Part shown: positions 1 through 64,000 of the stretch, in pieces
Layout: each line of letters begins with the position of its first letter
How positions within the stretch are numbered: position 1 is the stretch's first letter
Assembly (NCBI RefSeq): GCF_000425545.1
Contig: NZ_AUDQ01000005.1
Location: 1-64,000 of the forward strand
DNA from: Sporosarcina ureae DSM 2281
Lineage (GTDB): Bacteria; Bacillota; Bacilli; Bacillales_A; Planococcaceae
DNA: 64,000 bases
Direction of reading: 5' to 3'
Made by a program: the position numbers and the translations under genes
The notes under the pieces: generated by a model
Seen by the model: only the letters and a program-made list of their open reading frames with translations
The model's database searches: none
Told to the model about the DNA's origin: nothing

Positions 1-591
1 GGAGTTTGAGCGGATACCACGCCGCATAGAGCGCATACACGCTGGCATTGAGCGGAACAGCAGATACATAGAGCGCTCGCGGTAGGGCTTTGAGCGGATC
101 AGCAGACACATAGAGCGCTCGCGGTAGGGCATTGAGCGGATGGCGCGTGAGATAGAGCGCTTGGGAGGATGTATTGAGCGGCTCGCGGAGTTTGAGCGGA
201 TACCACGCTGCATAGAGCGCATACACGCTGGCATTGAGCGGATGGCGCGTGCGATAGAGCGCTTGGGAGGATGTATTGAGCGGCTCGCGGAGTTTGAGCG
301 GATAACACACTGCATAGAGCGCATACACGCTAACATTGAGCGGATCAGCAGACACATAGAGCACTTGCGGTAGGGCATTGAGCGGATGGCGCGTGTGATA
401 GAGCGCTTGGGAGGAGGTATTGAGCGGCTCGCGGAGTTTGAGCGGGTAACACGCCGCATAGAGCGGAACAGCAGACACATAGAACGCTCGCGGTAGGGCT
501 TTGAGCGGATAGCGCGTGCGTTAGAGCGCTTAGGGTGCCACATAGAGCGCTCGCGGATGAAGTTTGAGCGAATAACACGCCGGACAAAGCG
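1..591 (+). repeat. Array 1: 21-bp phased GAGCG repeat array (cut by window edge)
   Basis: GAGCG or a one-base variant starts at 8, 29, 50, 71, 92, 113, 134, 155, 176, 194, 215, 236, 257, 278, 296, 317, 338, 359, 380, 401, 422, 440, 461, 482, 503, 524, 545, 566 and, degenerate, 587. Spacing is 21 bp except three steps of 18 bp (176-194, 278-296, 422-440), each with the same filler. The pentamer alternates between ATA-GAGCG-C and TT-GAGCG-G contexts, giving 42-bp dimers, and the 18-bp steps mark higher-order units of 102 and 144 bp, which differ by two 21-mers. Reading frames through the array are open only because 18 and 21 are multiples of three. It lies just behind the terminator of the lipoprotein gene. 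Function unknown. Confidence 0.93.
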
Positions 592-615
592 CACACACTA
601 AAAAACCACACACAA

Positions 616-651
616 AAACGGCCCAAGCATTTAATATGCAGGGCCGTTTTT
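616..651 (-). terminator. Intrinsic terminator of the small lipoprotein gene
   Basis: An inverted repeat with arms AACGGCCC and GGGCCGTT is followed on the minus strand by a run of T. It lies 14 bp behind the stop codon of the lipoprotein gene and about 25 bp before the GAGCG array. Confidence 0.85.
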
Positions 652-664
652 ATAATGGTGGGAA

Positions 665-1069
665 TCATCGTGTTTTACGATCGCCATCGCGTAAAACGCC
701 GTCAGGAGCAGAGTCGCTACCGTTCATGTTGCCGTCCATATTGTTGTCGTCACGTGCACCATGATTTTCGTTGTTGTCATCGATGAGTTCTTCGCGTGTT
801 TTCTCGATACCTTCACGCGTGTCCTCCAGGATGCCCTCGCCGTCACCGTCCATGATCCCCTCGCCGTCGTTGTCCATGATGCCGCGGTCATCATTGTCGT
901 CAAGACCGTCGAGGTTTGGACCCATACGCTGGTTGTCGTTCGGTGTATTGTCACGTTCTACGTCTTGCATGGGCGTTTCATTGTTGTTTGGCAGTGCGCC
1001 GTCGTTCGTGTTACATGCGGTCAGAACGAGTGCAGATGCGAAAACTACGGGTAGAGCTTTTCTGATCAT
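665..1069 (-). CDS. Small acidic lipoprotein
   Basis: A 134-residue protein with an N-terminal signal peptide (Arg-Lys, then a hydrophobic stretch) ending in the lipobox LTAC, so Cys19 should be lipidated and the protein held on the outer face of the membrane. The mature part is low complexity, rich in Asp, Asn and Gly, with a repeated DGEGI motif around residues 68-82 and a short charged segment after it. The start is supported by AAAGGAGGG about 9 bases upstream of the ATG. It is monocistronic, with its own terminator. No enzymatic domain is visible and I do not recognise a family beyond the general look of small Asp/Asn-rich lipoproteins of spore formers. Function unknown. Confidence 0.75.
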   Translation of the reverse strand: MIRKALPVVFASALVLTACNTNDGALPNNNETPMQDVERDNTPNDNQRMGPNLDGLDDNDDRGIMDNDGEGIMDGDGEGILEDTREGIEKTREELIDDNNENHGARDDNNMDGNMNGSDSAPDGVLRDGDRKTR

Positions 1070-1159
1070 AAAAAAATTCCCTCCTTTTTTACAAGCTGTG
1101 AACCATACGTATTGGTATGTTCATCGATAGCTTGTGCGAAAAGGAGAGAACTATTCGTA

Positions 1160-1555
1160 TTAATTATTCGGATAGCCTGATGTGGTTTCTAATACGTTTT
1201 GAACGTATACAGCTTCCGCTTTACAGCCATAATCATAATGTGTATCGAGATTTTGTTGTAAAATTTCAATTTGCGCGATCTGTTCTTCGGTCGGAGGATC
1301 ATTGAGTATGCGGATTAATACTTCCTCCACGCGTTCTGCTAATTCTTTGTGGAACTCGGGATCTACTTTGACGTCGTCCGGAATCTTGTCGTACCAAAGC
1401 GCTTTAGTCGTTATGTATTCCCGCCAGTTCGCATAAAACTGTTCGATGTTATATTCTTCTGCTGACCAGCCGATTTCACTCATGTATTGTTCGAATGATT
1501 GAGAAATGGAACGAGTGATGCTGCTCTTTATATTTGGAGAAAGCTTTTTTAACAT
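1160..1555 (-). CDS. Conserved-looking hypothetical protein, 131 aa
   Basis: A soluble, charged, mostly helical protein without signal peptide, membrane segment or recognisable motif. An in-frame ATG exists ten codons upstream (1585) but has no ribosome-binding site; GGGAGGG lies about 11 bases before the ATG at 1555, so that start (sequence beginning MLKKLSPNIK) is preferred. Codon use and length suggest a real gene. It sits between the lipoprotein gene and fabZ, with about 80 bp to fabZ. I do not recognise the family and no function is proposed. Confidence 0.6.
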   Translation of the reverse strand: MLKKLSPNIKSSITRSISQSFEQYMSEIGWSAEEYNIEQFYANWREYITTKALWYDKIPDDVKVDPEFHKELAERVEEVLIRILNDPPTEEQIAQIEILQQNLDTHYDYGCKAEAVYVQNVLETTSGYPNN

Positions 1556-1639
1556 GCTGTAATGTACCCTCCCACTGTATGCCATATTGGCATTCCAATG
1601 ATTATTATATCAATTATTCAGTATTGCATCGTGATGTTA

Positions 1640-2074
1640 TTATTCTTGGACGGGGCCGAGTGCGAACGTAATATCTGCTTCGCATGCCACTTCGCCGTCA
1701 ACGGTTGCGATGGCTTTTCCTTTACCGATTGTTCCACGTAAGCGAACAATTTCCACTTCGAGACGTAGCGTGTCACCTGGTGTGACTTGGCGCTTGAAGC
1801 GGCAGTTATCGATGCCTGCGAAAAATGCTAGCCGGCCTTTGTTTTCTTCTTTTTTGAGTAAAGCGACTGCGCCAACTTGTGCGAGTGCTTCTACGATTAA
1901 AACACCCGGCATGACCGGATAGCCCGGGAAATGGCCGTTGAAGAAATCTTCATTGATTGAAACGTTTTTCAACCCGACTGCACGCTTGCCTTCTTCGAGT
2001 TCTTCGATGCGATCGACGAGCAAGAATGGATAGCGATGCGGGATAATTTCTTGTATTTGTTGAGCATTTAGCAT
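1640..2074 (-). CDS. fabZ: 3-hydroxyacyl-ACP dehydratase FabZ
   Basis: Dehydrates (3R)-hydroxyacyl-ACP to trans-2-enoyl-ACP in type II fatty acid synthesis in the cytoplasm. The 144-residue hot-dog fold protein carries the family signature [10 protein letters not shown] with catalytic His48, and the catalytic Glu62 in VEALAQ; length is normal for the family. The start has AAAGGAGA upstream. It sits next to the flhO-flhP-mbl block, as in Bacillus subtilis (ywpB). It follows the EpuA-like gene by about 50 bp and may be transcribed with the flagellar genes. Confidence 0.96.
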
Positions 2075-2127
2075 GAAATATGTCTCCTTTATTCCAGAGG
2101 ATCTGAAGAAATCAGATGTTTCTGTAC

Positions 2128-2730
2128 TTATTTACCGTTCATGATATCAAAAATATGCTGCCATGTCTCTTTTTTGAAGACATCGGCTGCTGATCCGTCG
2201 CCAATTACACTGAATCCAACCATTGTACCTGCTATAGCTGCTAAGACAAGCAATACGATGAAAATCAGCAAGCGCAACCAGATCGGTATCAAGCGCACTT
2301 GTACCCAACGCATTTCACTAACAGGTTTTGTGATTTTTTCAGAGCGCTCTTTGCGTGACCATTTCGATTTAATCTTTGTCCAGTATGTCGTGGTGGATTC
2401 TTCTGGCGCAGGTAGTTTTTTGACAGGTTCTGTTTCGACTAGTGGTGTTTCTTCTATTACCTCACCTGGAGCGTCAGGAGTTGTTTCTGGCGCTTCTGTC
2501 TCCGTTGTCGACTCAATGTCTTCTGGAATTTCTTTGTCCGCTGTGAGTGGCTCTGGCTCTGCCACCGTAACTGCCACTTCGTCCATTTCAGTTGGTACGA
2601 CCGGATCTGTTTCTGTCAATTCGATCGGATCTTCCATTTCTGCTGGTTCCGAAGTCTTTAATGGTTCAAATGGTTGTACGGGTGATAGTGGTTCTGTTAT
2701 TTTTTTGAAGTTTTTATTTTTATCAGTCAT
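2128..2730 (-). CDS. EpuA-type membrane protein (often labelled RNA polymerase subunit beta)
   Basis: A 200-residue protein in two parts. Residues 1-120 are Pro/Glu/Thr-rich and probably disordered. The C-terminal 60 residues match the EpuA family: [12 protein letters not shown], one membrane helix (about residues 150-175, ending in a VGFSVIGDG motif), then [18 protein letters not shown] at the end. Members are commonly annotated 'DNA-directed RNA polymerase subunit beta' by transfer, but nothing here resembles RpoB and I would not call it that. The family is usually next to mbl, flhOP and fabZ in Bacillales, as here. The start has GGAG 8 bases upstream. Role unknown; probably membrane- or envelope-associated. 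Confidence 0.8.
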
Positions 2731-2753
2731 AGTAAGTACTCCTATTGCACGCG

Positions 2754-3590
2754 TTAGCGAATGCCATTAATTAAGCCCATCATCTGGTCCGCCATGGTTA
2801 CGGAACGCGCATTGAATTGATAGGCACGTTGCGTCGAAATCAAATCCGCCATTTCTTTTTCATACTCTACGTTGGAAGTTTCGAGCGCTTGATTTTGCAA
2901 TCCAATCTGACTTCGTCCAGCACCTGTCATTTCTGTCAATAAATCATTTGCTGTCAGTCCGATTGCTGCTAGGTCTGTCGGCAAACCAAAGTTGGTTGCG
3001 GAAAGTTGAACCATTGAATCAGGCTTTTCTAGGACAGTGACACCGAGATTAAATTCCTGTGTGCCTTGTGGTGTCGTCACTTGCAATACACCATTCGGAC
3101 GAATTTGATAGTCGGTTGCTTGTCCGGAAAAGACGATTGGACGGCCTGCGCTATCCGCCACCGCGAGTCCTTCTTCATTGACTAGCGCATTGTTGCCATT
3201 TGCAGTTGGCGACAAGTAGAAATTCCCTTTACGTGAATAAATGATTTCCTCTCCGCCGTCCGTTGGCTGGATCAAATTAAAATGTTGTTTCGGTTCCGTT
3301 AGCGCAAAGTCTAGCTGGCGGTCCGTTATTTGTACAGAGCCCACTTTCCAGTTCATCTGCAAGCTGCCGAGGTGCGCGCCAGTCCCCATACGGATGCCAA
3401 AATCTGACCTGCGATCGGCTTGATCTGCTTTGTCATTTTGAATTTGCTGGAATAGTAGTTCTTGGAATGTAGCTGCCGAGGATTTATATCCATGAGTACC
3501 GACGTTCGATAAGTTGTTGCCGATCAAATCGAGACGTTGCTGCAACTGGTTCATCGTGTTGGTCGCTGTAGTCATCGTGCGGATCATCAA
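2754..3590 (-). CDS. flhP: Flagellar hook-basal body protein FlhP
   Basis: A 278-residue rod/hook-type protein of the flagellar basal body. The N-terminus has the flagellar rod signature (TMNQLQQRLDLIGNNLSNVGTHGYKSS) and the C-terminus the paired helix region (LETSNVEYEKEMADLIS, then TQRAYQFNARSV) typical of FlgF/FlgG proteins, so both ends can form the coiled-coil core. It follows flhO by 37 bp in the same operon, as in B. subtilis, where FlhO and FlhP serve as distal and proximal rod proteins. Exported by the flagellar type III system, so no signal peptide is expected or seen. Confidence 0.92.
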   Translation of the reverse strand: MMIRTMTTATNTMNQLQQRLDLIGNNLSNVGTHGYKSSAATFQELLFQQIQNDKADQADRRSDFGIRMGTGAHLGSLQMNWKVGSVQITDRQLDFALTEPKQHFNLIQPTDGGEEIIYSRKGNFYLSPTANGNNALVNEEGLAVADSAGRPIVFSGQATDYQIRPNGVLQVTTPQGTQEFNLGVTVLEKPDSMVQLSATNFGLPTDLAAIGLTANDLLTEMTGAGRSQIGLQNQALETSNVEYEKEMADLISTQRAYQFNARSVTMADQMMGLINGIR

Positions 3591-3627
3591 AGGTCACTTC
3601 CTTTTTGCATGCTTCTATATGTAGTCA

Positions 3628-4452
3628 TTAATTGACCCGTCCTACTTCATTGACCGCTTTTTCCATACTGCGATCATAAGCTTGCAGGACCTTTTGATTC
3701 GCTTCAAATGCACGGTAAGCTGTCAGCATATCCGTCATCGAGCGCGCGGCATCGACGTTGGAATCTTCAAGATAGCCTTGTTGCATCGAGTATGTGCCCC
3801 CTGTAGGTAACGCATTGCCGTCGATCGTTGTGAAGAGTCCGTTATCTTGCTTAGACAATGTATCCGGTGCGTCAGAGTAGGCAATACCTAGCGTCGCGAC
3901 TTCCGTTTCCCCTGCGAAGATTGCTCCTGAATCCGTCACGCGAATATCATCACTTGTCAGTTCGATCCGATTGCCTGCATCGTCAAGGACGTATAAGCCG
4001 GATGGATTGGTCAGGTACCCTTCTGCGTTGACAGCGAAATTACCGTTTCGTGTGTAGTATTGACCACCATTTTCACCTTCTAGCGTGAAAAACACAGTCC
4101 CTGCAACGCCTGTCTCTTCATTGACTTCCATCGGTCCATCAAGTAACGCGATATCGGTCTTCTGTTCTGTTTCACGCAACTGTCCCTGTGCGAATAAAGG
4201 CAAGGTTTCCTGCATATAAACGCCTGTCGATAGTTCGCCGACTTCGGAAAGATTTTTAAAGTTCAAGCCTTTTTCCGTCGGTACACGCATTGAATCCAAG
4301 CGGGACATCAACATGTTAGGAAATGCACGAATCGTCGACTGCTCCGCCTTATAGCCTGGCGTGTTGGCGTTCGCGATATTATTTGATAGCATTTCCGTAC
4401 GGCGTTGCTGTGCAATCATGCCTGATCCTACTGTGTAAAAACCACGAAACAT
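3628..4452 (-). CDS. flhO: Flagellar hook-basal body protein FlhO
   Basis: A 274-residue paralogue of FlhP. It has the rod-protein N-terminal signature (TEMLSNNIANANTPGYKAEQ) and a C-terminal helix with SNVDAARSMTDMLTAYRAFEANQKV. Such proteins polymerise into the flagellar rod that crosses the cell wall. The gene lies between mbl and flhP in one minus-strand operon; the order mbl-flhO-flhP is the standard Bacillus one. The rest of the flagellar genes are not in the window. Confidence 0.92.
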   Translation of the reverse strand: MFRGFYTVGSGMIAQQRRTEMLSNNIANANTPGYKAEQSTIRAFPNMLMSRLDSMRVPTEKGLNFKNLSEVGELSTGVYMQETLPLFAQGQLRETEQKTDIALLDGPMEVNEETGVAGTVFFTLEGENGGQYYTRNGNFAVNAEGYLTNPSGLYVLDDAGNRIELTSDDIRVTDSGAIFAGETEVATLGIAYSDAPDTLSKQDNGLFTTIDGNALPTGGTYSMQQGYLEDSNVDAARSMTDMLTAYRAFEANQKVLQAYDRSMEKAVNEVGRVN

Positions 4453-4526
4453 TTCATTTCACTCCTTTGCATCATGTCGAATATTCGTTGTTTTTAGTAT
4501 ACACTACTTGTAGCTTGCATGGCAGG

Positions 4527-5528
4527 TCAAATTATGCGTGTCCACGTTTTACCGATCGAGTCCATGAGCGATCCGGTGCCTTCTGCAATACAAGTGAGTG
4601 GATTTTCTGCAATGAAAACCGGAACGTTGAGATGTTCGGTTAATAAGGTATCAATTCCTGGTAGCCATGCACCGCCACCGATTAAAATGATGCCGCGCTG
4701 TGCAATATCCGCAGCGAGCTCGGGCGGTGTGCCTTCCAGTGCATCTCTTGTCGTCTCTACGATTTTACCAATCGGTAGTTGCAATGCCTGATGAATCTCT
4801 TCCGCTGTCACTTCAATCGTTTTCGGAATGCCCGTCGCAAGGTCACTACCGTGCACGTTCATTGCGTTCGGTTTTTCTCCACTCATGAGCACAAGACCAA
4901 TGCCTTTTTTCACTTGTTCTGCCGTTTTTTCACCTATATAGACATTATGTTTTTTACGTATATGTTGAATAATACATTGATCGAAATGAAGGCCGCCGAT
5001 ATTCGTTTTTTTAAACGATACGATTTCCCCCATCGAAAGCACGGATGCGTCTGTCGTGCCTGCACCCAGATCGACTATCATATTGCCTGAAGGCTTGGAT
5101 ATATCAATACCTGCACCAATCGCCGCCACTTTTGATTCTTCTTCCATAACAACTTGTTTGGCTCCCGCACCCATCAGTACTTGTCGGATCACGTTTTTTT
5201 CCACTCGCGTCGTATCCGCTTTACAGCATACCGTAATATGAGGTTTGATACGCAGGCTTTTTCCTAGCGCTTTTTCGAGGAAGTGTCTGATCAACACACG
5301 GGTCATTTCGAACTCCGCAATGTTCCCAGATTTCATTGGATGTACGATCTGGATATGTTCTGGTGCTCGACCCATCATTTGATACGCCTCTTCACCAAAA
5401 GCCACAGGTTCATCCGTACGCTTATCGATCGCAATGACAGCCGGCTCATTGATGATGAGACCGTTGTCTTTCACATATATCAATACATTGGCGGTACCTA
5501 AGTCTATTCCAATATCTTTCGAAAACAT
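4527..5528 (-). CDS. mbl: MreB-like actin homologue Mbl
   Basis: A bacterial actin that guides peptidoglycan synthesis along the side wall. The 333-residue protein begins DIGIDLGTANVLIYVKDNG (phosphate-1 loop), has DLGAGTTDASVLS (phosphate-2) and an adenosine-binding GIILIGGGAWLPGID. It heads the flhO-flhP block. In B. subtilis spoIIID lies directly upstream of mbl; here glpK and a repeat array separate the two. The MreB-family proteins form membrane-bound filaments with the elongation machinery. Length and motifs are normal. Confidence 0.95.
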   Translation of the reverse strand: MFSKDIGIDLGTANVLIYVKDNGLIINEPAVIAIDKRTDEPVAFGEEAYQMMGRAPEHIQIVHPMKSGNIAEFEMTRVLIRHFLEKALGKSLRIKPHITVCCKADTTRVEKNVIRQVLMGAGAKQVVMEEESKVAAIGAGIDISKPSGNMIVDLGAGTTDASVLSMGEIVSFKKTNIGGLHFDQCIIQHIRKKHNVYIGEKTAEQVKKGIGLVLMSGEKPNAMNVHGSDLATGIPKTIEVTAEEIHQALQLPIGKIVETTRDALEGTPPELAADIAQRGIILIGGGAWLPGIDTLLTEHLNVPVFIAENPLTCIAEGTGSLMDSIGKTWTRII

Positions 5529-5636
5529 GGTGACCTCGACTCCTTCCCCATACGTCCTGTCTGATTACACTCTTAGCTGTTCATTATATCATATTTCTAC
5601 TTTATTTGGCATTTTTCGATAGGGGTCGGCAAAACT

Positions 5637-5668
5637 AAAAGCCGCCAGCAAGTTAGCGACGGCTAGTG
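5637..5668 (-). terminator. Probable intrinsic terminator of glpK
   Basis: Imperfect inverted repeat with arms AGCCGtC and GgCGGCT directly behind the glpK stop codon, followed on the minus strand by TTTTAGTTTT. The stem has one mismatch. Confidence 0.6.
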
Positions 5669-5670
5669 AA

Positions 5671-7167
<1,497 letters not shown>

Positions 7168-7198
7168 TCATTCCTCCTGTTGGTGATGTTTGGTGTCT

Positions 7199-7227
7199 AT
7201 TATACATGTTTTTGGGGGTTTGTTGAG
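7199..7227 (-). promoter_or_regulatory. Candidate glpK promoter
   Basis: A perfect -10 TATAAT (minus strand, 7199-7204) lies about 35 bp before the glpK ATG; the position 17 bp upstream holds only a weak -35 (CTCAAC, 7222-7227). The -35 region touches the degenerate edge of the GAGCG array. Confidence 0.45.
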
Positions 7228-7232
7228 GGGTT

Positions 7233-8262
7233 GAGGGGGGTGTTCGGGCGATTGAGCGGATGAGCTGATACATAGAGCGGTTGCGGGGTTTGTATTGAGC
7301 GGTTAGCGTGGGGCATTGAGCGGTTAGCGCGAGCGATTGAGCGCTTAAGCTGACATAGAGCGCTCGCGGAGTTAGATAGAGCGGATGGCGCGGGACATAG
7401 AGTGGTTAAGCCAGGACATTGAGCGAGATTGCGCGAGCTATAGAGCGCTTTAGCCAACACACTAAGCATTCGCGGACACGCTTAGGGCATGATAGCGCGA
7501 GCGATTGAGCGCTTGAACTGACATATAGAGCGCTCGCGGAGTTGGATAGAGCGGATAGCGCAGGACATTGAGCGATTGCGGACGGGGATAGAGCGGATAG
7601 CGCAGGACATAGAGCGGTGAAGCCAGCACATTGAGCGAGATTGCGCGCGCTATAGATCGGTTTAGACAACACACTAAGCACTCGCGGACACGCTTAGGGC
7701 ATGATAGCGCGAGCGATTGAGCGCTTGAGCTGACACATAGAGCGCTCGCGGAGTTAGATAGAGCGGATTGCGCGGGACATAGAGCGGTTAAGCCAACACA
7801 TTGAGCGATTGCGGACAGGCATTGAGCGGATAGCGTGGGACATAGAGCGCTTAAGCCAGCACATTGAGCGAGATTGCGCGCGCTATAGATCGGTTTAGCC
7901 AACACACTAAGCACTCGCGGACACGCTTAGGGCATGATGACGCGAGCGATTGAGCGATTGAACTGACACATAGAGCGCTCGCGGAGTTGTATAGAGCGGA
8001 TAGCGCGGGACATAGAGCGGTGAAGCCAGCACATTGAGCGAGATTGCGCGCGCTATAGATCGGTTTAGACAACACACTAAGCACCCGCGAACACGCTTAG
8101 GGCATGATAGCGCGAGCGATTGAGCGCTTGAGCTGACACATAGAGCGCTCGCGGAGTTAGATAGAGCGGATAGCGCGCGACATAGAGCGGTTTAGCAAGC
8201 ACATAGAGCGCTCGCGGCCCCACATAGAGCGGATATCACCCAACATTGAGCGGCCCGGCCCA
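7233..8262 (+). repeat. Array 2: phased GAGCG array with 212-bp higher-order repeats
   Basis: GAGCG and one-base variants (gaggg, gagtg, gatcg) recur mostly every 21 bp, for example 7254, 7275, 7318, 7339, 7379, 7400, 7421, then 7507, 7528, 7549, 7570, 7591, 7612, 7633. The array is punctuated by a hairpin CTAAGC-N12-GCTTAG at 7462, 7674, 7907 and 8077. These intervals are 212, 233 and 170 bp, so they differ by whole numbers of 21-mers (+1, -2). Long open frames across the array have a seven-residue period and no ribosome-binding site; they are by-products of the 21-bp period. It fills the gap between the spoIIID terminator and the glpK promoter. Confidence 0.92.
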
Positions 8263-8299
8263 GTCCGCTCCACTCCAGCCCCATCACACTCAATCAAAC

Positions 8300-8335
8300 A
8301 AAAGCTATCCAGATACATTCCTCTGGATAGCTTTT
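8300..8335 (-). terminator. Intrinsic terminator of spoIIID
   Basis: Perfect inverted repeat with 13-bp arms AAAAGCTATCCAG and CTGGATAGCTTTT around a 10-base loop, 57 bp behind the spoIIID stop codon. Confidence 0.85.
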
Positions 8336-8392
8336 CACATTTTCAGGCTGCTTGTATGGGTACAGTACCTTACTGCTTCATTTTCAGTGTGG

Positions 8393-8665
8393 CTAGGCAT
8401 CTGCTTTTTGTGCTTCGGTTTCATTTTTCCATTTTTGGCGGGTGGCTTCTCCTCCGCGCAGGTGGCGGATGGATTTGTGGTAGGCCAGTATTTCTGCGAC
8501 TTTCCGTGACAAGCATGGGTCTACATTTGGTAATCGTTCGGTTAAGTCTTTGTGGACCGTGCTTTTGGAGTAGCCGGTCGCAGTGGCTAGCGCGCGCACT
8601 GTCAAGTTGGTCTCGATCAGTAGCTTGCCCAGTCGTACGCAGCGTTTTCTAATTTGCTCGTGCAC
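8393..8665 (-). CDS. spoIIID: Sporulation transcriptional regulator SpoIIID
   Basis: A 90-residue DNA-binding protein that switches mother-cell gene expression during sigma-E and sigma-K stages. It has a helix-turn-helix (VRALATATGYSKSTVHKDL, about residues 23-41), the diagnostic motif VHKDLTERLP, and the C-terminal basic region YHKSIRHLRGGEATR that gives extra DNA contacts in B. subtilis SpoIIID (93 residues). The start is a GTG with GAAAGGAAGAGG just upstream. It follows spoIIQ, separated by a terminator, and is cut off from mbl by an array and glpK. Confidence 0.97.
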   Translation of the reverse strand: MHEQIRKRCVRLGKLLIETNLTVRALATATGYSKSTVHKDLTERLPNVDPCLSRKVAEILAYHKSIRHLRGGEATRQKWKNETEAQKADA

Positions 8666-8731
8666 GCCCTCTTCCTTTCTCTATTCACTCCTTTGACTAA
8701 TGTAGTGTATGCGAACAAGTGTCAACATATG

Positions 8732-8762
8732 AAAAAAGCCATTCCGGGGGCTGGAATGGCTT
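8732..8762 (-). terminator. Intrinsic terminator of spoIIQ
   Basis: Perfect 9-bp stem AGCCATTCC/GGAATGGCT followed on the minus strand by six T, 13 bp behind the spoIIQ stop codon. Confidence 0.92.
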
Positions 8763-8774
8763 GGGTGCTACGTA

Positions 8775-9431
8775 TTAAAACGCTAGGAAATCGTGTGGGT
8801 TTACGGACACTCCATCTTGCTGGATTTCGAATTGCAAGTGGACGCCTGCTTCGGGGTTCCATTCATTCTGAGTCGTTGTGGCTAGCACTTGTCCTTGTTG
8901 GACCGTGTCGCCTTCTTTCACGACTACGCCTGTCAATGAACCGTAGACTGTTGTCTTACCATCAGCGTGTTTCAATCTAATTTCCGTGCCTTTGAATGAA
9001 TCCACGATGACCTCTTCGACTGTTCCACTCATTGCCGCAACAGCTTCGAATGGTTCTCCATCCATCGATAGAGATAGTCCTTTGCTGGTGACGTATGTCT
9101 GGTTGAATACGAGTAGTGCTTTCTCACGCACTGCTTCGTCTGCTTCTGCATCATAAAATTCTTGTAAGATGGCGACTTGATCTACTTTTGCTTCATCGAA
9201 TGGATACTTCAGTGTTTCTTTTGTTGCGTTTGTTTCTACCGTGCCGTTTTCTTTTGGCTGTTCTACTTTTGCCACTTCAGACGGGACAGAATCTTCCGTC
9301 GTCAATGCGGTGTATCCCCATACCATGCCGATGAATAAAAGCGCTACGCTCGTATAAATGGCAGGCCAGAACCAGCCGTTCTTCGTTTTCTTGTTCTCCT
9401 GAGAAGGGGCCTTTGGTTTTTCTTCTCGCAT
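8775..9431 (-). CDS. spoIIQ: Stage II sporulation protein Q (M23-like, degenerate)
   Basis: A 218-residue bitopic membrane protein: cytoplasmic basic N-terminus, one membrane helix (about residues 22-42), a Thr/Glu linker, then an M23/LytM-type domain (residues 125-218). In forespores SpoIIQ pairs across the septum with mother-cell SpoIIIAH. Zinc ligands are missing: the usual HxGxD is replaced by SKGLSLS and HLH by HLQ in VHLQFEI, so peptidase activity is unlikely, which fits a structural role. It follows spoIID by 30 bp. Start chosen at the ATG with GAGGTG upstream (9431); two alternative starts lie 2 and 3 codons further upstream. Confidence 0.85.
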   Translation of the reverse strand: MREEKPKAPSQENKKTKNGWFWPAIYTSVALLFIGMVWGYTALTTEDSVPSEVAKVEQPKENGTVETNATKETLKYPFDEAKVDQVAILQEFYDAEADEAVREKALLVFNQTYVTSKGLSLSMDGEPFEAVAAMSGTVEEVIVDSFKGTEIRLKHADGKTTVYGSLTGVVVKEGDTVQQGQVLATTTQNEWNPEAGVHLQFEIQQDGVSVNPHDFLAF

Positions 9432-9461
9432 GTTCATCACCTCACTTGCATTCTTTGCAAG

Positions 9462-10409
9462 TTACGAGGATTTTAAACATCGATCTTCAGGTAAATTTAT
9501 TTCTTGGATTTTTGTACCTGTATAATAGTGCGACAGAATTTGATCTGCGGTCCATCCTTTTTGGGCGAAAGCTTCCGCGCCGTATTGACTCATCCCGACT
9601 CCATGGCCGTAGCCAACGGTCGTAATATGGACGATTTGATTGTTGACATCATACGCAATATTGAAATCGGTAGAGGCCAAATGAAGTTTTTCACGAATTT
9701 GTCGCCCACTCGTTTCATATTGTCCAGACATAATTTTCTGGACACGTCCGGTTTGATTGCGGACGAGCTTCAGTTCACGAAATTGATTGGCATCCCAGTT
9801 GAAACCGAGTTTACGATTCCATTCAGTCAATGTTAGTTCTTGCTTGCGCTCTACAGTTGGTGCAACATCTTCTTCTCCTGGACTTTCAACGCTCTGTAAA
9901 TACTCGACCGGATTGCCGCTAAAGTTTTGCGCAGCTTCTGTTTTGCCATTAGATGTAGAGAAAAACATGGCCGATATGATTTCTTCCCCGTACACAATAA
10001 TTTGGCCTTTCGTATCTTCGGCTGCTTTGCGTACTTTCTTTTCATTGTCTTTGAACGACTTGCCCCAACGCTCTTTACGTTCGGATTCTGTGCGGTACAC
10101 TTGAGCAGAGACGTCTTTCGCAATCGGCTTCATTCCTTTGTCTGTGTTTCTTGCGGCATATGTGCGGGCAGCAATTACTTGAGCTTTCAATGCTTCGGGA
10201 TGAAAATCAGCAGGCATCTCACCCGCTACCACTCCGACGACATACTCTTCTAACGGAATCGGCTCGTCCACACCTACGACCGTGATCATCGCATCGCAGT
10301 ACTTCTCCTCTCGTTGGTCTACCAGTTTGAATTCTGGCGCTTGTCTTACAAGGATAGGAATAAAAAATAATGTGAGAATGATGAATAAAAGGAGTAGTTT
10401 TTTGTACAT
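9462..10409 (-). CDS. spoIID: Stage II sporulation protein D (lytic transglycosylase)
   Basis: A peptidoglycan glycosyl-strand cleaving enzyme of the mother cell that works with SpoIIM and SpoIIP in engulfment. The 315-residue protein has an N-terminal membrane anchor (residues 4-20) and the SpoIID domain: PLEEYVVGVVAGEMPADFHPEALKAQVIAARTYA with the catalytic Glu in the GEMP motif, then FFSTSNGKTEAAQN and the C-terminal GYGHGVGMSQYGAEAFA motif. The order murA-spoIID-spoIIQ-spoIIID is conserved in Bacillales. Confidence 0.95.
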   Translation of the reverse strand: MYKKLLLLFIILTLFFIPILVRQAPEFKLVDQREEKYCDAMITVVGVDEPIPLEEYVVGVVAGEMPADFHPEALKAQVIAARTYAARNTDKGMKPIAKDVSAQVYRTESERKERWGKSFKDNEKKVRKAAEDTKGQIIVYGEEIISAMFFSTSNGKTEAAQNFSGNPVEYLQSVESPGEEDVAPTVERKQELTLTEWNRKLGFNWDANQFRELKLVRNQTGRVQKIMSGQYETSGRQIREKLHLASTDFNIAYDVNNQIVHITTVGYGHGVGMSQYGAEAFAQKGWTADQILSHYYTGTKIQEINLPEDRCLKSS

Positions 10410-10456
10410 ACTAGACTATATGTTATGTGGAGATTGCGTATTCATTGTATCAAATG

Positions 10457-10490
10457 AAAAAACCATGAACAGCGAACTGTCCATGGTTTC
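10457..10490 (-). terminator. Intrinsic terminator of murA
   Basis: Stem with outer arms AAACCATG/CATGGTTT and inner GACAG/CTGTT closed by a TTCG tetraloop, followed by T-rich sequence on the minus strand. It lies 6 bp behind the murA stop. Confidence 0.9.
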
Positions 10491-10495
10491 GATTA

Positions 10496-11791
10496 TTATA
10501 CTAATTGAGATTCTGTAACTTCTTGTTCAGTTGAAACACGTGTTATATCTGCGCCTAGAGCTTTGAGCTTTTTATCGAAGTCCACATAACCGCGATCTAA
10601 GTGAATTAATTCAGTCACACGTGTAACGCCTTCTGCTACGAGTCCGGCTAGGATGAGTGATGCAGCAGCACGCAAGTCTGTGGCTGCGACTTCCGCACCT
10701 TGGATTTTTGAAGGTCCTGAAACAATAACAGAACGTCCTTCGATCTTCACATCCGCGTTCATACGGCGGAATTCTTCAACGTGCATAAAGCGATTTTCAA
10801 ATACAGTTTCCGTTAACACACCGATACCGGTAGCTGTTAACATCAATGCCATCATTTGTGATTGCATATCTGTCGGGAAACCTGGATGCGGCATCGTCTT
10901 CAAATCGACTGCCTTTAGTGGATGCTTCGCTGTAACGCGAATCCCTTCATCCAATGGTGTGATTTCTACACCCATTTCCGTTAATTTGGAAATTAGTGCT
11001 GTAGAATGTTCAGGTACTGCGTTGTCGATTGTAACATCTCCACCCGTGATAGCAGCAGCTACCATGAATGTTCCAGCTTCGATACGATCCGGAATAATAT
11101 GATGAATCGATGCATACATTGTCTGTACACCTTCAATACGAATATTATCCGTACCTGCACCTACGACTTTACCGCCCATTTCATTGATGAAATTCGCCAA
11201 GTCGACGATTTCAGGTTCTTTGGCAGCGTTCTCGATGATCGTTGTACCTTCAGCGAGAGCAGCAGCCGTCATAATATTTTCTGTTGCGCCTACGCTCGGG
11301 AAATCCAAGTAGATTTTCGCACCTTTTAATCGGCCATCTACTTTCGCTTCGACATGACCATGTCCAAATGAAATTTCTGCTCCCATTGCCTCGAAGCCTT
11401 TCAAATGTTGGTCAATTGGTCTTGAACCTATAGCACAACCGCCCGGCAATGCGATACGCGCGAATCCGTTTCGCGCTAGTAACGGTCCCATTACTAAAAT
11501 GGATGCGCGCATTTTACGTACAAATTCAAATTGTGCTTCATCTGCTAGTCTTCCACGTGAATCTACGATGACTTCCCCTTTTTCCGGATCATGCGTGATT
11601 TTTGCGTTTAAACTTTTAAGCACTTCATTAATCGTCCGTACATCTGATAGATTTGGAACGTCACGTATGACATTCACTCCTTCAGATGCTAATAAAGCAG
11701 CAGCCAAGATCGGTAATACCGCGTTCTTCGCACCTTCTACACGTACGTTCCCTTGCAAAGTCCGTCCGCCGTTAATAATAATTTTTTCCAC
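10496..11791 (-). CDS. murA: UDP-N-acetylglucosamine 1-carboxyvinyltransferase MurA (MurAA type)
   Basis: Transfers enolpyruvate from PEP to UDP-GlcNAc, the first committed step of peptidoglycan synthesis. The 431-residue protein has the two-domain EPSP-synthase fold, KN in [10 protein letters not shown] (residues 18-27) and the catalytic Cys119 in [17 protein letters not shown]; Cys rather than Asp implies fosfomycin sensitivity. The start is a GTG at 11791 preceded by GGAGGGG; this aligns with B. subtilis MurAA (MEKII...), while an ATG 11 codons upstream has no support. A second paralogue is at 37.2 kb. Confidence 0.95.
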
Positions 11792-11824
11792 CAGTAGCCC
11801 CTCCGAGTCCAATTTATCCTTCAC

Positions 11825-12371
11825 CCACAGCCTATTATCAATAATCGTCTATAAACATTTTCATTGGTGTTGCGGATCATTTGTTAAAGTCAAATTCAAA
11901 TTTAAAATATAAAACATATACTATTGTACCTTGTAAAACATTGCTAAACAAGTACCTTCCGGCGCAGTTTTGCGTTATTTCTTGCGTGGTGTAGTATATG
12001 TGATGATCTGACACAAAGTGATTGCATTTGACCGTTCATTTATAGCCACATTACCGTTATTACCCGGTAATCCTACATTTTACACGCAATAAGAGATATT
12101 TTCATTACAGGAATATTACAAAGTTGCTACATGGAAAGTCTACATTGCCACGTGTTTCTGATTTCCACTTCAGCCGTTGGACGCTTTCTCGAGTCGTCCC
12201 CTTCTTCCGTTACGACCTTAACTATATGTTGTTGACAATCAGTGAATTCCTTAAACTTTTACAAGTTCAAGTGACAAAACCTCACCACATCATGACCATC
12301 TTGTTTTAATTTCTTTCAGCTAGAGTTCTGATTTCCACTGGTCGTACTGGTAGAGCTTCAGCTGAAGGAAA
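11825..12371. other. Intergenic region upstream of murA without gene
   Basis: About 550 bp of AT-rich sequence between murA and the DUF1146 gene. In B. subtilis ywmB and ywmA lie here; no coding sequence resembling them is present. It holds the candidate murA promoter and a short inverted repeat (ATTACC...GGTAAT, 12050-12071). A stretch around 12150-12210 faintly resembles one arm of the dispersed palindromic element but is too degraded to call. Confidence 0.6.
11923..11951 (-). promoter_or_regulatory. Candidate murA promoter
   Basis: On the minus strand, TTGTTT (11946-11951) and TACAAT (11923-11928) are separated by exactly 17 bp, about 130 bp upstream of the murA GTG. Confidence 0.45.
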
Positions 12372-12614
12372 TCAAAACCAAGTTGCCCATCTTCCTGACC
12401 AATAGGATATGTCTAAAAAGAATTTTGATACGGTGGATCCGATAGCAATACTTAGCAAAATAAACAAAAGTTGTGTTTGGAATACGCGATTTTTTCGTAT
12501 GATGTTCTCTGGCAAGATCGCTTGTAGTGCGTAGAAGCTGATGCCGATGAAGAAGATGTGCGATACGATTGCGAGTAGTGGATTGCTTCCTAACATGCTG
12601 TCCATAGTTTCCAC
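12372..12614 (-). CDS. DUF1146 membrane protein (YwzB-like)
   Basis: An 80-residue protein with two predicted membrane helices (about residues 13-35 and 46-66) separated by a short charged loop (ILPENIIRKNRVFQTQL). It matches the DUF1146 family, which sits between atpC and murA in many Bacillales (ywzB). It is probably the last gene of the atp transcription region, about 68 bp behind atpC and its hairpin. Biochemical role unknown. Confidence 0.8.
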   Translation of the reverse strand: METMDSMLGSNPLLAIVSHIFFIGISFYALQAILPENIIRKNRVFQTQLLFILLSIAIGSTVSKFFLDISYWSGRWATWF

Positions 12615-12635
12615 TCCTTTTTTCTTGGATATAGA

Positions 12636-12672
12636 GAAAATGGGCAGACAGAGGTTGTCTGTCGGCCCATTT
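12636..12672 (-). terminator. Hairpin/terminator behind atpC
   Basis: Two-part stem: ATGGGC/GCCCAT outside and GACAGA/TCTGTC inside, followed by TTTT on the minus strand. It should end most atp operon transcripts, with possible read-through into the DUF1146 gene. Confidence 0.75.
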
Positions 12673-12682
12673 CAATTATAGA

Positions 12683-13087
12683 TTAAATACGTTGTTCATA
12701 CACTTGCATGCGGTTAATTGCACGTTTTAAATCAAGCTCTGCTAAGTTCTTGGAAAGGTCATCAGTTTTTTTCTGAAGATCTTGTTCAGCTTTTTCAGCA
12801 GCTTTCTTTGCACGTGCGATATCAATGGACTCAGCCAGTTCCGCACTCTGTGCCAATACAGTGACAACTTCAGGACGGACCTCGATGAAGCCTCCGTGGA
12901 CTGCGACTGTTTCTGTTTTGCCATCTGTCTTTAGGCGAAGTGCACCAATTTGAAGCGGCGCGACCATCGCGATGTGACCGGGTAGAACCCCGATCTCACC
13001 AGCTTCGGTAACTGCAATCACCATGTTCGCATCCATTTCAACAACAGGGCCGTCGGGAGTGACGATATTCACTTTGATTTTACTCAT
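12683..13087 (-). CDS. atpC: F1Fo ATP synthase subunit epsilon
   Basis: The 134-residue epsilon subunit of the central stalk, which couples rotation of the c-ring to F1 and inhibits ATP hydrolysis. The N-terminal beta-sandwich contains the typical VVEMDANMVIA and GEIGVLPGHIAMVAPL segments; the C-terminal two-helix hairpin (residues 85-134) is charged and ends MQVYEQRI. Last gene of the operon, 25 bp behind atpD. Confidence 0.96.
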   Translation of the reverse strand: MSKIKVNIVTPDGPVVEMDANMVIAVTEAGEIGVLPGHIAMVAPLQIGALRLKTDGKTETVAVHGGFIEVRPEVVTVLAQSAELAESIDIARAKKAAEKAEQDLQKKTDDLSKNLAELDLKRAINRMQVYEQRI

Positions 13088-13111
13088 TTTTTTCCCTCCT
13101 GGTCCCTTTTC

Positions 13112-14551
<1,440 letters not shown>

Positions 14552-14560
14552 TCAAATCTA

Positions 14561-15421
<861 letters not shown>

Positions 15422-15461
15422 CTATTCACCACCTTTATTTTAAGATCAGTTCAAGGAAAAA

Positions 15462-16997
<1,536 letters not shown>

Positions 16998-17534
16998 TTA
17001 ATTGATTAATTGACGTTCCAGACGCGCCAGCTTTGCACTGACACTACTGTCGTAAATTTGGTTGCCGATCTGGAGGCGAATGCCACCGATCAAGCTTGGA
17101 TCAATAATGTTTTCGATATGCAATGATTGTTTCCCTACTTTGTGCGCAAAGGCAGTAGAGATCGCAGTACTTTCTTCTTCAGAAAGCAAACGTGTAGAGT
17201 AGACTTTCGCTTCGGCAACTCCAGAAGCCTCGTTAGCGAGTTCCTGGAAGTCTTCGATTAGATTGCCTATTTCTTCAATACGGCCTGCATCGAGCAACAC
17301 ATATAGTGTGTTCAATACAAGTTGGTTTGCTCCATTGAAAAATTGCCCAATCAATTCTTTTTTCTTCTCTGTAGAGAACTTTGGTGAAATTAATAGCTCA
17401 CCAAACTGCTTGTCTCCAGCGAATACTTTTTTCATTTCTTTTAGATCTGTTTGCACGGAAAGCGTTTGTTGCTTTTCCTGTGCTGCTTCAAACAATGCAA
17501 CGGCATAACGTTTTGCGATTACCGATTGGCTCAT
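16998..17534 (-). CDS. atpH: F1Fo ATP synthase subunit delta
   Basis: The 178-residue peripheral-stalk subunit that ties b to the top of F1. N-terminal six-helix domain (begins [18 protein letters not shown]) and C-terminal domain with the signature [22 protein letters not shown]. Its start overlaps the atpF stop by 4 bp, so the two are translationally coupled. Confidence 0.96.
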
Positions 17535-18079
17535 CGCCCTTCGCCTGCCTTCACAATCGTTTCTTCGATCAATGCGCGGTTATCTTCCTCAGAAATTTCT
17601 TTCCCAAGAACCTTAGACGCAGCCAAGATAGAAAGAGATACGAATTCTTCGCGAACTGCTGCAACTGCTTTCTCTTTTTCAGTAGCGATTTCGAGAGTTG
17701 CAGATTCTTTCATACGGTTAGCTTCAGCGCGTGCAGCCATAATCAGCTCTTCACGTTGAGTGTCACCTTGTTTCTTCGCATTCTCTACGATAGATTGTGC
17801 GCTTTCGCGTGCTTCTTTTAATAGAGCACGTTGCTCTTCAAGAAGCTTTGCAGATTCTTGACGACTTGCTTCGGCTTGTTCGATCTCCGTAGCGATTAAC
17901 TTCGCTCGTTGATCCATCACGCCCATTAACGGACCCCATGCAAACTTCTTTAGAAGTACCATGAGAATCGTGAAAAATACTACAGTGACGATAATGTCGC
18001 CTAAATTTAGACGTTGGTTTAAACTAGCTAAAAATCCTGCGTCAGCGTTTGCTGATAAGAGGACGAAGGTATCCAACAC
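17531..18079 (-). CDS. atpF: F1Fo ATP synthase subunit b
   Basis: The 182-residue peripheral-stalk protein: one N-terminal membrane helix (about residues 27-48) followed by a long Glu/Ala/Arg/Lys-rich coiled coil (residues 60-160) that dimerises and contacts delta. Overlaps atpH by 4 bp. A 150-bp gap with a stable hairpin separates it from atpE. Confidence 0.96.
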
Positions 18080-18186
18080 GATTGTTTCACTCCCTTCAAG
18101 AGCTCATGACTCTTTTGTTTCTTACTCTAATTGGAACACTTTATTCATTCAGACTCTGTAGATTGTTTATTTATTGACATAAAGCA

Positions 18187-18218
18187 ATGGCGAAGACCTA
18201 TACTGCATGCTTCGCCAT
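18187..18218 (-). promoter_or_regulatory. Intra-operon hairpin between atpE and atpF
   Basis: Perfect 9-bp inverted repeat ATGGCGAAG/CTTCGCCAT with a 14-base loop, starting 13 bp behind the atpE stop. There is no T tract. A 3' protective or partially terminating hairpin here would raise atpE (c subunit) messenger relative to downstream genes, matching its higher stoichiometry; that role is inferred. Confidence 0.6.
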
Positions 18219-18230
18219 ATAACGCAAATA

Positions 18231-18485
<255 letters not shown>

Positions 18486-18504
18486 TTACAGGGTAAATAT
18501 ATGT

Positions 18505-19236
<732 letters not shown>

Positions 19237-19247
19237 CTAGTAAAGTG

Positions 19248-19616
19248 TCATTGCTTCCAATGGAACAGCAGATGACCAGTAAACAGCAATGCATAGGGTA
19301 TCATTAACCCGATTACCGTGCTGATCAGATCGAACTCCTCCGGCATAACGAGTGCAACGGCCGTAGCCCCTACACCTGATGCAAAACGTAAGCCCATACC
19401 TAATGACTTCGCTCGCTTCCCTTCATCGATAGACCGGTCAAACCGTTCCATCCGTCGAACGAGAATCCAAAAGTTATACATACCGAAAAGTGAACCTAAG
19501 ATGAGCCCAGCGAAGATTGTCCGGTAGTCCAAGAAGAACCAACCGAGCACGAACAATGCAAGCAAAAAAAAGAGACTCTTCTTTTGCTGTTTAAAAATTT
19601 CCTGCATACTTTGCAT
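19248..19616 (-). CDS. atpI: ATP synthase subunit I (AtpI)
   Basis: A small membrane protein at the head of the atp operon, proposed to help Mg2+ uptake or c-ring assembly. 122 residues with four membrane helices and a short cytosolic segment (RRMERFDRSIDEGKRAKS, residues 50-67). The ATG at 19616 with GGGAGA upstream is preferred; a TTG five codons earlier lies on that ribosome-binding site. The leader to the operon promoter is about 290 nt. Confidence 0.88.
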   Translation of the reverse strand: MQSMQEIFKQQKKSLFFLLALFVLGWFFLDYRTIFAGLILGSLFGMYNFWILVRRMERFDRSIDEGKRAKSLGMGLRFASGVGATAVALVMPEEFDLISTVIGLMIPYALLFTGHLLFHWKQ

Positions 19617-19725
19617 TGTCGATTCTCCCAATTCGTATTTTGGATTACAGCGTCTGAAGTGTTCAGTAATTCCCGACTTATGTCGAGTCTTGAGTCTTTG
19701 TCGTTTTGATCTTTTTCAACGACAT

Positions 19726-19746
19726 AGATTCCTTGCAAAGGAATCT
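19726..19746 (-). other. Hairpin in the atp operon leader
   Basis: Perfect 9-bp inverted repeat AGATTCCTT/AAGGAATCT with a 3-base loop, about 110 nt upstream of the atpI start inside the long leader. An open frame of 104 codons across this leader (19496-19810) overlaps atpI out of frame and is not supported. Function unknown. Confidence 0.5.
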
Positions 19747-19912
19747 GGAAATTGTAAGTGAATCGCCTGTTCCGTCCACCAGGTGACGTTGCTATGCGCG
19801 ACGTCGACAAAGAGTTAGGGTTTGGCGCTTCCGAGTGAAGACTTGAAACCTACGAAACATGATTTCTGTACTCAATTTATGTATGAGTTCCTTATCAATC
19901 TTACCCTTTGTT

Positions 19913-19941
19913 AGCATACAATAGAGGGTTTTTTATGTCAA
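19913..19941 (-). promoter_or_regulatory. Sigma-A-type promoter of the atp operon
   Basis: On the minus strand, a perfect -35 TTGACA (19936-19941), a 17-bp spacer and -10 TATGCT (19913-19918). Transcription would start near 19906, leaving a leader of about 290 nt before atpI. Confidence 0.8.
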
Positions 19942-20119
19942 TTGATTCAAGTGATTTAATTCACAATGTGTTCTCTTTGTCAAACATTCGACATATTTGT
20001 TTTCTGGATTTATATGGTGGTTTTATCATGATTTCGAGCATGGAATTGTTCGTGTTTTCAGATTAAATTGTTCTAAGTGTCGTTGGTTTAATACTGGAGA
20101 GGCTGACGTGCTGTTGGGG

Positions 20120-20312
20120 TAGAGATTGGCGCTTCGGAGGGGACGCTTTCCCATGGGCCCGCGGTGAGCCAACCAGGTCGCTAGTGCAAAGATGTGCTCC
20201 TAACGCTTCGCTTTTACTCGCAAAAGCCGTCCTTCGTTACGGCTCTCGCTCTCTTTTGGTTGTCTCACCTGATCGGGCTGATCCATCGGGAGTCGCCCCT
20301 CCTACGCACCAA
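20120..20312 (-). repeat. Dispersed palindromic element, copy 1 (with central extension)
   Basis: Begins GTTGGGGTAGAGATTGG and ends CACCAATCC. It carries the family blocks GACGCTTTCCCATGGG on the left and GGGAGTCGCCCC on the right, in minus orientation. The centre is longer than in other copies and contains the ACGCTTCGCTTTTACTCG block also seen in copy 5. It lies between wecB and the atp promoter. No open reading frame. Confidence 0.75.
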
Positions 20313-20414
20313 TCCTTTACAATCTGAGTGGAGGCTACCATTTGTTGTTCATTGAAGTTAGGCTTGTGTTTTAGTTGGAAGTTGAAGGTAACTGATTACA
20401 TCACTTTGTAAGTA

Positions 20415-20475
20415 GGATTGAAGCGTAAGCTGGGGCGACTCCGGGAGGATCAAGCCACACCCCCTCCCCTCTCTT
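20415..20475 (+). repeat. Dispersed palindromic element, copy 2 (half element)
   Basis: Left half only: GGATTGAAGCGTAAGCTGG, GGCGACTCCGGGAGGAT and CAAGCCAC, then it stops before the wecB terminator. Orientation is opposite to copy 1, so the two form an inverted pair about 100 bp apart. Confidence 0.7.
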
Positions 20476-20501
20476 CTTTTAACAACTTTATTTGCAAACA
20501 G

Positions 20502-20534
20502 AAAAAACAGCAGATGTAAGTTCTCTGCTGTTTT
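20502..20534 (-). terminator. Intrinsic terminator of wecB
   Basis: Perfect 11-bp stem AAAACAGCAGA/TCTGCTGTTTT with T-rich continuation on the minus strand, 6 bp behind the wecB stop. Confidence 0.92.
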
Positions 20535-20539
20535 GGTTC

Positions 20540-21658
20540 TTATAGTGAATGTAAATATTTGAGTAGGGACTCTACTATTCGTGCCGATGCGTGGCCGTCG
20601 CCGTAAGGGTTGTGGGCTTTGGACATTTTTTCGTACTCGGCATTGTCGGATAGGAGCGCGTCGGATAGTTGGAAGATGTTTTCTTCTTCAGTTCCTGCTA
20701 AGCGCAATGTTCCTGCATCGATACCTTCCGGGCGTTCGGTTGTGTCCCGCAGAACGATGACAGGTTTTCCAAGGGATGGTGCTTCTTCTTGGATACCGCC
20801 CGAGTCTGTGAGGATGATGTGGGAACGCGCTGCGAAGTTATGGAAATCCAGTACTTCGAGCGGCTCGATCAGATGAATTCGGTCATTGTCGCCTAGTAAT
20901 TCATCCGCCACTTCACGTACAGCCGGATTCATGTGTACCGGATAGATTACTTGGATATCATCGTGTTTGTCCAGCAAGCGATTAATTGCACGGAACATAT
21001 TGCGCATTGGTTCGCCAAGGTTTTCACGTCGGTGTGCAGTCAATAGAACTAAACGGTCGTCTCCAAGCGTATCAAATATCGGATGATGATAATCCGGATC
21101 TACCGTCGTTTGCAATGCGTCGATTGCCGTGTTGCCTGTGATGTAGATGCGATCTTTATTTTTGCCTTCATCAATCAGATTTTGCGCTGATCTTTCAGTT
21201 GGCGAGAAATGAAGGTCGGCAATAACGCCAGTCAGTTGGCGGTTCATTTCTTCAGGGTACGGCGAATATTTATTCCATGTACGCAACCCTGCTTCAACGT
21301 GTCCTACTGAAATTTGATTATAAAACGCAGCTAGACTACCGATGAACGTCGTCGATGTATCACCGTGGACGAGCACGATATCCGGTTGCGCTTCTTTCAT
21401 TATTTTGTCCAAACCTTCAAGGCCGCGTGTTGCCACATCGATCAGCGTCTGGCGGTCTTTCATGATATTTAAATCATAGTCTGGTGTAATGCTAAATGTT
21501 TCCAGCACTTGGTCAAGCATTTGACGATGCTGGGCAGTGACCGTGACGATTGACTCGATTTCATCCGGATGCTTTTCGAGCTCGAGAACGAGAGGCGCCA
21601 TTTTAATAGCTTCCGGTCTCGTGCCGAAAATCGTCATCACTTTCCATTTCTTAGTCAA
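20540..21658 (-). CDS. wecB: UDP-N-acetylglucosamine 2-epimerase (non-hydrolysing)
   Basis: Interconverts UDP-GlcNAc and UDP-ManNAc for teichoic-acid linkage units or other wall polymers. The 372-residue GT-B fold protein starts VMTIFGTRPEAIKMAPLV, has VLVHGDTSTTF, GHVEAGLRT, and the allosteric/catalytic LTDSGGIQEEAPSLGKPV region. It lies 15 bp behind upp, so both share the upp promoter. In B. subtilis the homologue is mnaA (yvyH); the upp-wecB-atpI order is common in Bacillales. Confidence 0.95.
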   Translation of the reverse strand: MTKKWKVMTIFGTRPEAIKMAPLVLELEKHPDEIESIVTVTAQHRQMLDQVLETFSITPDYDLNIMKDRQTLIDVATRGLEGLDKIMKEAQPDIVLVHGDTSTTFIGSLAAFYNQISVGHVEAGLRTWNKYSPYPEEMNRQLTGVIADLHFSPTERSAQNLIDEGKNKDRIYITGNTAIDALQTTVDPDYHHPIFDTLGDDRLVLLTAHRRENLGEPMRNMFRAINRLLDKHDDIQVIYPVHMNPAVREVADELLGDNDRIHLIEPLEVLDFHNFAARSHIILTDSGGIQEEAPSLGKPVIVLRDTTERPEGIDAGTLRLAGTEEENIFQLSDALLSDNAEYEKMSKAHNPYGDGHASARIVESLLKYLHSL

Positions 21659-21673
21659 TGAATGATCCCTCCA

Positions 21674-22303
21674 TTATTTCGTGCCGAATAAACGGTCACC
21701 CGCGTCACCTAGTCCAGGGACGATATAGCCGTGTTCATCCAACTTTTCGTCTAGCGCCGCGATATACACGTCAACGTCTGGATGTGCTTCTGTCAGAACT
21801 TCGACGCCTTCAGGAGCAGCAACTAGGCACATAAATTTAATATTAACCGCGCCACGCTTTTTCATGGAATTGATAGCTTCGACTGCTGTTCCGCCTGTCG
21901 CAAGCATCGGATCCACTACGATGAATTCACGCTCAGCCACATCAGAAGGTAACTTCACAAAGTATTCAACGGGCTTTAATGTTTCTGGGTCGCGGAATAA
22001 TCCCACATGTCCCACTTTCGCAGCTGGAATTAAATCGATAATTCCATCTACCATGCCAATTCCCGCACGTAAGATCGGAACAATCCCTAATTTTTTCCCT
22101 GCCAAAATATGTGATTTTGCTTCACAGACTGGTGTCTGGATCGTAATTTCTTGCGTTGGAAGATCACGTGTGATTTCGAACGCCATAAGTGTAGCTAATT
22201 CGTTCACAAGCTCGCGAAATTCTTTCGTTCCTGTATCGACCTTTCGTATAAACGTCAGTTTGTGCTGAATTAATGGATGATCAAATACATGTACTTTTCC
22301 CAT
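21674..22303 (-). CDS. upp: Uracil phosphoribosyltransferase
   Basis: Converts uracil and PRPP to UMP in pyrimidine salvage. The 209-residue protein (same length as B. subtilis Upp) has the PRPP motif [15 protein letters not shown] and C-terminal uracil-binding [17 protein letters not shown]. The ATG at 22303 ([10 protein letters not shown]) is chosen over one 11 codons upstream because it follows GGAGCG and matches the family N-terminus. Confidence 0.97.
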
Positions 22304-22334
22304 TGGTATCGCTCCTTTTCGGAATATCTTGTAC

Positions 22335-22343
22335 ATTATAACA
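22335..22343 (-). promoter_or_regulatory. Extended -10 promoter of upp-wecB
   Basis: On the minus strand TGTTATAAT, a perfect extended -10, lies about 32 bp before the upp ATG. No good -35 is seen 17 bp further up, as is usual for extended -10 promoters. Array 3 begins about 100 bp upstream. Confidence 0.6.
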
Positions 22344-22444
22344 GAAATCGTGCGCGAGGCGCAGTGAACATGTGTGATTTGTCATAATGAAAAAATTGCG
22401 TGAAAGACATTAACTTCCGTGAATACTCATACTTCTTTGAGGAG

Positions 22445-23868
22445 CGCTCTATGGGCGGGGTTATTCGCTCTATCTTTACGTTGGACCGCTCTATACAACC
22501 CCATGAACGCTCTATCAGGAGCCTCAAGCGCTCAATCGACCCAGTTATCCGCTCTATCGCTCGCACTATCATGCTCTAAGCCGATGCGCGAGAGCTTAGT
22601 GTGTTGTCTAAAACACTCTATCGCCCGCGCCATCTCGCTCTATGTTCGTCCGCGAGTGCTCTATGTGCTAACTTACCCGCTCTATGTCACGTGCTATCCG
22701 CTCTATACAACTCCACAAACGCTCAATGTGAAGCCTCAAGCGCTCAATCGACCCAGTTATCCGCTCTATCGCTCGCACTATCATGCCCTAAGCCGATGCG
22801 CGAGAGCTTAGTGTGTTGTCTAAAACACTCTATCGCCCGCGCCATCTCGCTCTATGTTCGTCCGCGAGTGCTCTATGTGCTAACTTACCCGCTCTATGTT
22901 GCGTGCTATCCGCTCTATACAAATCCGCGTGCGCTCTATGTGGAGCCTCAAGCGCTCAATCACCCCGGTTTTCCGCTCTATCGCCCGCACTGTCACGCTC
23001 TAAGCCGATCCGCGAGGTCTTAGTGTGTTATCCAAAACACGCTATCGCCCGCGCCATCTCGCTCTATGTTCGTCCGAGAGTGCTCTATGTGCTAGCTTAA
23101 CCGCTCTATGTCACGTGCTATCCGCTCTATACAACCCCATGAACGCTCTATCAGGAGCTTCAAGCGCTCAATCGACCCAGTTATCCGCTCTATCGCTCGC
23201 GCTGTCACGCTCTAAGCCGATCCGCGAGGGCTTAGTGTGTTATCCAAAACACGCTATCGCCCGCGCCATCTCGCTCTATGTTCGTCCGAGAGTGCTCTAT
23301 GTGCTAGCTTAACCGCTCTATGTCACGTGCTATCCGCTCTATACAACCCCATGAACGCTCTATCAGGAGCTTCAAGCGCTCAATCGACCCAGTTATCCGC
23401 TCTATCGCTCGCGCTGTCACGCTCTAAGCCGATCCGCGAGGGCTTAGTGTGTTATCCAAAACACGCTATCGCCCGCGCCATCTCGCTCTATGTTCGTCCC
23501 CGAGTGCTCTATGTGCTAGCTTAACCTCACTATGTCACGTGCTATCCGCTCTATACAACTCCGCGAACGCTCTATGTGGAGCCTCAAGCGCTCAATCATC
23601 CCCGTTATCCGCTCAATCCCCCGCGCTGTCACGCTCTAAGCCGATCCGCGAGGGCTTAGTGTGTTATCTAAAACACGCTATCGCCCACGCCATCTCGCTC
23701 TATGTTCGTCCGAGAGTGCTCTATGTGCTAACTTACCCGCTCTATGTCACGTGCTATCCGCTCTATACAACTCCATGAACGCTCTATGTGGAGCCTCAAG
23801 CGCTCAATCATCCCCGTTATCCGCTCAATGCCGACCCACCAGCGCTCAATGAACCAACCCAACCGCTC
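22445..23868 (-). repeat. Array 3: inverted GAGCG array with exact 212-bp higher-order repeats
   Basis: CGCTC on the plus strand (GAGCG on minus) recurs every 21 bp, e.g. 22445, 22466, 22487 and 23843, 23864 at the two ends. The body consists of near-identical 212-bp units; the hairpin CTAAGC-N12-GCTTAG starts at 22576, 22788, 23000, 23212, 23424 and 23636, five exact intervals of 212 bp. The same hairpin with the same flanks, in opposite orientation, is in array 2. Because 212 is not a multiple of three, open frames shift at every unit, arguing against coding. It fills the space between the glyA terminator and upp. Confidence 0.94.
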
Positions 23869-23890
23869 ATAACCCCCCCACCCACCACAT

Positions 23891-23921
23891 AAAAAAAACG
23901 CCCGACACAAGGTCAGGCGCT
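23891..23921 (-). terminator. Intrinsic terminator of glyA
   Basis: Stem GCGCC-TGAC/GTC-GGGCGT (one bulge) followed by eight T on the minus strand, directly behind the glyA stop and before array 3. Confidence 0.88.
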
Positions 23922-23927
23922 AGTTTT

Positions 23928-25181
23928 TTACTTATATAGAGGATGCTGATCTGTTAGAGCTGTAACGGCTTTGCGTGCTTCTTCTTTTGCTGTTGGGTCT
24001 TCGTGGTTTTTCAACAATGTTGCGATGATACGTCCCACTTCTACCATGTCTTTTTCTACGAAACCACGAGTTGTAACAGCCGGTGTACCGATACGGATAC
24101 CAGACGTGATGAATGGTCCTTCTGTGTCGAATGGTACTGTGTTTTTATTCACTGTGATACCAATTTCGTCCAGTACGTGCTCTGCTACTTTACCTGTTAG
24201 TTCAAGTGATTTCAGTTTCACAAGTACGATGTGGTTGTCAGTGCCGCCAGATACAACGTCGATACCTTCTGATTGTAGTTTTTCAGCCAATGCTACAGCG
24301 TTTTTCTTCACTTGTTGTGCATATTCTTTAAATGAAGGATCCAATACTTCTTTGAACGCTACCGCTTTTGCAGCGATTACGTGCATTAAAGGACCACCTT
24401 GGACGCCTGGGAATACCGTTTTGTCGATTTTCTTGCCGAATTCTTCAGCTGTTTCTTCATTTAATAGAATGATACCGCCACGTGGTCCACGCAATGTTTT
24501 ATGCGTTGTGGATGTCACGAAGTGTGCGTGTGGAACTGGGTTTTGATGTTCGCCTACTGCGACTAGACCCGCAATGTGTGCCATATCTACCATCAAGTAT
24601 GCGCCAACTTCATCAGCAATTTCACGGAATTTCGCGAAGTCGATTGCACGTGGGTATGCACTTGCACCCGCAACGATCATTTTCGGCTTGTGCTCAAGCG
24701 CTTTTTGACGAACGTCTTCATAGTCGATGACTTCTTCTTCTTTTGTCACACCGTAATCTACGAAATTATAAAGCTTTCCGGAGAAGTTAACTGGTGAACC
24801 GTGTGTTAAGTGACCGCCGTGAGAAAGGTTCATCCCAAGAACTGTGTCGCCTGGCTCAAGTGCCGTGAAATAAACAGCCATGTTTGCTTGTGCACCAGAG
24901 TGTGGCTGTACGTTTGCATATGCTGCGCCGAAGATTTCTTTTACGCGATCGCGTGCGATGTTTTCGACTACGTCTACATGCTCACATCCACCATAGTAAC
25001 GCTTGCCTGGATATCCTTCAGCATATTTATTCGTCAAGTATGACCCTTGTGCTTCCATTACTGCTTCTGTTACGAAGTTTTCAGATGCGATTAATTCGAT
25101 GTTCGAGTTTTGACGGTTCTTTTCCGCCATGATTGCTTCATATACTGCTGCATCTTCGCGTTGTACATTGCTTAAGTCCAT
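23928..25181 (-). CDS. glyA: Serine hydroxymethyltransferase
   Basis: PLP enzyme converting serine and tetrahydrofolate to glycine and methylene-THF. The 417-residue protein has the PLP-lysine motif [15 protein letters not shown], the cofactor-binding [11 protein letters not shown], and the C-terminal [12 protein letters not shown]. The ATG at 25181 ([10 protein letters not shown]) follows AAAGGGG and matches the family; an upstream in-frame start at 25265 is within ywlG and unsupported. Follows ywlG by 55 bp. Confidence 0.97.
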
Positions 25182-25236
25182 TGGATTGTATCCCCTTTTT
25201 TCTGATAGTTTTATATTTTCTTGTATTGTACACGGT

Positions 25237-25791
25237 TTATTCGTATTTCGCACGACTTCCGCCAATTAATTTTGGACGAGTTGTCGCAAGTGTGATTACA
25301 GCTTCACCGATTTTATTAATGGATGTACGGATCGGTACTACTACCGGCTTCATTTGCATGCCAATTAAAGTTTGTCCGATGTCGATACCCGCATGTGCTT
25401 GCACCGATTCCACTACGACGGGATCACTGAATTGTTTGTACGCATAAGTAGACATCGAGCCACCCGCCTTAAAAACGGGTACGACGGATACAGGTTCCAA
25501 ATGAAATTGCTGTGCCGTCTTGCGTTCCAATGTGATCGCACGATTGATGTGCTCACAGCCTTGGAAAGCTAAATGTACATGGTATTGATCCGCAAACGCT
25601 TGAAGCGGTGCGAATAGTGCTTCTCCTATTTCAAGTGCACCGTTCGTACCGATACGGGCACCAGCTACTTCAGAAGTAGAACAGCCGACGACGAAAATTG
25701 TCTCTTCGGCAGGTGGTGCTTGTTCGGCAAATTCGGTCAATGCTTGTTCTAGCTGCAGTTTCCATAATTGAATGGCATCCACTTGTTCCAC
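25237..25791 (-). CDS. DUF436 / TIGR01440 family protein (YwlG-like)
   Basis: A 184-residue cytoplasmic protein matching the YwlG family: [18 protein letters not shown] near residue 35, [15 protein letters not shown] near 83, and a C-terminal [19 protein letters not shown]. It stands between rpiB and glyA, as in B. subtilis. The start is a GTG directly behind AAAGGAAGC. No enzymatic activity is established that I can name. Confidence 0.85.
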
Positions 25792-25800
25792 CTGCTTCCT

Positions 25801-26241
25801 TTAGTTCTTTTCAAGTTCCATCATTTTATTTATACGACGCTCGTGACGGCCGCCTTCAAATTCTGTTTCAAGCCAAGCGCTAACGATTTCTCGTGCTAGC
25901 CCTGGTCCAATCACGCGTTCCCCCATTGCTAAAATGTTGGAATCGTTATGGCCGCGTGTTGCTTTCGCGCTGAATACATCATGAACGAGCGCGCAACGGA
26001 TACCTTTGATTTTATTGGCGGAAATGGACATGCCGATTCCTGTGCCGCAAATCAAGATTCCGCGGTCTACTTTCCCCGCCACGACGTCGTTCGCTACTGG
26101 TTCTGCATAGTCAGGATAGTCGACGGAAGTGTCGGCATCCGGTCCGTAGTCGATATATTCAATGTCGAGTTCGGTTAATAGATTGGTGATCTCTTTTCGG
26201 AGGTTGTTGCCTCCGTGGTCTGAAGAAATTGCAACTTTCAC
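25801..26241 (-). CDS. rpiB: Ribose-5-phosphate isomerase B
   Basis: Isomerises ribose 5-phosphate and ribulose 5-phosphate. The 146-residue RpiB/LacAB fold starts VAISSDHGGNNLRKEI and has the catalytic Cys in GILICGTGIGMSISANK and the NILAMGERVIG motif. Nine bp to ywlG, so the order of transcription is rpiB-ywlG-glyA. The B. subtilis homologue is ywlF. Confidence 0.93.
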   Translation of the reverse strand: MKVAISSDHGGNNLRKEITNLLTELDIEYIDYGPDADTSVDYPDYAEPVANDVVAGKVDRGILICGTGIGMSISANKIKGIRCALVHDVFSAKATRGHNDSNILAMGERVIGPGLAREIVSAWLETEFEGGRHERRINKMMELEKN

Positions 26242-26848
26242 TGCGCACCCTCATTTCTATTTTTACTTATCGCTTATTCTATCATTGTTCTATAAAAAAA
26301 TCATCGGTTTTACTGTACTATTTTTGAATTTTACATTTTGAAACGTTGAAGTTTTGTCATAAAGACGAATATTATATGAATAAAACGAAATCATTGTACG
26401 TGTTTGAGGTCTAGGAAGTCATGTTCTGGGCATTGCTCGATGTAGATTAAGCATTCTATTCGGAAAGTTTCATCTTTTGTAGTTGCTTAGGCGTGTGGTG
26501 AAGTTACCTTACTGAGAAACGCGGTTGACCGAGTAACTATGCAGTTGCGGTCGTTGCTCGACTGGTTGTTGGGTACTGAAGTGAATAAGTATCTGCTTTC
26601 TGGACCCACGCAGGCACGTGGGGGATTGCCTACAGCCATGAGCCAGCTGGCGGTGGTGGTGCCAATGACCATCCCACTCTCATAGCCAATTAAACCAGTA
26701 ACCCTGTACAAAACAGCCAAAGAAATGAAATTGCCAAAACACTACCCCATGCTGCCTCTTATTTACTACTAACCAATCGTTTTCCATTCCCCATAATAAA
26801 TAAAAAAACGATTCAGAGCGCAAAACACCTCAGAATCGTTATTGCTTA
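26242..26848. other. Intergenic region upstream of rpiB, no gene recognised
   Basis: About 600 bp. It holds the chemoreceptor terminator (26810-26848) and a short hairpin with arms CCCACG/CGTGGG (26604-26622). A 77-codon minus-strand frame (26487-26720) has no convincing ribosome-binding site or family resemblance. The segment is more GC-rich around 26560-26680 than its surroundings; it could be a decayed gene or element. Confidence 0.5.
26810..26848 (-). terminator. Intrinsic terminator of the chemoreceptor gene
   Basis: Stem AACGATTC.GAG/CTC.GAATCGTT followed by seven T on the minus strand, just behind the chemoreceptor stop codon. Confidence 0.9.
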
Positions 26849-28141
26849 TTACATTGGCGTGCGGTCGAACTTTCGGATGACTTTGTACAACTCTTCCGAT
26901 TGTTCCTTCAGCTCCAATGCTTTGTTTTTTGTTTGATCTATAGACGCCACTTGTTCTTCCGTGGCCGCACGAACTTCTTCCGCTCCCGCTGAAGTATGCT
27001 CTGCAATCGTTGCTACCTCCATCGATTGCTTAGCCGTGCGCTCGATCGTCTGCATTTGGTTGCTGACGATTTGGCTAATTTCTTCTACATAAAGTGCCAT
27101 TGTTTGGATAGTGGCGGTCATCGTTTCAACGTTTCCATTCGTTTTTGTCGCGCGCTCGGCCTCAGTGGACGCCGTTTTTACTTGTTGCTTCATTTCAGCT
27201 ACGACTTGTTTGACGTCTGATTGGATCGTTTGAACAAGTCCCGAAATCATTTGGACCGCTTTTGCACTTTCATCCGCTAAATTACGGACTTCTTCCGCGA
27301 CGACAGCGAAGCCCTTACCATGCTCCCCTGCCCGCGCTGCTTCTATAGATGCGTTAAGCGCTAGTAGGTTAGTCTGACCAGCGATGTTGCCGACAAGTTC
27401 CACGATTTCACCGATTTTATGTGCGTTTTCATCGAGTACTTGTATCGTTTCCAATGAATGCTCGCTTTGATTGCTCATTTGATGAATACCCGCTAAAACC
27501 GATTGGAAGACTTCTGTGGTTACGTGTAATTCTTGTAACATCACTTTGGATTGTTCAGAAGACTGCCCCGCGCGATTATTGACTTCCACCGCGAGTTGAC
27601 GAATATCTTCAATTGCGTTGACTGTTTCTCGTATCGACTCCGAAGTGTTTTCTGCGCCATCGGAAATTTCACCAATAGTGCGCGCAATGGCGTCGGATTG
27701 GCCAGACGCAGCGCTTGTCTCACTCGTCAATTCATTGACGGATTGAGCAGTAGCTTGGAAGTTGGATTCAATTTGTTCAATAATGCTACGTAAATTAACG
27801 ACTACTTGCTGGAATGCTTTGGAGACAGAATGAATTTCATCCGAGGAGTTGGGCAGTTGAATGTCTGTACCAATTTTCCCATCCGCCACTTTCATAGCAG
27901 CCGTTTCCAAACGTTGCAACGGCTTAGTCAAAATGGTGCTGAACATGGCGGCTAAAATACCTGACCACATGATGCCCATGGCGTACGTAAGCAGTTGAAA
28001 AACGAATGGTCGTACATTCGGGAAGAATGTCGGCTGTACCCAGTTAATGAATACAGCACTCGTTGTATACGTGATGACTGCTAAAATAACGATAAATAAG
28101 ACGAGTTTCGCCCGGAGCCCTACTTTTTTCGGTTCTTTCAT
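26849..28141 (-). CDS. Methyl-accepting chemotaxis protein with minimal sensor
   Basis: 430 residues: cytoplasmic N-terminus, membrane helix 1 (about 13-32), a very short external loop of about ten residues, membrane helix 2 (about 44-68), a HAMP domain (about 69-125), and a long coiled-coil signalling domain with the hairpin tip [18 protein letters not shown] and [18 protein letters not shown]. With almost no extracellular part it cannot bind ligands like a classical chemoreceptor and may sense an internal or membrane signal. Its ATG overlaps the ywlE stop by 4 bp (ATGA), so it is coupled to the arginine phosphatase gene. Confidence 0.92.
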
Positions 28142-28584
28142 AAGTTCCCCTCCGCTTGCTTTCGGATGACGGAGTTAATGAGGTCTGTCAGTTCATGAAA
28201 TGTAGTGCGGTATGTTTCCAAATCTCCACCATATGGATCATGCACATCAAGACCCGCCATTGTACCCGCGTATTCTTTTAATGTAAATACTTTTTCTTTC
28301 ATTGCAGGATAACGACTGTGCAGGATATCTCGATGGTTTGCGGTCATCGTTAAAACAACATCAGCCCACTCCATCTCAGCAGTCTTGACTTCATTAGAAT
28401 ATGGAGTGAAAGGTATGTTTTCTTCCGTCAGCAATCGTGCTGAGTTCGTGGAAATCGGCAAGCCATCTATCGCATGAATACCTGCTGATTTCGCCGTCAT
28501 ACCTGGCACTTTAGCATGATTGACTAATGCTTCTGCCAAAGGACTTCTGCATGTGTTGCCTGTACAAATAAAATAAATATTCAT
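28138..28584 (-). CDS. ywlE: Protein-arginine phosphatase YwlE
   Basis: Low-molecular-weight phosphatase fold. The P-loop is CTGNTCRS with nucleophile Cys7 and Arg13 (numbered from 28584), and general acid Asp in DVHDPYGGD. Thr11 in the loop, where tyrosine phosphatases have Ile, is the residue known to give B. subtilis YwlE its specificity for phosphoarginine, which counteracts the McsB kinase. The ATG at 28584 follows AGGTGA; a GTG three codons earlier lies on that site, and the chosen start aligns residue numbers with YwlE. Confidence 0.9.
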
Positions 28585-28638
28585 TTTCTTCACCTACTTT
28601 ACAGAATAACGGATTTATGAGAAAAAAGAAACAGTTTT

Positions 28639-29142
28639 TTAGAAAAATAAGGATAATACGCCCATACATATGAATACAATACCTGCTAACCGTCGAATAA
28701 ATGTACTATTAATTACACGCAAGCGGCCTGTGTACAAGAAAGCAATGGCCGAAAATATAATAGAAAAGAATCCGGACGCCAAAACAAACAGCCATTTATT
28801 CAGCTGCATCATACCGAATGTCACACTCACTCCGAACGCATCTATACTGACGATCAGTGCTAAGAAAAATGGGGAGATTTTATTGACGACTGACAGATCT
28901 TCACTGTCGGAGAGGAGAATGTGAAGACCTATGAGTGAAAGCAGTACACTCGAGAGCGCATGGCCCCAACCTGTGAAAAAGATCATCACCCATTCCCCCG
29001 CGTAGAAACCGATAAGTGGCAGCAACACATTTAGTATAGTCGTCCACAGCATGATCATCAATCGACCACGCCGCAGTTGAAGTAATGTATAGACGATTAG
29101 TATATCAGCCGTTGTCACGATAGCCGCTATGATTTCTATCAA
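28639..29142 (-). CDS. mntP: Manganese efflux pump MntP family
   Basis: A 167-residue protein with six hydrophobic helices arranged as two repeats of three. The conserved acidic motif is clear in the second repeat (LIVSIDAFGVSVTFGM), weaker in the first (TTADILIVYTLL). The family exports Mn2+; the B. subtilis homologue at this place is ywlD. The start is a TTG at 29142, with GAGGGGG nine bases upstream inside a hairpin (see 29143-29200). No other plausible start keeps the first helix. Confidence 0.8.
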   Translation of the reverse strand: MIEIIAAIVTTADILIVYTLLQLRRGRLMIMLWTTILNVLLPLIGFYAGEWVMIFFTGWGHALSSVLLSLIGLHILLSDSEDLSVVNKISPFFLALIVSIDAFGVSVTFGMMQLNKWLFVLASGFFSIIFSAIAFLYTGRLRVINSTFIRRLAGIVFICMGVLSLFF

Positions 29143-29200
29143 AAAAGTAGCCCCCTCGCAAGTCTCGCATCTACTAATCTTATGCGGGCGCTAAAGGGGG
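29143..29200 (-). promoter_or_regulatory. Hairpin holding the mntP ribosome-binding site
   Basis: Outer arms AGCCCCCT/AGGGGGCT enclose a second stem CGCAT/ATGCG. The 3' outer arm is the ribosome-binding site of mntP, and the T run that follows abuts the TTG start. It lies 22 nt behind the ywlC stop, so it can act as a ywlC terminator and/or block mntP translation. It does not match the yybP-ykoY manganese riboswitch, which is longer and has other conserved loops. Confidence 0.65.
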
Positions 29201-29221
29201 CTATTCATCATTATTGAAATG

Positions 29222-30253
29222 TTATTCGGTGAAACGCTTGCCGTCTGATGCTTTATCGAGGCGATTCATAACCGCTGCGCCGATACCCGAATGATCGGTC
29301 TCAATTGCGAGAATTATATCAGCCTCTGTATTGTCGCATTGGCGAATCGCTTTATAGAGACTCGACGCCATCGCTTCACGACTGTTAATGGAACCTGTGG
29401 AAAAGTACCAATCCGCGTTTTCTGTGTATAACTCATCAGGTCCGATCATCGCGACTCGTTTATTTTGTTGATGAATAGTATTTAGCGCATGCGCAATAGA
29501 ATCCGTATTCGGCTCGATAATGAATAGCGGCGCTTCAGGTGCGTAATGAGCATATTTCATTCCTGGCGCGCGCGGCGTTGCCGTTTGATCTGTAGGTAGC
29601 GTCGCCATATCCACGGTGCCAATCAACTCTTCCAGCTGCTCTTTCGTAATGCCACCCGGACGCAAAATGACAGGCGGTGTAACCGTGATATCCAAAATGG
29701 TGGATTCCAGGCCTACCCCTGTCTCTCCGCCATCTAAAATCAGCGGAACTCTACCGATTAAGTCGTGATAGACATGATCCGCTTCCGTTGGGCTTGGCTT
29801 TCCGCTACGATTTGCACTCGGTGCCGCTAACGACTGATCCAGTTTACGTAGTAACGCCAACGCAATCGGGTGGTCAGGCATACGAATGGCTACTGTACTA
29901 AGTCCCGCCGTAACGACATCTGCAATCACTCCAGGCTTTTTCTCCATAATTAACGTCAGCGGTCCTGGCCAAAATTGCTTTATTAATACGTCTGCAATTT
30001 CAGGAATATCTGTTGCGTATTTCTCGATGTCTGACTGGTTCCCAATATGTACGATCAGCGGATTATCCGAAGGTCTTCCTTTTGCTTCGAAGATCCGCTG
30101 TACTGCTTGCTCATCTGTCGCAATGGCTCCTAAACCATAAACTGTCTCAGTCGGGAAGGCAACAATCCCTCCAGAATTCAAGATATCTACAGCTTGTTCA
30201 TAGATTCTGTCGTTATCCACTAGGTTATCCACTATTTCTTGCGTAGTATCCAC
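29222..30253 (-). CDS. ywlC: Threonylcarbamoyl-AMP synthase (Sua5/YwlC)
   Basis: Makes threonylcarbamoyl-AMP from threonine, bicarbonate and ATP for the t6A37 modification of ANN-decoding tRNAs. 343 residues: N-terminal YrdC domain (IVAFPTETVYGLGA, KGRPSDNPLIVHI, SANRSGKPSPT) and a C-terminal Sua5 domain (from about residue 225, after the APGMKYAHYAP linker). The start is GTG with AAAGGGG upstream. Length equals the long Sua5 type rather than TsaC. Confidence 0.94.
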   Translation of the reverse strand: MDTTQEIVDNLVDNDRIYEQAVDILNSGGIVAFPTETVYGLGAIATDEQAVQRIFEAKGRPSDNPLIVHIGNQSDIEKYATDIPEIADVLIKQFWPGPLTLIMEKKPGVIADVVTAGLSTVAIRMPDHPIALALLRKLDQSLAAPSANRSGKPSPTEADHVYHDLIGRVPLILDGGETGVGLESTILDITVTPPVILRPGGITKEQLEELIGTVDMATLPTDQTATPRAPGMKYAHYAPEAPLFIIEPNTDSIAHALNTIHQQNKRVAMIGPDELYTENADWYFSTGSINSREAMASSLYKAIRQCDNTEADIILAIETDHSGIGAAVMNRLDKASDGKRFTE

Positions 30254-30313
30254 TTGCTCAACCCCTTTTTATACACATTTTATCAACCTTATCCACAAAA
30301 AGTGTGAATATGT

Positions 30314-30883
30314 TCATTTAAACAACGACTTTATCCACTCCCAAATGAAGAATGTAACAGGTTCTTCTTCTTCTGTTTCAGTCACTGTAGCTTCTTCAGG
30401 GAAACAAACGTTAGGAAACAATGAACACCACCAGTTATCGCCTCGACCTGCGCCAATTTTCACGACATACGCATCGTAAACGTCTTGTGGCTGAATAAAG
30501 AACCCTACTCGTTTTGGTGGAATCACTGCCGCACCGTGCTCAAGTGTTACATGCGCACCGTTTACTTGCGCTTTAGCAATTTCCAGAATCGCGGGTTCTA
30601 ACCCTTGAAGATTTTCAGTGATTTGCTGTGTGTTCGTAGATTGGCTGATTGCCTGCTCGAGTAGTGGCGCGAGTTTATCTTGAACATCTCGTTTCACTTG
30701 TTGATCCGCTACCGTATTAGAGTTTGCGAGAATGCGAAACTGCGTCGCTTCACCTGTCGTTGCCTGCTGACCGAATACAAGCAACACCGCTTGAATCGTA
30801 AGTAATATAAGTACAAATTCTATAAACGCCACTAGTTTCGAAGTTTGAGTTGGTTGTTGGTTAATCGGATAATCTTGTAACAT
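30314..30883 (-). CDS. spoIIR: Stage II sporulation protein R
   Basis: A forespore-secreted signal protein that triggers SpoIIGA processing of pro-sigma-E. 189 residues: an N-terminal membrane segment or signal (about 18-40), then the SpoIIR domain with RILANSNTVADQQVKRDVQD and the diagnostic GAGRGDNWWCSLFPNVCF near residue 146, followed by an acidic tail. Slightly shorter than B. subtilis SpoIIR. Between prmC and ywlC, as in other Bacillales. Normally transcribed by forespore sigma-F. Confidence 0.93.
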   Translation of the reverse strand: MLQDYPINQQPTQTSKLVAFIEFVLILLTIQAVLLVFGQQATTGEATQFRILANSNTVADQQVKRDVQDKLAPLLEQAISQSTNTQQITENLQGLEPAILEIAKAQVNGAHVTLEHGAAVIPPKRVGFFIQPQDVYDAYVVKIGAGRGDNWWCSLFPNVCFPEEATVTETEEEEPVTFFIWEWIKSLFK

Positions 30884-30930
30884 GTCATCCCCTCCTGCAC
30901 TCTATCTTGACCCGCAGGAGGAGATTTTAT

Positions 30931-31782
30931 TCATCGAATCTCACAAAATATCATTCGATCTTTTTTATTGATATCTTGAACAATTTCAACCGTCGCTTCT
31001 GGAAAGGATTTTCGCAAGTATCCTTGCACGATTGCCCCTTGCTGATAGCCGATTTCGAAACCGATAAGCGCTGGACGATTCATCAGAGGCGATAAGTTCT
31101 CTGCCAGTCTTCGATAAAAGTAGAGACCTTCTTCTTCAGCGAATAATGCAGTTTGCGGTTCGAAATCATAGACAGTTGGCGACATATCCGATTTTTCATG
31201 TTCCGCGATGTACGGTGGATTGGATAAGATGATGTCCCATTTCTGCTGAATCAACGGTTCTTCCATATCACCTTGCATAAAGGTTACATCCACTTTATTG
31301 CGCTGCGCATTGCGTTTGGCGACTTCAAGCGCCGTCTCACTAAAGTCAGTGGCCCTCACGTTAGCATTCGGTCGTTCTTTTTTGAATGCAATGGCAATCG
31401 CTCCGCTACCTGTTCCAATATCCGCCACTTGAATGACTTGGTCTCCGAATAATACACTCGCCCGCTGCAATGCATAGTGGACGAGTTCTTCTGTTTCAGG
31501 ACGTGGAATCAAGACGTGTTCATTGACCTCGAATGAATAGCCATAAAAAGATTCTTCGCCAAGGATATATTGAATGGGCTTACCAGTCAGTAATTCTGTG
31601 ATGATTCCCCAGAATTTCGCATGCGTTTCAGGCGAAATTTGTTCACGGAAACTAGCTAAATAATTAGCTTGATTCATGCCCGTGACAGAACGCATCGCCA
31701 GTTCAGCGGCATGCGTGTCCATTCCACGTTCCTGAAGCAATTGTTGTGCGCGTTGCACGGACTCATAGATGGTCTCATTCAT
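30931..31782 (-). CDS. prmC: Release factor glutamine methyltransferase PrmC (HemK)
   Basis: Methylates the Gln of the GGQ motif in release factors. 283 residues: helical N-terminal domain that binds the release factor, then a SAM-dependent Rossmann domain with [15 protein letters not shown] (SAM loop) and the catalytic NPPY in [12 protein letters not shown]. Overlaps the 3' end of its substrate gene prfA by 8 bp, a conserved and functionally sensible coupling. Confidence 0.95.
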
Positions 31783-32851
31783 TGCGATCCAAACTTTCTA
31801 GACGATGTGCTTGTTCTTCTATAATCAATGCATCGATGACTTCATCCAATTTCCCTTCTATAATCTGATCAAGTTTTTGGATGGTCAAACCAATTCGATG
31901 ATCTGTCACGCGATTTTGCGGGAAGTTGTATGTGCGAATCCGTTCGGAACGGTCTCCTGATCCAACAGCGGTTTTCCGTTTTTCATCGTATTCAGCTTGC
32001 GCCTCTTGCATAAACTTATCGTAGACACGTGCACGCAAGACTTTCATCGCTTTTTCTTTATTTTTGATTTGAGATTTTTCGTCTTGAATCGATACCGTCG
32101 TACCTGTCGGCAAATGCGTAAGGCGTACGGCTGACATGGTCGTGTTGACGGATTGTCCACCCGGTCCCGATGAAGCGAATGTATCGGTACGAATATCCTT
32201 ATCATGAATCTCAATTTCTACTTCTTCTGTTTCAGGCAAGCACGCAACTGTAGCAGTAGAGGTATGCGTTCGTCCCCCTGATTCCGTTTCCGGTACACGT
32301 TGCACGCGGTGCGCTCCGTTTTCGTACTTCAACTTGGAGTAGGCACCTTTGCCATCGATCATGAAAATAATTTCTTTAAAACCACCAAGTTCGGTTGGTG
32401 ATGAATCAATGACTTCTACTTTCCAATGATTCATTTCCGCGTAGCGTGTATACATACGATATAGACTACCCGCAAATAAAGCTGCCTCGTCTCCGCCCGC
32501 TGCGCCCCGTATTTCCATAATGACACTTTTATTGTCATTCGGATCTTTTGGAATCAACAATATCTTTAACTGTTCTTCTAAAACCTCGATACGATCTTCC
32601 AGTTCATCAATTTCCATTTTGACTAATTCTTTCATATCTTCGTCGAGTGGCTCATCTTGCATTTCTTTCGCGTTTTTATATTGAGTGTAGACATCTTTGT
32701 ATTCACGGTATACTTCGACCGTGTCTTGTAAATCCGATTGCTCTTTCGAATAGCTTCGTAATTTATTCAGATCATTGACGATTTCCGGGTCACTAAGTAG
32801 TTCATTGAGTCGATCATAACGGTCTTCTACTGCTTGCAGTCTATCGAACAT
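31775..32851 (-). CDS. prfA: Peptide chain release factor 1
   Basis: Reads UAA and UAG stop codons and hydrolyses peptidyl-tRNA. The 358-residue protein has the catalytic GGQ in [17 protein letters not shown] and the [15 protein letters not shown] region preceding it; the N-terminal coiled coil (residues 1-110) is normal. Translationally coupled to prmC. Upstream a terminator separates it from tdk. Confidence 0.97.
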
Positions 32852-32900
32852 AGTCGGTTCACCTCTTCTGAAATTATTGGTTACATACTAATATATAGCA

Positions 32901-32934
32901 GAAACGTCTATCCTTTCTTGCTTACGGATAGACG
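32901..32934 (-). terminator. Intrinsic terminator of tdk
   Basis: Perfect 9-bp stem CGTCTATCC/GGATAGACG with a short TTT on the minus strand, directly behind the tdk stop codon. Confidence 0.8.
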
Positions 32935-32943
32935 CAAATATGT

Positions 32944-33540
32944 TTATTTTACATGTTGCGCACGACTGACGGGTACTTCGTGGTGCTGACGGCAACGTGG
33001 TTCATATGCTTCGGATGCGCCAACCAGAATGATGGGATCATCTTGACATGCGGGTTGTCCATCTATCAATCGTTGCGTTCGGCTTGAAGGCGATCCACAA
33101 ACGGTGCAGACCGCTTGGAGTTTTGTCACCAGCTCCGCCACCGCCATTAGTTCCGGCATCGGCCCGAACGGTTCACCTCTGAAGTCTTGATCGAGTCCTG
33201 CAATGATCACGCGAAATCCGCGATCTGCGAGTGCAATCGCGACATCTATAATATCTTTGTCAAAAAATTGAGCTTCATCAATGGCGACCACATCGAAATC
33301 ATCTGATACGAGGTTTGGTATTTCGCTCACTTTGGAAATAGGGTTTGCGATAGTTGACGTACCATCGTGGCTGACAACTGCTTCCTCGCTATACCGATCA
33401 TCAATAGCCGGTTTAAATACCGCAATTTTTTGTTTTGCAAATTCCGCCCGGCGAATCCGACGAATGAGCTCCTCCGATTTACCTGAAAACATGCTGCCGC
33501 AGATGACTTCCATCCAGCCGCCTTGCATTGAAACGTACAT
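32944..33540 (-). CDS. tdk: Thymidine kinase
   Basis: Phosphorylates thymidine to dTMP (type II TK). 198 residues with P-loop [14 protein letters not shown], catalytic Glu in IDEAQFF, the lasso loop with zinc Cys ([15 protein letters not shown] and later Cys/His), and a C-terminal basic tail. The ATG at 33540 follows AAAGGAGA; a TTG two codons earlier is less likely. Array 4 begins about 70 bp upstream; the promoter, if local, must lie in that gap or inside the array. Confidence 0.95.
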
Positions 33541-33612
33541 GGTCAATCTCCTTTCGATGTCGTGCTATATGTATGTGCGTAGTGCGATAAGAGTGGTTTC
33601 GTATGCTACTTT

Positions 33613-34037
33613 GAGCGGTTTGCCGTTTAGATTGAGTGCTTGGTGTGCGGCTATGAGCGGTTGATGGCCTAGATTGAGCGGTTCACGTGTTACTATGAGC
33701 GCTTGGCAGCTTAGTTTGAGCGCTTAACATGCAACTATGAGCGCTTTGCAGCTTAGTTTGAGCGCTTTACGCACAACTATGAGCGCTTGGCAACCCAGAT
33801 TGAGCGTTTAACTCACAACAATGAGCGCTTAGCAGACCAGATTGAGCGCTTAACGCACAACTATGAGCACTTAGCAGCCCGGATTGAGCGCATAACGCAC
33901 AACTATGAGCGCTTAAGAGCCCAGATTGAGCGCTTAACGCAAAACTATGAGCGCTTAGCAGACCAGTTTGAGCGCTTTACGCACAACTATGAGCGCATAG
34001 CAACCCAGATTGAGCGCTCAGCGACCCCAATAGAGCA
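33613..34037 (+). repeat. Array 4: 21 units of exact 21-bp GAGCG repeat
   Basis: GAGCG (or gagtg/gagca) begins at 33613, 33634, 33655, 33676 and so on without one slip to 34033: 20 consecutive intervals of exactly 21 bp. Two contexts alternate, ACTAT-GAGCGC and AGATT-GAGCGC (or AGTTT), giving 42-bp dimers. The filler (CTTAGCAGACCAG, TTAACGCACAA) is unlike that of the other arrays. It fills the gap between the rpmE terminator and tdk. A 97-codon frame through it is a product of the period. Confidence 0.95.
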
Positions 34038-34093
34038 AACACTGCTGAATCTTTACACTTTAGCCCTATGTACTCGCTAAACTCCGCAGTAAA

Positions 34094-34136
34094 TTAATAA
34101 AAATACCCGTCTGGCACGACTGCACCTGACGGGTAT
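34094..34136 (-). terminator. Intrinsic terminator of rpmE
   Basis: Perfect 9-bp stem ATACCCGTC/GACGGGTAT followed by TTTTTATT on the minus strand, just behind rpmE and before array 4. Confidence 0.9.
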
Positions 34137-34146
34137 CTGGCTTTTA

Positions 34147-34362
34147 TTACTCTTGTCCTTCTGTCTTGATGCCGTATTTCTTGTTGAAACGGTCAACTCG
34201 TCCGTCTGCTGAAGCAAATTTCTGACGGCCAGTATAGAATGGGTGACATTCTGAGCATACTTCTACGCGAATGTCCTCTTTTACAGAACCTGTTTCAAAT
34301 GTATTGCCACATGAGCAAGCTACTGTTGCAAGTTTGTAATTTGGATGAATTCCTGCTTTCAT
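34147..34362 (-). CDS. rpmE: 50S ribosomal protein L31 (zinc-binding form)
   Basis: A 71-residue ribosomal protein. It has the four-ligand zinc set of the C+ type (CSCG at residues 16-19 and CSECH near 36-40), and the family motif [25 protein letters not shown]. It has its own promoter and terminator. The position next to rho and tdk is conserved in Bacillales. Confidence 0.97.
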
Positions 34363-34407
34363 CGATATCTCTCCTTTCGCCCTGAACCATCTGGAACAGA
34401 GTTTGAA

Positions 34408-34443
34408 ATTATGGATGTTTTATTGACCAGTTGTCAATAAAAC
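34408..34443 (-). promoter_or_regulatory. rpmE promoter with a perfect inverted repeat over the -35
   Basis: On the minus strand, -35 TTGACA (34432-34437), 18-bp spacer, -10 CATAAT (34408-34413); start near 34401, leaving about a 40-nt leader. A perfect 11-bp inverted repeat GTTTTATTGAC-N5-GTCAATAAAAC (34417-34443) covers the -35 and most of the spacer. The repeat looks like a repressor operator; it is not a canonical Zur box. The remaining sequence up to rho (34444-34692) holds no recognisable gene. Confidence 0.7.
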
Positions 34444-34692
34444 GATCGATGCCGTACACGGCCCGTGTTTGTCAGCCGTATATGCGGTGTACAGCAAAAC
34501 TGTACTTGATTAGTATAGCAAAATCCGATACGTTGTGCAACTGTTTGATTTGGGTATTTACTGGGCATAAGCTCATTAGTTATGGGTTGGATTTCCGCTA
34601 CAATCTTCACCTCATGAGTAAGAACATCACCCATTTACTTTCGTTTAAGAGCGTAAAAGTAAAACAAAATTTGCATTGTTAAAGTTGATAGA

Positions 34693-35973
34693 TCAGATTA
34701 GACCCTTGCCTTTTTTCGCCTTCATTTCTTCATTGAGCTTGTTGAAGAATTCTTCGTTGTTTTCGGATTGGCTCAGTTTTTTCATGAAACGTTCAGTGAA
34801 GTCATGGGAATCTGAGAACGTTTTTCTGATGGCCCATAGTTTTTCCAAGTTACCTTTTGGAATGAGTAGTTCTTCTTTTCGTGTGCCTGAGCGACGGATG
34901 TCCAGCGCTGGGAAGATTCTGCGTTCGGCTAGGTTGCGGTCTAGGTGTAGTTCCATGTTGCCGGTTCCTTTGAATTCTTCGTAGATGACTTCGTCCATGC
35001 GTGAGCCGGTTTCTATTAGGGCGGTGGCAAGGATGGTTAAGCTTCCACCTTCTTCGATGTTACGTGCAGCGCCGAAGAATCTTTTTGGTCGATGGAAAGC
35101 TGCCGGGTCAATTCCTCCGGATAGTGTTCGTCCACTCGGTGGGATGACTAAGTTGAATGCACGTGCCAATCGTGTGATGGAGTCCATTAAAATGATAACG
35201 TCGCGTTTACTTTCGACTAGACGCATTGCGCGTTCGAGTACAAGTTCCGCTACTTTGACGTGATTTTGTGGTACTTCATCGAATGTGGAACTGACTACGT
35301 CCGCTTTAACAGAACGTTCGATGTCCGTTACTTCTTCTGGACGTTCGTCGATCAGCAATACAATGAGTTCCGCTTCGGGATGGTTTGTTGTGATGGAATT
35401 GGCGATTTCTTTCAACAACGTCGTTTTCCCTGCTTTCGGAGGAGCGACGATTAAACCACGTTGACCAAATCCGACTGGAGAGACGAGGTCCATGATACGT
35501 GTGGACACATTGTTTTTTGACGTTTCTAAATGAATTTGACGTTCTGGGTATAAAGGTGTCAACGCCGGGAAATGAACACGTTCGCGTGCGACTTCTGGAT
35601 TTTGCCCGTTGACTGCTTCTACTTGTAGTAAACCATAGAAGCGTTCGTTTTCTTTTGGTGGCCGAACCTTCCCCGTTACTTTATCGCCGTTACGTAAATC
35701 GAAGCGACGGATTTGAGATGCTGAGATGTAGATATCTTCTGAACTGGACGAGTAATTAATTGGACGTAGGAATCCGTATCCTTCAGATTGAATAATTTCG
35801 AGGACGCCTTCCATGAAGAAGAAGCCTTCTTGTTCGGCGCGGGATTTCAATATAGCGAAGATCAATTCTTTCTTTGTCAGTTTGCTATAGTTGGTAATTT
35901 TAAATTGCTTCGCAAGAGAGTATAGCTCTTTAAGCGTCATATTCTCTAGGTCCGCAAGGGTAATCATTGTCAT
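34693..35973 (-). CDS. rho: Transcription termination factor Rho
   Basis: Hexameric RNA helicase/translocase that ends transcription. 426 residues: N-terminal helical Rho_N (1-45), cold-shock-like RNA-binding domain (about 50-125, [22 protein letters not shown]), ATPase domain with P-loop [16 protein letters not shown]-loop and R-loop region ([18 protein letters not shown]), and the arginine-finger region. No long insertion in the RNA-binding domain. B. subtilis has the same neighbours. Confidence 0.97.
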
Positions 35974-36103
35974 CTATGCGTACACCACTCTTCATTTTTT
36001 GTATGGAAAATTTGGCATAGTAAATAGAAAGGAGAGTACACGATGTACTTCCTTTCCTTCAGTAGCCGGACATTATGGATCTAGATAGTTTTAGGAAATA
36101 GAG

Positions 36104-36123
36104 ACCCGGTTGTGACACCGGGT
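36104..36123 (-). terminator. Weak hairpin behind glpX
   Basis: Perfect 6-bp stem ACCCGG/CCGGGT with an 8-base loop about 10 bp behind the glpX stop. The tail is only moderately T-rich, so termination may be partial. Confidence 0.45.
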
Positions 36124-36133
36124 ATTGAGGGAG

Positions 36134-37099
36134 TTAGTCTTGCATTACGAGAAGAGGTTTTTTCTTCATACTGTGGCGACCTTCTACGAAACGAATTGTT
36201 CCTGATTTCGAGCGCATAACGATCGACTGAGTTCGGCAATACGTACCTTTAAACTGTACGCCGTCCATCAATTCGCCGTCTGTTACGCCTGTTGCTGCGA
36301 AAATACAGTCGTCTCCTTTTACTAAATCGTCCATCATTAGAACTTTATCTACGTCGATGCCCATTTTGATGCAACGTTCTCTTTCTTCGTCATTTGAAGG
36401 AACAAGACGTCCTTGGATTTCTCCACCGAGACATTTCAATCCGACTGCTGCGATTACACCTTCAGGAGCACCGCCTCTACCGAATAAAATATCCACACCT
36501 GTGTCATCGAAAGCTGTATTGATAGCAGCTGCTACGTCGCCATCTTCTATCAATTTGATACGAGCACCCGCTTCACGAATTTCTTCGATGATGGCTGCGT
36601 GGCGTTCACGGTTCAAAACAGATGCTACAAGGTCAGATACTGATTTATTTTTCGCTTTTGCTACAGCCATCAAGTTATCTGTAACGCTTGCGTCGATATC
36701 AATTTTCCCAACCGCTTCAGGTCCTACTGCAATTTTGTCCATATACATATCCGGTGCGTTTAGCAAGTTGCCTTTATCTGCAACAGCCAAAACAGCTAGT
36801 GCATTCCATCCACCTGCCGCTACGATATTCGTACCTTCGACTGGATCGACAGCGATATCTACAGCGGGTCCGTGACCTGTTCCAAGTTCTTCACCGATAT
36901 ATAGCATAGGCGCTTCGTCCATTTCACCTTCACCGATCACGACTATACCTTCCATAGGAATTGTGTCGAATACTGTACGCATTGCTTCTGTTGCCGCGTC
37001 GTCTGCTTCGTTCTTCAAACCGCGTCCCATCCAGCGAGCTGCCGCTACGGCTGCTGCCTCTGTTACACGCACTAATTCCATTGATAAACTACGTTCCAT
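36134..37099 (-). CDS. glpX: Class II fructose-1,6-bisphosphatase GlpX
   Basis: Hydrolyses fructose 1,6-bisphosphate in gluconeogenesis. 321 residues in the FIG superfamily: [32 protein letters not shown] (metal site) and the typical N-terminus [17 protein letters not shown]. The ATG at 37099 follows AGGAGGAA; the in-frame start 18 codons earlier is discarded. Neighbours fbaA, murAB and transaldolase place it in a sugar-phosphate cluster common to Bacillales. Confidence 0.95.
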
Positions 37100-37236
37100 A
37101 ATGTTTTGTTCCTCCTGTTTGCGGTAAGGCGCGTATTGCGTATTACCTTTCATTTGCCTACGTCCGCATCCAATGGCTACTTTCTACGTAATGGATGTGT
37201 CGTTTGAGTCTATTATACACGTTTTGGCAATTTGCG

Positions 37237-38514
37237 TCACTCAGAAATTGAAGACGGAGTGAGCACTTTTACTTTATTGATATCGGCACCAAGATTTTGC
37301 AATTTGTTAATGATATCGCCATAGCCGCGTTCAATATGTTCAATTTCATGGATTTCTGTTTCTCCGCTAGCTAGTAATCCCGCGATCAATAACGCAGCTC
37401 CGGCACGTAAATCTGTTGCTTCAACCGTTGCCGCTTGCAATTCTGTTGGCCCTGTTATGATGGCAGAACGACCTTCTACTCTACCTTCCGCATTCATCCG
37501 ACGAAGCTCATCGATTTGTTTAAAGCGTGCTGGATAGATGGTGTCTGTCAGAATAGATGAACCTTCCGCCTGTGTCGATAAAACACCAAACGGTTGCTGC
37601 AAGTCTGTCGGAAATCCTGGATAAACGAGAGTTTTCACATCGACCGCATGAAGTTTTTCAGTTTTCGGAATGAAAATTTGTTCTTCACCGACTTCTACTT
37701 TCACGCCCATTTCACGAAGCTTCGCCGTGACCGCTTCAACATGCAAAGGAATGACATTATCAATTGTGACGCCATCACCAATTGCGGCTGCCATGATCAT
37801 ATGGGTACCTGTTTCAATACGGTCCGGAATGATAGTGTGTTTCGTACCGTGCAATGTTTCTACGCCTTCGATACGAATGACGTTCGTTCCTGCACCTTTA
37901 ATATTCGCGCCCATATTGGAAAGCAAAGTCGCTACATCAATAATTTCGGGTTCTTTCGCTGCGTTTTCAATAATCGTTTTGCCTTTTGCTTTAACAGCGG
38001 CAAGCATGATATTGATCGTGGCACCGACGCTGACGACGTCTAAATAAATTTTCGCGCCATACAGTTCATCTGCACGCAAATAAATAGCGCCGTGTTCATT
38101 TTCGACTTTGGCACCCAGTGCTTCAAAGCCCTTAATATGTTGATCAATCGGGCGTGGACCCAAGTGACAACCTCCAGGTAATCCGATAACGGCGTGCTTG
38201 AACTTGCCAAGCATCGCCCCCATCATATAGTAGGATGCACGAAGTTTTTTGACGTTACCGTTAGGCAATGGCATAGAAATGATTTCAGTTGGATCGATGG
38301 TCATTGTGCCATCTTTCATTTCCACTTTGCCGCCGATTTCTTCGACGAGCGTCTGCAATGTATAGACATCTGAAATTTCGGGAAGACCTGCAATAGTAAC
38401 AGGTGAATCTGCTAGAATAGCCGCAGGAATTAGAGCTACTGCGCTGTTCTTCGCTCCACTCACTCTGATCGTTCCTTGCAGTCGTTTTCCGCCTTTGATT
38501 TTATAAACGTCCAT
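37237..38514 (-). CDS. murAB: Second MurA paralogue (MurAB/MurZ type)
   Basis: A 425-residue UDP-GlcNAc enolpyruvyl transferase, paralogous to the gene at 10.5 kb. Lysine/asparagine pair in [13 protein letters not shown] and catalytic Cys116 in [17 protein letters not shown] are present, so it should be active. Location between transaldolase and glpX is that of B. subtilis murAB. The ATG at 38514 follows AAGGAGC; its preceding in-frame start overlaps the transaldolase stop and is less likely. Confidence 0.95.
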
Positions 38515-38534
38515 TTCAAGCTCCTTTTGTTCTA

Positions 38535-39182
38535 TCACTTATTCGTTCTGGTTTCCCAGTCTTTCAAAAACTGATCGATTCCTTTAGTTGTCAACGGGTG
38601 TGCAAATAGACTCTGAAGTACGTTGAATGGAGTTGTCGCAATATGCGCTCCTGCAAGTGCTGCAGCCGTAATATGTTGTGGGTGTCTAATGGAAGCTGCG
38701 ATAATTTGTGTATCCAAGTCATGGATCGTGAAGATATCTGAAATCGTTTCGATTAACTCGACACCATTTTGGCCAATATCATCCAAACGTCCGATGAATG
38801 GTGAAACGTATGTCGCGCCTGCACGCGCTGCTAGCAAGGCTTGATTGGCACTAAAAATGAGAGTGACGTTCGTTTTGATTCCTTCTGCTGCGAATACAGA
38901 ACAAGCTTTCAAGCCTTCAGGTGTCATCGGTAATTTCACCGTGATGTTTTCTGCAAGGGCTGCAAGTTTACGTCCTTCTTCGATCATACCTTCTGCATCC
39001 AAAGCGATAACTTCCGCACTGACAGAACCAGGTACAAGAGCCGTGATTTCTTTCAAGCGGTCATGGAATGAAATATTTTCTTTTGCAACAAGCGATGGGT
39101 TGGTTGTGACACCAGAGATGATCCCCCAGCTATGCGCTTCTTTAATTTCCTCAAAATTGGCTGTATCTATAAAAAATTTCAT
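38535..39182 (-). CDS. tal: Transaldolase / fructose-6-phosphate aldolase-like (TalC type)
   Basis: A 215-residue small transaldolase, (beta/alpha)8 fold. Schiff-base lysine is Lys83 in [20 protein letters not shown] and [12 protein letters not shown] at the N-terminus and [12 protein letters not shown] are family motifs. Transfers dihydroxyacetone units in the non-oxidative pentose phosphate pathway. It follows fbaA with a terminator between. Confidence 0.93.
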
Positions 39183-39220
39183 GTATGATATCCTCCTAGT
39201 TGTGGTTGATTCATTTAGCT

Positions 39221-39260
39221 AAAAAGCAAAGAAGGAGACAGGTTCCGCTCCTCCTTTGCT
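39221..39260 (-). terminator. Intrinsic terminator of fbaA
   Basis: Long stem AGCAAAG.AGGAG/CTCCT.CTTTGCT followed by five T on the minus strand, between fbaA and the transaldolase gene. Confidence 0.88.
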
Positions 39261-39277
39261 CAATCAGAATTCTGTAA

Positions 39278-40135
39278 TTACGCTTGGTTTGAACTGCCGA
39301 ACTCACGCATTTTTCCGATTACCGTTGCTTTGATCGCTTCGCGCATTGGTCCAAGGAATTTACGTGGATCATAGACTTCAGAATCTTCGTTAAGAATTTC
39401 GCGTACAGCTTTTGTACCTTGAATCTGATTTTCTGTGTTGACGTTAATTTTAGACGTACCAAGTGAAATGGCACGTTGAATATCCTTCGTCGGAATACCT
39501 GTACCACCGTGCAACACGAGTGGAATATCCCCTTGTTTCGAGATTTCTTCCATTTCTTCAAATCCAAGATTCGGTTCGCCTTTATACGGTCCGTGTACAG
39601 AACCAAGTGCAGGTGCCAGGCAGTCAATACCTGTCTTTTCTACAAGCTCTCTGCATTCAGCCGGGTCTGCATAAATAACACCGTCTGCGATGACGTCATC
39701 TTCCTGACCACCAACAACGCCAAGTTCAGCTTCTACTGATACATTATGTTGCTTCGCGAAATCCACCACTTTTTTCGTGATTTCAATGTTTTCTTCAAGT
39801 GGCTTAGAAGATGCATCGATCATGACAGAAGTGAAGCCTGCTTCAATCGCTTCTTTACACTTCTCAAAGCTGGAACCGTGATCTAAATGAATGGCTACCG
39901 GCACAGTAGTACCGTAGTCCTCCATTAATCCTTTGACCATCATAACGACTGTTTTGAATCCGCCCATATAGCGTGCAGCGCCTTCTGAAACGCCTAAAAT
40001 AACAGGTGACTTCTCTTCTTCGGCAGCTTGTAAGATGGCCTGTGTATATTCCAGGTTATTCAAGTTATATTGACCAATCGCATATCCTCGCTCTTTACCT
40101 TGGATCATCATTTCCTTCATCGAGACCAGTGGCAT
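39278..40135 (-). CDS. fbaA: Class II fructose-bisphosphate aldolase
   Basis: Zinc aldolase of glycolysis and gluconeogenesis. The 285-residue TIM barrel has the zinc/active-site motif [20 protein letters not shown] and the second PROSITE block with GVVGGQEDD; the catalytic substrate loop TEN..QG is present. The start follows AAGGAGGAA. Next to spo0F, as in B. subtilis. Confidence 0.96.
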
Positions 40136-40233
40136 GTTAAATTCCTCCTTGAGTTTTTCACGAATTTTTATGTGTAGTAATTATAGTTATTTCCATCCAT
40201 TAGCATATCAAATTCATGCAATGATTACTACTA

Positions 40234-40602
40234 TCAGACGTCTAGTAGCTCCAACCTTTTTAAGACGCTATCGCGCACTTCGAAAATATCGAACGGTTTG
40301 GTAAAGTGCCGATCAATACCAAGTTTATCCGCATCTTGCAGTAATTCTATTTCACTGTACGCTGTCATCATCATCACAATTGCGTCAGGCGATAGGTTTC
40401 GGATTTCTCTTAATACCTCGACGCCATTCATGCCTGGCATCTTCATATCAAGTAAAATACAGTCTGGATTAAGTTTCTGAACTATTTCTAACGCTTCTTT
40501 TCCATTTGATGCAAGCGCTGTCATTATTCCGGTTGGTTTGAAGATTTCCTCCAGCAATAATCGAATCCCTGGTTGGTCATCCACAATTAATAAATTTTTC
40601 AT
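40234..40602 (-). CDS. spo0F: Sporulation phosphorelay response regulator Spo0F
   Basis: A 122-residue single-domain receiver that takes phosphate from sporulation kinases and hands it to Spo0B. Acidic pocket Asp8-Asp9 (LIVDDQPGIR), phosphoacceptor Asp52 in CILLDMKMPGMNG, and Lys near 102 in HFTKPFDIFE. Three in-frame ATGs cluster at the start; the one at 40602 has GGGAGAG at the best distance. Divergent from the DUF2529 gene; fbaA is downstream. Confidence 0.95.
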   Translation of the reverse strand: MKNLLIVDDQPGIRLLLEEIFKPTGIMTALASNGKEALEIVQKLNPDCILLDMKMPGMNGVEVLREIRNLSPDAIVMMMTAYSEIELLQDADKLGIDRHFTKPFDIFEVRDSVLKRLELLDV

Positions 40603-40779
40603 CCACATCTCTCCCATCACCTAATTTTTCTTGTTTGATTTTGTACTTACAGTGTAATCTACATTTGTTATTCTTGTATAATAAAAGAATGTATATAGAA
40701 AAATTATGTATGATTCTATCTCTCTATTTTATTTGTCTATGTAATACTGTTCAAGAAAATTCCGATAACTCCTCTATTT

Positions 40780-40786
40780 TTCGTCA
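40780..40786 (-). promoter_or_regulatory. Possible Spo0A box between spo0F and DUF2529
   Basis: TGACGAA on the minus strand fits the 0A-box core TGNCGAA and lies about 180 bp upstream of spo0F. A plausible -10 TATAAT for the rightward gene is at 40677-40682. A single heptamer can occur by chance, so support is weak. Confidence 0.3.
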
Positions 40787-40841
40787 ACTATTTTGCACTT
40801 CTTTCATTTCTCACCTATACTGAGATTTTGGAGGGGTTTTC

Positions 40842-41369
40842 GTGAAAATATTAACTACACAAATTAGAGGTCTTCTGGAGAGAATTGCAGAAGGACAAGA
40901 TGAATCAATGGAAGAAACGGCTCGTTTATTGGCGCAAGCATTAGTAGGCGAAGGACGAATTGTTTTGACAGCTTTTGATGAAATGGAAGCAGTTACTGCG
41001 ACTGCACTGGAGGGTGTCGAACCGTTGGAGGGTGCTATTCGTTACACTAAAGAGTTGGAGCTGACGACGGCGGATCGCGTATGGTTGCTTGTGCGAAAGG
41101 CAGATCATCCCGCTGCGCTTAAGCTGGCACGCGAGCTCGCGGATCAATTCATCCCATTTGCAGTGTTGGCTGCGGATAAGGAAGAAGAGGACAACGAACT
41201 TGCTTCTCTTGCGTATACGTATATTTCGACAGGTTTGAAAAAGGGACTCATTCCGGGTCCTACAGGCGAAAGAATCGTACAGCCCCACGCGCTTGCTGCG
41301 TTGTTTGTATATGAAGCAGTAAAGCTGTCGATTGACGATATGTTGGCGGATGAAGACGACGAGCTGTAA
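40842..41369 (+). CDS. DUF2529 family protein (YwjG-like)
   Basis: A 175-residue soluble protein on the plus strand, divergent from spo0F. It matches YwjG/DUF2529: KILTTQIRGLLERIAEGQDE at the start and PTGERIVQPHALAALFVYEA near residue 145; the fold resembles sugar isomerase (SIS) domains. The ATG follows TTTGGAGGGG. Between spo0F and pyrG in B. subtilis too. Function unknown. Confidence 0.85.
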   Translation: MKILTTQIRGLLERIAEGQDESMEETARLLAQALVGEGRIVLTAFDEMEAVTATALEGVEPLEGAIRYTKELELTTADRVWLLVRKADHPAALKLARELADQFIPFAVLAADKEEEDNELASLAYTYISTGLKKGLIPGPTGERIVQPHALAALFVYEAVKLSIDDMLADEDDEL

Positions 41370-41390
41370 CTTGGCATAGGGTGGAGTTGC

Positions 41391-41425
41391 TGTTGGGGTG
41401 GGGATTGGGTGATACTTTCCATTGC
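41391..41425 (-). repeat. Fragment of the dispersed palindromic element
   Basis: GTTGGGGTGGGGATTGG followed by GATACTTTCC resembles the left edge of minus-orientation copies (20120, 44555) and then stops. It lies 140 bp before copy 3 in opposite orientation, as in other inverted pairs. Confidence 0.45.
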
Positions 41426-41561
41426 GCTTTGAAGTTTCGTTAGTAATCAGTGATTAACTAGAAACCAGATAAGATCCGCACTCGGACTTAAAAATTGTTC
41501 AAAAACAGCAAAACTTTATACACGATTTACAGTAAGTGATGCAAGTACATCCGCTTGGTAT

Positions 41562-41700
41562 CTAGGATTGAAGCGGAAGCTGGCGGCGACTCCCGATGGA
41601 TTAGCGAGAGCTTGAGACCCTGGACGAAGCGAAGCGTAGGAAGCGGCTCAAGCCGAGCCCATGGGAAAGCGTCCGCCAGCTGGAGCTTCAATCCCCTTAC
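41562..41700 (+). repeat. Dispersed palindromic element, copy 3
   Basis: Ends are GGATTGAAGC and GCTTCAATCC; inner arms AGCTGGCGG/CCGCCAGCT. Centre has GCGACTCCCG, CTTGAGACCCTGG, GGCTCAAGCC and GGGAAAGCGTCC. The whole is a long imperfect palindrome behind pyrG, between its terminator and the DUF2529 gene. Confidence 0.85.
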
Positions 41701-41742
41701 ACTCAGCAACTCTACTTTCAAGTCTCCGCTCATATTCAAAGT

Positions 41743-41779
41743 CAAAAATGCCCACAGAAGAAAATCTTCTGTGGGCATT
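41743..41779 (-). terminator. Intrinsic terminator of pyrG
   Basis: Perfect 14-bp stem ATGCCCACAGAAGA/TCTTCTGTGGGCAT with a minimal loop followed by TTTTT on the minus strand. Confidence 0.93.
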
Positions 41780-41784
41780 GTTTT

Positions 41785-43401
<1,617 letters not shown>

Positions 43402-43439
43402 TTATTCTTTTTCCAAGCTATTAGGGTCGATATAAAATC

Positions 43440-43482
43440 AAAAAAGCGCCCCGTTTGTAGCGTAACTACAATAAGGAGCGCG
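43440..43482 (-). terminator. Attenuator/terminator in the pyrG leader
   Basis: Stem with GCGCtCC/GGgGCGC at the base and TTGTAG(c)/GCTACAA at the top, followed by six T on the minus strand. The 5' arm contains CTCCTT, the pyrimidine stretch that slipped poly-G 5' ends pair with in B. subtilis pyrG. It would also stop rpoE transcripts. Confidence 0.8.
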
Positions 43483-43515
43483 TATACACGAATTTATGTG
43501 TCCTTTTCAGGAGCC

Positions 43516-43551
43516 CATCCAAATCTTATATTTTTGGGCACTAAAAGTCAA
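43516..43551 (-). promoter_or_regulatory. pyrG promoter with GGGC start
   Basis: On the minus strand -35 TTGACT (43546-43551), 17-bp spacer, -10 TAAGAT (43523-43528), then GGGCTCC starting at 43516, six bases behind the -10. B. subtilis pyrG also starts at GGGC and is controlled by reiterative G addition under low CTP. The promoter begins 6 bp behind the rpoE stop codon. Confidence 0.8.
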
Positions 43552-43557
43552 GTCCGA

Positions 43558-44133
43558 TTATTTCTCTTCCTCGTACTCTTCGTCTTCTTCGTACTCTTCT
43601 TCATCGTCCTCGTCATCTTCTTCGATATCGAGTTCTACTTCAGGAATAACTTCCAGGTCGTCATCAGGATCGATTAAATCTTCCTCGAGTTCGACTACTT
43701 CCTCTTCTTCCTCATCCTCGTCGTCTACATCATCTTCTTCGCCGAGTTCTACGTATTCTTCATCGAAGATTTCTTCTTCGTCATCATCATCTTCTTCGAT
43801 ATCATCTTCGTCGTAATCTTTTTTCTTCTTTTTCTTCTTGCGTACTTTTACGACAGGTGCTGTTTCTTCTTCAATCTGATCAACTGGATACCATTCGCGT
43901 AAGCCCCAACGGTTGTCTTGGATCGCAAGGAATCTGCCATCGATGTTCAGGTCTGTATAAAATTGAAGGAGCTTTTCCTTCAATTCTTTCTCGCTTATAC
44001 CTGTAAGTTTACGGAACTCTTCCATTAATTCCGCCAACGTGAGGGATTCACGTCGTTCTGTCAGTACCTGGTGCGTAATGTTGATTAATGATTCTTCCAA
44101 CAGCTCTTCTTTTGTCATGTCATGGATATTCAA
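43558..44133 (-). CDS. rpoE: RNA polymerase delta subunit
   Basis: Gram-positive RNA polymerase accessory subunit that speeds recycling and affects open-complex stability. 191 residues: folded N-terminal domain (QFYTDLNIDGRFLAIQDNRWGLREWYP) and an unstructured tail from about residue 90 that is almost wholly Asp/Glu after a KKKKKK stretch. A TTG at 44133 is chosen: AAAGGA lies upstream, and LNIHDMTKEELLEE then aligns residue for residue with the B. subtilis N-terminus. The Ser-rich frame on the other strand is its shadow. Confidence 0.93.
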   Translation of the reverse strand: MNIHDMTKEELLEESLINITHQVLTERRESLTLAELMEEFRKLTGISEKELKEKLLQFYTDLNIDGRFLAIQDNRWGLREWYPVDQIEEETAPVVKVRKKKKKKKDYDEDDIEEDDDDEEEIFDEEYVELGEEDDVDDEDEEEEEVVELEEDLIDPDDDLEVIPEVELDIEEDDEDDEEEYEEDEEYEEEK

Positions 44134-44266
44134 TGTATGGCACGTCCTTTCTTCTATCAATCACACGCGGAACCGACCAAGTCAGTGAATGATTTGGCCG
44201 ATCGACGTTTTTATCTTGTAGCATATAAGCATAGTGTACATTATATACGTTATTTCTACCAATATG

Positions 44267-44431
44267 CTACATTCTTTTACTTCTCTTTATATTTCTATAC
44301 TCAGTAATGGTCAAATACCCCAGGTAGACCGCCCCGATGGTGAAGGGGATTATGCCGAGTCCGCTGTTGTAGAAGAAGAGTGTGAGTGTAATTAAGAGAG
44401 CTATTATGATTGCATGATAGTACCATCTCAC
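44267..44431 (-). CDS. Small membrane protein, 54 aa
   Basis: Two hydrophobic segments (about residues 5-20 and 23-40) and a basic C-terminus (EYRNIKRSKRM). A GTG at 44431 is preferred: AAAGGGA lies ten bases upstream, while the ATG at 44464 has no ribosome-binding site. It could be expressed with rpoE downstream. No family recognised. Confidence 0.55.
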   Translation of the reverse strand: MRWYYHAIIIALLITLTLFFYNSGLGIIPFTIGAVYLGYLTITEYRNIKRSKRM

Positions 44432-44554
44432 ATTCAGCACGTCCCTTTTCTTTGTTGTTCTCATTATACTGACTAACTTACTAAATTATCCACTTTGATA
44501 GGGAAAGAATTTTGCGTAATGGATTAAGTTTCATAGGATATTTGAGATAGAGTG

Positions 44555-44706
44555 GCTGGCATGGCTGTTGGGATGGGGATTTCCGTTCCGAGCGGGCGCT
44601 TTCCTGCGGGCATGGCTTGAGCCTCCTCGTCCGCTTCGCTACCTGCGGGGTCTCAAGGCTCATGCTATTCCCGCGGGAGTCGCCGCTCTACACTCCAATC
44701 CCTTAC
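44555..44706 (-). repeat. Dispersed palindromic element, copy 4
   Basis: Begins GCTGTTGGGATGGGGATTTCC and ends CACTCCAATCCC, with inner arms GAGCGG/CCGCTC. Central blocks GGCTTGAGCC and GGGGTCTCAAGG are the reverse complement of those in copy 3. Followed by a conserved flank (GGTGCCACTTATTGTTGCTC, 44716-44735) also present behind copy 1. Part of an 860-bp gene-free stretch between the small membrane gene and icmF. Confidence 0.8.
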
Positions 44707-44865
44707 AATGAGAGCGGGTGCCACTTATTGTTGCTCACTGAAGCTGCTCTCGTAATTGATTTAGTACCTAACATTTGTACTTATTCCGTCCGTAACTTAA
44801 CTTTTGTCAGAGACATTACGGATTTACTGACTAGCGGCAGTAAGTGATTCTGAAATAAACGTATA

Positions 44866-44975
44866 ATTGAAACGTAAGCTAAGACAATTGCAATGAAGTG
44901 ATTCCACGCTTTGCTTTTACTCGGAGAAGCAATTGCTATTCCCGTGGGATTCGCCCCCCTGCACTCCAATATCTA
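44866..44975 (+). repeat. Dispersed palindromic element, copy 5 (degraded)
   Basis: ATTGAAACGTAAGCT at the left and GGGATTCGCCCCCCTGCACT and CCAAT at the right; the centre holds CACGCTTTGCTTTTACTCGG, the block also in copy 1. Arms no longer pair well. Inverted relative to copy 4, about 160 bp away. Confidence 0.6.
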
Positions 44976-45117
44976 CATTGCTAATGAGAGAGACATATCG
45001 TTACTCACTGAAATTAGTTTCATCATCCATTCAGTACCTGACCTTAAATAAGTTCAAAGACAACAATAATTCACACTACATCGCCAGTAAATATTCCGTT
45101 TCCTTCCACTTTTTACA

Positions 45118-45252
45118 TAAGGATTGCAACGGAAGCTGGGGCGACTCCGGGAGGATAAGCGTGCGCCTTGAGACCCCGCAGGGAGCGAAGCGGACGAGGA
45201 GGCTCAAGCCACGCCCTCCGGAACGCGTCCCCAGCTGGAGTTGCAATCCCAC
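45118..45252 (+). repeat. Dispersed palindromic element, copy 6
   Basis: Ends GGATTGCAAC/GTTGCAATCC, inner arms AGCTGGGG/CCCCAGCT, then GCGACTCCGGGAGGAT, CCTTGAGACCCCGC, GGAGGCTCAAGCC and CCTCCGGAACGCGTCC. The best preserved palindrome of the set, directly behind the icmF terminator. Confidence 0.85.
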
Positions 45253-45273
45253 GCACTTAGCCCATACAAAAGA

Positions 45274-45309
45274 GGATGCCGCCAGAAGTGGTGGCTTCTG
45301 TGACATCCC
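45274..45309 (-). terminator. Intrinsic terminator of icmF
   Basis: Stem GGATG..CAGAAG/CTTCTG..CATCC followed by TCTTTTG on the minus strand, 14 bp behind the icmF stop. Confidence 0.75.
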
Positions 45310-45322
45310 CTTTGAGATGCAA

Positions 45323-48300
45323 TTACATATTACGGCGGTACTGCCCGCCTACTTCGTAAAGCGCATTCGTAATTTGTCCGAGACTCGCTACTCGCACCGT
45401 CTTCATCAACTCAGCGAAGACATTGCCCCCTGTAATCGCCACTTCCTGAAGATCAGCAAGCGCTTGCCCCGCTTCGTCAGCATGTTTAGCTTGGAACGCG
45501 CGCAAATTGGTAATCTGTGACTCTTTTTCTTCTTGTGTCGCACGTGCCAATTCCATATTGTCGATATCTTCCTCAGACGGCGGATTCGGGTTCAAATATG
45601 TGTTGACACCGATGATCGGCAGCTCGCCTGAGTGCTTCTTCATTTCGTAATACATTGATTCTTCCTGGATCTTACCTCGCTGGTACTGCGTCTCCATAGA
45701 GCCCAGTACGCCGCCACGGTCGTTCAGTCGATCAAATTCTTGTAATACCGCTTCTTCTACGAGACTTGTCATTTCTTCAATGATGTAAGCCCCTTGAAGC
45801 GGATTTTCGTTCTTCGACAAGCCGTGTTCTTTCATGATGATCATTTGGATCGCCATCGCACGACGAACTGACTCTTCTGTCGGTGTCGTAATGGCTTCGT
45901 CGTAAGCATTCGTGTGCAACGAGTTACAGTTATCTTGCAATGCCATCAATGCCTGCAATGTTGTGCGAATGTCGTTGAAATCAATTTCTTGCGCATGCAA
46001 ACTACGGCCGGATGTTTGGATATGGTATTTCAACTTTTGACTACGTTCATTGGCTCCGTATTTGTCACGCATCGTAACCGCCCAAATGCGACGTGCCACG
46101 CGACCAATTACCGTATATTCGGGATCGAGTCCATTTGAAAAGAAGAACGATAGATTTGGTGCAAAGTCGTCGATATGCATGCCGCGGCTCAAGTAATATT
46201 CCACATACGTGAAGCCGTTTGCGAGTGTGAACGCTAGCTGCGAAATCGGATTGGACCCTGCTTCTGCGATATGGTAGCCCGAAATGGATACAGAATAATA
46301 ATTACGAACTTTTTTATCAATGAAATACTGCTGGATATCGCCCATTAAACGCAATGCAAATTCTGTAGAGAAGATACATGTATTTTGTCCTTGGTCTTCC
46401 TTCAATATATCCGCTTGAACCGTTCCACGAACTGTTTGGAATGTCATTTCACGTACTTCAGTGAACTCTTCGACAGTAAGTGTCCGTCCGAGCTCTTCTT
46501 CTTTTTTACGTACTTGCTGATCGACTGCTGCGTTCATGAACATCGCTAGAATAATGGGTGCCGGTCCATTGATTGTCATAGAAACAGATGTTGTGGGTGC
46601 GCAAAGATCGAAGCCGTCGTAGAGCTTTTTCATGTCTTCTAGTGTACAGATGCTCACACCAGACTCGCCAACTTTTCCGTAAATATCAGGACGCTCGTCA
46701 GGATCTTCTCCGTATAACGTGACAGAGTCAAACGCTGTAGATAAACGTTTTGCATCGTCATCTTTTGATACGTAGTGGAAACGACGATTTGTACGTTCAG
46801 GTGTTCCTTCTCCAGCGAACTGACGGCGCGGATCTTCTCCTTCACGTTTGAATGGGAAGACACCTCCAGTATACGGGAAGAATCCTGGAGCATTCTCGCT
46901 GTATACAAAGCGTAGGATTTCTCCATAATCTTTATATTGCGGCAAGACCACTTTCGGAACCTTCAAGCCAGATAGACTAACGGTATTAAGCGTCGTACGG
47001 ATTTCTTTGTCGCGGATTTTCACCACATATTCATCCTGCTCGTATGACTCTTTCAAAGGTTCCCAGTTTTTCAAAGCACGCTTAGATTCGCCTGTTAATT
47101 GCTCCTCGATGCCTTCTTTCAAGCTATTCAATGAATCTAGCAATGCTTCATTAGAATCGGCTTCTTTCACGGCTTCAATTGCACCTTCCAATTGGAAGAC
47201 GCGGCGCGCCAGCTCTGCTTGCTGTTTGGATTTCGCATGGTAGTTACGAACGGTGGAAGCGATTTCACGCAAGTAATGGCTTCGGTCGGGCGGAATGATT
47301 ACGGTTTGCTTTTGATTCGTCACGAAGTCTGTGTAGCTTGTCGTCCAATCCGAATCCGTTGCGTTGTTAATTTTTTCAACAAGCGCTGCGAAAAGTGTGT
47401 TGGTACCCTTATCGTTAAACTGGCTTGCAATCGTTCCGTATACAGGCATTGTCTCTAAATCCTGATCAAATAGCAAATGGCTACGCTGATACTGCTTGCG
47501 TACTTGAATCAATGCATCTTCGGAACCTTTGCGCTCGAATTTATTGATAACAATTAAGTCAGCAAAGTCGATCATGTCGATTTTCTCAAGCTGTGTCGGT
47601 GCACCGAATTCACTTGTCATAACGTACATCGAAACATCGGAGACATCCGTAATGCGCGCATCCCCTTGCCCGATCCCACTCGTCTCTACAATAATCAAGT
47701 CATAGCCAGCTGCTTTTGTGACATCGAGTACATCATGGATAGCGGTTGTCAGCTCGGAACGTGATCCACGTGTTGCGAGACTACGCATGTAAACACGGTT
47801 ATTAAAAATCGCATTCATACGAATCCGGTCGCCAAGTAACGCACCGCCTGTTTTTTGCTTTGTTGGATCTACAGAAAGGATTGCTACTCTTTTGTCAGGG
47901 AATTCACGCAAGAAACGGCGAATTAATTCATCCGTCAAGGAACTTTTACCTGCTCCACCTGTACCTGTGATACCGAGTACTGGTGTTTGCTTGGACATAG
48001 AACGTGCATGGTCGAGTAATTGCTCCGTCGCGTCATCTTTGTTCAAATGCTTTTCTTCTACGTAGGTAATTAAATTGGCTAGGATCCCTGGTGTTTCTGC
48101 TGTCAGTTGTTCCAGATTAGCCTCTTCGCTTTCGGGAGTCGTGGAGAAATCCGATAGTTCCATGATTTTATTGATCATGCCTTGCAGACCTAGTTTCCGA
48201 CCGTCTTCCGGTGAAAAGATCCATTCAATGCCGTATTCATGCAACTCTTTGATTTCTTTCGGGATGATGACTCCTCCACCACCGCCGAATATTTTAATGT

Positions 48301-48580
48301 GAGAAGCGCCTCTTTCCTTCAGCAAGTCATGCATGTATTTGAAATACTCCACGTGACCACCTTGATAGGATGACATAGCGATTCCTTGCACATCTTCTTG
48401 AATGGCAGCGTTTACAACTTCCTCAACAGATCGATTATGTCCGAGATGAATAACTTCCGCTCCGGTTGCCTGTAATATTCTGCGCATGATATTGATTGAT
48501 GCATCATGCCCGTCGAATAAACTCGATGCCGTCACGAAACGAATATGGTGTTTCGGTTTATAGATTTCCTCAGTTACCAT
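45323..48580 (-). CDS. icmF: Fused isobutyryl-CoA mutase IcmF
   Basis: Adenosylcobalamin-dependent interconversion of isobutyryl-CoA and n-butyryl-CoA (some members also act on pivalyl- or isovaleryl-CoA). 1085 residues: B12-binding domain (about 10-140) with axial His25 in DGHDASIN; G-protein chaperone domain (about 195-420) with P-loop [13 protein letters not shown] near 206 and NKFE for guanine; then the TIM-barrel mutase domain (about 560-1085). The fusion of chaperone between the two mutase domains is diagnostic. Last gene of the acyl-CoA operon, behind a TetR regulator. Needs AdoCbl, which genes at 58-64 kb help to make. Confidence 0.95.
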
Positions 48581-48610
48581 TTGCCTTCCACCTTCCGTAC
48601 ATGCTGACCG

Positions 48611-48634
48611 CCGCCACGAAGGTTTTCATGGCGG
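48611..48634 (-). other. Hairpin between tetR and icmF
   Basis: Perfect stem CCGCCA/TGGCGG with a 12-base loop in the 68-bp gap. No T tract. It could stabilise or space the message; purpose unknown. Confidence 0.4.
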
Positions 48635-48648
48635 AGTCCGCAAGTTAT

Positions 48649-49266
48649 TTACTTCTCTACGCCTTTGATAATTAGATCAGTTTGTATTTTCGTATAGCGT
48701 TGTAACGTATATTGTTTGCGCAACGCCCATCTTCTGAATGACCACATTTGGCCAGATACGAGGATGTGGTGTGCGGTCAATGATACTTCATCCGGTCCGA
48801 TGTGTAGGTTCCCAGCTTCCATGCATTTACGAATGATGATCTCAAATTGCTCGACCATTTCCAGTTCTTTAGTGAGTACATAACGAAGCGCTTCGTTTGG
48901 TAACGACTTCGACTCCTGATACATGACGAGAAATTCATCCGACATTTGATCGATGACTTCGTAATACCGTGCAATCGCCACACGTAGCCCTTCTACCGTG
49001 TTGTCATTGTTATCGAGTTCAGATAAACGAAACTTGACTTCATTATAAATATTGTCACAGACGAGATAAAGGACATCTTCTTTTGTCCGAATATACTCGT
49101 ACAGTGTGCCAATACTGAAGCCCGCTTCTTTGGCGATTTCACGTGTAGTCGTCCTGTGGAATCCTTTATCGATAAACAATTTCACAGCGCCCCGGCTAAT
49201 TTGTTCACGTCGCTTCTGAACGAGTTCTTCGTCTTTGACGGTAGATTTCACTTCATGTTTTGGCAT
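48649..49266 (-). CDS. TetR/AcrR family regulator, FadR-like
   Basis: 205 residues: N-terminal helix-turn-helix (about 25-65, TTTREIAKEAGFSIGTLYEYI) and an all-helical ligand domain without obvious similarity outside fatty-acid TetR regulators. It is within the beta-oxidation operon, 16 bp behind an acyl-CoA dehydrogenase and before icmF, so acyl-CoA is the likely inducer. The natural operator candidate is the palindrome in the fadF promoter (56395-56408). Autoregulation would follow. Confidence 0.88.
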   Translation of the reverse strand: MPKHEVKSTVKDEELVQKRREQISRGAVKLFIDKGFHRTTTREIAKEAGFSIGTLYEYIRTKEDVLYLVCDNIYNEVKFRLSELDNNDNTVEGLRVAIARYYEVIDQMSDEFLVMYQESKSLPNEALRYVLTKELEMVEQFEIIIRKCMEAGNLHIGPDEVSLTAHHILVSGQMWSFRRWALRKQYTLQRYTKIQTDLIIKGVEK

Positions 49267-49281
49267 TGCATAGACCTCCTG

Positions 49282-50421
49282 TTATTTCGTCAGCATACGC
49301 GAGATGACGAGACGTTGAATTTCTTGTGTACCTTCATAAATTTGCGTGATTTTTGCGTCACGCATATAGCGCTCTACCGGATAATCTTTTGTATAACCGT
49401 AGCCGCCAAATACTTGAACTGCTTCTGTTGTTACTTTCATCGCTGTGTCACCAGCCATTAATTTTGCCATAGCAGATGCTTTACCATACGGCAGGTCGTT
49501 CGATTCGAGCCATGCTGCTTGGTATGTTAACAGACGAGATGCTTCTGTCGCTGTCGCCATATCCGCTAGTTTGAAGCTGATGCCTTGGTTAGCCACGATG
49601 GGCTTGCCGAATTGTACACGTTCTTTTGAGTAGTCGACTGCAGCATCCAATGCGCCTTGTGCAATTCCTACTGCTTGCGCGGCAATTCCGTTGCGTCCGC
49701 CATCAAGTGTTTTCATTGCAATAATGAACCCATCACCTTCTGCTCCTAGAAGGTTTTCTTTCGGCACGCGACAGTTATCCAATACGACTTCTGTTGTCGG
49801 GGATGAACGAATACCCAGTTTTCTTTCTTTTTTACCTACAGAAAATCCTTCGAATGTGCTTTCTACAATGAATGCGCTTGTTCCTTTATGTTTGGATTCT
49901 GGATCCGTTACAGCGAAGACGATATATGTGTCAGCAATTCCGCCATTGGTGATGAAGATTTTCGAGCCGTTAAGCACGTAGTCGTCACCGTCAAGCTTTG
50001 CCGTAGTTTTCATGCCGCCTGCGTCTGATCCTGAGCCTGCTTCCGTTAAGCAGTATGCCCCCATCTTTGAACCTTCTGCAAGTGGGCGTAAGTATTTTTG
50101 TTTTTGTTCTTCGTTGCCGTATTTGAATAGTGGCCATCCTGCTAGAGATGTGTGTGCAGACAGGACGACGCCTGTAGATGCGCAGACACGGGATAGTTCT
50201 TCTACTGCGATGACGTAGGCTAGGTAATCGCTGCCGATGCCGCCGTATTCTTCTGGCCACGGAATGCCTGTGAGTCCGAGTTCGGCCATCTTGTGGAAGA
50301 TGTCCATGTCGAAGGTTTCGTCTTCGTCTCGTTGTGCTGCGGTTGGTGCTACTTCTTTTTGTGCAAAGTCGCGCACCATTTTTCTGATCATTTCGTGTTC
50401 TTCTGATAATTTAAAGTCCAT
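49282..50421 (-). CDS. Acyl-CoA dehydrogenase (short/branched-chain type)
   Basis: FAD enzyme introducing the alpha-beta double bond in acyl-CoA. 379 residues with both family signatures: [21 protein letters not shown] (FAD/substrate) and the C-terminal [22 protein letters not shown]; catalytic Glu is in the [13 protein letters not shown] segment. The start at 50421 ([14 protein letters not shown]) follows GGGTGGGAG. 322 bp behind the other dehydrogenase, with a palindromic element in between. Confidence 0.94.
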
Positions 50422-50494
50422 TGTTCTCCCACCCTTTTGTTTGTTGGTTAATGAAAATTTCATTGGAAATAGTAAGGCTTGATGTTGGCTTGTG

Positions 50495-50636
50495 GTTTGG
50501 GGATTGGAGTTCCAGACAGGGACGCTTTCCGGAGGGCGTGGCTTGAGCCGCTTCCCTCACTTCGTTCAGTCCAGGGTCTCAAGGCGCACGCTGATCCTCC
50601 CGGAGTCGCCCTGTCTTCCACTCCAATCCCTACTTA
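50495..50636 (-). repeat. Dispersed palindromic element, copy 7, inside the acyl-CoA operon
   Basis: Ends GGATTGGAGT/ACTCCAATCC, inner arms AGACAGGG/CCCTGTCT, central GGCTTGAGCC and CCAGGGTCTCAAGG. It lies between the two acyl-CoA dehydrogenase genes, so it is probably transcribed and could fold in the operon mRNA. Confidence 0.85.
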
Positions 50637-50742
50637 TAACTTGTTAAAGCAAACTGACATCATTAAATTTGTAAGTTGTTGTAGGTCACCGTGCCAAAAT
50701 TCGTCTGTACCGCGCCATGCGCTCCCCTAAGCGCTTCTAACT

Positions 50743-51837
50743 TTAGTTTGTTAGGTGTTTGGCGATGACTACTTTTTGGATTTCGCTTGTGCCTTCGTAG
50801 ATTTGGCATACTTTTGCGTCGCGGAAGTAGCGTTCTACTGGATAGTCTTTTGTGTAGCCGTAGCCGCCGAATACTTGGACGGCTTCTATGGAGTTGTCTA
50901 CGGATGCTTGGGATGCGAATAGTTTGGCCATGGAGGCTTCTTTGCCGCATGGTTTGCCTTCTGAACGTAACCAAGCTGCGCGGTAGACTAGTAGTCGGGC
51001 CGCTTCTGTTGCGGTGGCCATGTCGGCTAGTTTGAATCCTACGCCTTGGTTGGCTGCGATGGGTTTGCCGAATTGTTCGCGTTCTTTTGCGTAGGCAACC
51101 GCGGCTTCTAGTGAGGCTTCTGCTATGCCTAGCGCTTGAGCGGCGATGCCGATTCGGCCGACGTCGAGGTTGGCCATGGCGATTTTAAAGCCGCCGCCTT
51201 CTTCACCTAGTCTATTTTCCACTGGTACTTTCATATTGTCGAAGCTGAGTGCGACGGTTCGAGAGCCGTGAAGGCCCATTTTCTTTTCGTCTTTACCTAT
51301 AGATAATCCCGGTGTGTCTCGGTCGACGATGAATGCGGTGATGCCGTATGTTCCTTTTTCAGGAGCCGTGTTAGCAAATACGATGTAGACGTCCGCTTCC
51401 CCACCGTTTGTGATGAACATTTTGGAGCCGTTGATCACGTAGTGGTCGTCGACTCGCTTCGCTTTCGTTTTCAATGAACCTGCATCTGATCCGGATGCCA
51501 TTTTCGGCAAGTAGCGTTTCTTTTGTTCTTCCGTACCGAAGTAAAGGATCGGATTCATTCCAACAGAAGTATGGACAGACAACACGACCCCCATGACAGC
51601 GCTGACTTTTGATAGTTCGTGAATCGCGATGATATATGACAGGAAGTCCATCTCTGAACCTCCATACTGTTCAGGCGCTGTAATTCCCATCAATCCAAGC
51701 TCGCCCATTTTCTCTAGTAGTTCACGCGGAAATTCTCCATCTTCCATCCGGGGAATCCAAGGTTCGATCTCGTTCTTTGCGAAATCACGAACCATTTGGC
51801 GCATCATTTGTTGTTCTTCTGTTAATGTAAAATCCAT
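50743..51837 (-). CDS. Acyl-CoA dehydrogenase with an internal deletion in the FAD signature
   Basis: 364 residues, about 15 short of its relative at 49.3 kb. Aligning the two, the stretch between YLPKMASG and SDAGSLKTKA lacks about 14 residues that in the paralogue read [14 protein letters not shown]. This removes the Thr-Glu part of the FAD-binding signature (junction near 51480-51500). The rest is intact, including FITNGGEADVYIVFA and [22 protein letters not shown] and the EGTSEIQK catalytic segment. The start at 51837 follows GAGGTGA. It is probably poorly active or inactive unless the short loop is tolerated. Confidence 0.88.
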   Translation of the reverse strand: MDFTLTEEQQMMRQMVRDFAKNEIEPWIPRMEDGEFPRELLEKMGELGLMGITAPEQYGGSEMDFLSYIIAIHELSKVSAVMGVVLSVHTSVGMNPILYFGTEEQKKRYLPKMASGSDAGSLKTKAKRVDDHYVINGSKMFITNGGEADVYIVFANTAPEKGTYGITAFIVDRDTPGLSIGKDEKKMGLHGSRTVALSFDNMKVPVENRLGEEGGGFKIAMANLDVGRIGIAAQALGIAEASLEAAVAYAKEREQFGKPIAANQGVGFKLADMATATEAARLLVYRAAWLRSEGKPCGKEASMAKLFASQASVDNSIEAVQVFGGYGYTKDYPVERYFRDAKVCQIYEGTSEIQKVVIAKHLTN

Positions 51838-51869
51838 CCTCTTCACCTCTTGCTTTCAACTTAATTCCT

Positions 51870-52721
51870 TTATTCGTATGAATAGAAACCGCGTCCAGTT
51901 TTCTTGCCGTGCCAACCTGCTTTAACGTATTTACGCAGCAATGGGCATGGACGGTATTTCGAGTCGCCGAATCCTTCATACAATGTTTCCATAATGTAGA
52001 GACATGTGTCGAGTCCAATGAAATCTGCCAGTTGCAGAGGCCCCATCGGATGATTCATTCCCATTTTCATGACGTCGTCAATTGCTTCTTTCGTTGCGAC
52101 ACCTTCGTACAATGTAAAGATGGCCTCGTTAATCATCGGCATTAGCACACGGTTCGCAACAAATCCTGGTGCGTCATTCACTTCAACCGGTGTTTTGCTG
52201 AGCTTTTTCGTCATCTCTTCGACTGCTTCGTAGACATCATCATCTGTAGCAAGTCCACGGATGACTTCGACAAGCTGCATGACCGGTACCGGATTCATGA
52301 AGTGCATGCCGATCACTTTTCCTGGACGTTTAGTAGCTGCACCGATTTCCGTGATCGGTAACGAAGACGTGTTCGTTGCCAATATCGTGTGTTCCGGTGT
52401 GATTTCATCTAGCTCTGCAAAGATTTTTGTTTTAATTGCCATATTTTCAACTGCCGCTTCGATGACGATGTCGGCATCTTTGGCATTTTGCATATCCAGT
52501 GATTTCGTGAAACGACCAAGTACTGCTTCTTTTTCTTCCTCTGTCATACGTCCTTTTTCCACGTTGCGTTCTAAGTTTTTCGTGATGACCTTAAAACCTC
52601 GGTCGTATGCTTCTTCATTGATATCGTGCAGAGTTACTTGATAGCCTGCCTGGGCGCAAACTTGAGCAATCCCTCCGCCCATTTGCCCTGCCCCGATTAC
52701 GAATACTTTTTCAATTGTCAT
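51870..52721 (-). CDS. 3-hydroxybutyryl-CoA dehydrogenase
   Basis: NAD(P)-dependent oxidation of L-3-hydroxyacyl-CoA, short-chain type (Hbd/MmgB). 283 residues: Rossmann motif VIGAGQMGGGIAQVCAQAG, catalytic His in GMHFMNPVPVM, and the C-terminal dimer domain with DAPGFVANRVLMPMINEA. 16 bp downstream of the thiolase gene in the operon. No enoyl-CoA hydratase gene is seen in the window; it must lie elsewhere. Confidence 0.95.
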   Translation of the reverse strand: MTIEKVFVIGAGQMGGGIAQVCAQAGYQVTLHDINEEAYDRGFKVITKNLERNVEKGRMTEEEKEAVLGRFTKSLDMQNAKDADIVIEAAVENMAIKTKIFAELDEITPEHTILATNTSSLPITEIGAATKRPGKVIGMHFMNPVPVMQLVEVIRGLATDDDVYEAVEEMTKKLSKTPVEVNDAPGFVANRVLMPMINEAIFTLYEGVATKEAIDDVMKMGMNHPMGPLQLADFIGLDTCLYIMETLYEGFGDSKYRPCPLLRKYVKAGWHGKKTGRGFYSYE

Positions 52722-52736
52722 CTGGAATGCCCCCGA

Positions 52737-53927
52737 TCAGTTAGTTTTTGGTACTTCGATCATGATGGCATCGCCTTGGCCGCCACCTGAACAAATTGCT
52801 GCAATACCGATTCCACCACCGCGACGTTTTAGTTCATTCGCCAATGTCAGAACGACACGCGCTCCACTTGCACCGATCGGGTGACCGAGTGCGACCGCAC
52901 CACCATTGACGTTCACTTTTTCTTCGTCCAATTCAGCGATTTGTGAACTTGCAAGCGCAACGACTGCGAATGCTTCATTGATTTCGTAAAGATCAATGTC
53001 GTCTGCCGTTTTACCTGTTTTCTCAAGTAACGCCTTGATGACATGACCTGGTGTTTCAGGGAAACGTTCCGGTTCAATTGCAACTTCCGCGTGACCTAGA
53101 ATAACAGCAAGCGGTTCTTTGCCTTGCTTCTTCGCTTCATCTTCATTCATTAACACAACCGCACATGCACCATCGTTGATGCCGGGTGCGTTTCCAGCTG
53201 TGACACTTCCGTCTTTACCGAAAGCTGGGCGGAGCTTTGCCAACGCTTCGAGTGAACTACCTTTACGCGGGCCTTCATCTTCTGTCACGAGGATTGGATC
53301 ACCTTTACGTTGTGGAATGCTGACTCCTACGATTTCTTCTGCGAATAGTCCTTTTTCCATCGCTTCAAGTGCACGTTCATGACTGCGTAATGACCATTTG
53401 TCCTGCGTTTCACGGCTTACTGTAAAGTCGTTAGCTGTACTGTTTCCGTATGTGCCCATGTGGACATTGCCTTCGGAGAATGAACACGTCAGTCCATCAT
53501 AAATCATGCCGTCTACTAATGTGCTATCGCCCATTTTCAAGCCTGAACGGACATTTGCGTAATACGGTGCGTTGGTCATCGATTCCATACCGCCAGCGAC
53601 GATCGTTGTCTCATCCCCAAGACGGATCAGCTGATCAGCGAGTGTGATACTGCGCATTCCAGAAGCGCATACTTTGTTGATCGTTTCAGTCTTGACACCG
53701 TATGGAATGCCGCCTTTAACAGCTGCTTGACGGGAAGGAATCTGGCCTTGCCCTGCTTGTAAAACAGTCCCCATGATGACTTCGTCTACTTGATCGCCTT
53801 GTACGCCAGCGCGTGCAAGCGCTTCCTTGATGGCAATACCGCCTAGATCGCTTGCTGTTTGTGTTTGCAATGCACCGCTTAATTTACCAAATGGTGTTCT
53901 AGCACCTTGTAATATCACTGTTCTCAT
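52737..53927 (-). CDS. Acetyl-CoA C-acetyltransferase (thiolase)
   Basis: Cleaves or condenses acetoacetyl-CoA. 396 residues with nucleophile Cys87 in NKVCASGMRSI, GHPIGASGARVVL with the catalytic His, and CSGGGQGDAIMIE with the second Cys. Similar to MmgA/YhfS-type thiolases. 156 bp behind fadF, with a symmetrical hairpin in that gap. Confidence 0.95.
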   Translation of the reverse strand: MRTVILQGARTPFGKLSGALQTQTASDLGGIAIKEALARAGVQGDQVDEVIMGTVLQAGQGQIPSRQAAVKGGIPYGVKTETINKVCASGMRSITLADQLIRLGDETTIVAGGMESMTNAPYYANVRSGLKMGDSTLVDGMIYDGLTCSFSEGNVHMGTYGNSTANDFTVSRETQDKWSLRSHERALEAMEKGLFAEEIVGVSIPQRKGDPILVTEDEGPRKGSSLEALAKLRPAFGKDGSVTAGNAPGINDGACAVVLMNEDEAKKQGKEPLAVILGHAEVAIEPERFPETPGHVIKALLEKTGKTADDIDLYEINEAFAVVALASSQIAELDEEKVNVNGGAVALGHPIGASGARVVLTLANELKRRGGGIGIAAICSGGGQGDAIMIEVPKTN

Positions 53928-53984
53928 TCCTCTATTCCCCCTAGTAGTTTACTGACTGAACGCTCGCTCGATATCTTACTACTA

Positions 53985-54012
53985 AATAAGAGGGCGTTTA
54001 GACCCTCTTATT
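53985..54012. other. Symmetrical hairpin between fadF and the thiolase gene
   Basis: Perfect 10-bp inverted repeat AATAAGAGGG/CCCTCTTATT with an 8-base loop; the flanks are T-poor. It could be a weak terminator in the operon, lowering thiolase and downstream genes relative to fadF. Confidence 0.6.
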
Positions 54013-54083
54013 AATAGTTTATTGAATTGTTAGCGTTTTAGATATCTTAATTGTACGGTATTTACACGAAATTCGCAATAATT

Positions 54084-56312
54084 TCAATCTTGTTTTCTAT
54101 CGTCGGTTTCCGGTGTTTCATCCTCTGTTTCAACCGTTACAGCCAACTCAGGCTCCAGAATCCCTTCTTCCGACTCTACTATTTCTTCAGGTTCAGCGAC
54201 TGTTTGGTATTCTCCAAAGATCGAGCGTTCCAATAGTTCAGCAATATCGTATGTGCCGACTTGTTCTTCGACTTCAACAGCTTTCGTTCCGTCAGACAAC
54301 ATCGTCAAGCAATACGGACAGCCAGATGAAATGATTCCTGGGCTAACTTCAAGCGCTTGTTCAGTACGTGCTACGTTGACGCGCTGACCCGTATCTTCTT
54401 CCATCCACATCATACCGCCACCCGCTCCACAACACATGCCGTCTTCACGGTTACGTTCCATTTCTACCAACTGTACGCCTGGAATTGCTTTAAGTATTTC
54501 TCTCGGCTGATCGTAGACGTCGTTATAGCGACCTAGGTAACAAGAGTCGTGGAATGTGATAACTTCATCAATTTCATATTTCGGTACTAGCTTGCCTGCC
54601 ATGACCAGTTCGTGTAGCAACTCGGTATGGTGTTTAACGATGACTTTCAGTCCAAAATCTGGGTATTCATTTTTGAAGATATTGTATGCGTGCGGATCGA
54701 TCGTAACAATTTTCGAGACGTTCGCTTTTTCAAATTCTGCGATATTTGCTGTTGCGAGCTCTTGGAATAAGAATTCATTCCCGAGACGACGTGGTGTGTC
54801 TCCCGAGTTCTTCTCTTTGTTACCAAGAATCGCGAAGCTTACCCCTGCTTCATTCAATAAATGTGCGAACGATAGAGCGATTTTCTGTGAGCGGTTATCA
54901 AACGCACCCATAGAACCAACCCATAGTAAGTATTCAAAGTCTTCTCCAGCTTTTTTCGCTTCCTTCACAGTCGGGATGTGCAAGTCTGGACGTGCATCTC
55001 TCCAGTTTTCTTTCTCTTTACGGTTAAGGCCCCATGGATTACCTTGACGTTCGATGTTGGTCATCGCACGCTGTGCATCTGGGTTCATCTTTCCTTCCGT
55101 CATAACAAGATAACGACGAAGATCAATAATTTTATCTACGTGTTCATTCATTACCGGGCATTGATCTTCACAGTTACGGCACGTCGTACATGCCCAAATT
55201 TCTTCTTCTGTGATGACGTCACCGATCAATGAAGGATTGTATAGTTCGTCCATTGTCATTCCTTCTGCCGTAGCAGCGAGTGCCAATTGATTTCCTTGTG
55301 AGTTTTTAAACATTAATTGAGGTACCCATGGCTGTTGCTTCGTCATGACAGCACCTGTGTTTGTTAAGTGATCACGTAGCTTCGTGATCAAGTCCATCGG
55401 TGACAGCATTTTACCTGTACCTGTTGCCGGACACATATTTGTACAACGTCCACATTCTACACATGCATAGAAGTCGATCATTTGCGCTTGTGTGAAGTCC
55501 GTGATCTTGCCTACACCAAGTGGCGGCATATCGTCTTCGTCTTCGATTTCTTCAAGCGCTTCAAAATCGATCGGCTTCAAACGTCCCGCGTGATCTAAAC
55601 GGTGGAAATAAACATTTGCTGGACCCGCGATCAAGTGCGCGTGCTTGGATTGTGGTACATACACCAGGAACGTCAGCAATGTCAGTAAGTGTACCCACCA
55701 GCCAACAAAGAATATGGTAACGGCTACGCCTGTTGGAACAGCGCTGAATACAGTTGCGATGAGCGATGCCATAGGCTCTGTCCATGTAGTGCCTTCATTA
55801 TGCCAAATCATGTTCGCCCCGTTAGCGACCAGTGTGGAAAGCATAAGTAGTCCAATAAATATGAGAACTAGACCGGATTTCCAACCGCGCTTTAGACGAA
55901 CTAGTTTCTCCATGTAACGACGGTAGAATGCCCATACGACCGCTACTAAGATGACGAATACGACAATTTCCTGAAAGAATGTAAATGCCGGATACAACGG
56001 GCCAAGTGGTAGATGTGATCCTGGCTTTAAGCCTTTCCAAATCAGGTCAATTGCGCCGAATTGAACGAGTAGGAAGCCATAAAAGAACATGACGTGGATG
56101 GCCCCACTCTTTTTATCCTTCAATAGTTTCTTTTGTCCGAATACATACACCCAAATTTTCTTTAGACGCGCTTTGACGTCATTGTCGAATTCTTCTTTTC
56201 TCCCCAGTCGGATGAATTCGTAGCGAGTTTTTAATAGATATAGGAATAGACCAAAGCCGTATACAACAACTGCTACAAATAAAATCCAGTTTGCGATGAG
56301 TAGTATATTCAT
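54084..56312 (-). CDS. fadF: Fe-S oxidoreductase FadF (YwjF-like)
   Basis: Membrane electron-transfer protein thought to take electrons from acyl-CoA dehydrogenases or ETF. 742 residues: N-terminal part with about six membrane helices (1-240, nitrate reductase gamma-like), two 4Fe-4S clusters (CVECGRCTNMCPATGTG and CTTCRNCEDQCPV), then CCG domains of the heterodisulfide reductase/GlpC type (SCYLGRYND and GMCCGAGGGMMW), and an acidic tail. First gene of the operon; promoter 56385-56413. In B. subtilis ywjF is next to acdA and rpoE, matching this order. Confidence 0.92.
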   Translation of the reverse strand: MNILLIANWILFVAVVVYGFGLFLYLLKTRYEFIRLGRKEEFDNDVKARLKKIWVYVFGQKKLLKDKKSGAIHVMFFYGFLLVQFGAIDLIWKGLKPGSHLPLGPLYPAFTFFQEIVVFVILVAVVWAFYRRYMEKLVRLKRGWKSGLVLIFIGLLMLSTLVANGANMIWHNEGTTWTEPMASLIATVFSAVPTGVAVTIFFVGWWVHLLTLLTFLVYVPQSKHAHLIAGPANVYFHRLDHAGRLKPIDFEALEEIEDEDDMPPLGVGKITDFTQAQMIDFYACVECGRCTNMCPATGTGKMLSPMDLITKLRDHLTNTGAVMTKQQPWVPQLMFKNSQGNQLALAATAEGMTMDELYNPSLIGDVITEEEIWACTTCRNCEDQCPVMNEHVDKIIDLRRYLVMTEGKMNPDAQRAMTNIERQGNPWGLNRKEKENWRDARPDLHIPTVKEAKKAGEDFEYLLWVGSMGAFDNRSQKIALSFAHLLNEAGVSFAILGNKEKNSGDTPRRLGNEFLFQELATANIAEFEKANVSKIVTIDPHAYNIFKNEYPDFGLKVIVKHHTELLHELVMAGKLVPKYEIDEVITFHDSCYLGRYNDVYDQPREILKAIPGVQLVEMERNREDGMCCGAGGGMMWMEEDTGQRVNVARTEQALEVSPGIISSGCPYCLTMLSDGTKAVEVEEQVGTYDIAELLERSIFGEYQTVAEPEEIVESEEGILEPELAVTVETEDETPETDDRKQD

Positions 56313-56354
56313 CTCTTATTCCCCTTCCATTTCTTCTACTTGAGATCCCCTTTA

Positions 56355-56368
56355 AGAAACCGCTTTCA
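56355..56368 (-). promoter_or_regulatory. cre-like site behind the fadF promoter
   Basis: TGAAAGCGGTTTCT on the minus strand fits the cre consensus TGWAARCGYTTWCW at 13 of 14 positions. It lies about 10-25 nt behind the predicted start, a position where CcpA blocks elongation. B. subtilis fatty acid degradation operons are also catabolite-repressed. Confidence 0.6.
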
Positions 56369-56384
56369 ATACTATTCTATATCT

Positions 56385-56413
56385 AGTGTAATAATGAATG
56401 ATCATTCAGTCAA
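56385..56413 (-). promoter_or_regulatory. fadF operon promoter with internal operator
   Basis: -35 TTGACT (56408-56413), 17-bp spacer, -10 TACACT (56385-56390) on the minus strand. A perfect palindrome TGAATGATCATTCA (56395-56408) lies in the spacer. Its half-site TGAATGA is that of the B. subtilis FadR operator, here without the usual 4-bp centre. The TetR protein at 48.6 kb is the likely binder. Confidence 0.75.
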
Positions 56414-56670
56414 CAGTTTTTAAAAGTTTATTTTTTATTTTCTTACTATGGTTGAAAGACCTTTTTGTCAAGCATTTTTTTATTTTTTGTGATTATTCTC
56501 TCACACAGTCCCGCTATTATAGGCTTTATCGTTATGTTACTTTAATTTACAAATTTATATAGGACCTGGAATCGTTCCAAATTAGCAAAATTATATTCTC
56601 TACACATCTAGCACATTATTATCTAGGATATTACAATACTCTATTTTCATTATATCTGAATATAGCAAAT

Positions 56671-56700
56671 TTGACTATTTCATGATAACGTTTTCATAAT
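56671..56700 (+). promoter_or_regulatory. Alcohol dehydrogenase promoter with cre-like site
   Basis: -35 TTGACT (56671-56676), 18-bp spacer, -10 CATAAT (56695-56700). TGATAACGTTTTCA (56683-56696) matches the cre consensus at 13 of 14 positions and covers the spacer, so CcpA should repress it under glucose. The start would be about 25 nt before the ATG. Confidence 0.6.
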
Positions 56701-56730
56701 GTGTTGCTAACATTGGAAAGGGGTTTTGTT

Positions 56731-57930
56731 ATGTATCGATTGTATGCACGGTCAGTTCAAAAAGGACTCAAAGCAGGAATGAACTATTTACCTTGGCGAG
56801 AGCCTGAGCTGCTAGTCGGGCCTGGTAGTTTGGAAGGCCTTGCGGGGAAAGTGAAAAGTCTTGGAATTCATAGTGTGCTCATTATTACGGATCGCGACAT
56901 CGCCAAGCTAGGTTTACTAGACGTCATGCTAGTTGGGCTCAATTCACTCGGCATCAAATACTTGGTGTATGACCAAACTGTCGCGAATCCCACGATAGTC
57001 AATATCGAAGAAGCGCGCGGTTTGTACGTAGCGAATGAATGCGAAGCGCTCATTGCGTTTGGTGGTGGATCTCCGATTGATTGTGCAAAAGCAGTAGGTG
57101 CAAGAATTGCGAGACCTGAGAAACAGATTCCCGAGTTGAAAGGTTTATTCCACGTGCGCAAGCAAATCCCTACGTTGTTCACGGTACCTACGACTGCGGG
57201 AACAGGAAGTGAAGCAACGCTTGCTGCAGTCGTGACGAATAGTGAGACGCTTGAGAAGTATGCGATCAATGATACGTCACTGATCCCCCACTACGCTGTA
57301 CTCGATCCATTATTGACAATGAAATTGCCGCCAGCGATTACCGCCGCTACTGGAATGGATGCGTTAACGCATGCAGTGGAAGCGTATATTGGCAACAGTA
57401 ATACGAATGAAACGTGGAATGATAGCCGTGAAGTAGTGCAACTCGTATTCTCAAATTTATATGAAGCCTATAGAAATGGAGATAATTTGACTGCGCGAAC
57501 GAATATGCAATGGGCTTCTTATTTAGCAGGCAAAACATTTACAAGGGCGTATGTTGGAAATGTCCATGCGATTGCACACACGCTCGGCGGATTTTACAGC
57601 ATGCCACACGGGTTAGCGAATGCGATTATTTTGCCACACGTGCTCGAGTATTACGGCAAAAGTGTATACGACCCCCTTTCCGAGTTGGCTGATTTAATTG
57701 GTATTACCAGCCATTCGGATACGAGGCAAATGAAGGCCGAGAAGTTTATCGAGGAAATTCGGGCGTTGAATCATGCGATGAATATCCCGGAGCAGGTGGA
57801 TGGAATTATGGTTGAAGATATTCCGTTAATGGTCAAACGCGCCTTTGCAGAAGCGAATCCGTTGTATCCTGTACCGAAGATTTTGAGTAAGAGAGAGTTT
57901 ACGGAGTTGTATGAGGTGATTCGGGTTTGA
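56731..57930 (+). CDS. Iron-containing alcohol dehydrogenase
   Basis: NAD(P)-dependent group III alcohol dehydrogenase; substrate not identifiable (butanol-, 1,3-propanediol- or lactaldehyde-type are possible). 399 residues: nucleotide-binding GGGSPIDCAKAVGA near 97, metal-binding DALTHAVEAYIGN and AIAHTLGGFYSMPHGLANA with the His ligands. The ATG at 56731 follows GGAAAGGGG; an earlier in-frame TTG/GTG at 56701 would lie at the predicted transcription start and is rejected. Only large plus-strand gene besides DUF2529. It ends at array 5 without its own terminator. Confidence 0.92.
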   Translation: MYRLYARSVQKGLKAGMNYLPWREPELLVGPGSLEGLAGKVKSLGIHSVLIITDRDIAKLGLLDVMLVGLNSLGIKYLVYDQTVANPTIVNIEEARGLYVANECEALIAFGGGSPIDCAKAVGARIARPEKQIPELKGLFHVRKQIPTLFTVPTTAGTGSEATLAAVVTNSETLEKYAINDTSLIPHYAVLDPLLTMKLPPAITAATGMDALTHAVEAYIGNSNTNETWNDSREVVQLVFSNLYEAYRNGDNLTARTNMQWASYLAGKTFTRAYVGNVHAIAHTLGGFYSMPHGLANAIILPHVLEYYGKSVYDPLSELADLIGITSHSDTRQMKAEKFIEEIRALNHAMNIPEQVDGIMVEDIPLMVKRAFAEANPLYPVPKILSKREFTELYEVIRV

Positions 57931-57945
57931 TGTGGTTTGGGGATT

Positions 57946-58370
57946 GAGCGGATGCGGGGTTGGATAGAGCGGATGGGCGGATACATTGAGCGTTTTGGTC
58001 TGGAGAATGAGCGAATATGCGGACACTTTGAGCGCTTTAGCCTCGACATTGAGCGGATACGCTGATACATTGAGCGCTTTGGCCTCGGCAATGAGCGGAC
58101 ACGCAGACGCATTGATCGATTAAGCCTCGGCATTGAGCGAACACGCAGACACTTTGAGCGCTTTAGTCTCGACATTGAGCGGACACGCAGACACTTTGAG
58201 CGCTTTAGCCTCGACAATGAGCGGATACGCGGACACTTTGAGCGCTTTAGCCTCGACTTTGAGCGGATACGCAGATACATTGAGCGCTTTGGCCTCGACA
58301 TTGAGCGGACACGCAGACACTTTGAGCGCTTTAGCCTCGACAATGAGCGGACACGCAGAAACATTGAACG
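57946..58370 (+). repeat. Array 5: 21 units of exact 21-bp GAGCG repeat
   Basis: GAGCG begins at 57946, 57967, 57988, 58009, 58030 and so on to 58345 and 58366 (gaacg): 20 intervals of exactly 21 bp, the same count as array 4. Dimers alternate CTTTGAGCGC-TTTAGCCTCG and ACATTGAGCGG-ACACGCAGA. Filler differs from all other arrays. It lies between converging genes: the alcohol dehydrogenase stops 15 bp before it, and the adenosyltransferase terminator is 12 bp behind it. Long frames across it on both strands are products of the period. Confidence 0.95.
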
Positions 58371-58381
58371 CCACACCACGA

Positions 58382-58424
58382 AAAAACAAGGCCCCCTGGC
58401 ACTACCAGGGGGGGCCTTGTTTAC
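58382..58424 (-). terminator. Intrinsic terminator of the cobalamin gene cluster
   Basis: Very stable stem ACAAGGCCCCC.CTGG/CCAG.GGGGGCCTTGT followed by six T on the minus strand, just behind the adenosyltransferase gene. Confidence 0.93.
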
Positions 58425-58430
58425 TCATAA

Positions 58431-59012
58431 TTACTTATCTTTTTTCTCATTCGTGCGGAATACTTTTGCGCTGCGGACGTATTCATTGTCTGAAATGCCG
58501 AGTCGAGCGTTCACGATGCGTGCCGCTACGAATAGGTAGTCCGACAGACGGTTCAAGTAGCGTCCCACAACCGGCGATACGTCGTCTGCTGCGTTCATCA
58601 ACGTGACGGTTACACGTTCGGCGCGGCGTGTGACGGTACGCGCGATGTGTAATGTTGCTGCAGCTGGTGAGCCGCCTGGCAGGATGAAGCGTTCTAGTTC
58701 AGGCGCTTCCTCCATTAGCTTATCGATTCGGTTTTCGAGAACTGTGACAGGTTCTTCGCCGAGCTTGTAATGACGCTCTTTCATAACGTTCGCTAAGTCG
58801 CCGCCACCATCGAATAATTCATTTTGAATTGTTTCAAGATCAGTTAGGATATCTGCAAACTTCTCTCCGTCAAGTTCGGTCATCGCTTTACCGATGAATG
58901 AATTCAGTTCATCGATCGTGCCGTATGCTTCGACGCGCAAATCGTCTTTCGCGACGCGTCCACCAATTAAACTAGTTGTTCCTTTATCGCCAGTCTTCGT
59001 ATAGATTTTCAT
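58431..59012 (-). CDS. PduO-type ATP:cob(I)alamin adenosyltransferase
   Basis: Attaches the adenosyl group to cobalamin, giving the coenzyme used by IcmF. 193 residues with the family ATP-binding N-terminus YTKTGDKGTTSLIGG, EAYGTIDELNSFIG, and RTVTRRAERV with the catalytic Arg pair, ending YLNRLSDYLFVAARI. Last gene of the minus-strand cobalamin cluster, one base behind the short CobU-like gene. In B. subtilis the homologue is yvqK. Confidence 0.94.
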   Translation of the reverse strand: MKIYTKTGDKGTTSLIGGRVAKDDLRVEAYGTIDELNSFIGKAMTELDGEKFADILTDLETIQNELFDGGGDLANVMKERHYKLGEEPVTVLENRIDKLMEEAPELERFILPGGSPAAATLHIARTVTRRAERVTVTLMNAADDVSPVVGRYLNRLSDYLFVAARIVNARLGISDNEYVRSAKVFRTNEKKDK

Positions 59013-59013
59013 T

Positions 59014-59397
59014 TCACTTCACTCCTTTAATTGTTTGAGGAATACCATACCAAATTCTTGTAACAGTTGTTGCTTCTGCGAATAATTGCTGGTACAAACG
59101 GCCGCATCGATCGCGGAGTTCCCGTTGCTGTGCGTCAAGCGGTACAATGCCTCGCCCGATTTCCGTCAAAATGAAGACGGTGTTCGGTCCACTCATTTCG
59201 CGCACCGCGTTACCTGCTTCTATTTCTGTTATGTCTGTCGTCATCAGCCACTCGTGTAAATCGGTAATGATGAGTGTTTCACCGGGGTTAGCGGTTGCTG
59301 CTGTATCCATTGTACAGAAACATGCCGCCGTATCGCCAATCCAACGTCTCACATAGTCCGTTTTGCCGTTATAGGCACCTCCGATAAAGACGTGCAT
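59014..59397 (-). CDS. Short CobU-like protein
   Basis: 127 residues resembling the adenosylcobinamide kinase/guanylyltransferase family in outline: P-loop-like FIGGAYNGKTDYV at the start and a C-terminal TEIGRGIVPLDAQQRELRDRCGRLYQQLF, which matches the CobU GIVP...R..RD..G..NQ segment, but the middle is shortened (normal CobU is about 180 residues, as at 61.5 kb). It overlaps the phosphatase gene by 49 bp. It may be a helper or a degenerate paralogue; activity uncertain. Confidence 0.7.
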   Translation of the reverse strand: MHVFIGGAYNGKTDYVRRWIGDTAACFCTMDTAATANPGETLIITDLHEWLMTTDITEIEAGNAVREMSGPNTVFILTEIGRGIVPLDAQQRELRDRCGRLYQQLFAEATTVTRIWYGIPQTIKGVK

Positions 59398-59942
59398 GGC
59401 TTCCCCTCCTTGAATTCTTTTTCGCTAGCCCATTCGAGTTGCCAAATGGAGCCGTTGGTTACGTCCCATTCCCAAAATGAACGTTGATCTTGGGTGAATG
59501 TATCGAGCACTACACGAATCACGCCGCCATGCGTCACGACGACTGCTTCATTCGGCAGTTCAGCTAATGCATTCAACACGCGTAACTTAACCTGCTGCAA
59601 TGTTTCCCCATTGCGCGGTGGTGTGTTCCATGAATCGTCTAGCCAGTTGCGATAGTCGGGATCATTTTTCAACTGATCATACGTCTGTTCTTCAAAGTCT
59701 CCGAAATTACATTCCCGCCAGCGCGGATCGGCCGTAAAGTTGATTTGTGGAAAATAAATGGCCGCTGTTTGACGGGTTCTAATCAAATCACTTCCCACTA
59801 CCTGTTGGACAGCTACTGGAAACTCAATGGCCTCGCCTTCTAAAGAAACCAATCCGCTATCCGTCCACCCACAATATATCTTCTGTGCATTCGCAGTCGT
59901 TTTTAAATGCCGAACGAGAAATATACGATAAGGACGAGCCAT
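59349..59942 (-). CDS. Histidine phosphatase, probable alpha-ribazole phosphatase (CobC-like)
   Basis: 197 residues of the phosphoglycerate-mutase superfamily. Catalytic His is in FLVRHLKTTANAQ (usual RHG replaced by RHL) and the second His in VVVTHGGVIRVVLD. The neighbours CobS and CobU suggest it removes phosphate from alpha-ribazole 5'-phosphate or adenosylcobalamin 5'-phosphate. Overlaps cobS by 40 bp and the short CobU-like gene by 49 bp. Confidence 0.8.
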   Translation of the reverse strand: MARPYRIFLVRHLKTTANAQKIYCGWTDSGLVSLEGEAIEFPVAVQQVVGSDLIRTRQTAAIYFPQINFTADPRWRECNFGDFEEQTYDQLKNDPDYRNWLDDSWNTPPRNGETLQQVKLRVLNALAELPNEAVVVTHGGVIRVVLDTFTQDQRSFWEWDVTNGSIWQLEWASEKEFKEGKPCTSLSEVPITAKRTM

Positions 59943-60667
59943 AATAGCACCTCCATTCCTTCAATGAACGCTCCACATAAATCCCCTGTGACACCGCCAA
60001 AATGTTTGATTGTCCAGTGATTATAAAGCCAGATGGCCAAGCACATGACGAGTAGCACGACGGGGAGTAATAAAATGGAACGGTATTGAATACTTAACAG
60101 AACAACCGTTACTATACTAATTATACTTACAGCAACTAGCATACGCCCGCGCAGGAAGTGTTGTTTGAAAAAGTGCGCAATGCCGCTTGGTTTCGCAGTT
60201 TTCGTTACTGTGTAATACCCTACTAAAGCGGTGCGGGAGAGAATCGGCACCGCCACGAGCAATGCCCAACCGTTTACAAACTGCAGAATTTCAATGAATA
60301 GACCGATTTTCAAACAGAGTAAAACGAGTAACGACAGCGTGCCGAATGAGCCGAGTCGCGGGTCATCCATAATGGTCAGGCGTTTTTCACGATCTTGATA
60401 AGAAAAGAATGCATCGCCAAGATCTGCAAAACCGTCTACATGCAAACCGCCAGTCGCAATGAGTCCTGCAAGCAAAATGAGTACCGCCGCAAGGAAACTA
60501 TTGAAATCACTCGTGATATAGGCAACGCCCGCCAGCAGTAGACCGATTCCGCCACCGACGAACGGCAGCGCAATATACATGCCGGATACTTCTTTTTTCC
60601 CGAGCGGCAGTTCTTTATGAACAGGTAGCGATGTGAAAAATTGGAGCGCTAATAAAATGCTATTCAT
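59903..60667 (-). CDS. cobS: Adenosylcobinamide-GDP ribazoletransferase (cobalamin synthase)
   Basis: Joins adenosylcobinamide-GDP and alpha-ribazole to give adenosylcobalamin (phosphate). 254 residues with about six membrane helices and the family motif GGLHVDGFADLGDAFFS (metal-binding Asp) and FGGVTGDLCGAFIEGME. 13 bp behind the cobQ-like gene. Membrane-bound last step of the nucleotide loop pathway. Confidence 0.94.
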   Translation of the reverse strand: MNSILLALQFFTSLPVHKELPLGKKEVSGMYIALPFVGGGIGLLLAGVAYITSDFNSFLAAVLILLAGLIATGGLHVDGFADLGDAFFSYQDREKRLTIMDDPRLGSFGTLSLLVLLCLKIGLFIEILQFVNGWALLVAVPILSRTALVGYYTVTKTAKPSGIAHFFKQHFLRGRMLVAVSIISIVTVVLLSIQYRSILLLPVVLLVMCLAIWLYNHWTIKHFGGVTGDLCGAFIEGMEVLLWLVLIVYFSFGI

Positions 60668-60679
60668 CTTCTCGCTCCT

Positions 60680-61498
60680 TTACGCCAAAATAGATTGAAT
60701 TAACGGCCAGTCGATATGTCTCTTGACGTGAGCCGCCCATTGTTCGTAGACATCGACACCTTCCGTTGCAGGAAGCGTGATACGATCCATATCTTCTTCT
60801 GGAATTCCATGGTTTTCTAAGACAGGAATGACACCCGCAACCGGAATCCCCGTGTATTGTTCAATGAATTTCACGCCATCTTCGAAATAGGAAGCGTCAC
60901 CGTAAAATTTATTAATAATAATCCCTTTGACACGCTGACGTCTCTCTTCTGAAAGAAGTTGAAGGGTGCCGACAATCGAGGCAAATGCACCGCCTTTAGA
61001 AATGTCTGCAACTAGTATGACAGGCACATCTGCCAGTTCCGCGACGCGCATATTCGTCAGTTCTCGGTCCATCAAATTTACTTCCGCGGTACTTCCCGCT
61101 CCCTCTATGATCAGTGTGTCGTAATGATTGGACAAATAATCGAGCGCTTGTTGAATCGTTTCAAGACCTTTGTCGAACCACTCTTCACGAAAAATCTGCC
61201 CGTCTACCGTTTCAAGCGGCACGCCCATCAATAGAACTTCGGCCTGCAAGTTTTCTTGCGGCTTCATCAAAATGGGATTCATTTCAGCGATCGGTTGAGT
61301 GCGAGCTGCTTGTGCCTGCTGGAATTGGGACCGACTGATTTCACGTCCGTCTGCTAGTGTTTCAGAGAAGCCGGACATGTTTTGTGATTTGAAAGGTGCT
61401 ACACGAACGCCTTCATTCGCAAGCAGTCGGCATAACGCGGTGCAAATCATTGTTTTACCGACATCTGACGCCGTGCCAACGATCATTAATCCGTTCAT
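60680..61498 (-). CDS. CobQ-like cobyric acid synthase lacking the amidotransferase domain
   Basis: 272 residues that match the N-terminal ATP-dependent half of CobQ/CbiP: P-loop GTASDVGKTMICTALCRLL, FKSQNMSG, QAQAARTQPIAEMNPILMKP and EGAGSTAEVNLMDREL. Full-length CobQ is about 490-510 residues with a C-terminal glutamine amidotransferase (triad Cys-His); that half is absent, and the protein ends shortly after IPVAGVIPVLENHGIPEEDM. No separate amidotransferase gene is in the window. The ATG overlaps the cobU stop by 4 bp. It may use free ammonia, pair with another subunit, or do a different amidation/ligation. Reading frame is intact, so this is not a simple frameshift. Confidence 0.82.
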   Translation of the reverse strand: MNGLMIVGTASDVGKTMICTALCRLLANEGVRVAPFKSQNMSGFSETLADGREISRSQFQQAQAARTQPIAEMNPILMKPQENLQAEVLLMGVPLETVDGQIFREEWFDKGLETIQQALDYLSNHYDTLIIEGAGSTAEVNLMDRELTNMRVAELADVPVILVADISKGGAFASIVGTLQLLSEERRQRVKGIIINKFYGDASYFEDGVKFIEQYTGIPVAGVIPVLENHGIPEEDMDRITLPATEGVDVYEQWAAHVKRHIDWPLIQSILA

Positions 61499-62067
61499 AA
61501 ATGTTCCCCTTTCCAGACGATTGGAATACCGTGATCCATTTCAATCGCGTGATCAGCAAATTCCACGATTTGTTGATGAAGCTTACCAATTGTTCGGCGG
61601 TAGATTTCCGTCTCCTCTTCGTATTGCGGCCACTCATCGAGGACTTCATTCGAAACAATGACTAAATGGGAGACGATTTCTTTCATTTGCTTAATCGTAC
61701 GAAGTAATTTCCCCTGCTTTTGTTCTAAACATCCCAAACGCGAAACGCAAGGTGTACCTTCTTCGTATCCTTCATACATTTCATTCGCGAGCCACGTAGT
61801 GAGGCAATCCCATAAAACGAGATCGCCTGGCTTTAGAAACGGCATCACTTCATGGAGGTTTTTCGGTTGCTCGATTGTGTGCCAATTCGCATGTCGACGA
61901 TCTTCTTTATGTTGATCAATCCGTTGCTTCATCTCTTCATCGGCTGCTACACCGGATGCGATATAGACATGGCGACCTGCTGGTTGATTCGTAAGCAGAC
62001 GTTCTGCATAAGCACTTTTCCCACTGCGTGCACCGCCACTGATGAATGTTATTGTTGCTTGAACCAT
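61495..62067 (-). CDS. cobU: Adenosylcobinamide kinase / guanylyltransferase
   Basis: Phosphorylates adenosylcobinamide and adds GMP. 190 residues with P-loop FISGGARSGKSAYAERLL, the AdoCbi-P region VLWDCLTTWLANEM, VIVSNEVLDEWP, and the typical C-terminal QQIVEFADHAIEMDHGIP. Overlaps cobQ-like by 4 and cobD by 19 bp. It makes the substrate for CobS. Confidence 0.93.
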   Translation of the reverse strand: MVQATITFISGGARSGKSAYAERLLTNQPAGRHVYIASGVAADEEMKQRIDQHKEDRRHANWHTIEQPKNLHEVMPFLKPGDLVLWDCLTTWLANEMYEGYEEGTPCVSRLGCLEQKQGKLLRTIKQMKEIVSHLVIVSNEVLDEWPQYEEETEIYRRTIGKLHQQIVEFADHAIEMDHGIPIVWKGEHL

Positions 62068-63122
62068 TGATCCATCGCCTCCCGCAGTGTAGCCATCATC
62101 GGTTTGGACTTCATGCCAATCCGTAACCAGTGCCCGTCCATCCCGCGGAAGTTTTCAGAGTGACGCAGGACGATGCCTTGTTTCAATAAATCTGTATACA
62201 GCTTCTTCGTATCTTGCAGAGGCTTCATGACGAGATAATTTGCCGAAGAATCGAGTACTTCACAGCCTTGCGAGCGCAAGAACTGCGCCATCTTTAAGCG
62301 CTCCGTTTGTGCATGCAAAATCGCCTGTTGACGATACGCTTCTTCCTGCAGACATAACACCCCGATTTCAGCAGCGAGTCCATTAACATGCCAGTGGGAA
62401 GCTCGTTGTTTAAGCGTTTTGATTCGTTCAGGGTGAGCGATTATATACCCGAGACGGATACCAGGTATCGCGTACATTTTCGTCATCGAGCGCACAATTA
62501 ACAAGTTCGGATAGTTCGCGACTTGCGGAATAAAGGACTTTGATTCATCGACAAAATCGATGAACGCTTCGTCTAACACAACATCAGTCGAACTATTTTT
62601 AGCTGCTTCTATAATCGTTAGTAGCTCGTCCTTTGAAGGCAACAAGCCTGTCGGATTATTAGGTGTGCAAATATACAGCGCATCCGCTTCAGGTAATGCT
62701 TCTAGAATTTGGCGCATAGGTAATTGAAAACCTTCTGCTTCACTAGCTTGAAGCGATACGACCTCTGCGCCGTTCACTTCAAGCGTCGCGCGATATTCAG
62801 AAAACGTTGGGTCAATTAAGAGGACGCGTTTCCCTCGGTAGCTCCCTGCCAATAGAGATAGTATTTCTGCCGCACCGTTGCCAACAAGTACTTGTTGTTC
62901 GTCTACTTGATGAAAGAGCGAAACTGCCGAACGAAATGGCTGACCGTCTGGATCGGGATAGCTGTTGAGCGTCGAAATCAACGTAGGCCATGCTTCCACT
63001 ACGGACGGTGGAGGTCCTGCCGGATTACAGTTTTCACTGAAATCGAGCACTTCATCAGGCATCCGAATATTCATTGATACATACAGTCGTTTGCTGTTGG
63101 CACCGTGTTCAGGCAATCGCAT
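62049..63122 (-). CDS. cobD: L-threonine-O-3-phosphate decarboxylase CobD
   Basis: PLP enzyme of the aminotransferase I/II fold that makes (R)-1-aminopropan-2-yl phosphate for the cobalamin side chain. 357 residues: NCNPAGPPPSVVEAW at the start, NPTGLLPSKDELL, PLP-lysine in VRSMTKMYAIPGIRLGY, and a C-terminal ENFRGMDGHWLRIGMK. Histidinol-phosphate aminotransferase is the alternative, but the neighbours favour CobD. Overlaps cbiB by 14 bp. Confidence 0.9.
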   Translation of the reverse strand: MRLPEHGANSKRLYVSMNIRMPDEVLDFSENCNPAGPPPSVVEAWPTLISTLNSYPDPDGQPFRSAVSLFHQVDEQQVLVGNGAAEILSLLAGSYRGKRVLLIDPTFSEYRATLEVNGAEVVSLQASEAEGFQLPMRQILEALPEADALYICTPNNPTGLLPSKDELLTIIEAAKNSSTDVVLDEAFIDFVDESKSFIPQVANYPNLLIVRSMTKMYAIPGIRLGYIIAHPERIKTLKQRASHWHVNGLAAEIGVLCLQEEAYRQQAILHAQTERLKMAQFLRSQGCEVLDSSANYLVMKPLQDTKKLYTDLLKQGIVLRHSENFRGMDGHWLRIGMKSKPMMATLREAMDQWFKQQ

Positions 63123-64000
63123 AGAAAATCCCTCCTAATACTGTGCCTAGTGACCAGAAAGTCCAAGACACGACTTGCATTTGGTACGTAGCGGAATGAA
63201 TATGATCTTTATTCGCAATGACTGTTGGACCAAGTACCGCTCGTTCCGATACTACTCCCCGATATGTACTGCTGCCGCCTAACTGGATATTAAGTTGCCA
63301 TGCAGTTGCTGCTTCGAGATAGCCGCTATTCGGGCTCATATGCTTTTTGGCATCGCCTAACCAGCCGCTAATCCGCTTTTTTAATGAATGTCCACCTTCA
63401 TTCGGAGTGAACAATAGAATGAGCAATCCTGTAATTCTTGATGGTATCCAGTTAAAGAGATCATCCATACGAGCCGAAACTTTTCCGAATTCACGATAAC
63501 GCTCATCTTTGTATCCGACCATAGAATCGAGTGTATTGACCGCTTTATACAACCACAAACCCGGTGCCCCGAGCAAGAATGCCCAAAATAATGGAGCTGT
63601 GATGCCGTCAGACGTATTTTCTGAAACCGTTTCAATCGTAGCGCGGGATATCGCACTTTCATCGAGCTTCTTCGTATCTCTGCCGACAATCCAACTTAGT
63701 TTCTCACGCGCTTCGTTCATGTCTCCTGACTTCAATGGATCATAGACTAACAAAGCCGCATCACGCAAACTCTTTTGCGCAAGTCCCGCCGCAATGAGTA
63801 GCGCTTCGATCGCGATGCCCGCTACTAGATGCAGACGATACGCGATACTAACGAGCCAGATGACGAGAAAAAACGTCGTCATGCAAATAACTACCCATAA
63901 AATCGCACCTTTTACTGTCCGCATACGGCCTTTATTCATTAGCTTCGTCAACTTACTAATCGTCGTACCTAGCCATTTGACTGGATGGGGCCAGTTAGGC
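63109..64000 (-). CDS. cbiB: Adenosylcobinamide-phosphate synthase CbiB (5' end outside window)
   Basis: Attaches aminopropanol (phosphate) to adenosylcobyric acid. A membrane protein of four to five helices; in this window 297 codons are visible, reading on without stop to the last base. The first visible residues PNWPHPVKWLG match the conserved CbiB start (W-P-HPV), so the true start lies a few codons beyond 64000; a TTG at 63951 would cut off this motif and is rejected. RATIETVSENTSDGITAPLFWAFLLG and GWLGDAKKHMSPNSGYLEAATA are family motifs. Upstream control is outside the window. Confidence 0.93.
   Translation of the reverse strand, partial: PNWPHPVKWLGTTISKLTKLMNKGRMRTVKGAILWVVICMTTFFLVIWLVSIAYRLHLVAGIAIEALLIAAGLAQKSLRDAALLVYDPLKSGDMNEAREKLSWIVGRDTKKLDESAISRATIETVSENTSDGITAPLFWAFLLGAPGLWLYKAVNTLDSMVGYKDERYREFGKVSARMDDLFNWIPSRITGLLILLFTPNEGGHSLKKRISGWLGDAKKHMSPNSGYLEAATAWQLNIQLGGSSTYRGVVSERAVLGPTVIANKDHIHSATYQMQVVSWTFWSLGTVLGGIFYAIA

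What the first reader, a model, noticed from the sequence alone, without database searches (positions are those of the whole stretch)
1..58370. Five intergenic arrays with GAGCG once every 21 bp, sharing only the pentamer and the period
Arrays at 1-591, 7233-8262, 22445-23868, 33613-34037 and 57946-58370 carry GAGCG in strict 21-bp register (two B-DNA turns). Within each array the filler is homogenised into 42-bp dimers, but filler differs from array to array. If these were ordinary expanding satellites, filler would diverge together with the pentamer; the shared part is precisely GAGCG plus phase. That points to selection on a same-face series of protein sites or another DNA-level role. I know no described element of this form; it is not CRISPR, REP, DR or parS.
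Basis: partly seen in the sequence, partly recalled or inferred. Interest (0 to 1): 0.93.

Follow-up and report, generated by a model that had tools for sequence, protein, structure and literature searches.

The report
Species-coded two-turn arrays at gene ends
Sporosarcina bacteria and several relatives carry, between their genes, rows of a short DNA word repeated every 20-21 bases, with different words in different species, and these rows likely serve as docking sites for a still unknown protein.

Summary
GAGCG at 21-bp spacing forms arrays throughout this Sporosarcina genome (483 triple hits, reversed-pentamer control 0). In 456.6 kb read, 20 arrays cover about 2%. The shared part is a ~12-bp motif, SWWWGAGCGSWY, not just the pentamer; outside arrays it is no commoner than chance. 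Neighbouring fillers differ at 69% of free positions, yet 329 of 363 core spacings are exactly 21 bp.

GAGCG arrays sit in 32 of 41 orthologous gaps of sister species. The core is a dialect: ATGATCA in S. cascadiensis, TCCGAT in S. koreensis, CGCGAGTATT in another genus. Shorter 20/21-bp arrays with other cores occur in Bacillaceae; in Mesobacillus-type genomes a palindromic leader precedes the array at 20 of 20 loci read.

Arrays are enriched in convergent gaps and beside terminators. I found no replichore polarity, Rfam match on an array, or plasmid/phage relative of the two arrays tried. Best reading: rows of sites for an unidentified DNA-binding protein on one helical face, acting as boundaries at transcription-unit ends. 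Binder and function are inferred. Closest known kind: STAR elements of staphylococci.

The parts
1..591 (+). Array 1 (cut by the contig start), GAGCG units in 21-bp register; terminator-like hairpin of the - strand gene 665-1069 follows at about 615-655
   Evidence: 26 GAGCG at 8-570; hairpin and T/A runs read from the sequence
7233..8262 (+). Array 2, between glpK (5671-7164, -) and a predicted terminator at 8296-8332 (-)
   Evidence: 41 GAGCG at 7254-8252; terminator; glpK
22445..23868 (-). Array 3, between upp (21674-22336, -) and glyA (23928-25265, -), with a predicted terminator at 23890-23921 (-); about 212-bp higher-order repeat, filler shared with array 2
   Evidence: 51 cores on -; terminator; genes; 68% identity to array 2 over 1019 bp
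33613..34037 (+). Array 4, 42-bp dimers, between the thymidine kinase gene (32944-33546, -) and a predicted terminator at 34096-34136 (-)
   Evidence: 18 GAGCG; TRF period 42; terminator; thymidine kinase
57946..58370 (+). Array 5, 42-bp dimers, in a convergent gap between 56701-57930 (+) and 58431-59012 (-), predicted terminator at 58378-58421 (-)
   Evidence: 19 GAGCG; TRF period 42; gap type and terminator

Best explanation
The arrays are rows of a ~12-bp DNA site repeated every 21 bp (two turns of the double helix) between genes, likely bound side by side on one helical face by an unidentified sequence-specific protein and predicted to act as a boundary at the ends of transcription units. 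SHOWN: the motif, the two-turn period, the nearly free 9-bp filler, no excess of isolated sites, arrays in the same gaps of sister species, species-specific cores with an unchanged period, enrichment in convergent gaps and beside predicted terminators. INFERRED: that a protein reads the core, that it binds cooperatively, and that the bound array stops or insulates something (read-through polymerase, supercoils) at gene ends. The dialects would then reflect a binder whose specificity drifts while the arrays of a genome follow; mixed GAGCG/GATCG/GATCA/GAGCA arrays in G116 and GATCA/GAGCG arrays in G250 look like steps of such a drift.
For: Array-weighted unit profile with a 12-bp motif and nearly free filler. 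Core spacing exactly 21 in 329 of 363 while neighbouring fillers differ at 69% of free positions. GAGCG columns differ at 0.018-0.023 per site between this genome and four sisters, other array columns at 0.27-0.35 (alignments tend to anchor on cores). Motif 272 of 278 times inside arrays, 6 outside, 5-10 expected by chance over the sample. 32 of 41 orthologous gaps keep GAGCG arrays. Core spacing exactly 20 in 70 of 76 (Mesobacillus-type) and 21 in 40 of 41 (Robertmurraya) with other cores. Convergent gaps 8 of 19 with arrays against 22 of 141 without, p 0.011; terminator predicted in 12 of 16 against 38 of 96, p 0.013. The A/T profile of the unit has its largest harmonic at 10.5 bp (2.69; next 7.0 bp with 2.15). 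Either orientation on both chromosome halves and in tandem gaps.
Against: No binder was identified and no binding or expression data exist. blastn alignments through arrays show 0.09-0.13 indels per substitution, not fewer than outside (0.06-0.10), and many gaps are 1-2 bp (64 of 120 in G103); these may be compensating or artefacts of aligning saturated filler, but I did not resolve that. Arrays 2 and 3 share filler, so copying between loci contributes to the pattern. Three of 19 placed own arrays are in gaps called divergent, and the wider test (gaps with a gene 3' end against divergent gaps) is not significant (p 0.19). G231 holds three arrays with three cores, unlike one reader per genome. 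Filler has positive GC skew on the core strand in 16 of 20 arrays and Mesobacillus-type arrays have a leader at one end, both strand-specific features a symmetric boundary does not need.
Confidence: 0.42

Rival explanations
1. A self-spreading satellite: an enzyme that recognises the core copies or expands array DNA, so only units with an intact core and register amplify, and the arrays need not benefit the cell.
For: Arrays 2 and 3 share filler over 1019 bp; head-to-tail higher-order repeats; copy number varies widely between sisters; many relatives lack arrays in the stretches read; array DNA diverges 2-3 times faster than other intergenic DNA.
Against: Positions are largely stable across sisters (32 of 41 gaps). 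Robertmurraya arrays have a near-fixed number of units (5 detected units in 7 of 10 loci) and fillers that differ unit by unit. No relative of arrays 3 or 5 in plasmids, nor of array 3 in phages. No candidate enzyme was looked for.
Confidence: 0.25
2. An RNA-level element: read-through transcripts past the terminator carry the repeated core, which binds a protein or backs up termination.
For: Arrays lie beside terminators. In Mesobacillus-type genomes a leader able to form a hairpin stands directly before the first unit at 20 of 20 loci by a loose pattern, and in the loci I read the array lay on the strand of the preceding gene (by eye). 9 of 40 own array strands (7 of 20 arrays) fold at z of -2 or lower against 25 shuffles of their first 260 nt.
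Against: In Sporosarcina tandem gaps the core strand is sense four times and antisense three (my count); G116 carries the glyA-upp array inverted; 31 of 40 strands show no such fold and z reaches +1.9; no Rfam family on any window array.
Confidence: 0.14
3. Strong gyrase or other topoisomerase sites that absorb supercoils between convergent genes, working like gyrase-binding BIMEs of E. coli (comparison recalled).
For: Enrichment in convergent gaps; 10.5-bp harmonic in A/T content.
Against: A fixed species-specific core word with no isolated sites is more than wrapping alone would need; no palindromic unit like REP was seen.
Confidence: 0.09
4. Ordinary neutral minisatellites.
For: Head-to-tail higher-order repeats and variable copy number.
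Against: Core against filler divergence of about 0.02 to 0.3 per site. In the own sample no other lag from 14 to 60 bp recurs besides 21 and 42. Lags 20/21 recur with unrelated cores in Bacillaceae loci (25 of 37 periodic regions) and are absent from 16 stretches of other Firmicutes families, which held only 2 periodic regions.
Confidence: 0.06

Closest known systems
STAR elements of Staphylococcus (PMC3532100: abstract, outline and found passages seen)
   Same: Intergenic direct repeats at many loci, a short conserved GC-rich core, spacers that are distinct per locus, expansion and contraction, function unknown.
   Different: STAR core is 14 bp, T(G/A/T)TGTTG(G/T)GGCCC(C/A), with spacers of at least 40 bp, and locations differ between species; here the core is SWWWGAGCGSWY or another dialect, the period is 20-21 bp, and gaps are conserved between sister species.
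Plasmid iterons (recalled)
   Same: Direct repeats of about 20 bp in register with two helical turns; the 5-6-unit arrays in Bacillaceae look alike in geometry.
   Different: Iterons lie at a plasmid origin and are bound by its Rep protein; these arrays lie at many chromosomal gaps, and arrays 3 and 5 have no plasmid match.
REP/BIME elements of enterobacteria (recalled)
   Same: Many intergenic copies, at ends of transcription units.
   Different: REP units are palindromic; these are direct repeats without a consistent hairpin.
TAACTGA direct repeats of Beggiatoaceae (PMC4679880: abstract, outline and found passages seen)
   Same: Short intergenic direct repeats at many loci, binder unknown.
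   Different: Repeated 7-bp units, mostly just upstream of start codons.

Membership tests
STAR elements | 14-bp consensus T(G/A/T)TGTTG(G/T)GGCCC(C/A) | tested here: not met
   Unit profile is SWWWGAGCGSWY; consensus from PMC3532100
STAR elements | Spacers of at least 40 bp | tested here: not met
   Core spacing 21 bp in 329 of 363
STAR elements | Spacer sequences distinct at each locus | tested here: inconclusive
   Mostly distinct, but arrays 2 and 3 share filler over 1019 bp
STAR elements | Locations differ between species | tested here: not met
   GAGCG arrays in 32 of 41 orthologous gaps of sister species
Plasmid iterons | Direct repeats of about 20 bp in helical register | tested here: met
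   21 bp here; 20 or 21 bp in Bacillaceae
Plasmid iterons | Placement at a replication origin beside a rep gene | tested here: not met
   20 arrays spread over 456.6 kb; window neighbours are glpK, upp, glyA, thymidine kinase genes
Plasmid iterons | Binding by a Rep initiator | not testable with these tools
   Needs a binding assay
REP/BIME | Palindromic unit forming a hairpin | tested here: not met
   Direct repeats in one orientation; 31 of 40 array strands fold no better than z of -2. The Mesobacillus leader is an inverted repeat, but it is not the repeated unit
CRISPR | Repeat-spacer arrays with unique spacers of about repeat length and cas genes | tested here: not met
   21-bp period with ~9 free bp and homogenised fillers; cas genes were not searched
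Chi, KOPS or uptake-type sequences | Excess of isolated copies | tested here: not met
   6 motif copies outside arrays, 5-10 expected by chance in the sample
Chi or KOPS | Polarity along the replichores | tested here: not met
   Both orientations on both halves of G103 (100 of 131 hits listed, origin near coordinate 0 assumed)
Coding heptad repeats | A stop-free frame through the array | tested here: not met
   12 of 20 own arrays have stops in all six frames, 8 have an open frame

The most novel reading that the evidence does not exclude
Planococcaceae and Bacillaceae possess a previously undescribed class of chromosomal boundary element: transcription-unit ends capped by arrays of a short, species-specific code word laid out every two helical turns, read by a fast-drifting DNA-binding protein that assembles along one face of the DNA. 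Reader and sites co-evolve across the genome, a bacterial counterpart of satellite DNA and its reader.
Probability: 0.32. Interest if true: 0.9.

Novelty: new variant of a known kind. Interest (0 to 1): 0.73.

Why it matters
About 2% of the sequence read here is an ordered, constrained repeat of unknown role, and arrays of the same period with other code words occur in a second large family. If a protein reads them, the dialects give a natural series for studying how a DNA-binding specificity and hundreds of its sites change together, and the two-turn spacing predicts the geometry of the complex. If the cell gains nothing, it is an unusually regular bacterial satellite. Either outcome can be tested in soil bacteria.

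Tried and rejected
Coding heptads: GAG CGN reads Glu-Arg in one frame and 21 bp is seven codons, but 12 of 20 arrays have stops in all six frames and GAACG was seen once in 785 in-phase slots. Chi (B. subtilis AGCGG, recalled) lies inside GAGCGG but not GAGCGC; isolated motifs are not in excess. Replichore polarity: none seen (capped list). RNA family: the only Rfam match in the window is an L31 leader at 34371-34401. Plasmid or phage origin: no blastn match for array 5 in plasmids and for array 3 in plasmids and phages; arrays 1, 2 and 4 were not tried. A conserved leader in Sporosarcina: only T/A runs, G/T-rich 7-mers and core remnants are shared by three or more array flanks. Literature: ten searches listed nothing that describes such arrays in Planococcaceae or Bacillaceae; most subscription papers are not held, and only two papers were opened.

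Limits and slips: one search used a wrong gap length and was replaced. One search gave no harmonics (slicing error) and was redone. The profile counts a palindromic shadow (C5 96216-96346) as a 21st array; later counts use 20. Coding masks hide arrays inside spurious ORFs, so lag counts are lower bounds. The 80 upp loci are related, so their arrays are not independent. In one search two Mesobacillus-type loci (L311, L327) were mis-anchored, so 8 of 20 terminators is a low count (shuffled rate 0.75%). Gene calls are plain ORF calls. I made no search for a binding protein or a copying enzyme.
Full report
OBSERVATION. The five arrays are real. GAGCG occurs 144 times on the + strand and 119 times on the - strand of the window, with pair spacings peaking at 21 bp and its multiples; clusters of 26, 41, 18 and 19 (+) and 51 (-) copies coincide with the reported arrays. 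Tandem Repeats Finder gives 42-bp dimers in arrays 4 and 5, but also 102-144 bp in array 1, 170-233 bp in array 2 and 212 bp in array 3. The window is the start of contig C5 of a 3.32-Mb genome. GAGCG-N16-GAGCG-N16-GAGCG matches 320 times forward and 163 times reverse genome-wide; the reversed pentamer matches 0 times.

WHAT IS SHARED. I read 456.6 kb of the genome: C5 whole and C1:230001-490000 (plus the window). It holds 20 arrays with at least four in-phase cores (21 rows, one a palindromic shadow), about 2% of the sequence. With each row weighted equally and in-phase slots without GAGCG included, the pentamer carries 1.8-2.0 bits per base. The shoulders are constrained too: -4 is G/C (0.84), -3 to -1 are A/T (0.96-0.97), +5 is G/C (0.88), +6 is A/T (0.93), +7 is T/C (0.94); the other nine positions carry 0.23 bit or less. 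So the unit is a ~12-bp motif, SWWWGAGCGSWY, plus a nearly free filler. A lag scan from 14 to 60 bp finds only 21 (17 regions) and 42 (21 regions) recurring; the 19 lag-21 regions listed at a looser threshold all carry GAGCG. The motif occurs 278 times, 272 in or within 60 bp of arrays and 6 elsewhere; five Markov draws gave 5-10 over the whole sample. It is not used as a single site.

CONSTRAINT. In 20 own arrays 329 of 363 core spacings up to 30 bp are exactly 21, and 23 are 20 or 22. Free positions of neighbouring units differ at 69%, at +42 bp at 53%. Aligned to four sisters, GAGCG columns differ at 0.018-0.023 per site and the other array columns at 0.27-0.35 (alignments tend to anchor on cores). 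Non-array intergenic DNA shows 0.06-0.10 indels per substitution, so with filler this diverged relaxed spacing should rarely stay at 21, if filler changes mainly by point mutation. Against this, the same alignments show 0.09-0.13 indels per substitution inside arrays, many of 1-2 bp (64 of 120 gaps in G103, 147 of 200 in G128). Since spacings are mostly 21 these may be compensating or alignment artefacts, but I did not resolve it. Filler is not always independent: arrays 2 and 3 align over 1019 bp at 68%, so array DNA has probably moved between loci.

SISTER SPECIES. I fetched the syntenic block from ten congeners. Of 41 usable orthologous gaps, 32 carry an array with at least three in-phase GAGCG: array 1, 5 of 6 (G140's stretch ended there and was dropped; three more lacked the flank); array 2, 5 of 7; array 3, 7 of 10; array 4, 8 of 10; array 5, 7 of 8. 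Flank identities of the 32 were 77-96%. Thirty-one have the orientation of the own array; G116's glyA-upp array is inverted. Filler of own units matches the orthologous array better than other arrays of the same sister in 19 of 31 comparisons (5 of 5 in G103, 1 of 5 in G182), while in-phase slots of all arrays, own included, read GAGCG in 720 of 785 (slots are picked by GAGCG neighbours, which favours the core).

DIALECTS. The control column of the family search showed genomes with the reversed pentamer. Reading them revealed arrays of 21-bp period with the core CGCGAGTATT in another genus. S. cascadiensis (G250) carries ATGATCA units in the glyA-upp gap. Across 68 Sporosarcina genomes three in-phase ATGATCA occur only in G250 (42 hits) and G245 (5), and three in-phase TCCGAT only in G260 (155), G227 (115), G254 (3) and G152 (1); the own genome has 0 of either. 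The exclusion is not total: G260 and G227 also have 31 and 23 GAGCG triple hits, G250 has 7. G116 mixes GAGCG, GATCG, GATCA and GAGCA in one array, and G250 mixes GATCA with GAGCG, as expected of intermediates. G231 has three arrays with three different cores, so one dialect per genome is not a rule. In the family sample 110 of 250 genomes match the GAGCG pattern, many with one or two hits that could be chance or coding; in a phylum sample with four units 5 of 398 match, own included, and the other four look like coding heptads or short-period repeats. Many relatives showed no array in the stretches read: 58 stretches of 20 kb gave 9 periodic non-coding regions, of which 5 have lag 21 or 42.

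BEYOND THE GENUS. Eighty named loci around upp were scanned for any core: best lags were 21 (20 regions), 20 (9), 42 (4), 52 (4), 41 (2), 60 (2) and three single ones. In the 72 non-Sporosarcina loci 25 of 37 regions have lag 20 or 21; 16 stretches from other Firmicutes families hold 2 periodic regions, neither at 20 or 21. The loci are related, so these are not independent. Whole-genome searches gave 29 CCCGCAAT triple hits in Robertmurraya massiliosenegalensis, 2 and 3 in two others, and 25, 23 and 28 TCGCTAT triple hits in three of five genomes searched (Bacillus sp. ISL-45, Mesobacillus selenatarsenatis, M. subterraneus), all with control 0. In 10 Robertmurraya loci the spacing is 21 in 40 of 41 (the exception separates two arrays), 7 of 10 with five regular units detected, usually after a variant first unit. 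In 20 Mesobacillus-type loci the spacing is 20 in 70 of 76, and a 28-bp imperfect palindrome (TGGAAA...ATTTCCAGT) stands directly before a first unit in 20 of 20 by a loose pattern, with L316 the least perfect. Across dialects the core often looks like a GC-rich word next to TAT/ATA(AA); this is read by eye and not tested. Common descent of Bacillaceae and Sporosarcina arrays is not shown.

PLACE AND POLARITY. With rough ORF of 19 placed own arrays lie in convergent gaps against 22 of 141 non-array gaps (p 0.011); 8 are in tandem and 3 in divergent gaps. The wider test, gaps with a gene 3' end against divergent ones, is not significant (p 0.19). In convergent and tandem gaps a terminator is predicted in 12 of 16 with arrays against 38 of 96 without (p 0.013). 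In tandem gaps the core strand is antisense three times and sense four times (my count, taking the 98-aa ORF at 8356-8652 as spurious). In the complete G103 genome arrays of at least seven units show both orientations on both halves (100 of 131 hits listed). Of nine window proteins near arrays that I scanned, glpK, upp, glyA, thymidine kinase, rho and a cobalamin adenosyltransferase passed a family cut-off.

EXPLANATION. The data ask for something that reads a ~12-bp core, demands two-turn spacing, mostly ignores the filler, needs many sites at once, tolerates either orientation, and sits where transcription units end. A protein assembling on one face of the DNA as a boundary or roadblock fits best. 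Binder, cooperativity and effect are inferred. The main rival is a satellite whose own copying machinery selects the core. The RNA reading gains from the Mesobacillus leader, from arrays standing on the strand of the preceding gene in the Mesobacillus loci read (by eye), and from 7 of 20 own arrays with a strand folding at z of -2 or lower.

NOVELTY. The closest described kind is the STAR element (PMC3532100: abstract, outline and passages seen). The present arrays fail its consensus, spacer length and species-specific location, so they are not STAR; they are a new variant of the same broad kind, with iteron-like geometry (iterons recalled). Ten literature searches listed no earlier description.

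Noticed in passing
L310-L329 (Mesobacillus-type genomes): A 28-bp imperfect palindrome TGGAAA...ATTTCCAGT stands directly before the first 20-bp unit, often right after a terminator; its role is unknown.
   Followed up: partly
window 34371-34401: Rfam L31-Firmicutes ribosomal protein leader on the - strand, the only Rfam match in the window.
   Followed up: no
window 1-591: The contig starts inside array 1, so the draft assembly may break at such arrays.
   Followed up: no
own arrays, C5 and C1: Filler has positive GC skew on the core strand in 16 of 20 arrays (mean 0.17), and C/G at position +5 alternates between neighbouring units more than shuffled (168 of 299, shuffle mean 136, maximum 160), partly because of dimer duplication.
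   Followed up: no
L092-L098 (Sporosarcina koreensis-like clade, glyA-upp gap): Two kinds of 21-bp arrays (TGTCCGATWC and TGATSGARAAA) alternate with a repeated longer element containing AACAAGCGAAGCGC (by eye).
   Followed up: no
G659 contigs C2-C4 (Robertmurraya massiliosenegalensis): All 29 CCCGCAAT triple hits lie on the - strand of their contigs, a possible polarity that Sporosarcina arrays lack.
   Followed up: no
L205, L253, L256, L273, L113: 52/53-bp tandem arrays recur beside the 20/21-bp class in Bacillaceae and Planococcaceae loci.
   Followed up: no
L076, L078 (G140, G094): upp is matched with stop codons inside or near the reading frame in these two sisters, perhaps only beyond the gene's ends.
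   Followed up: no
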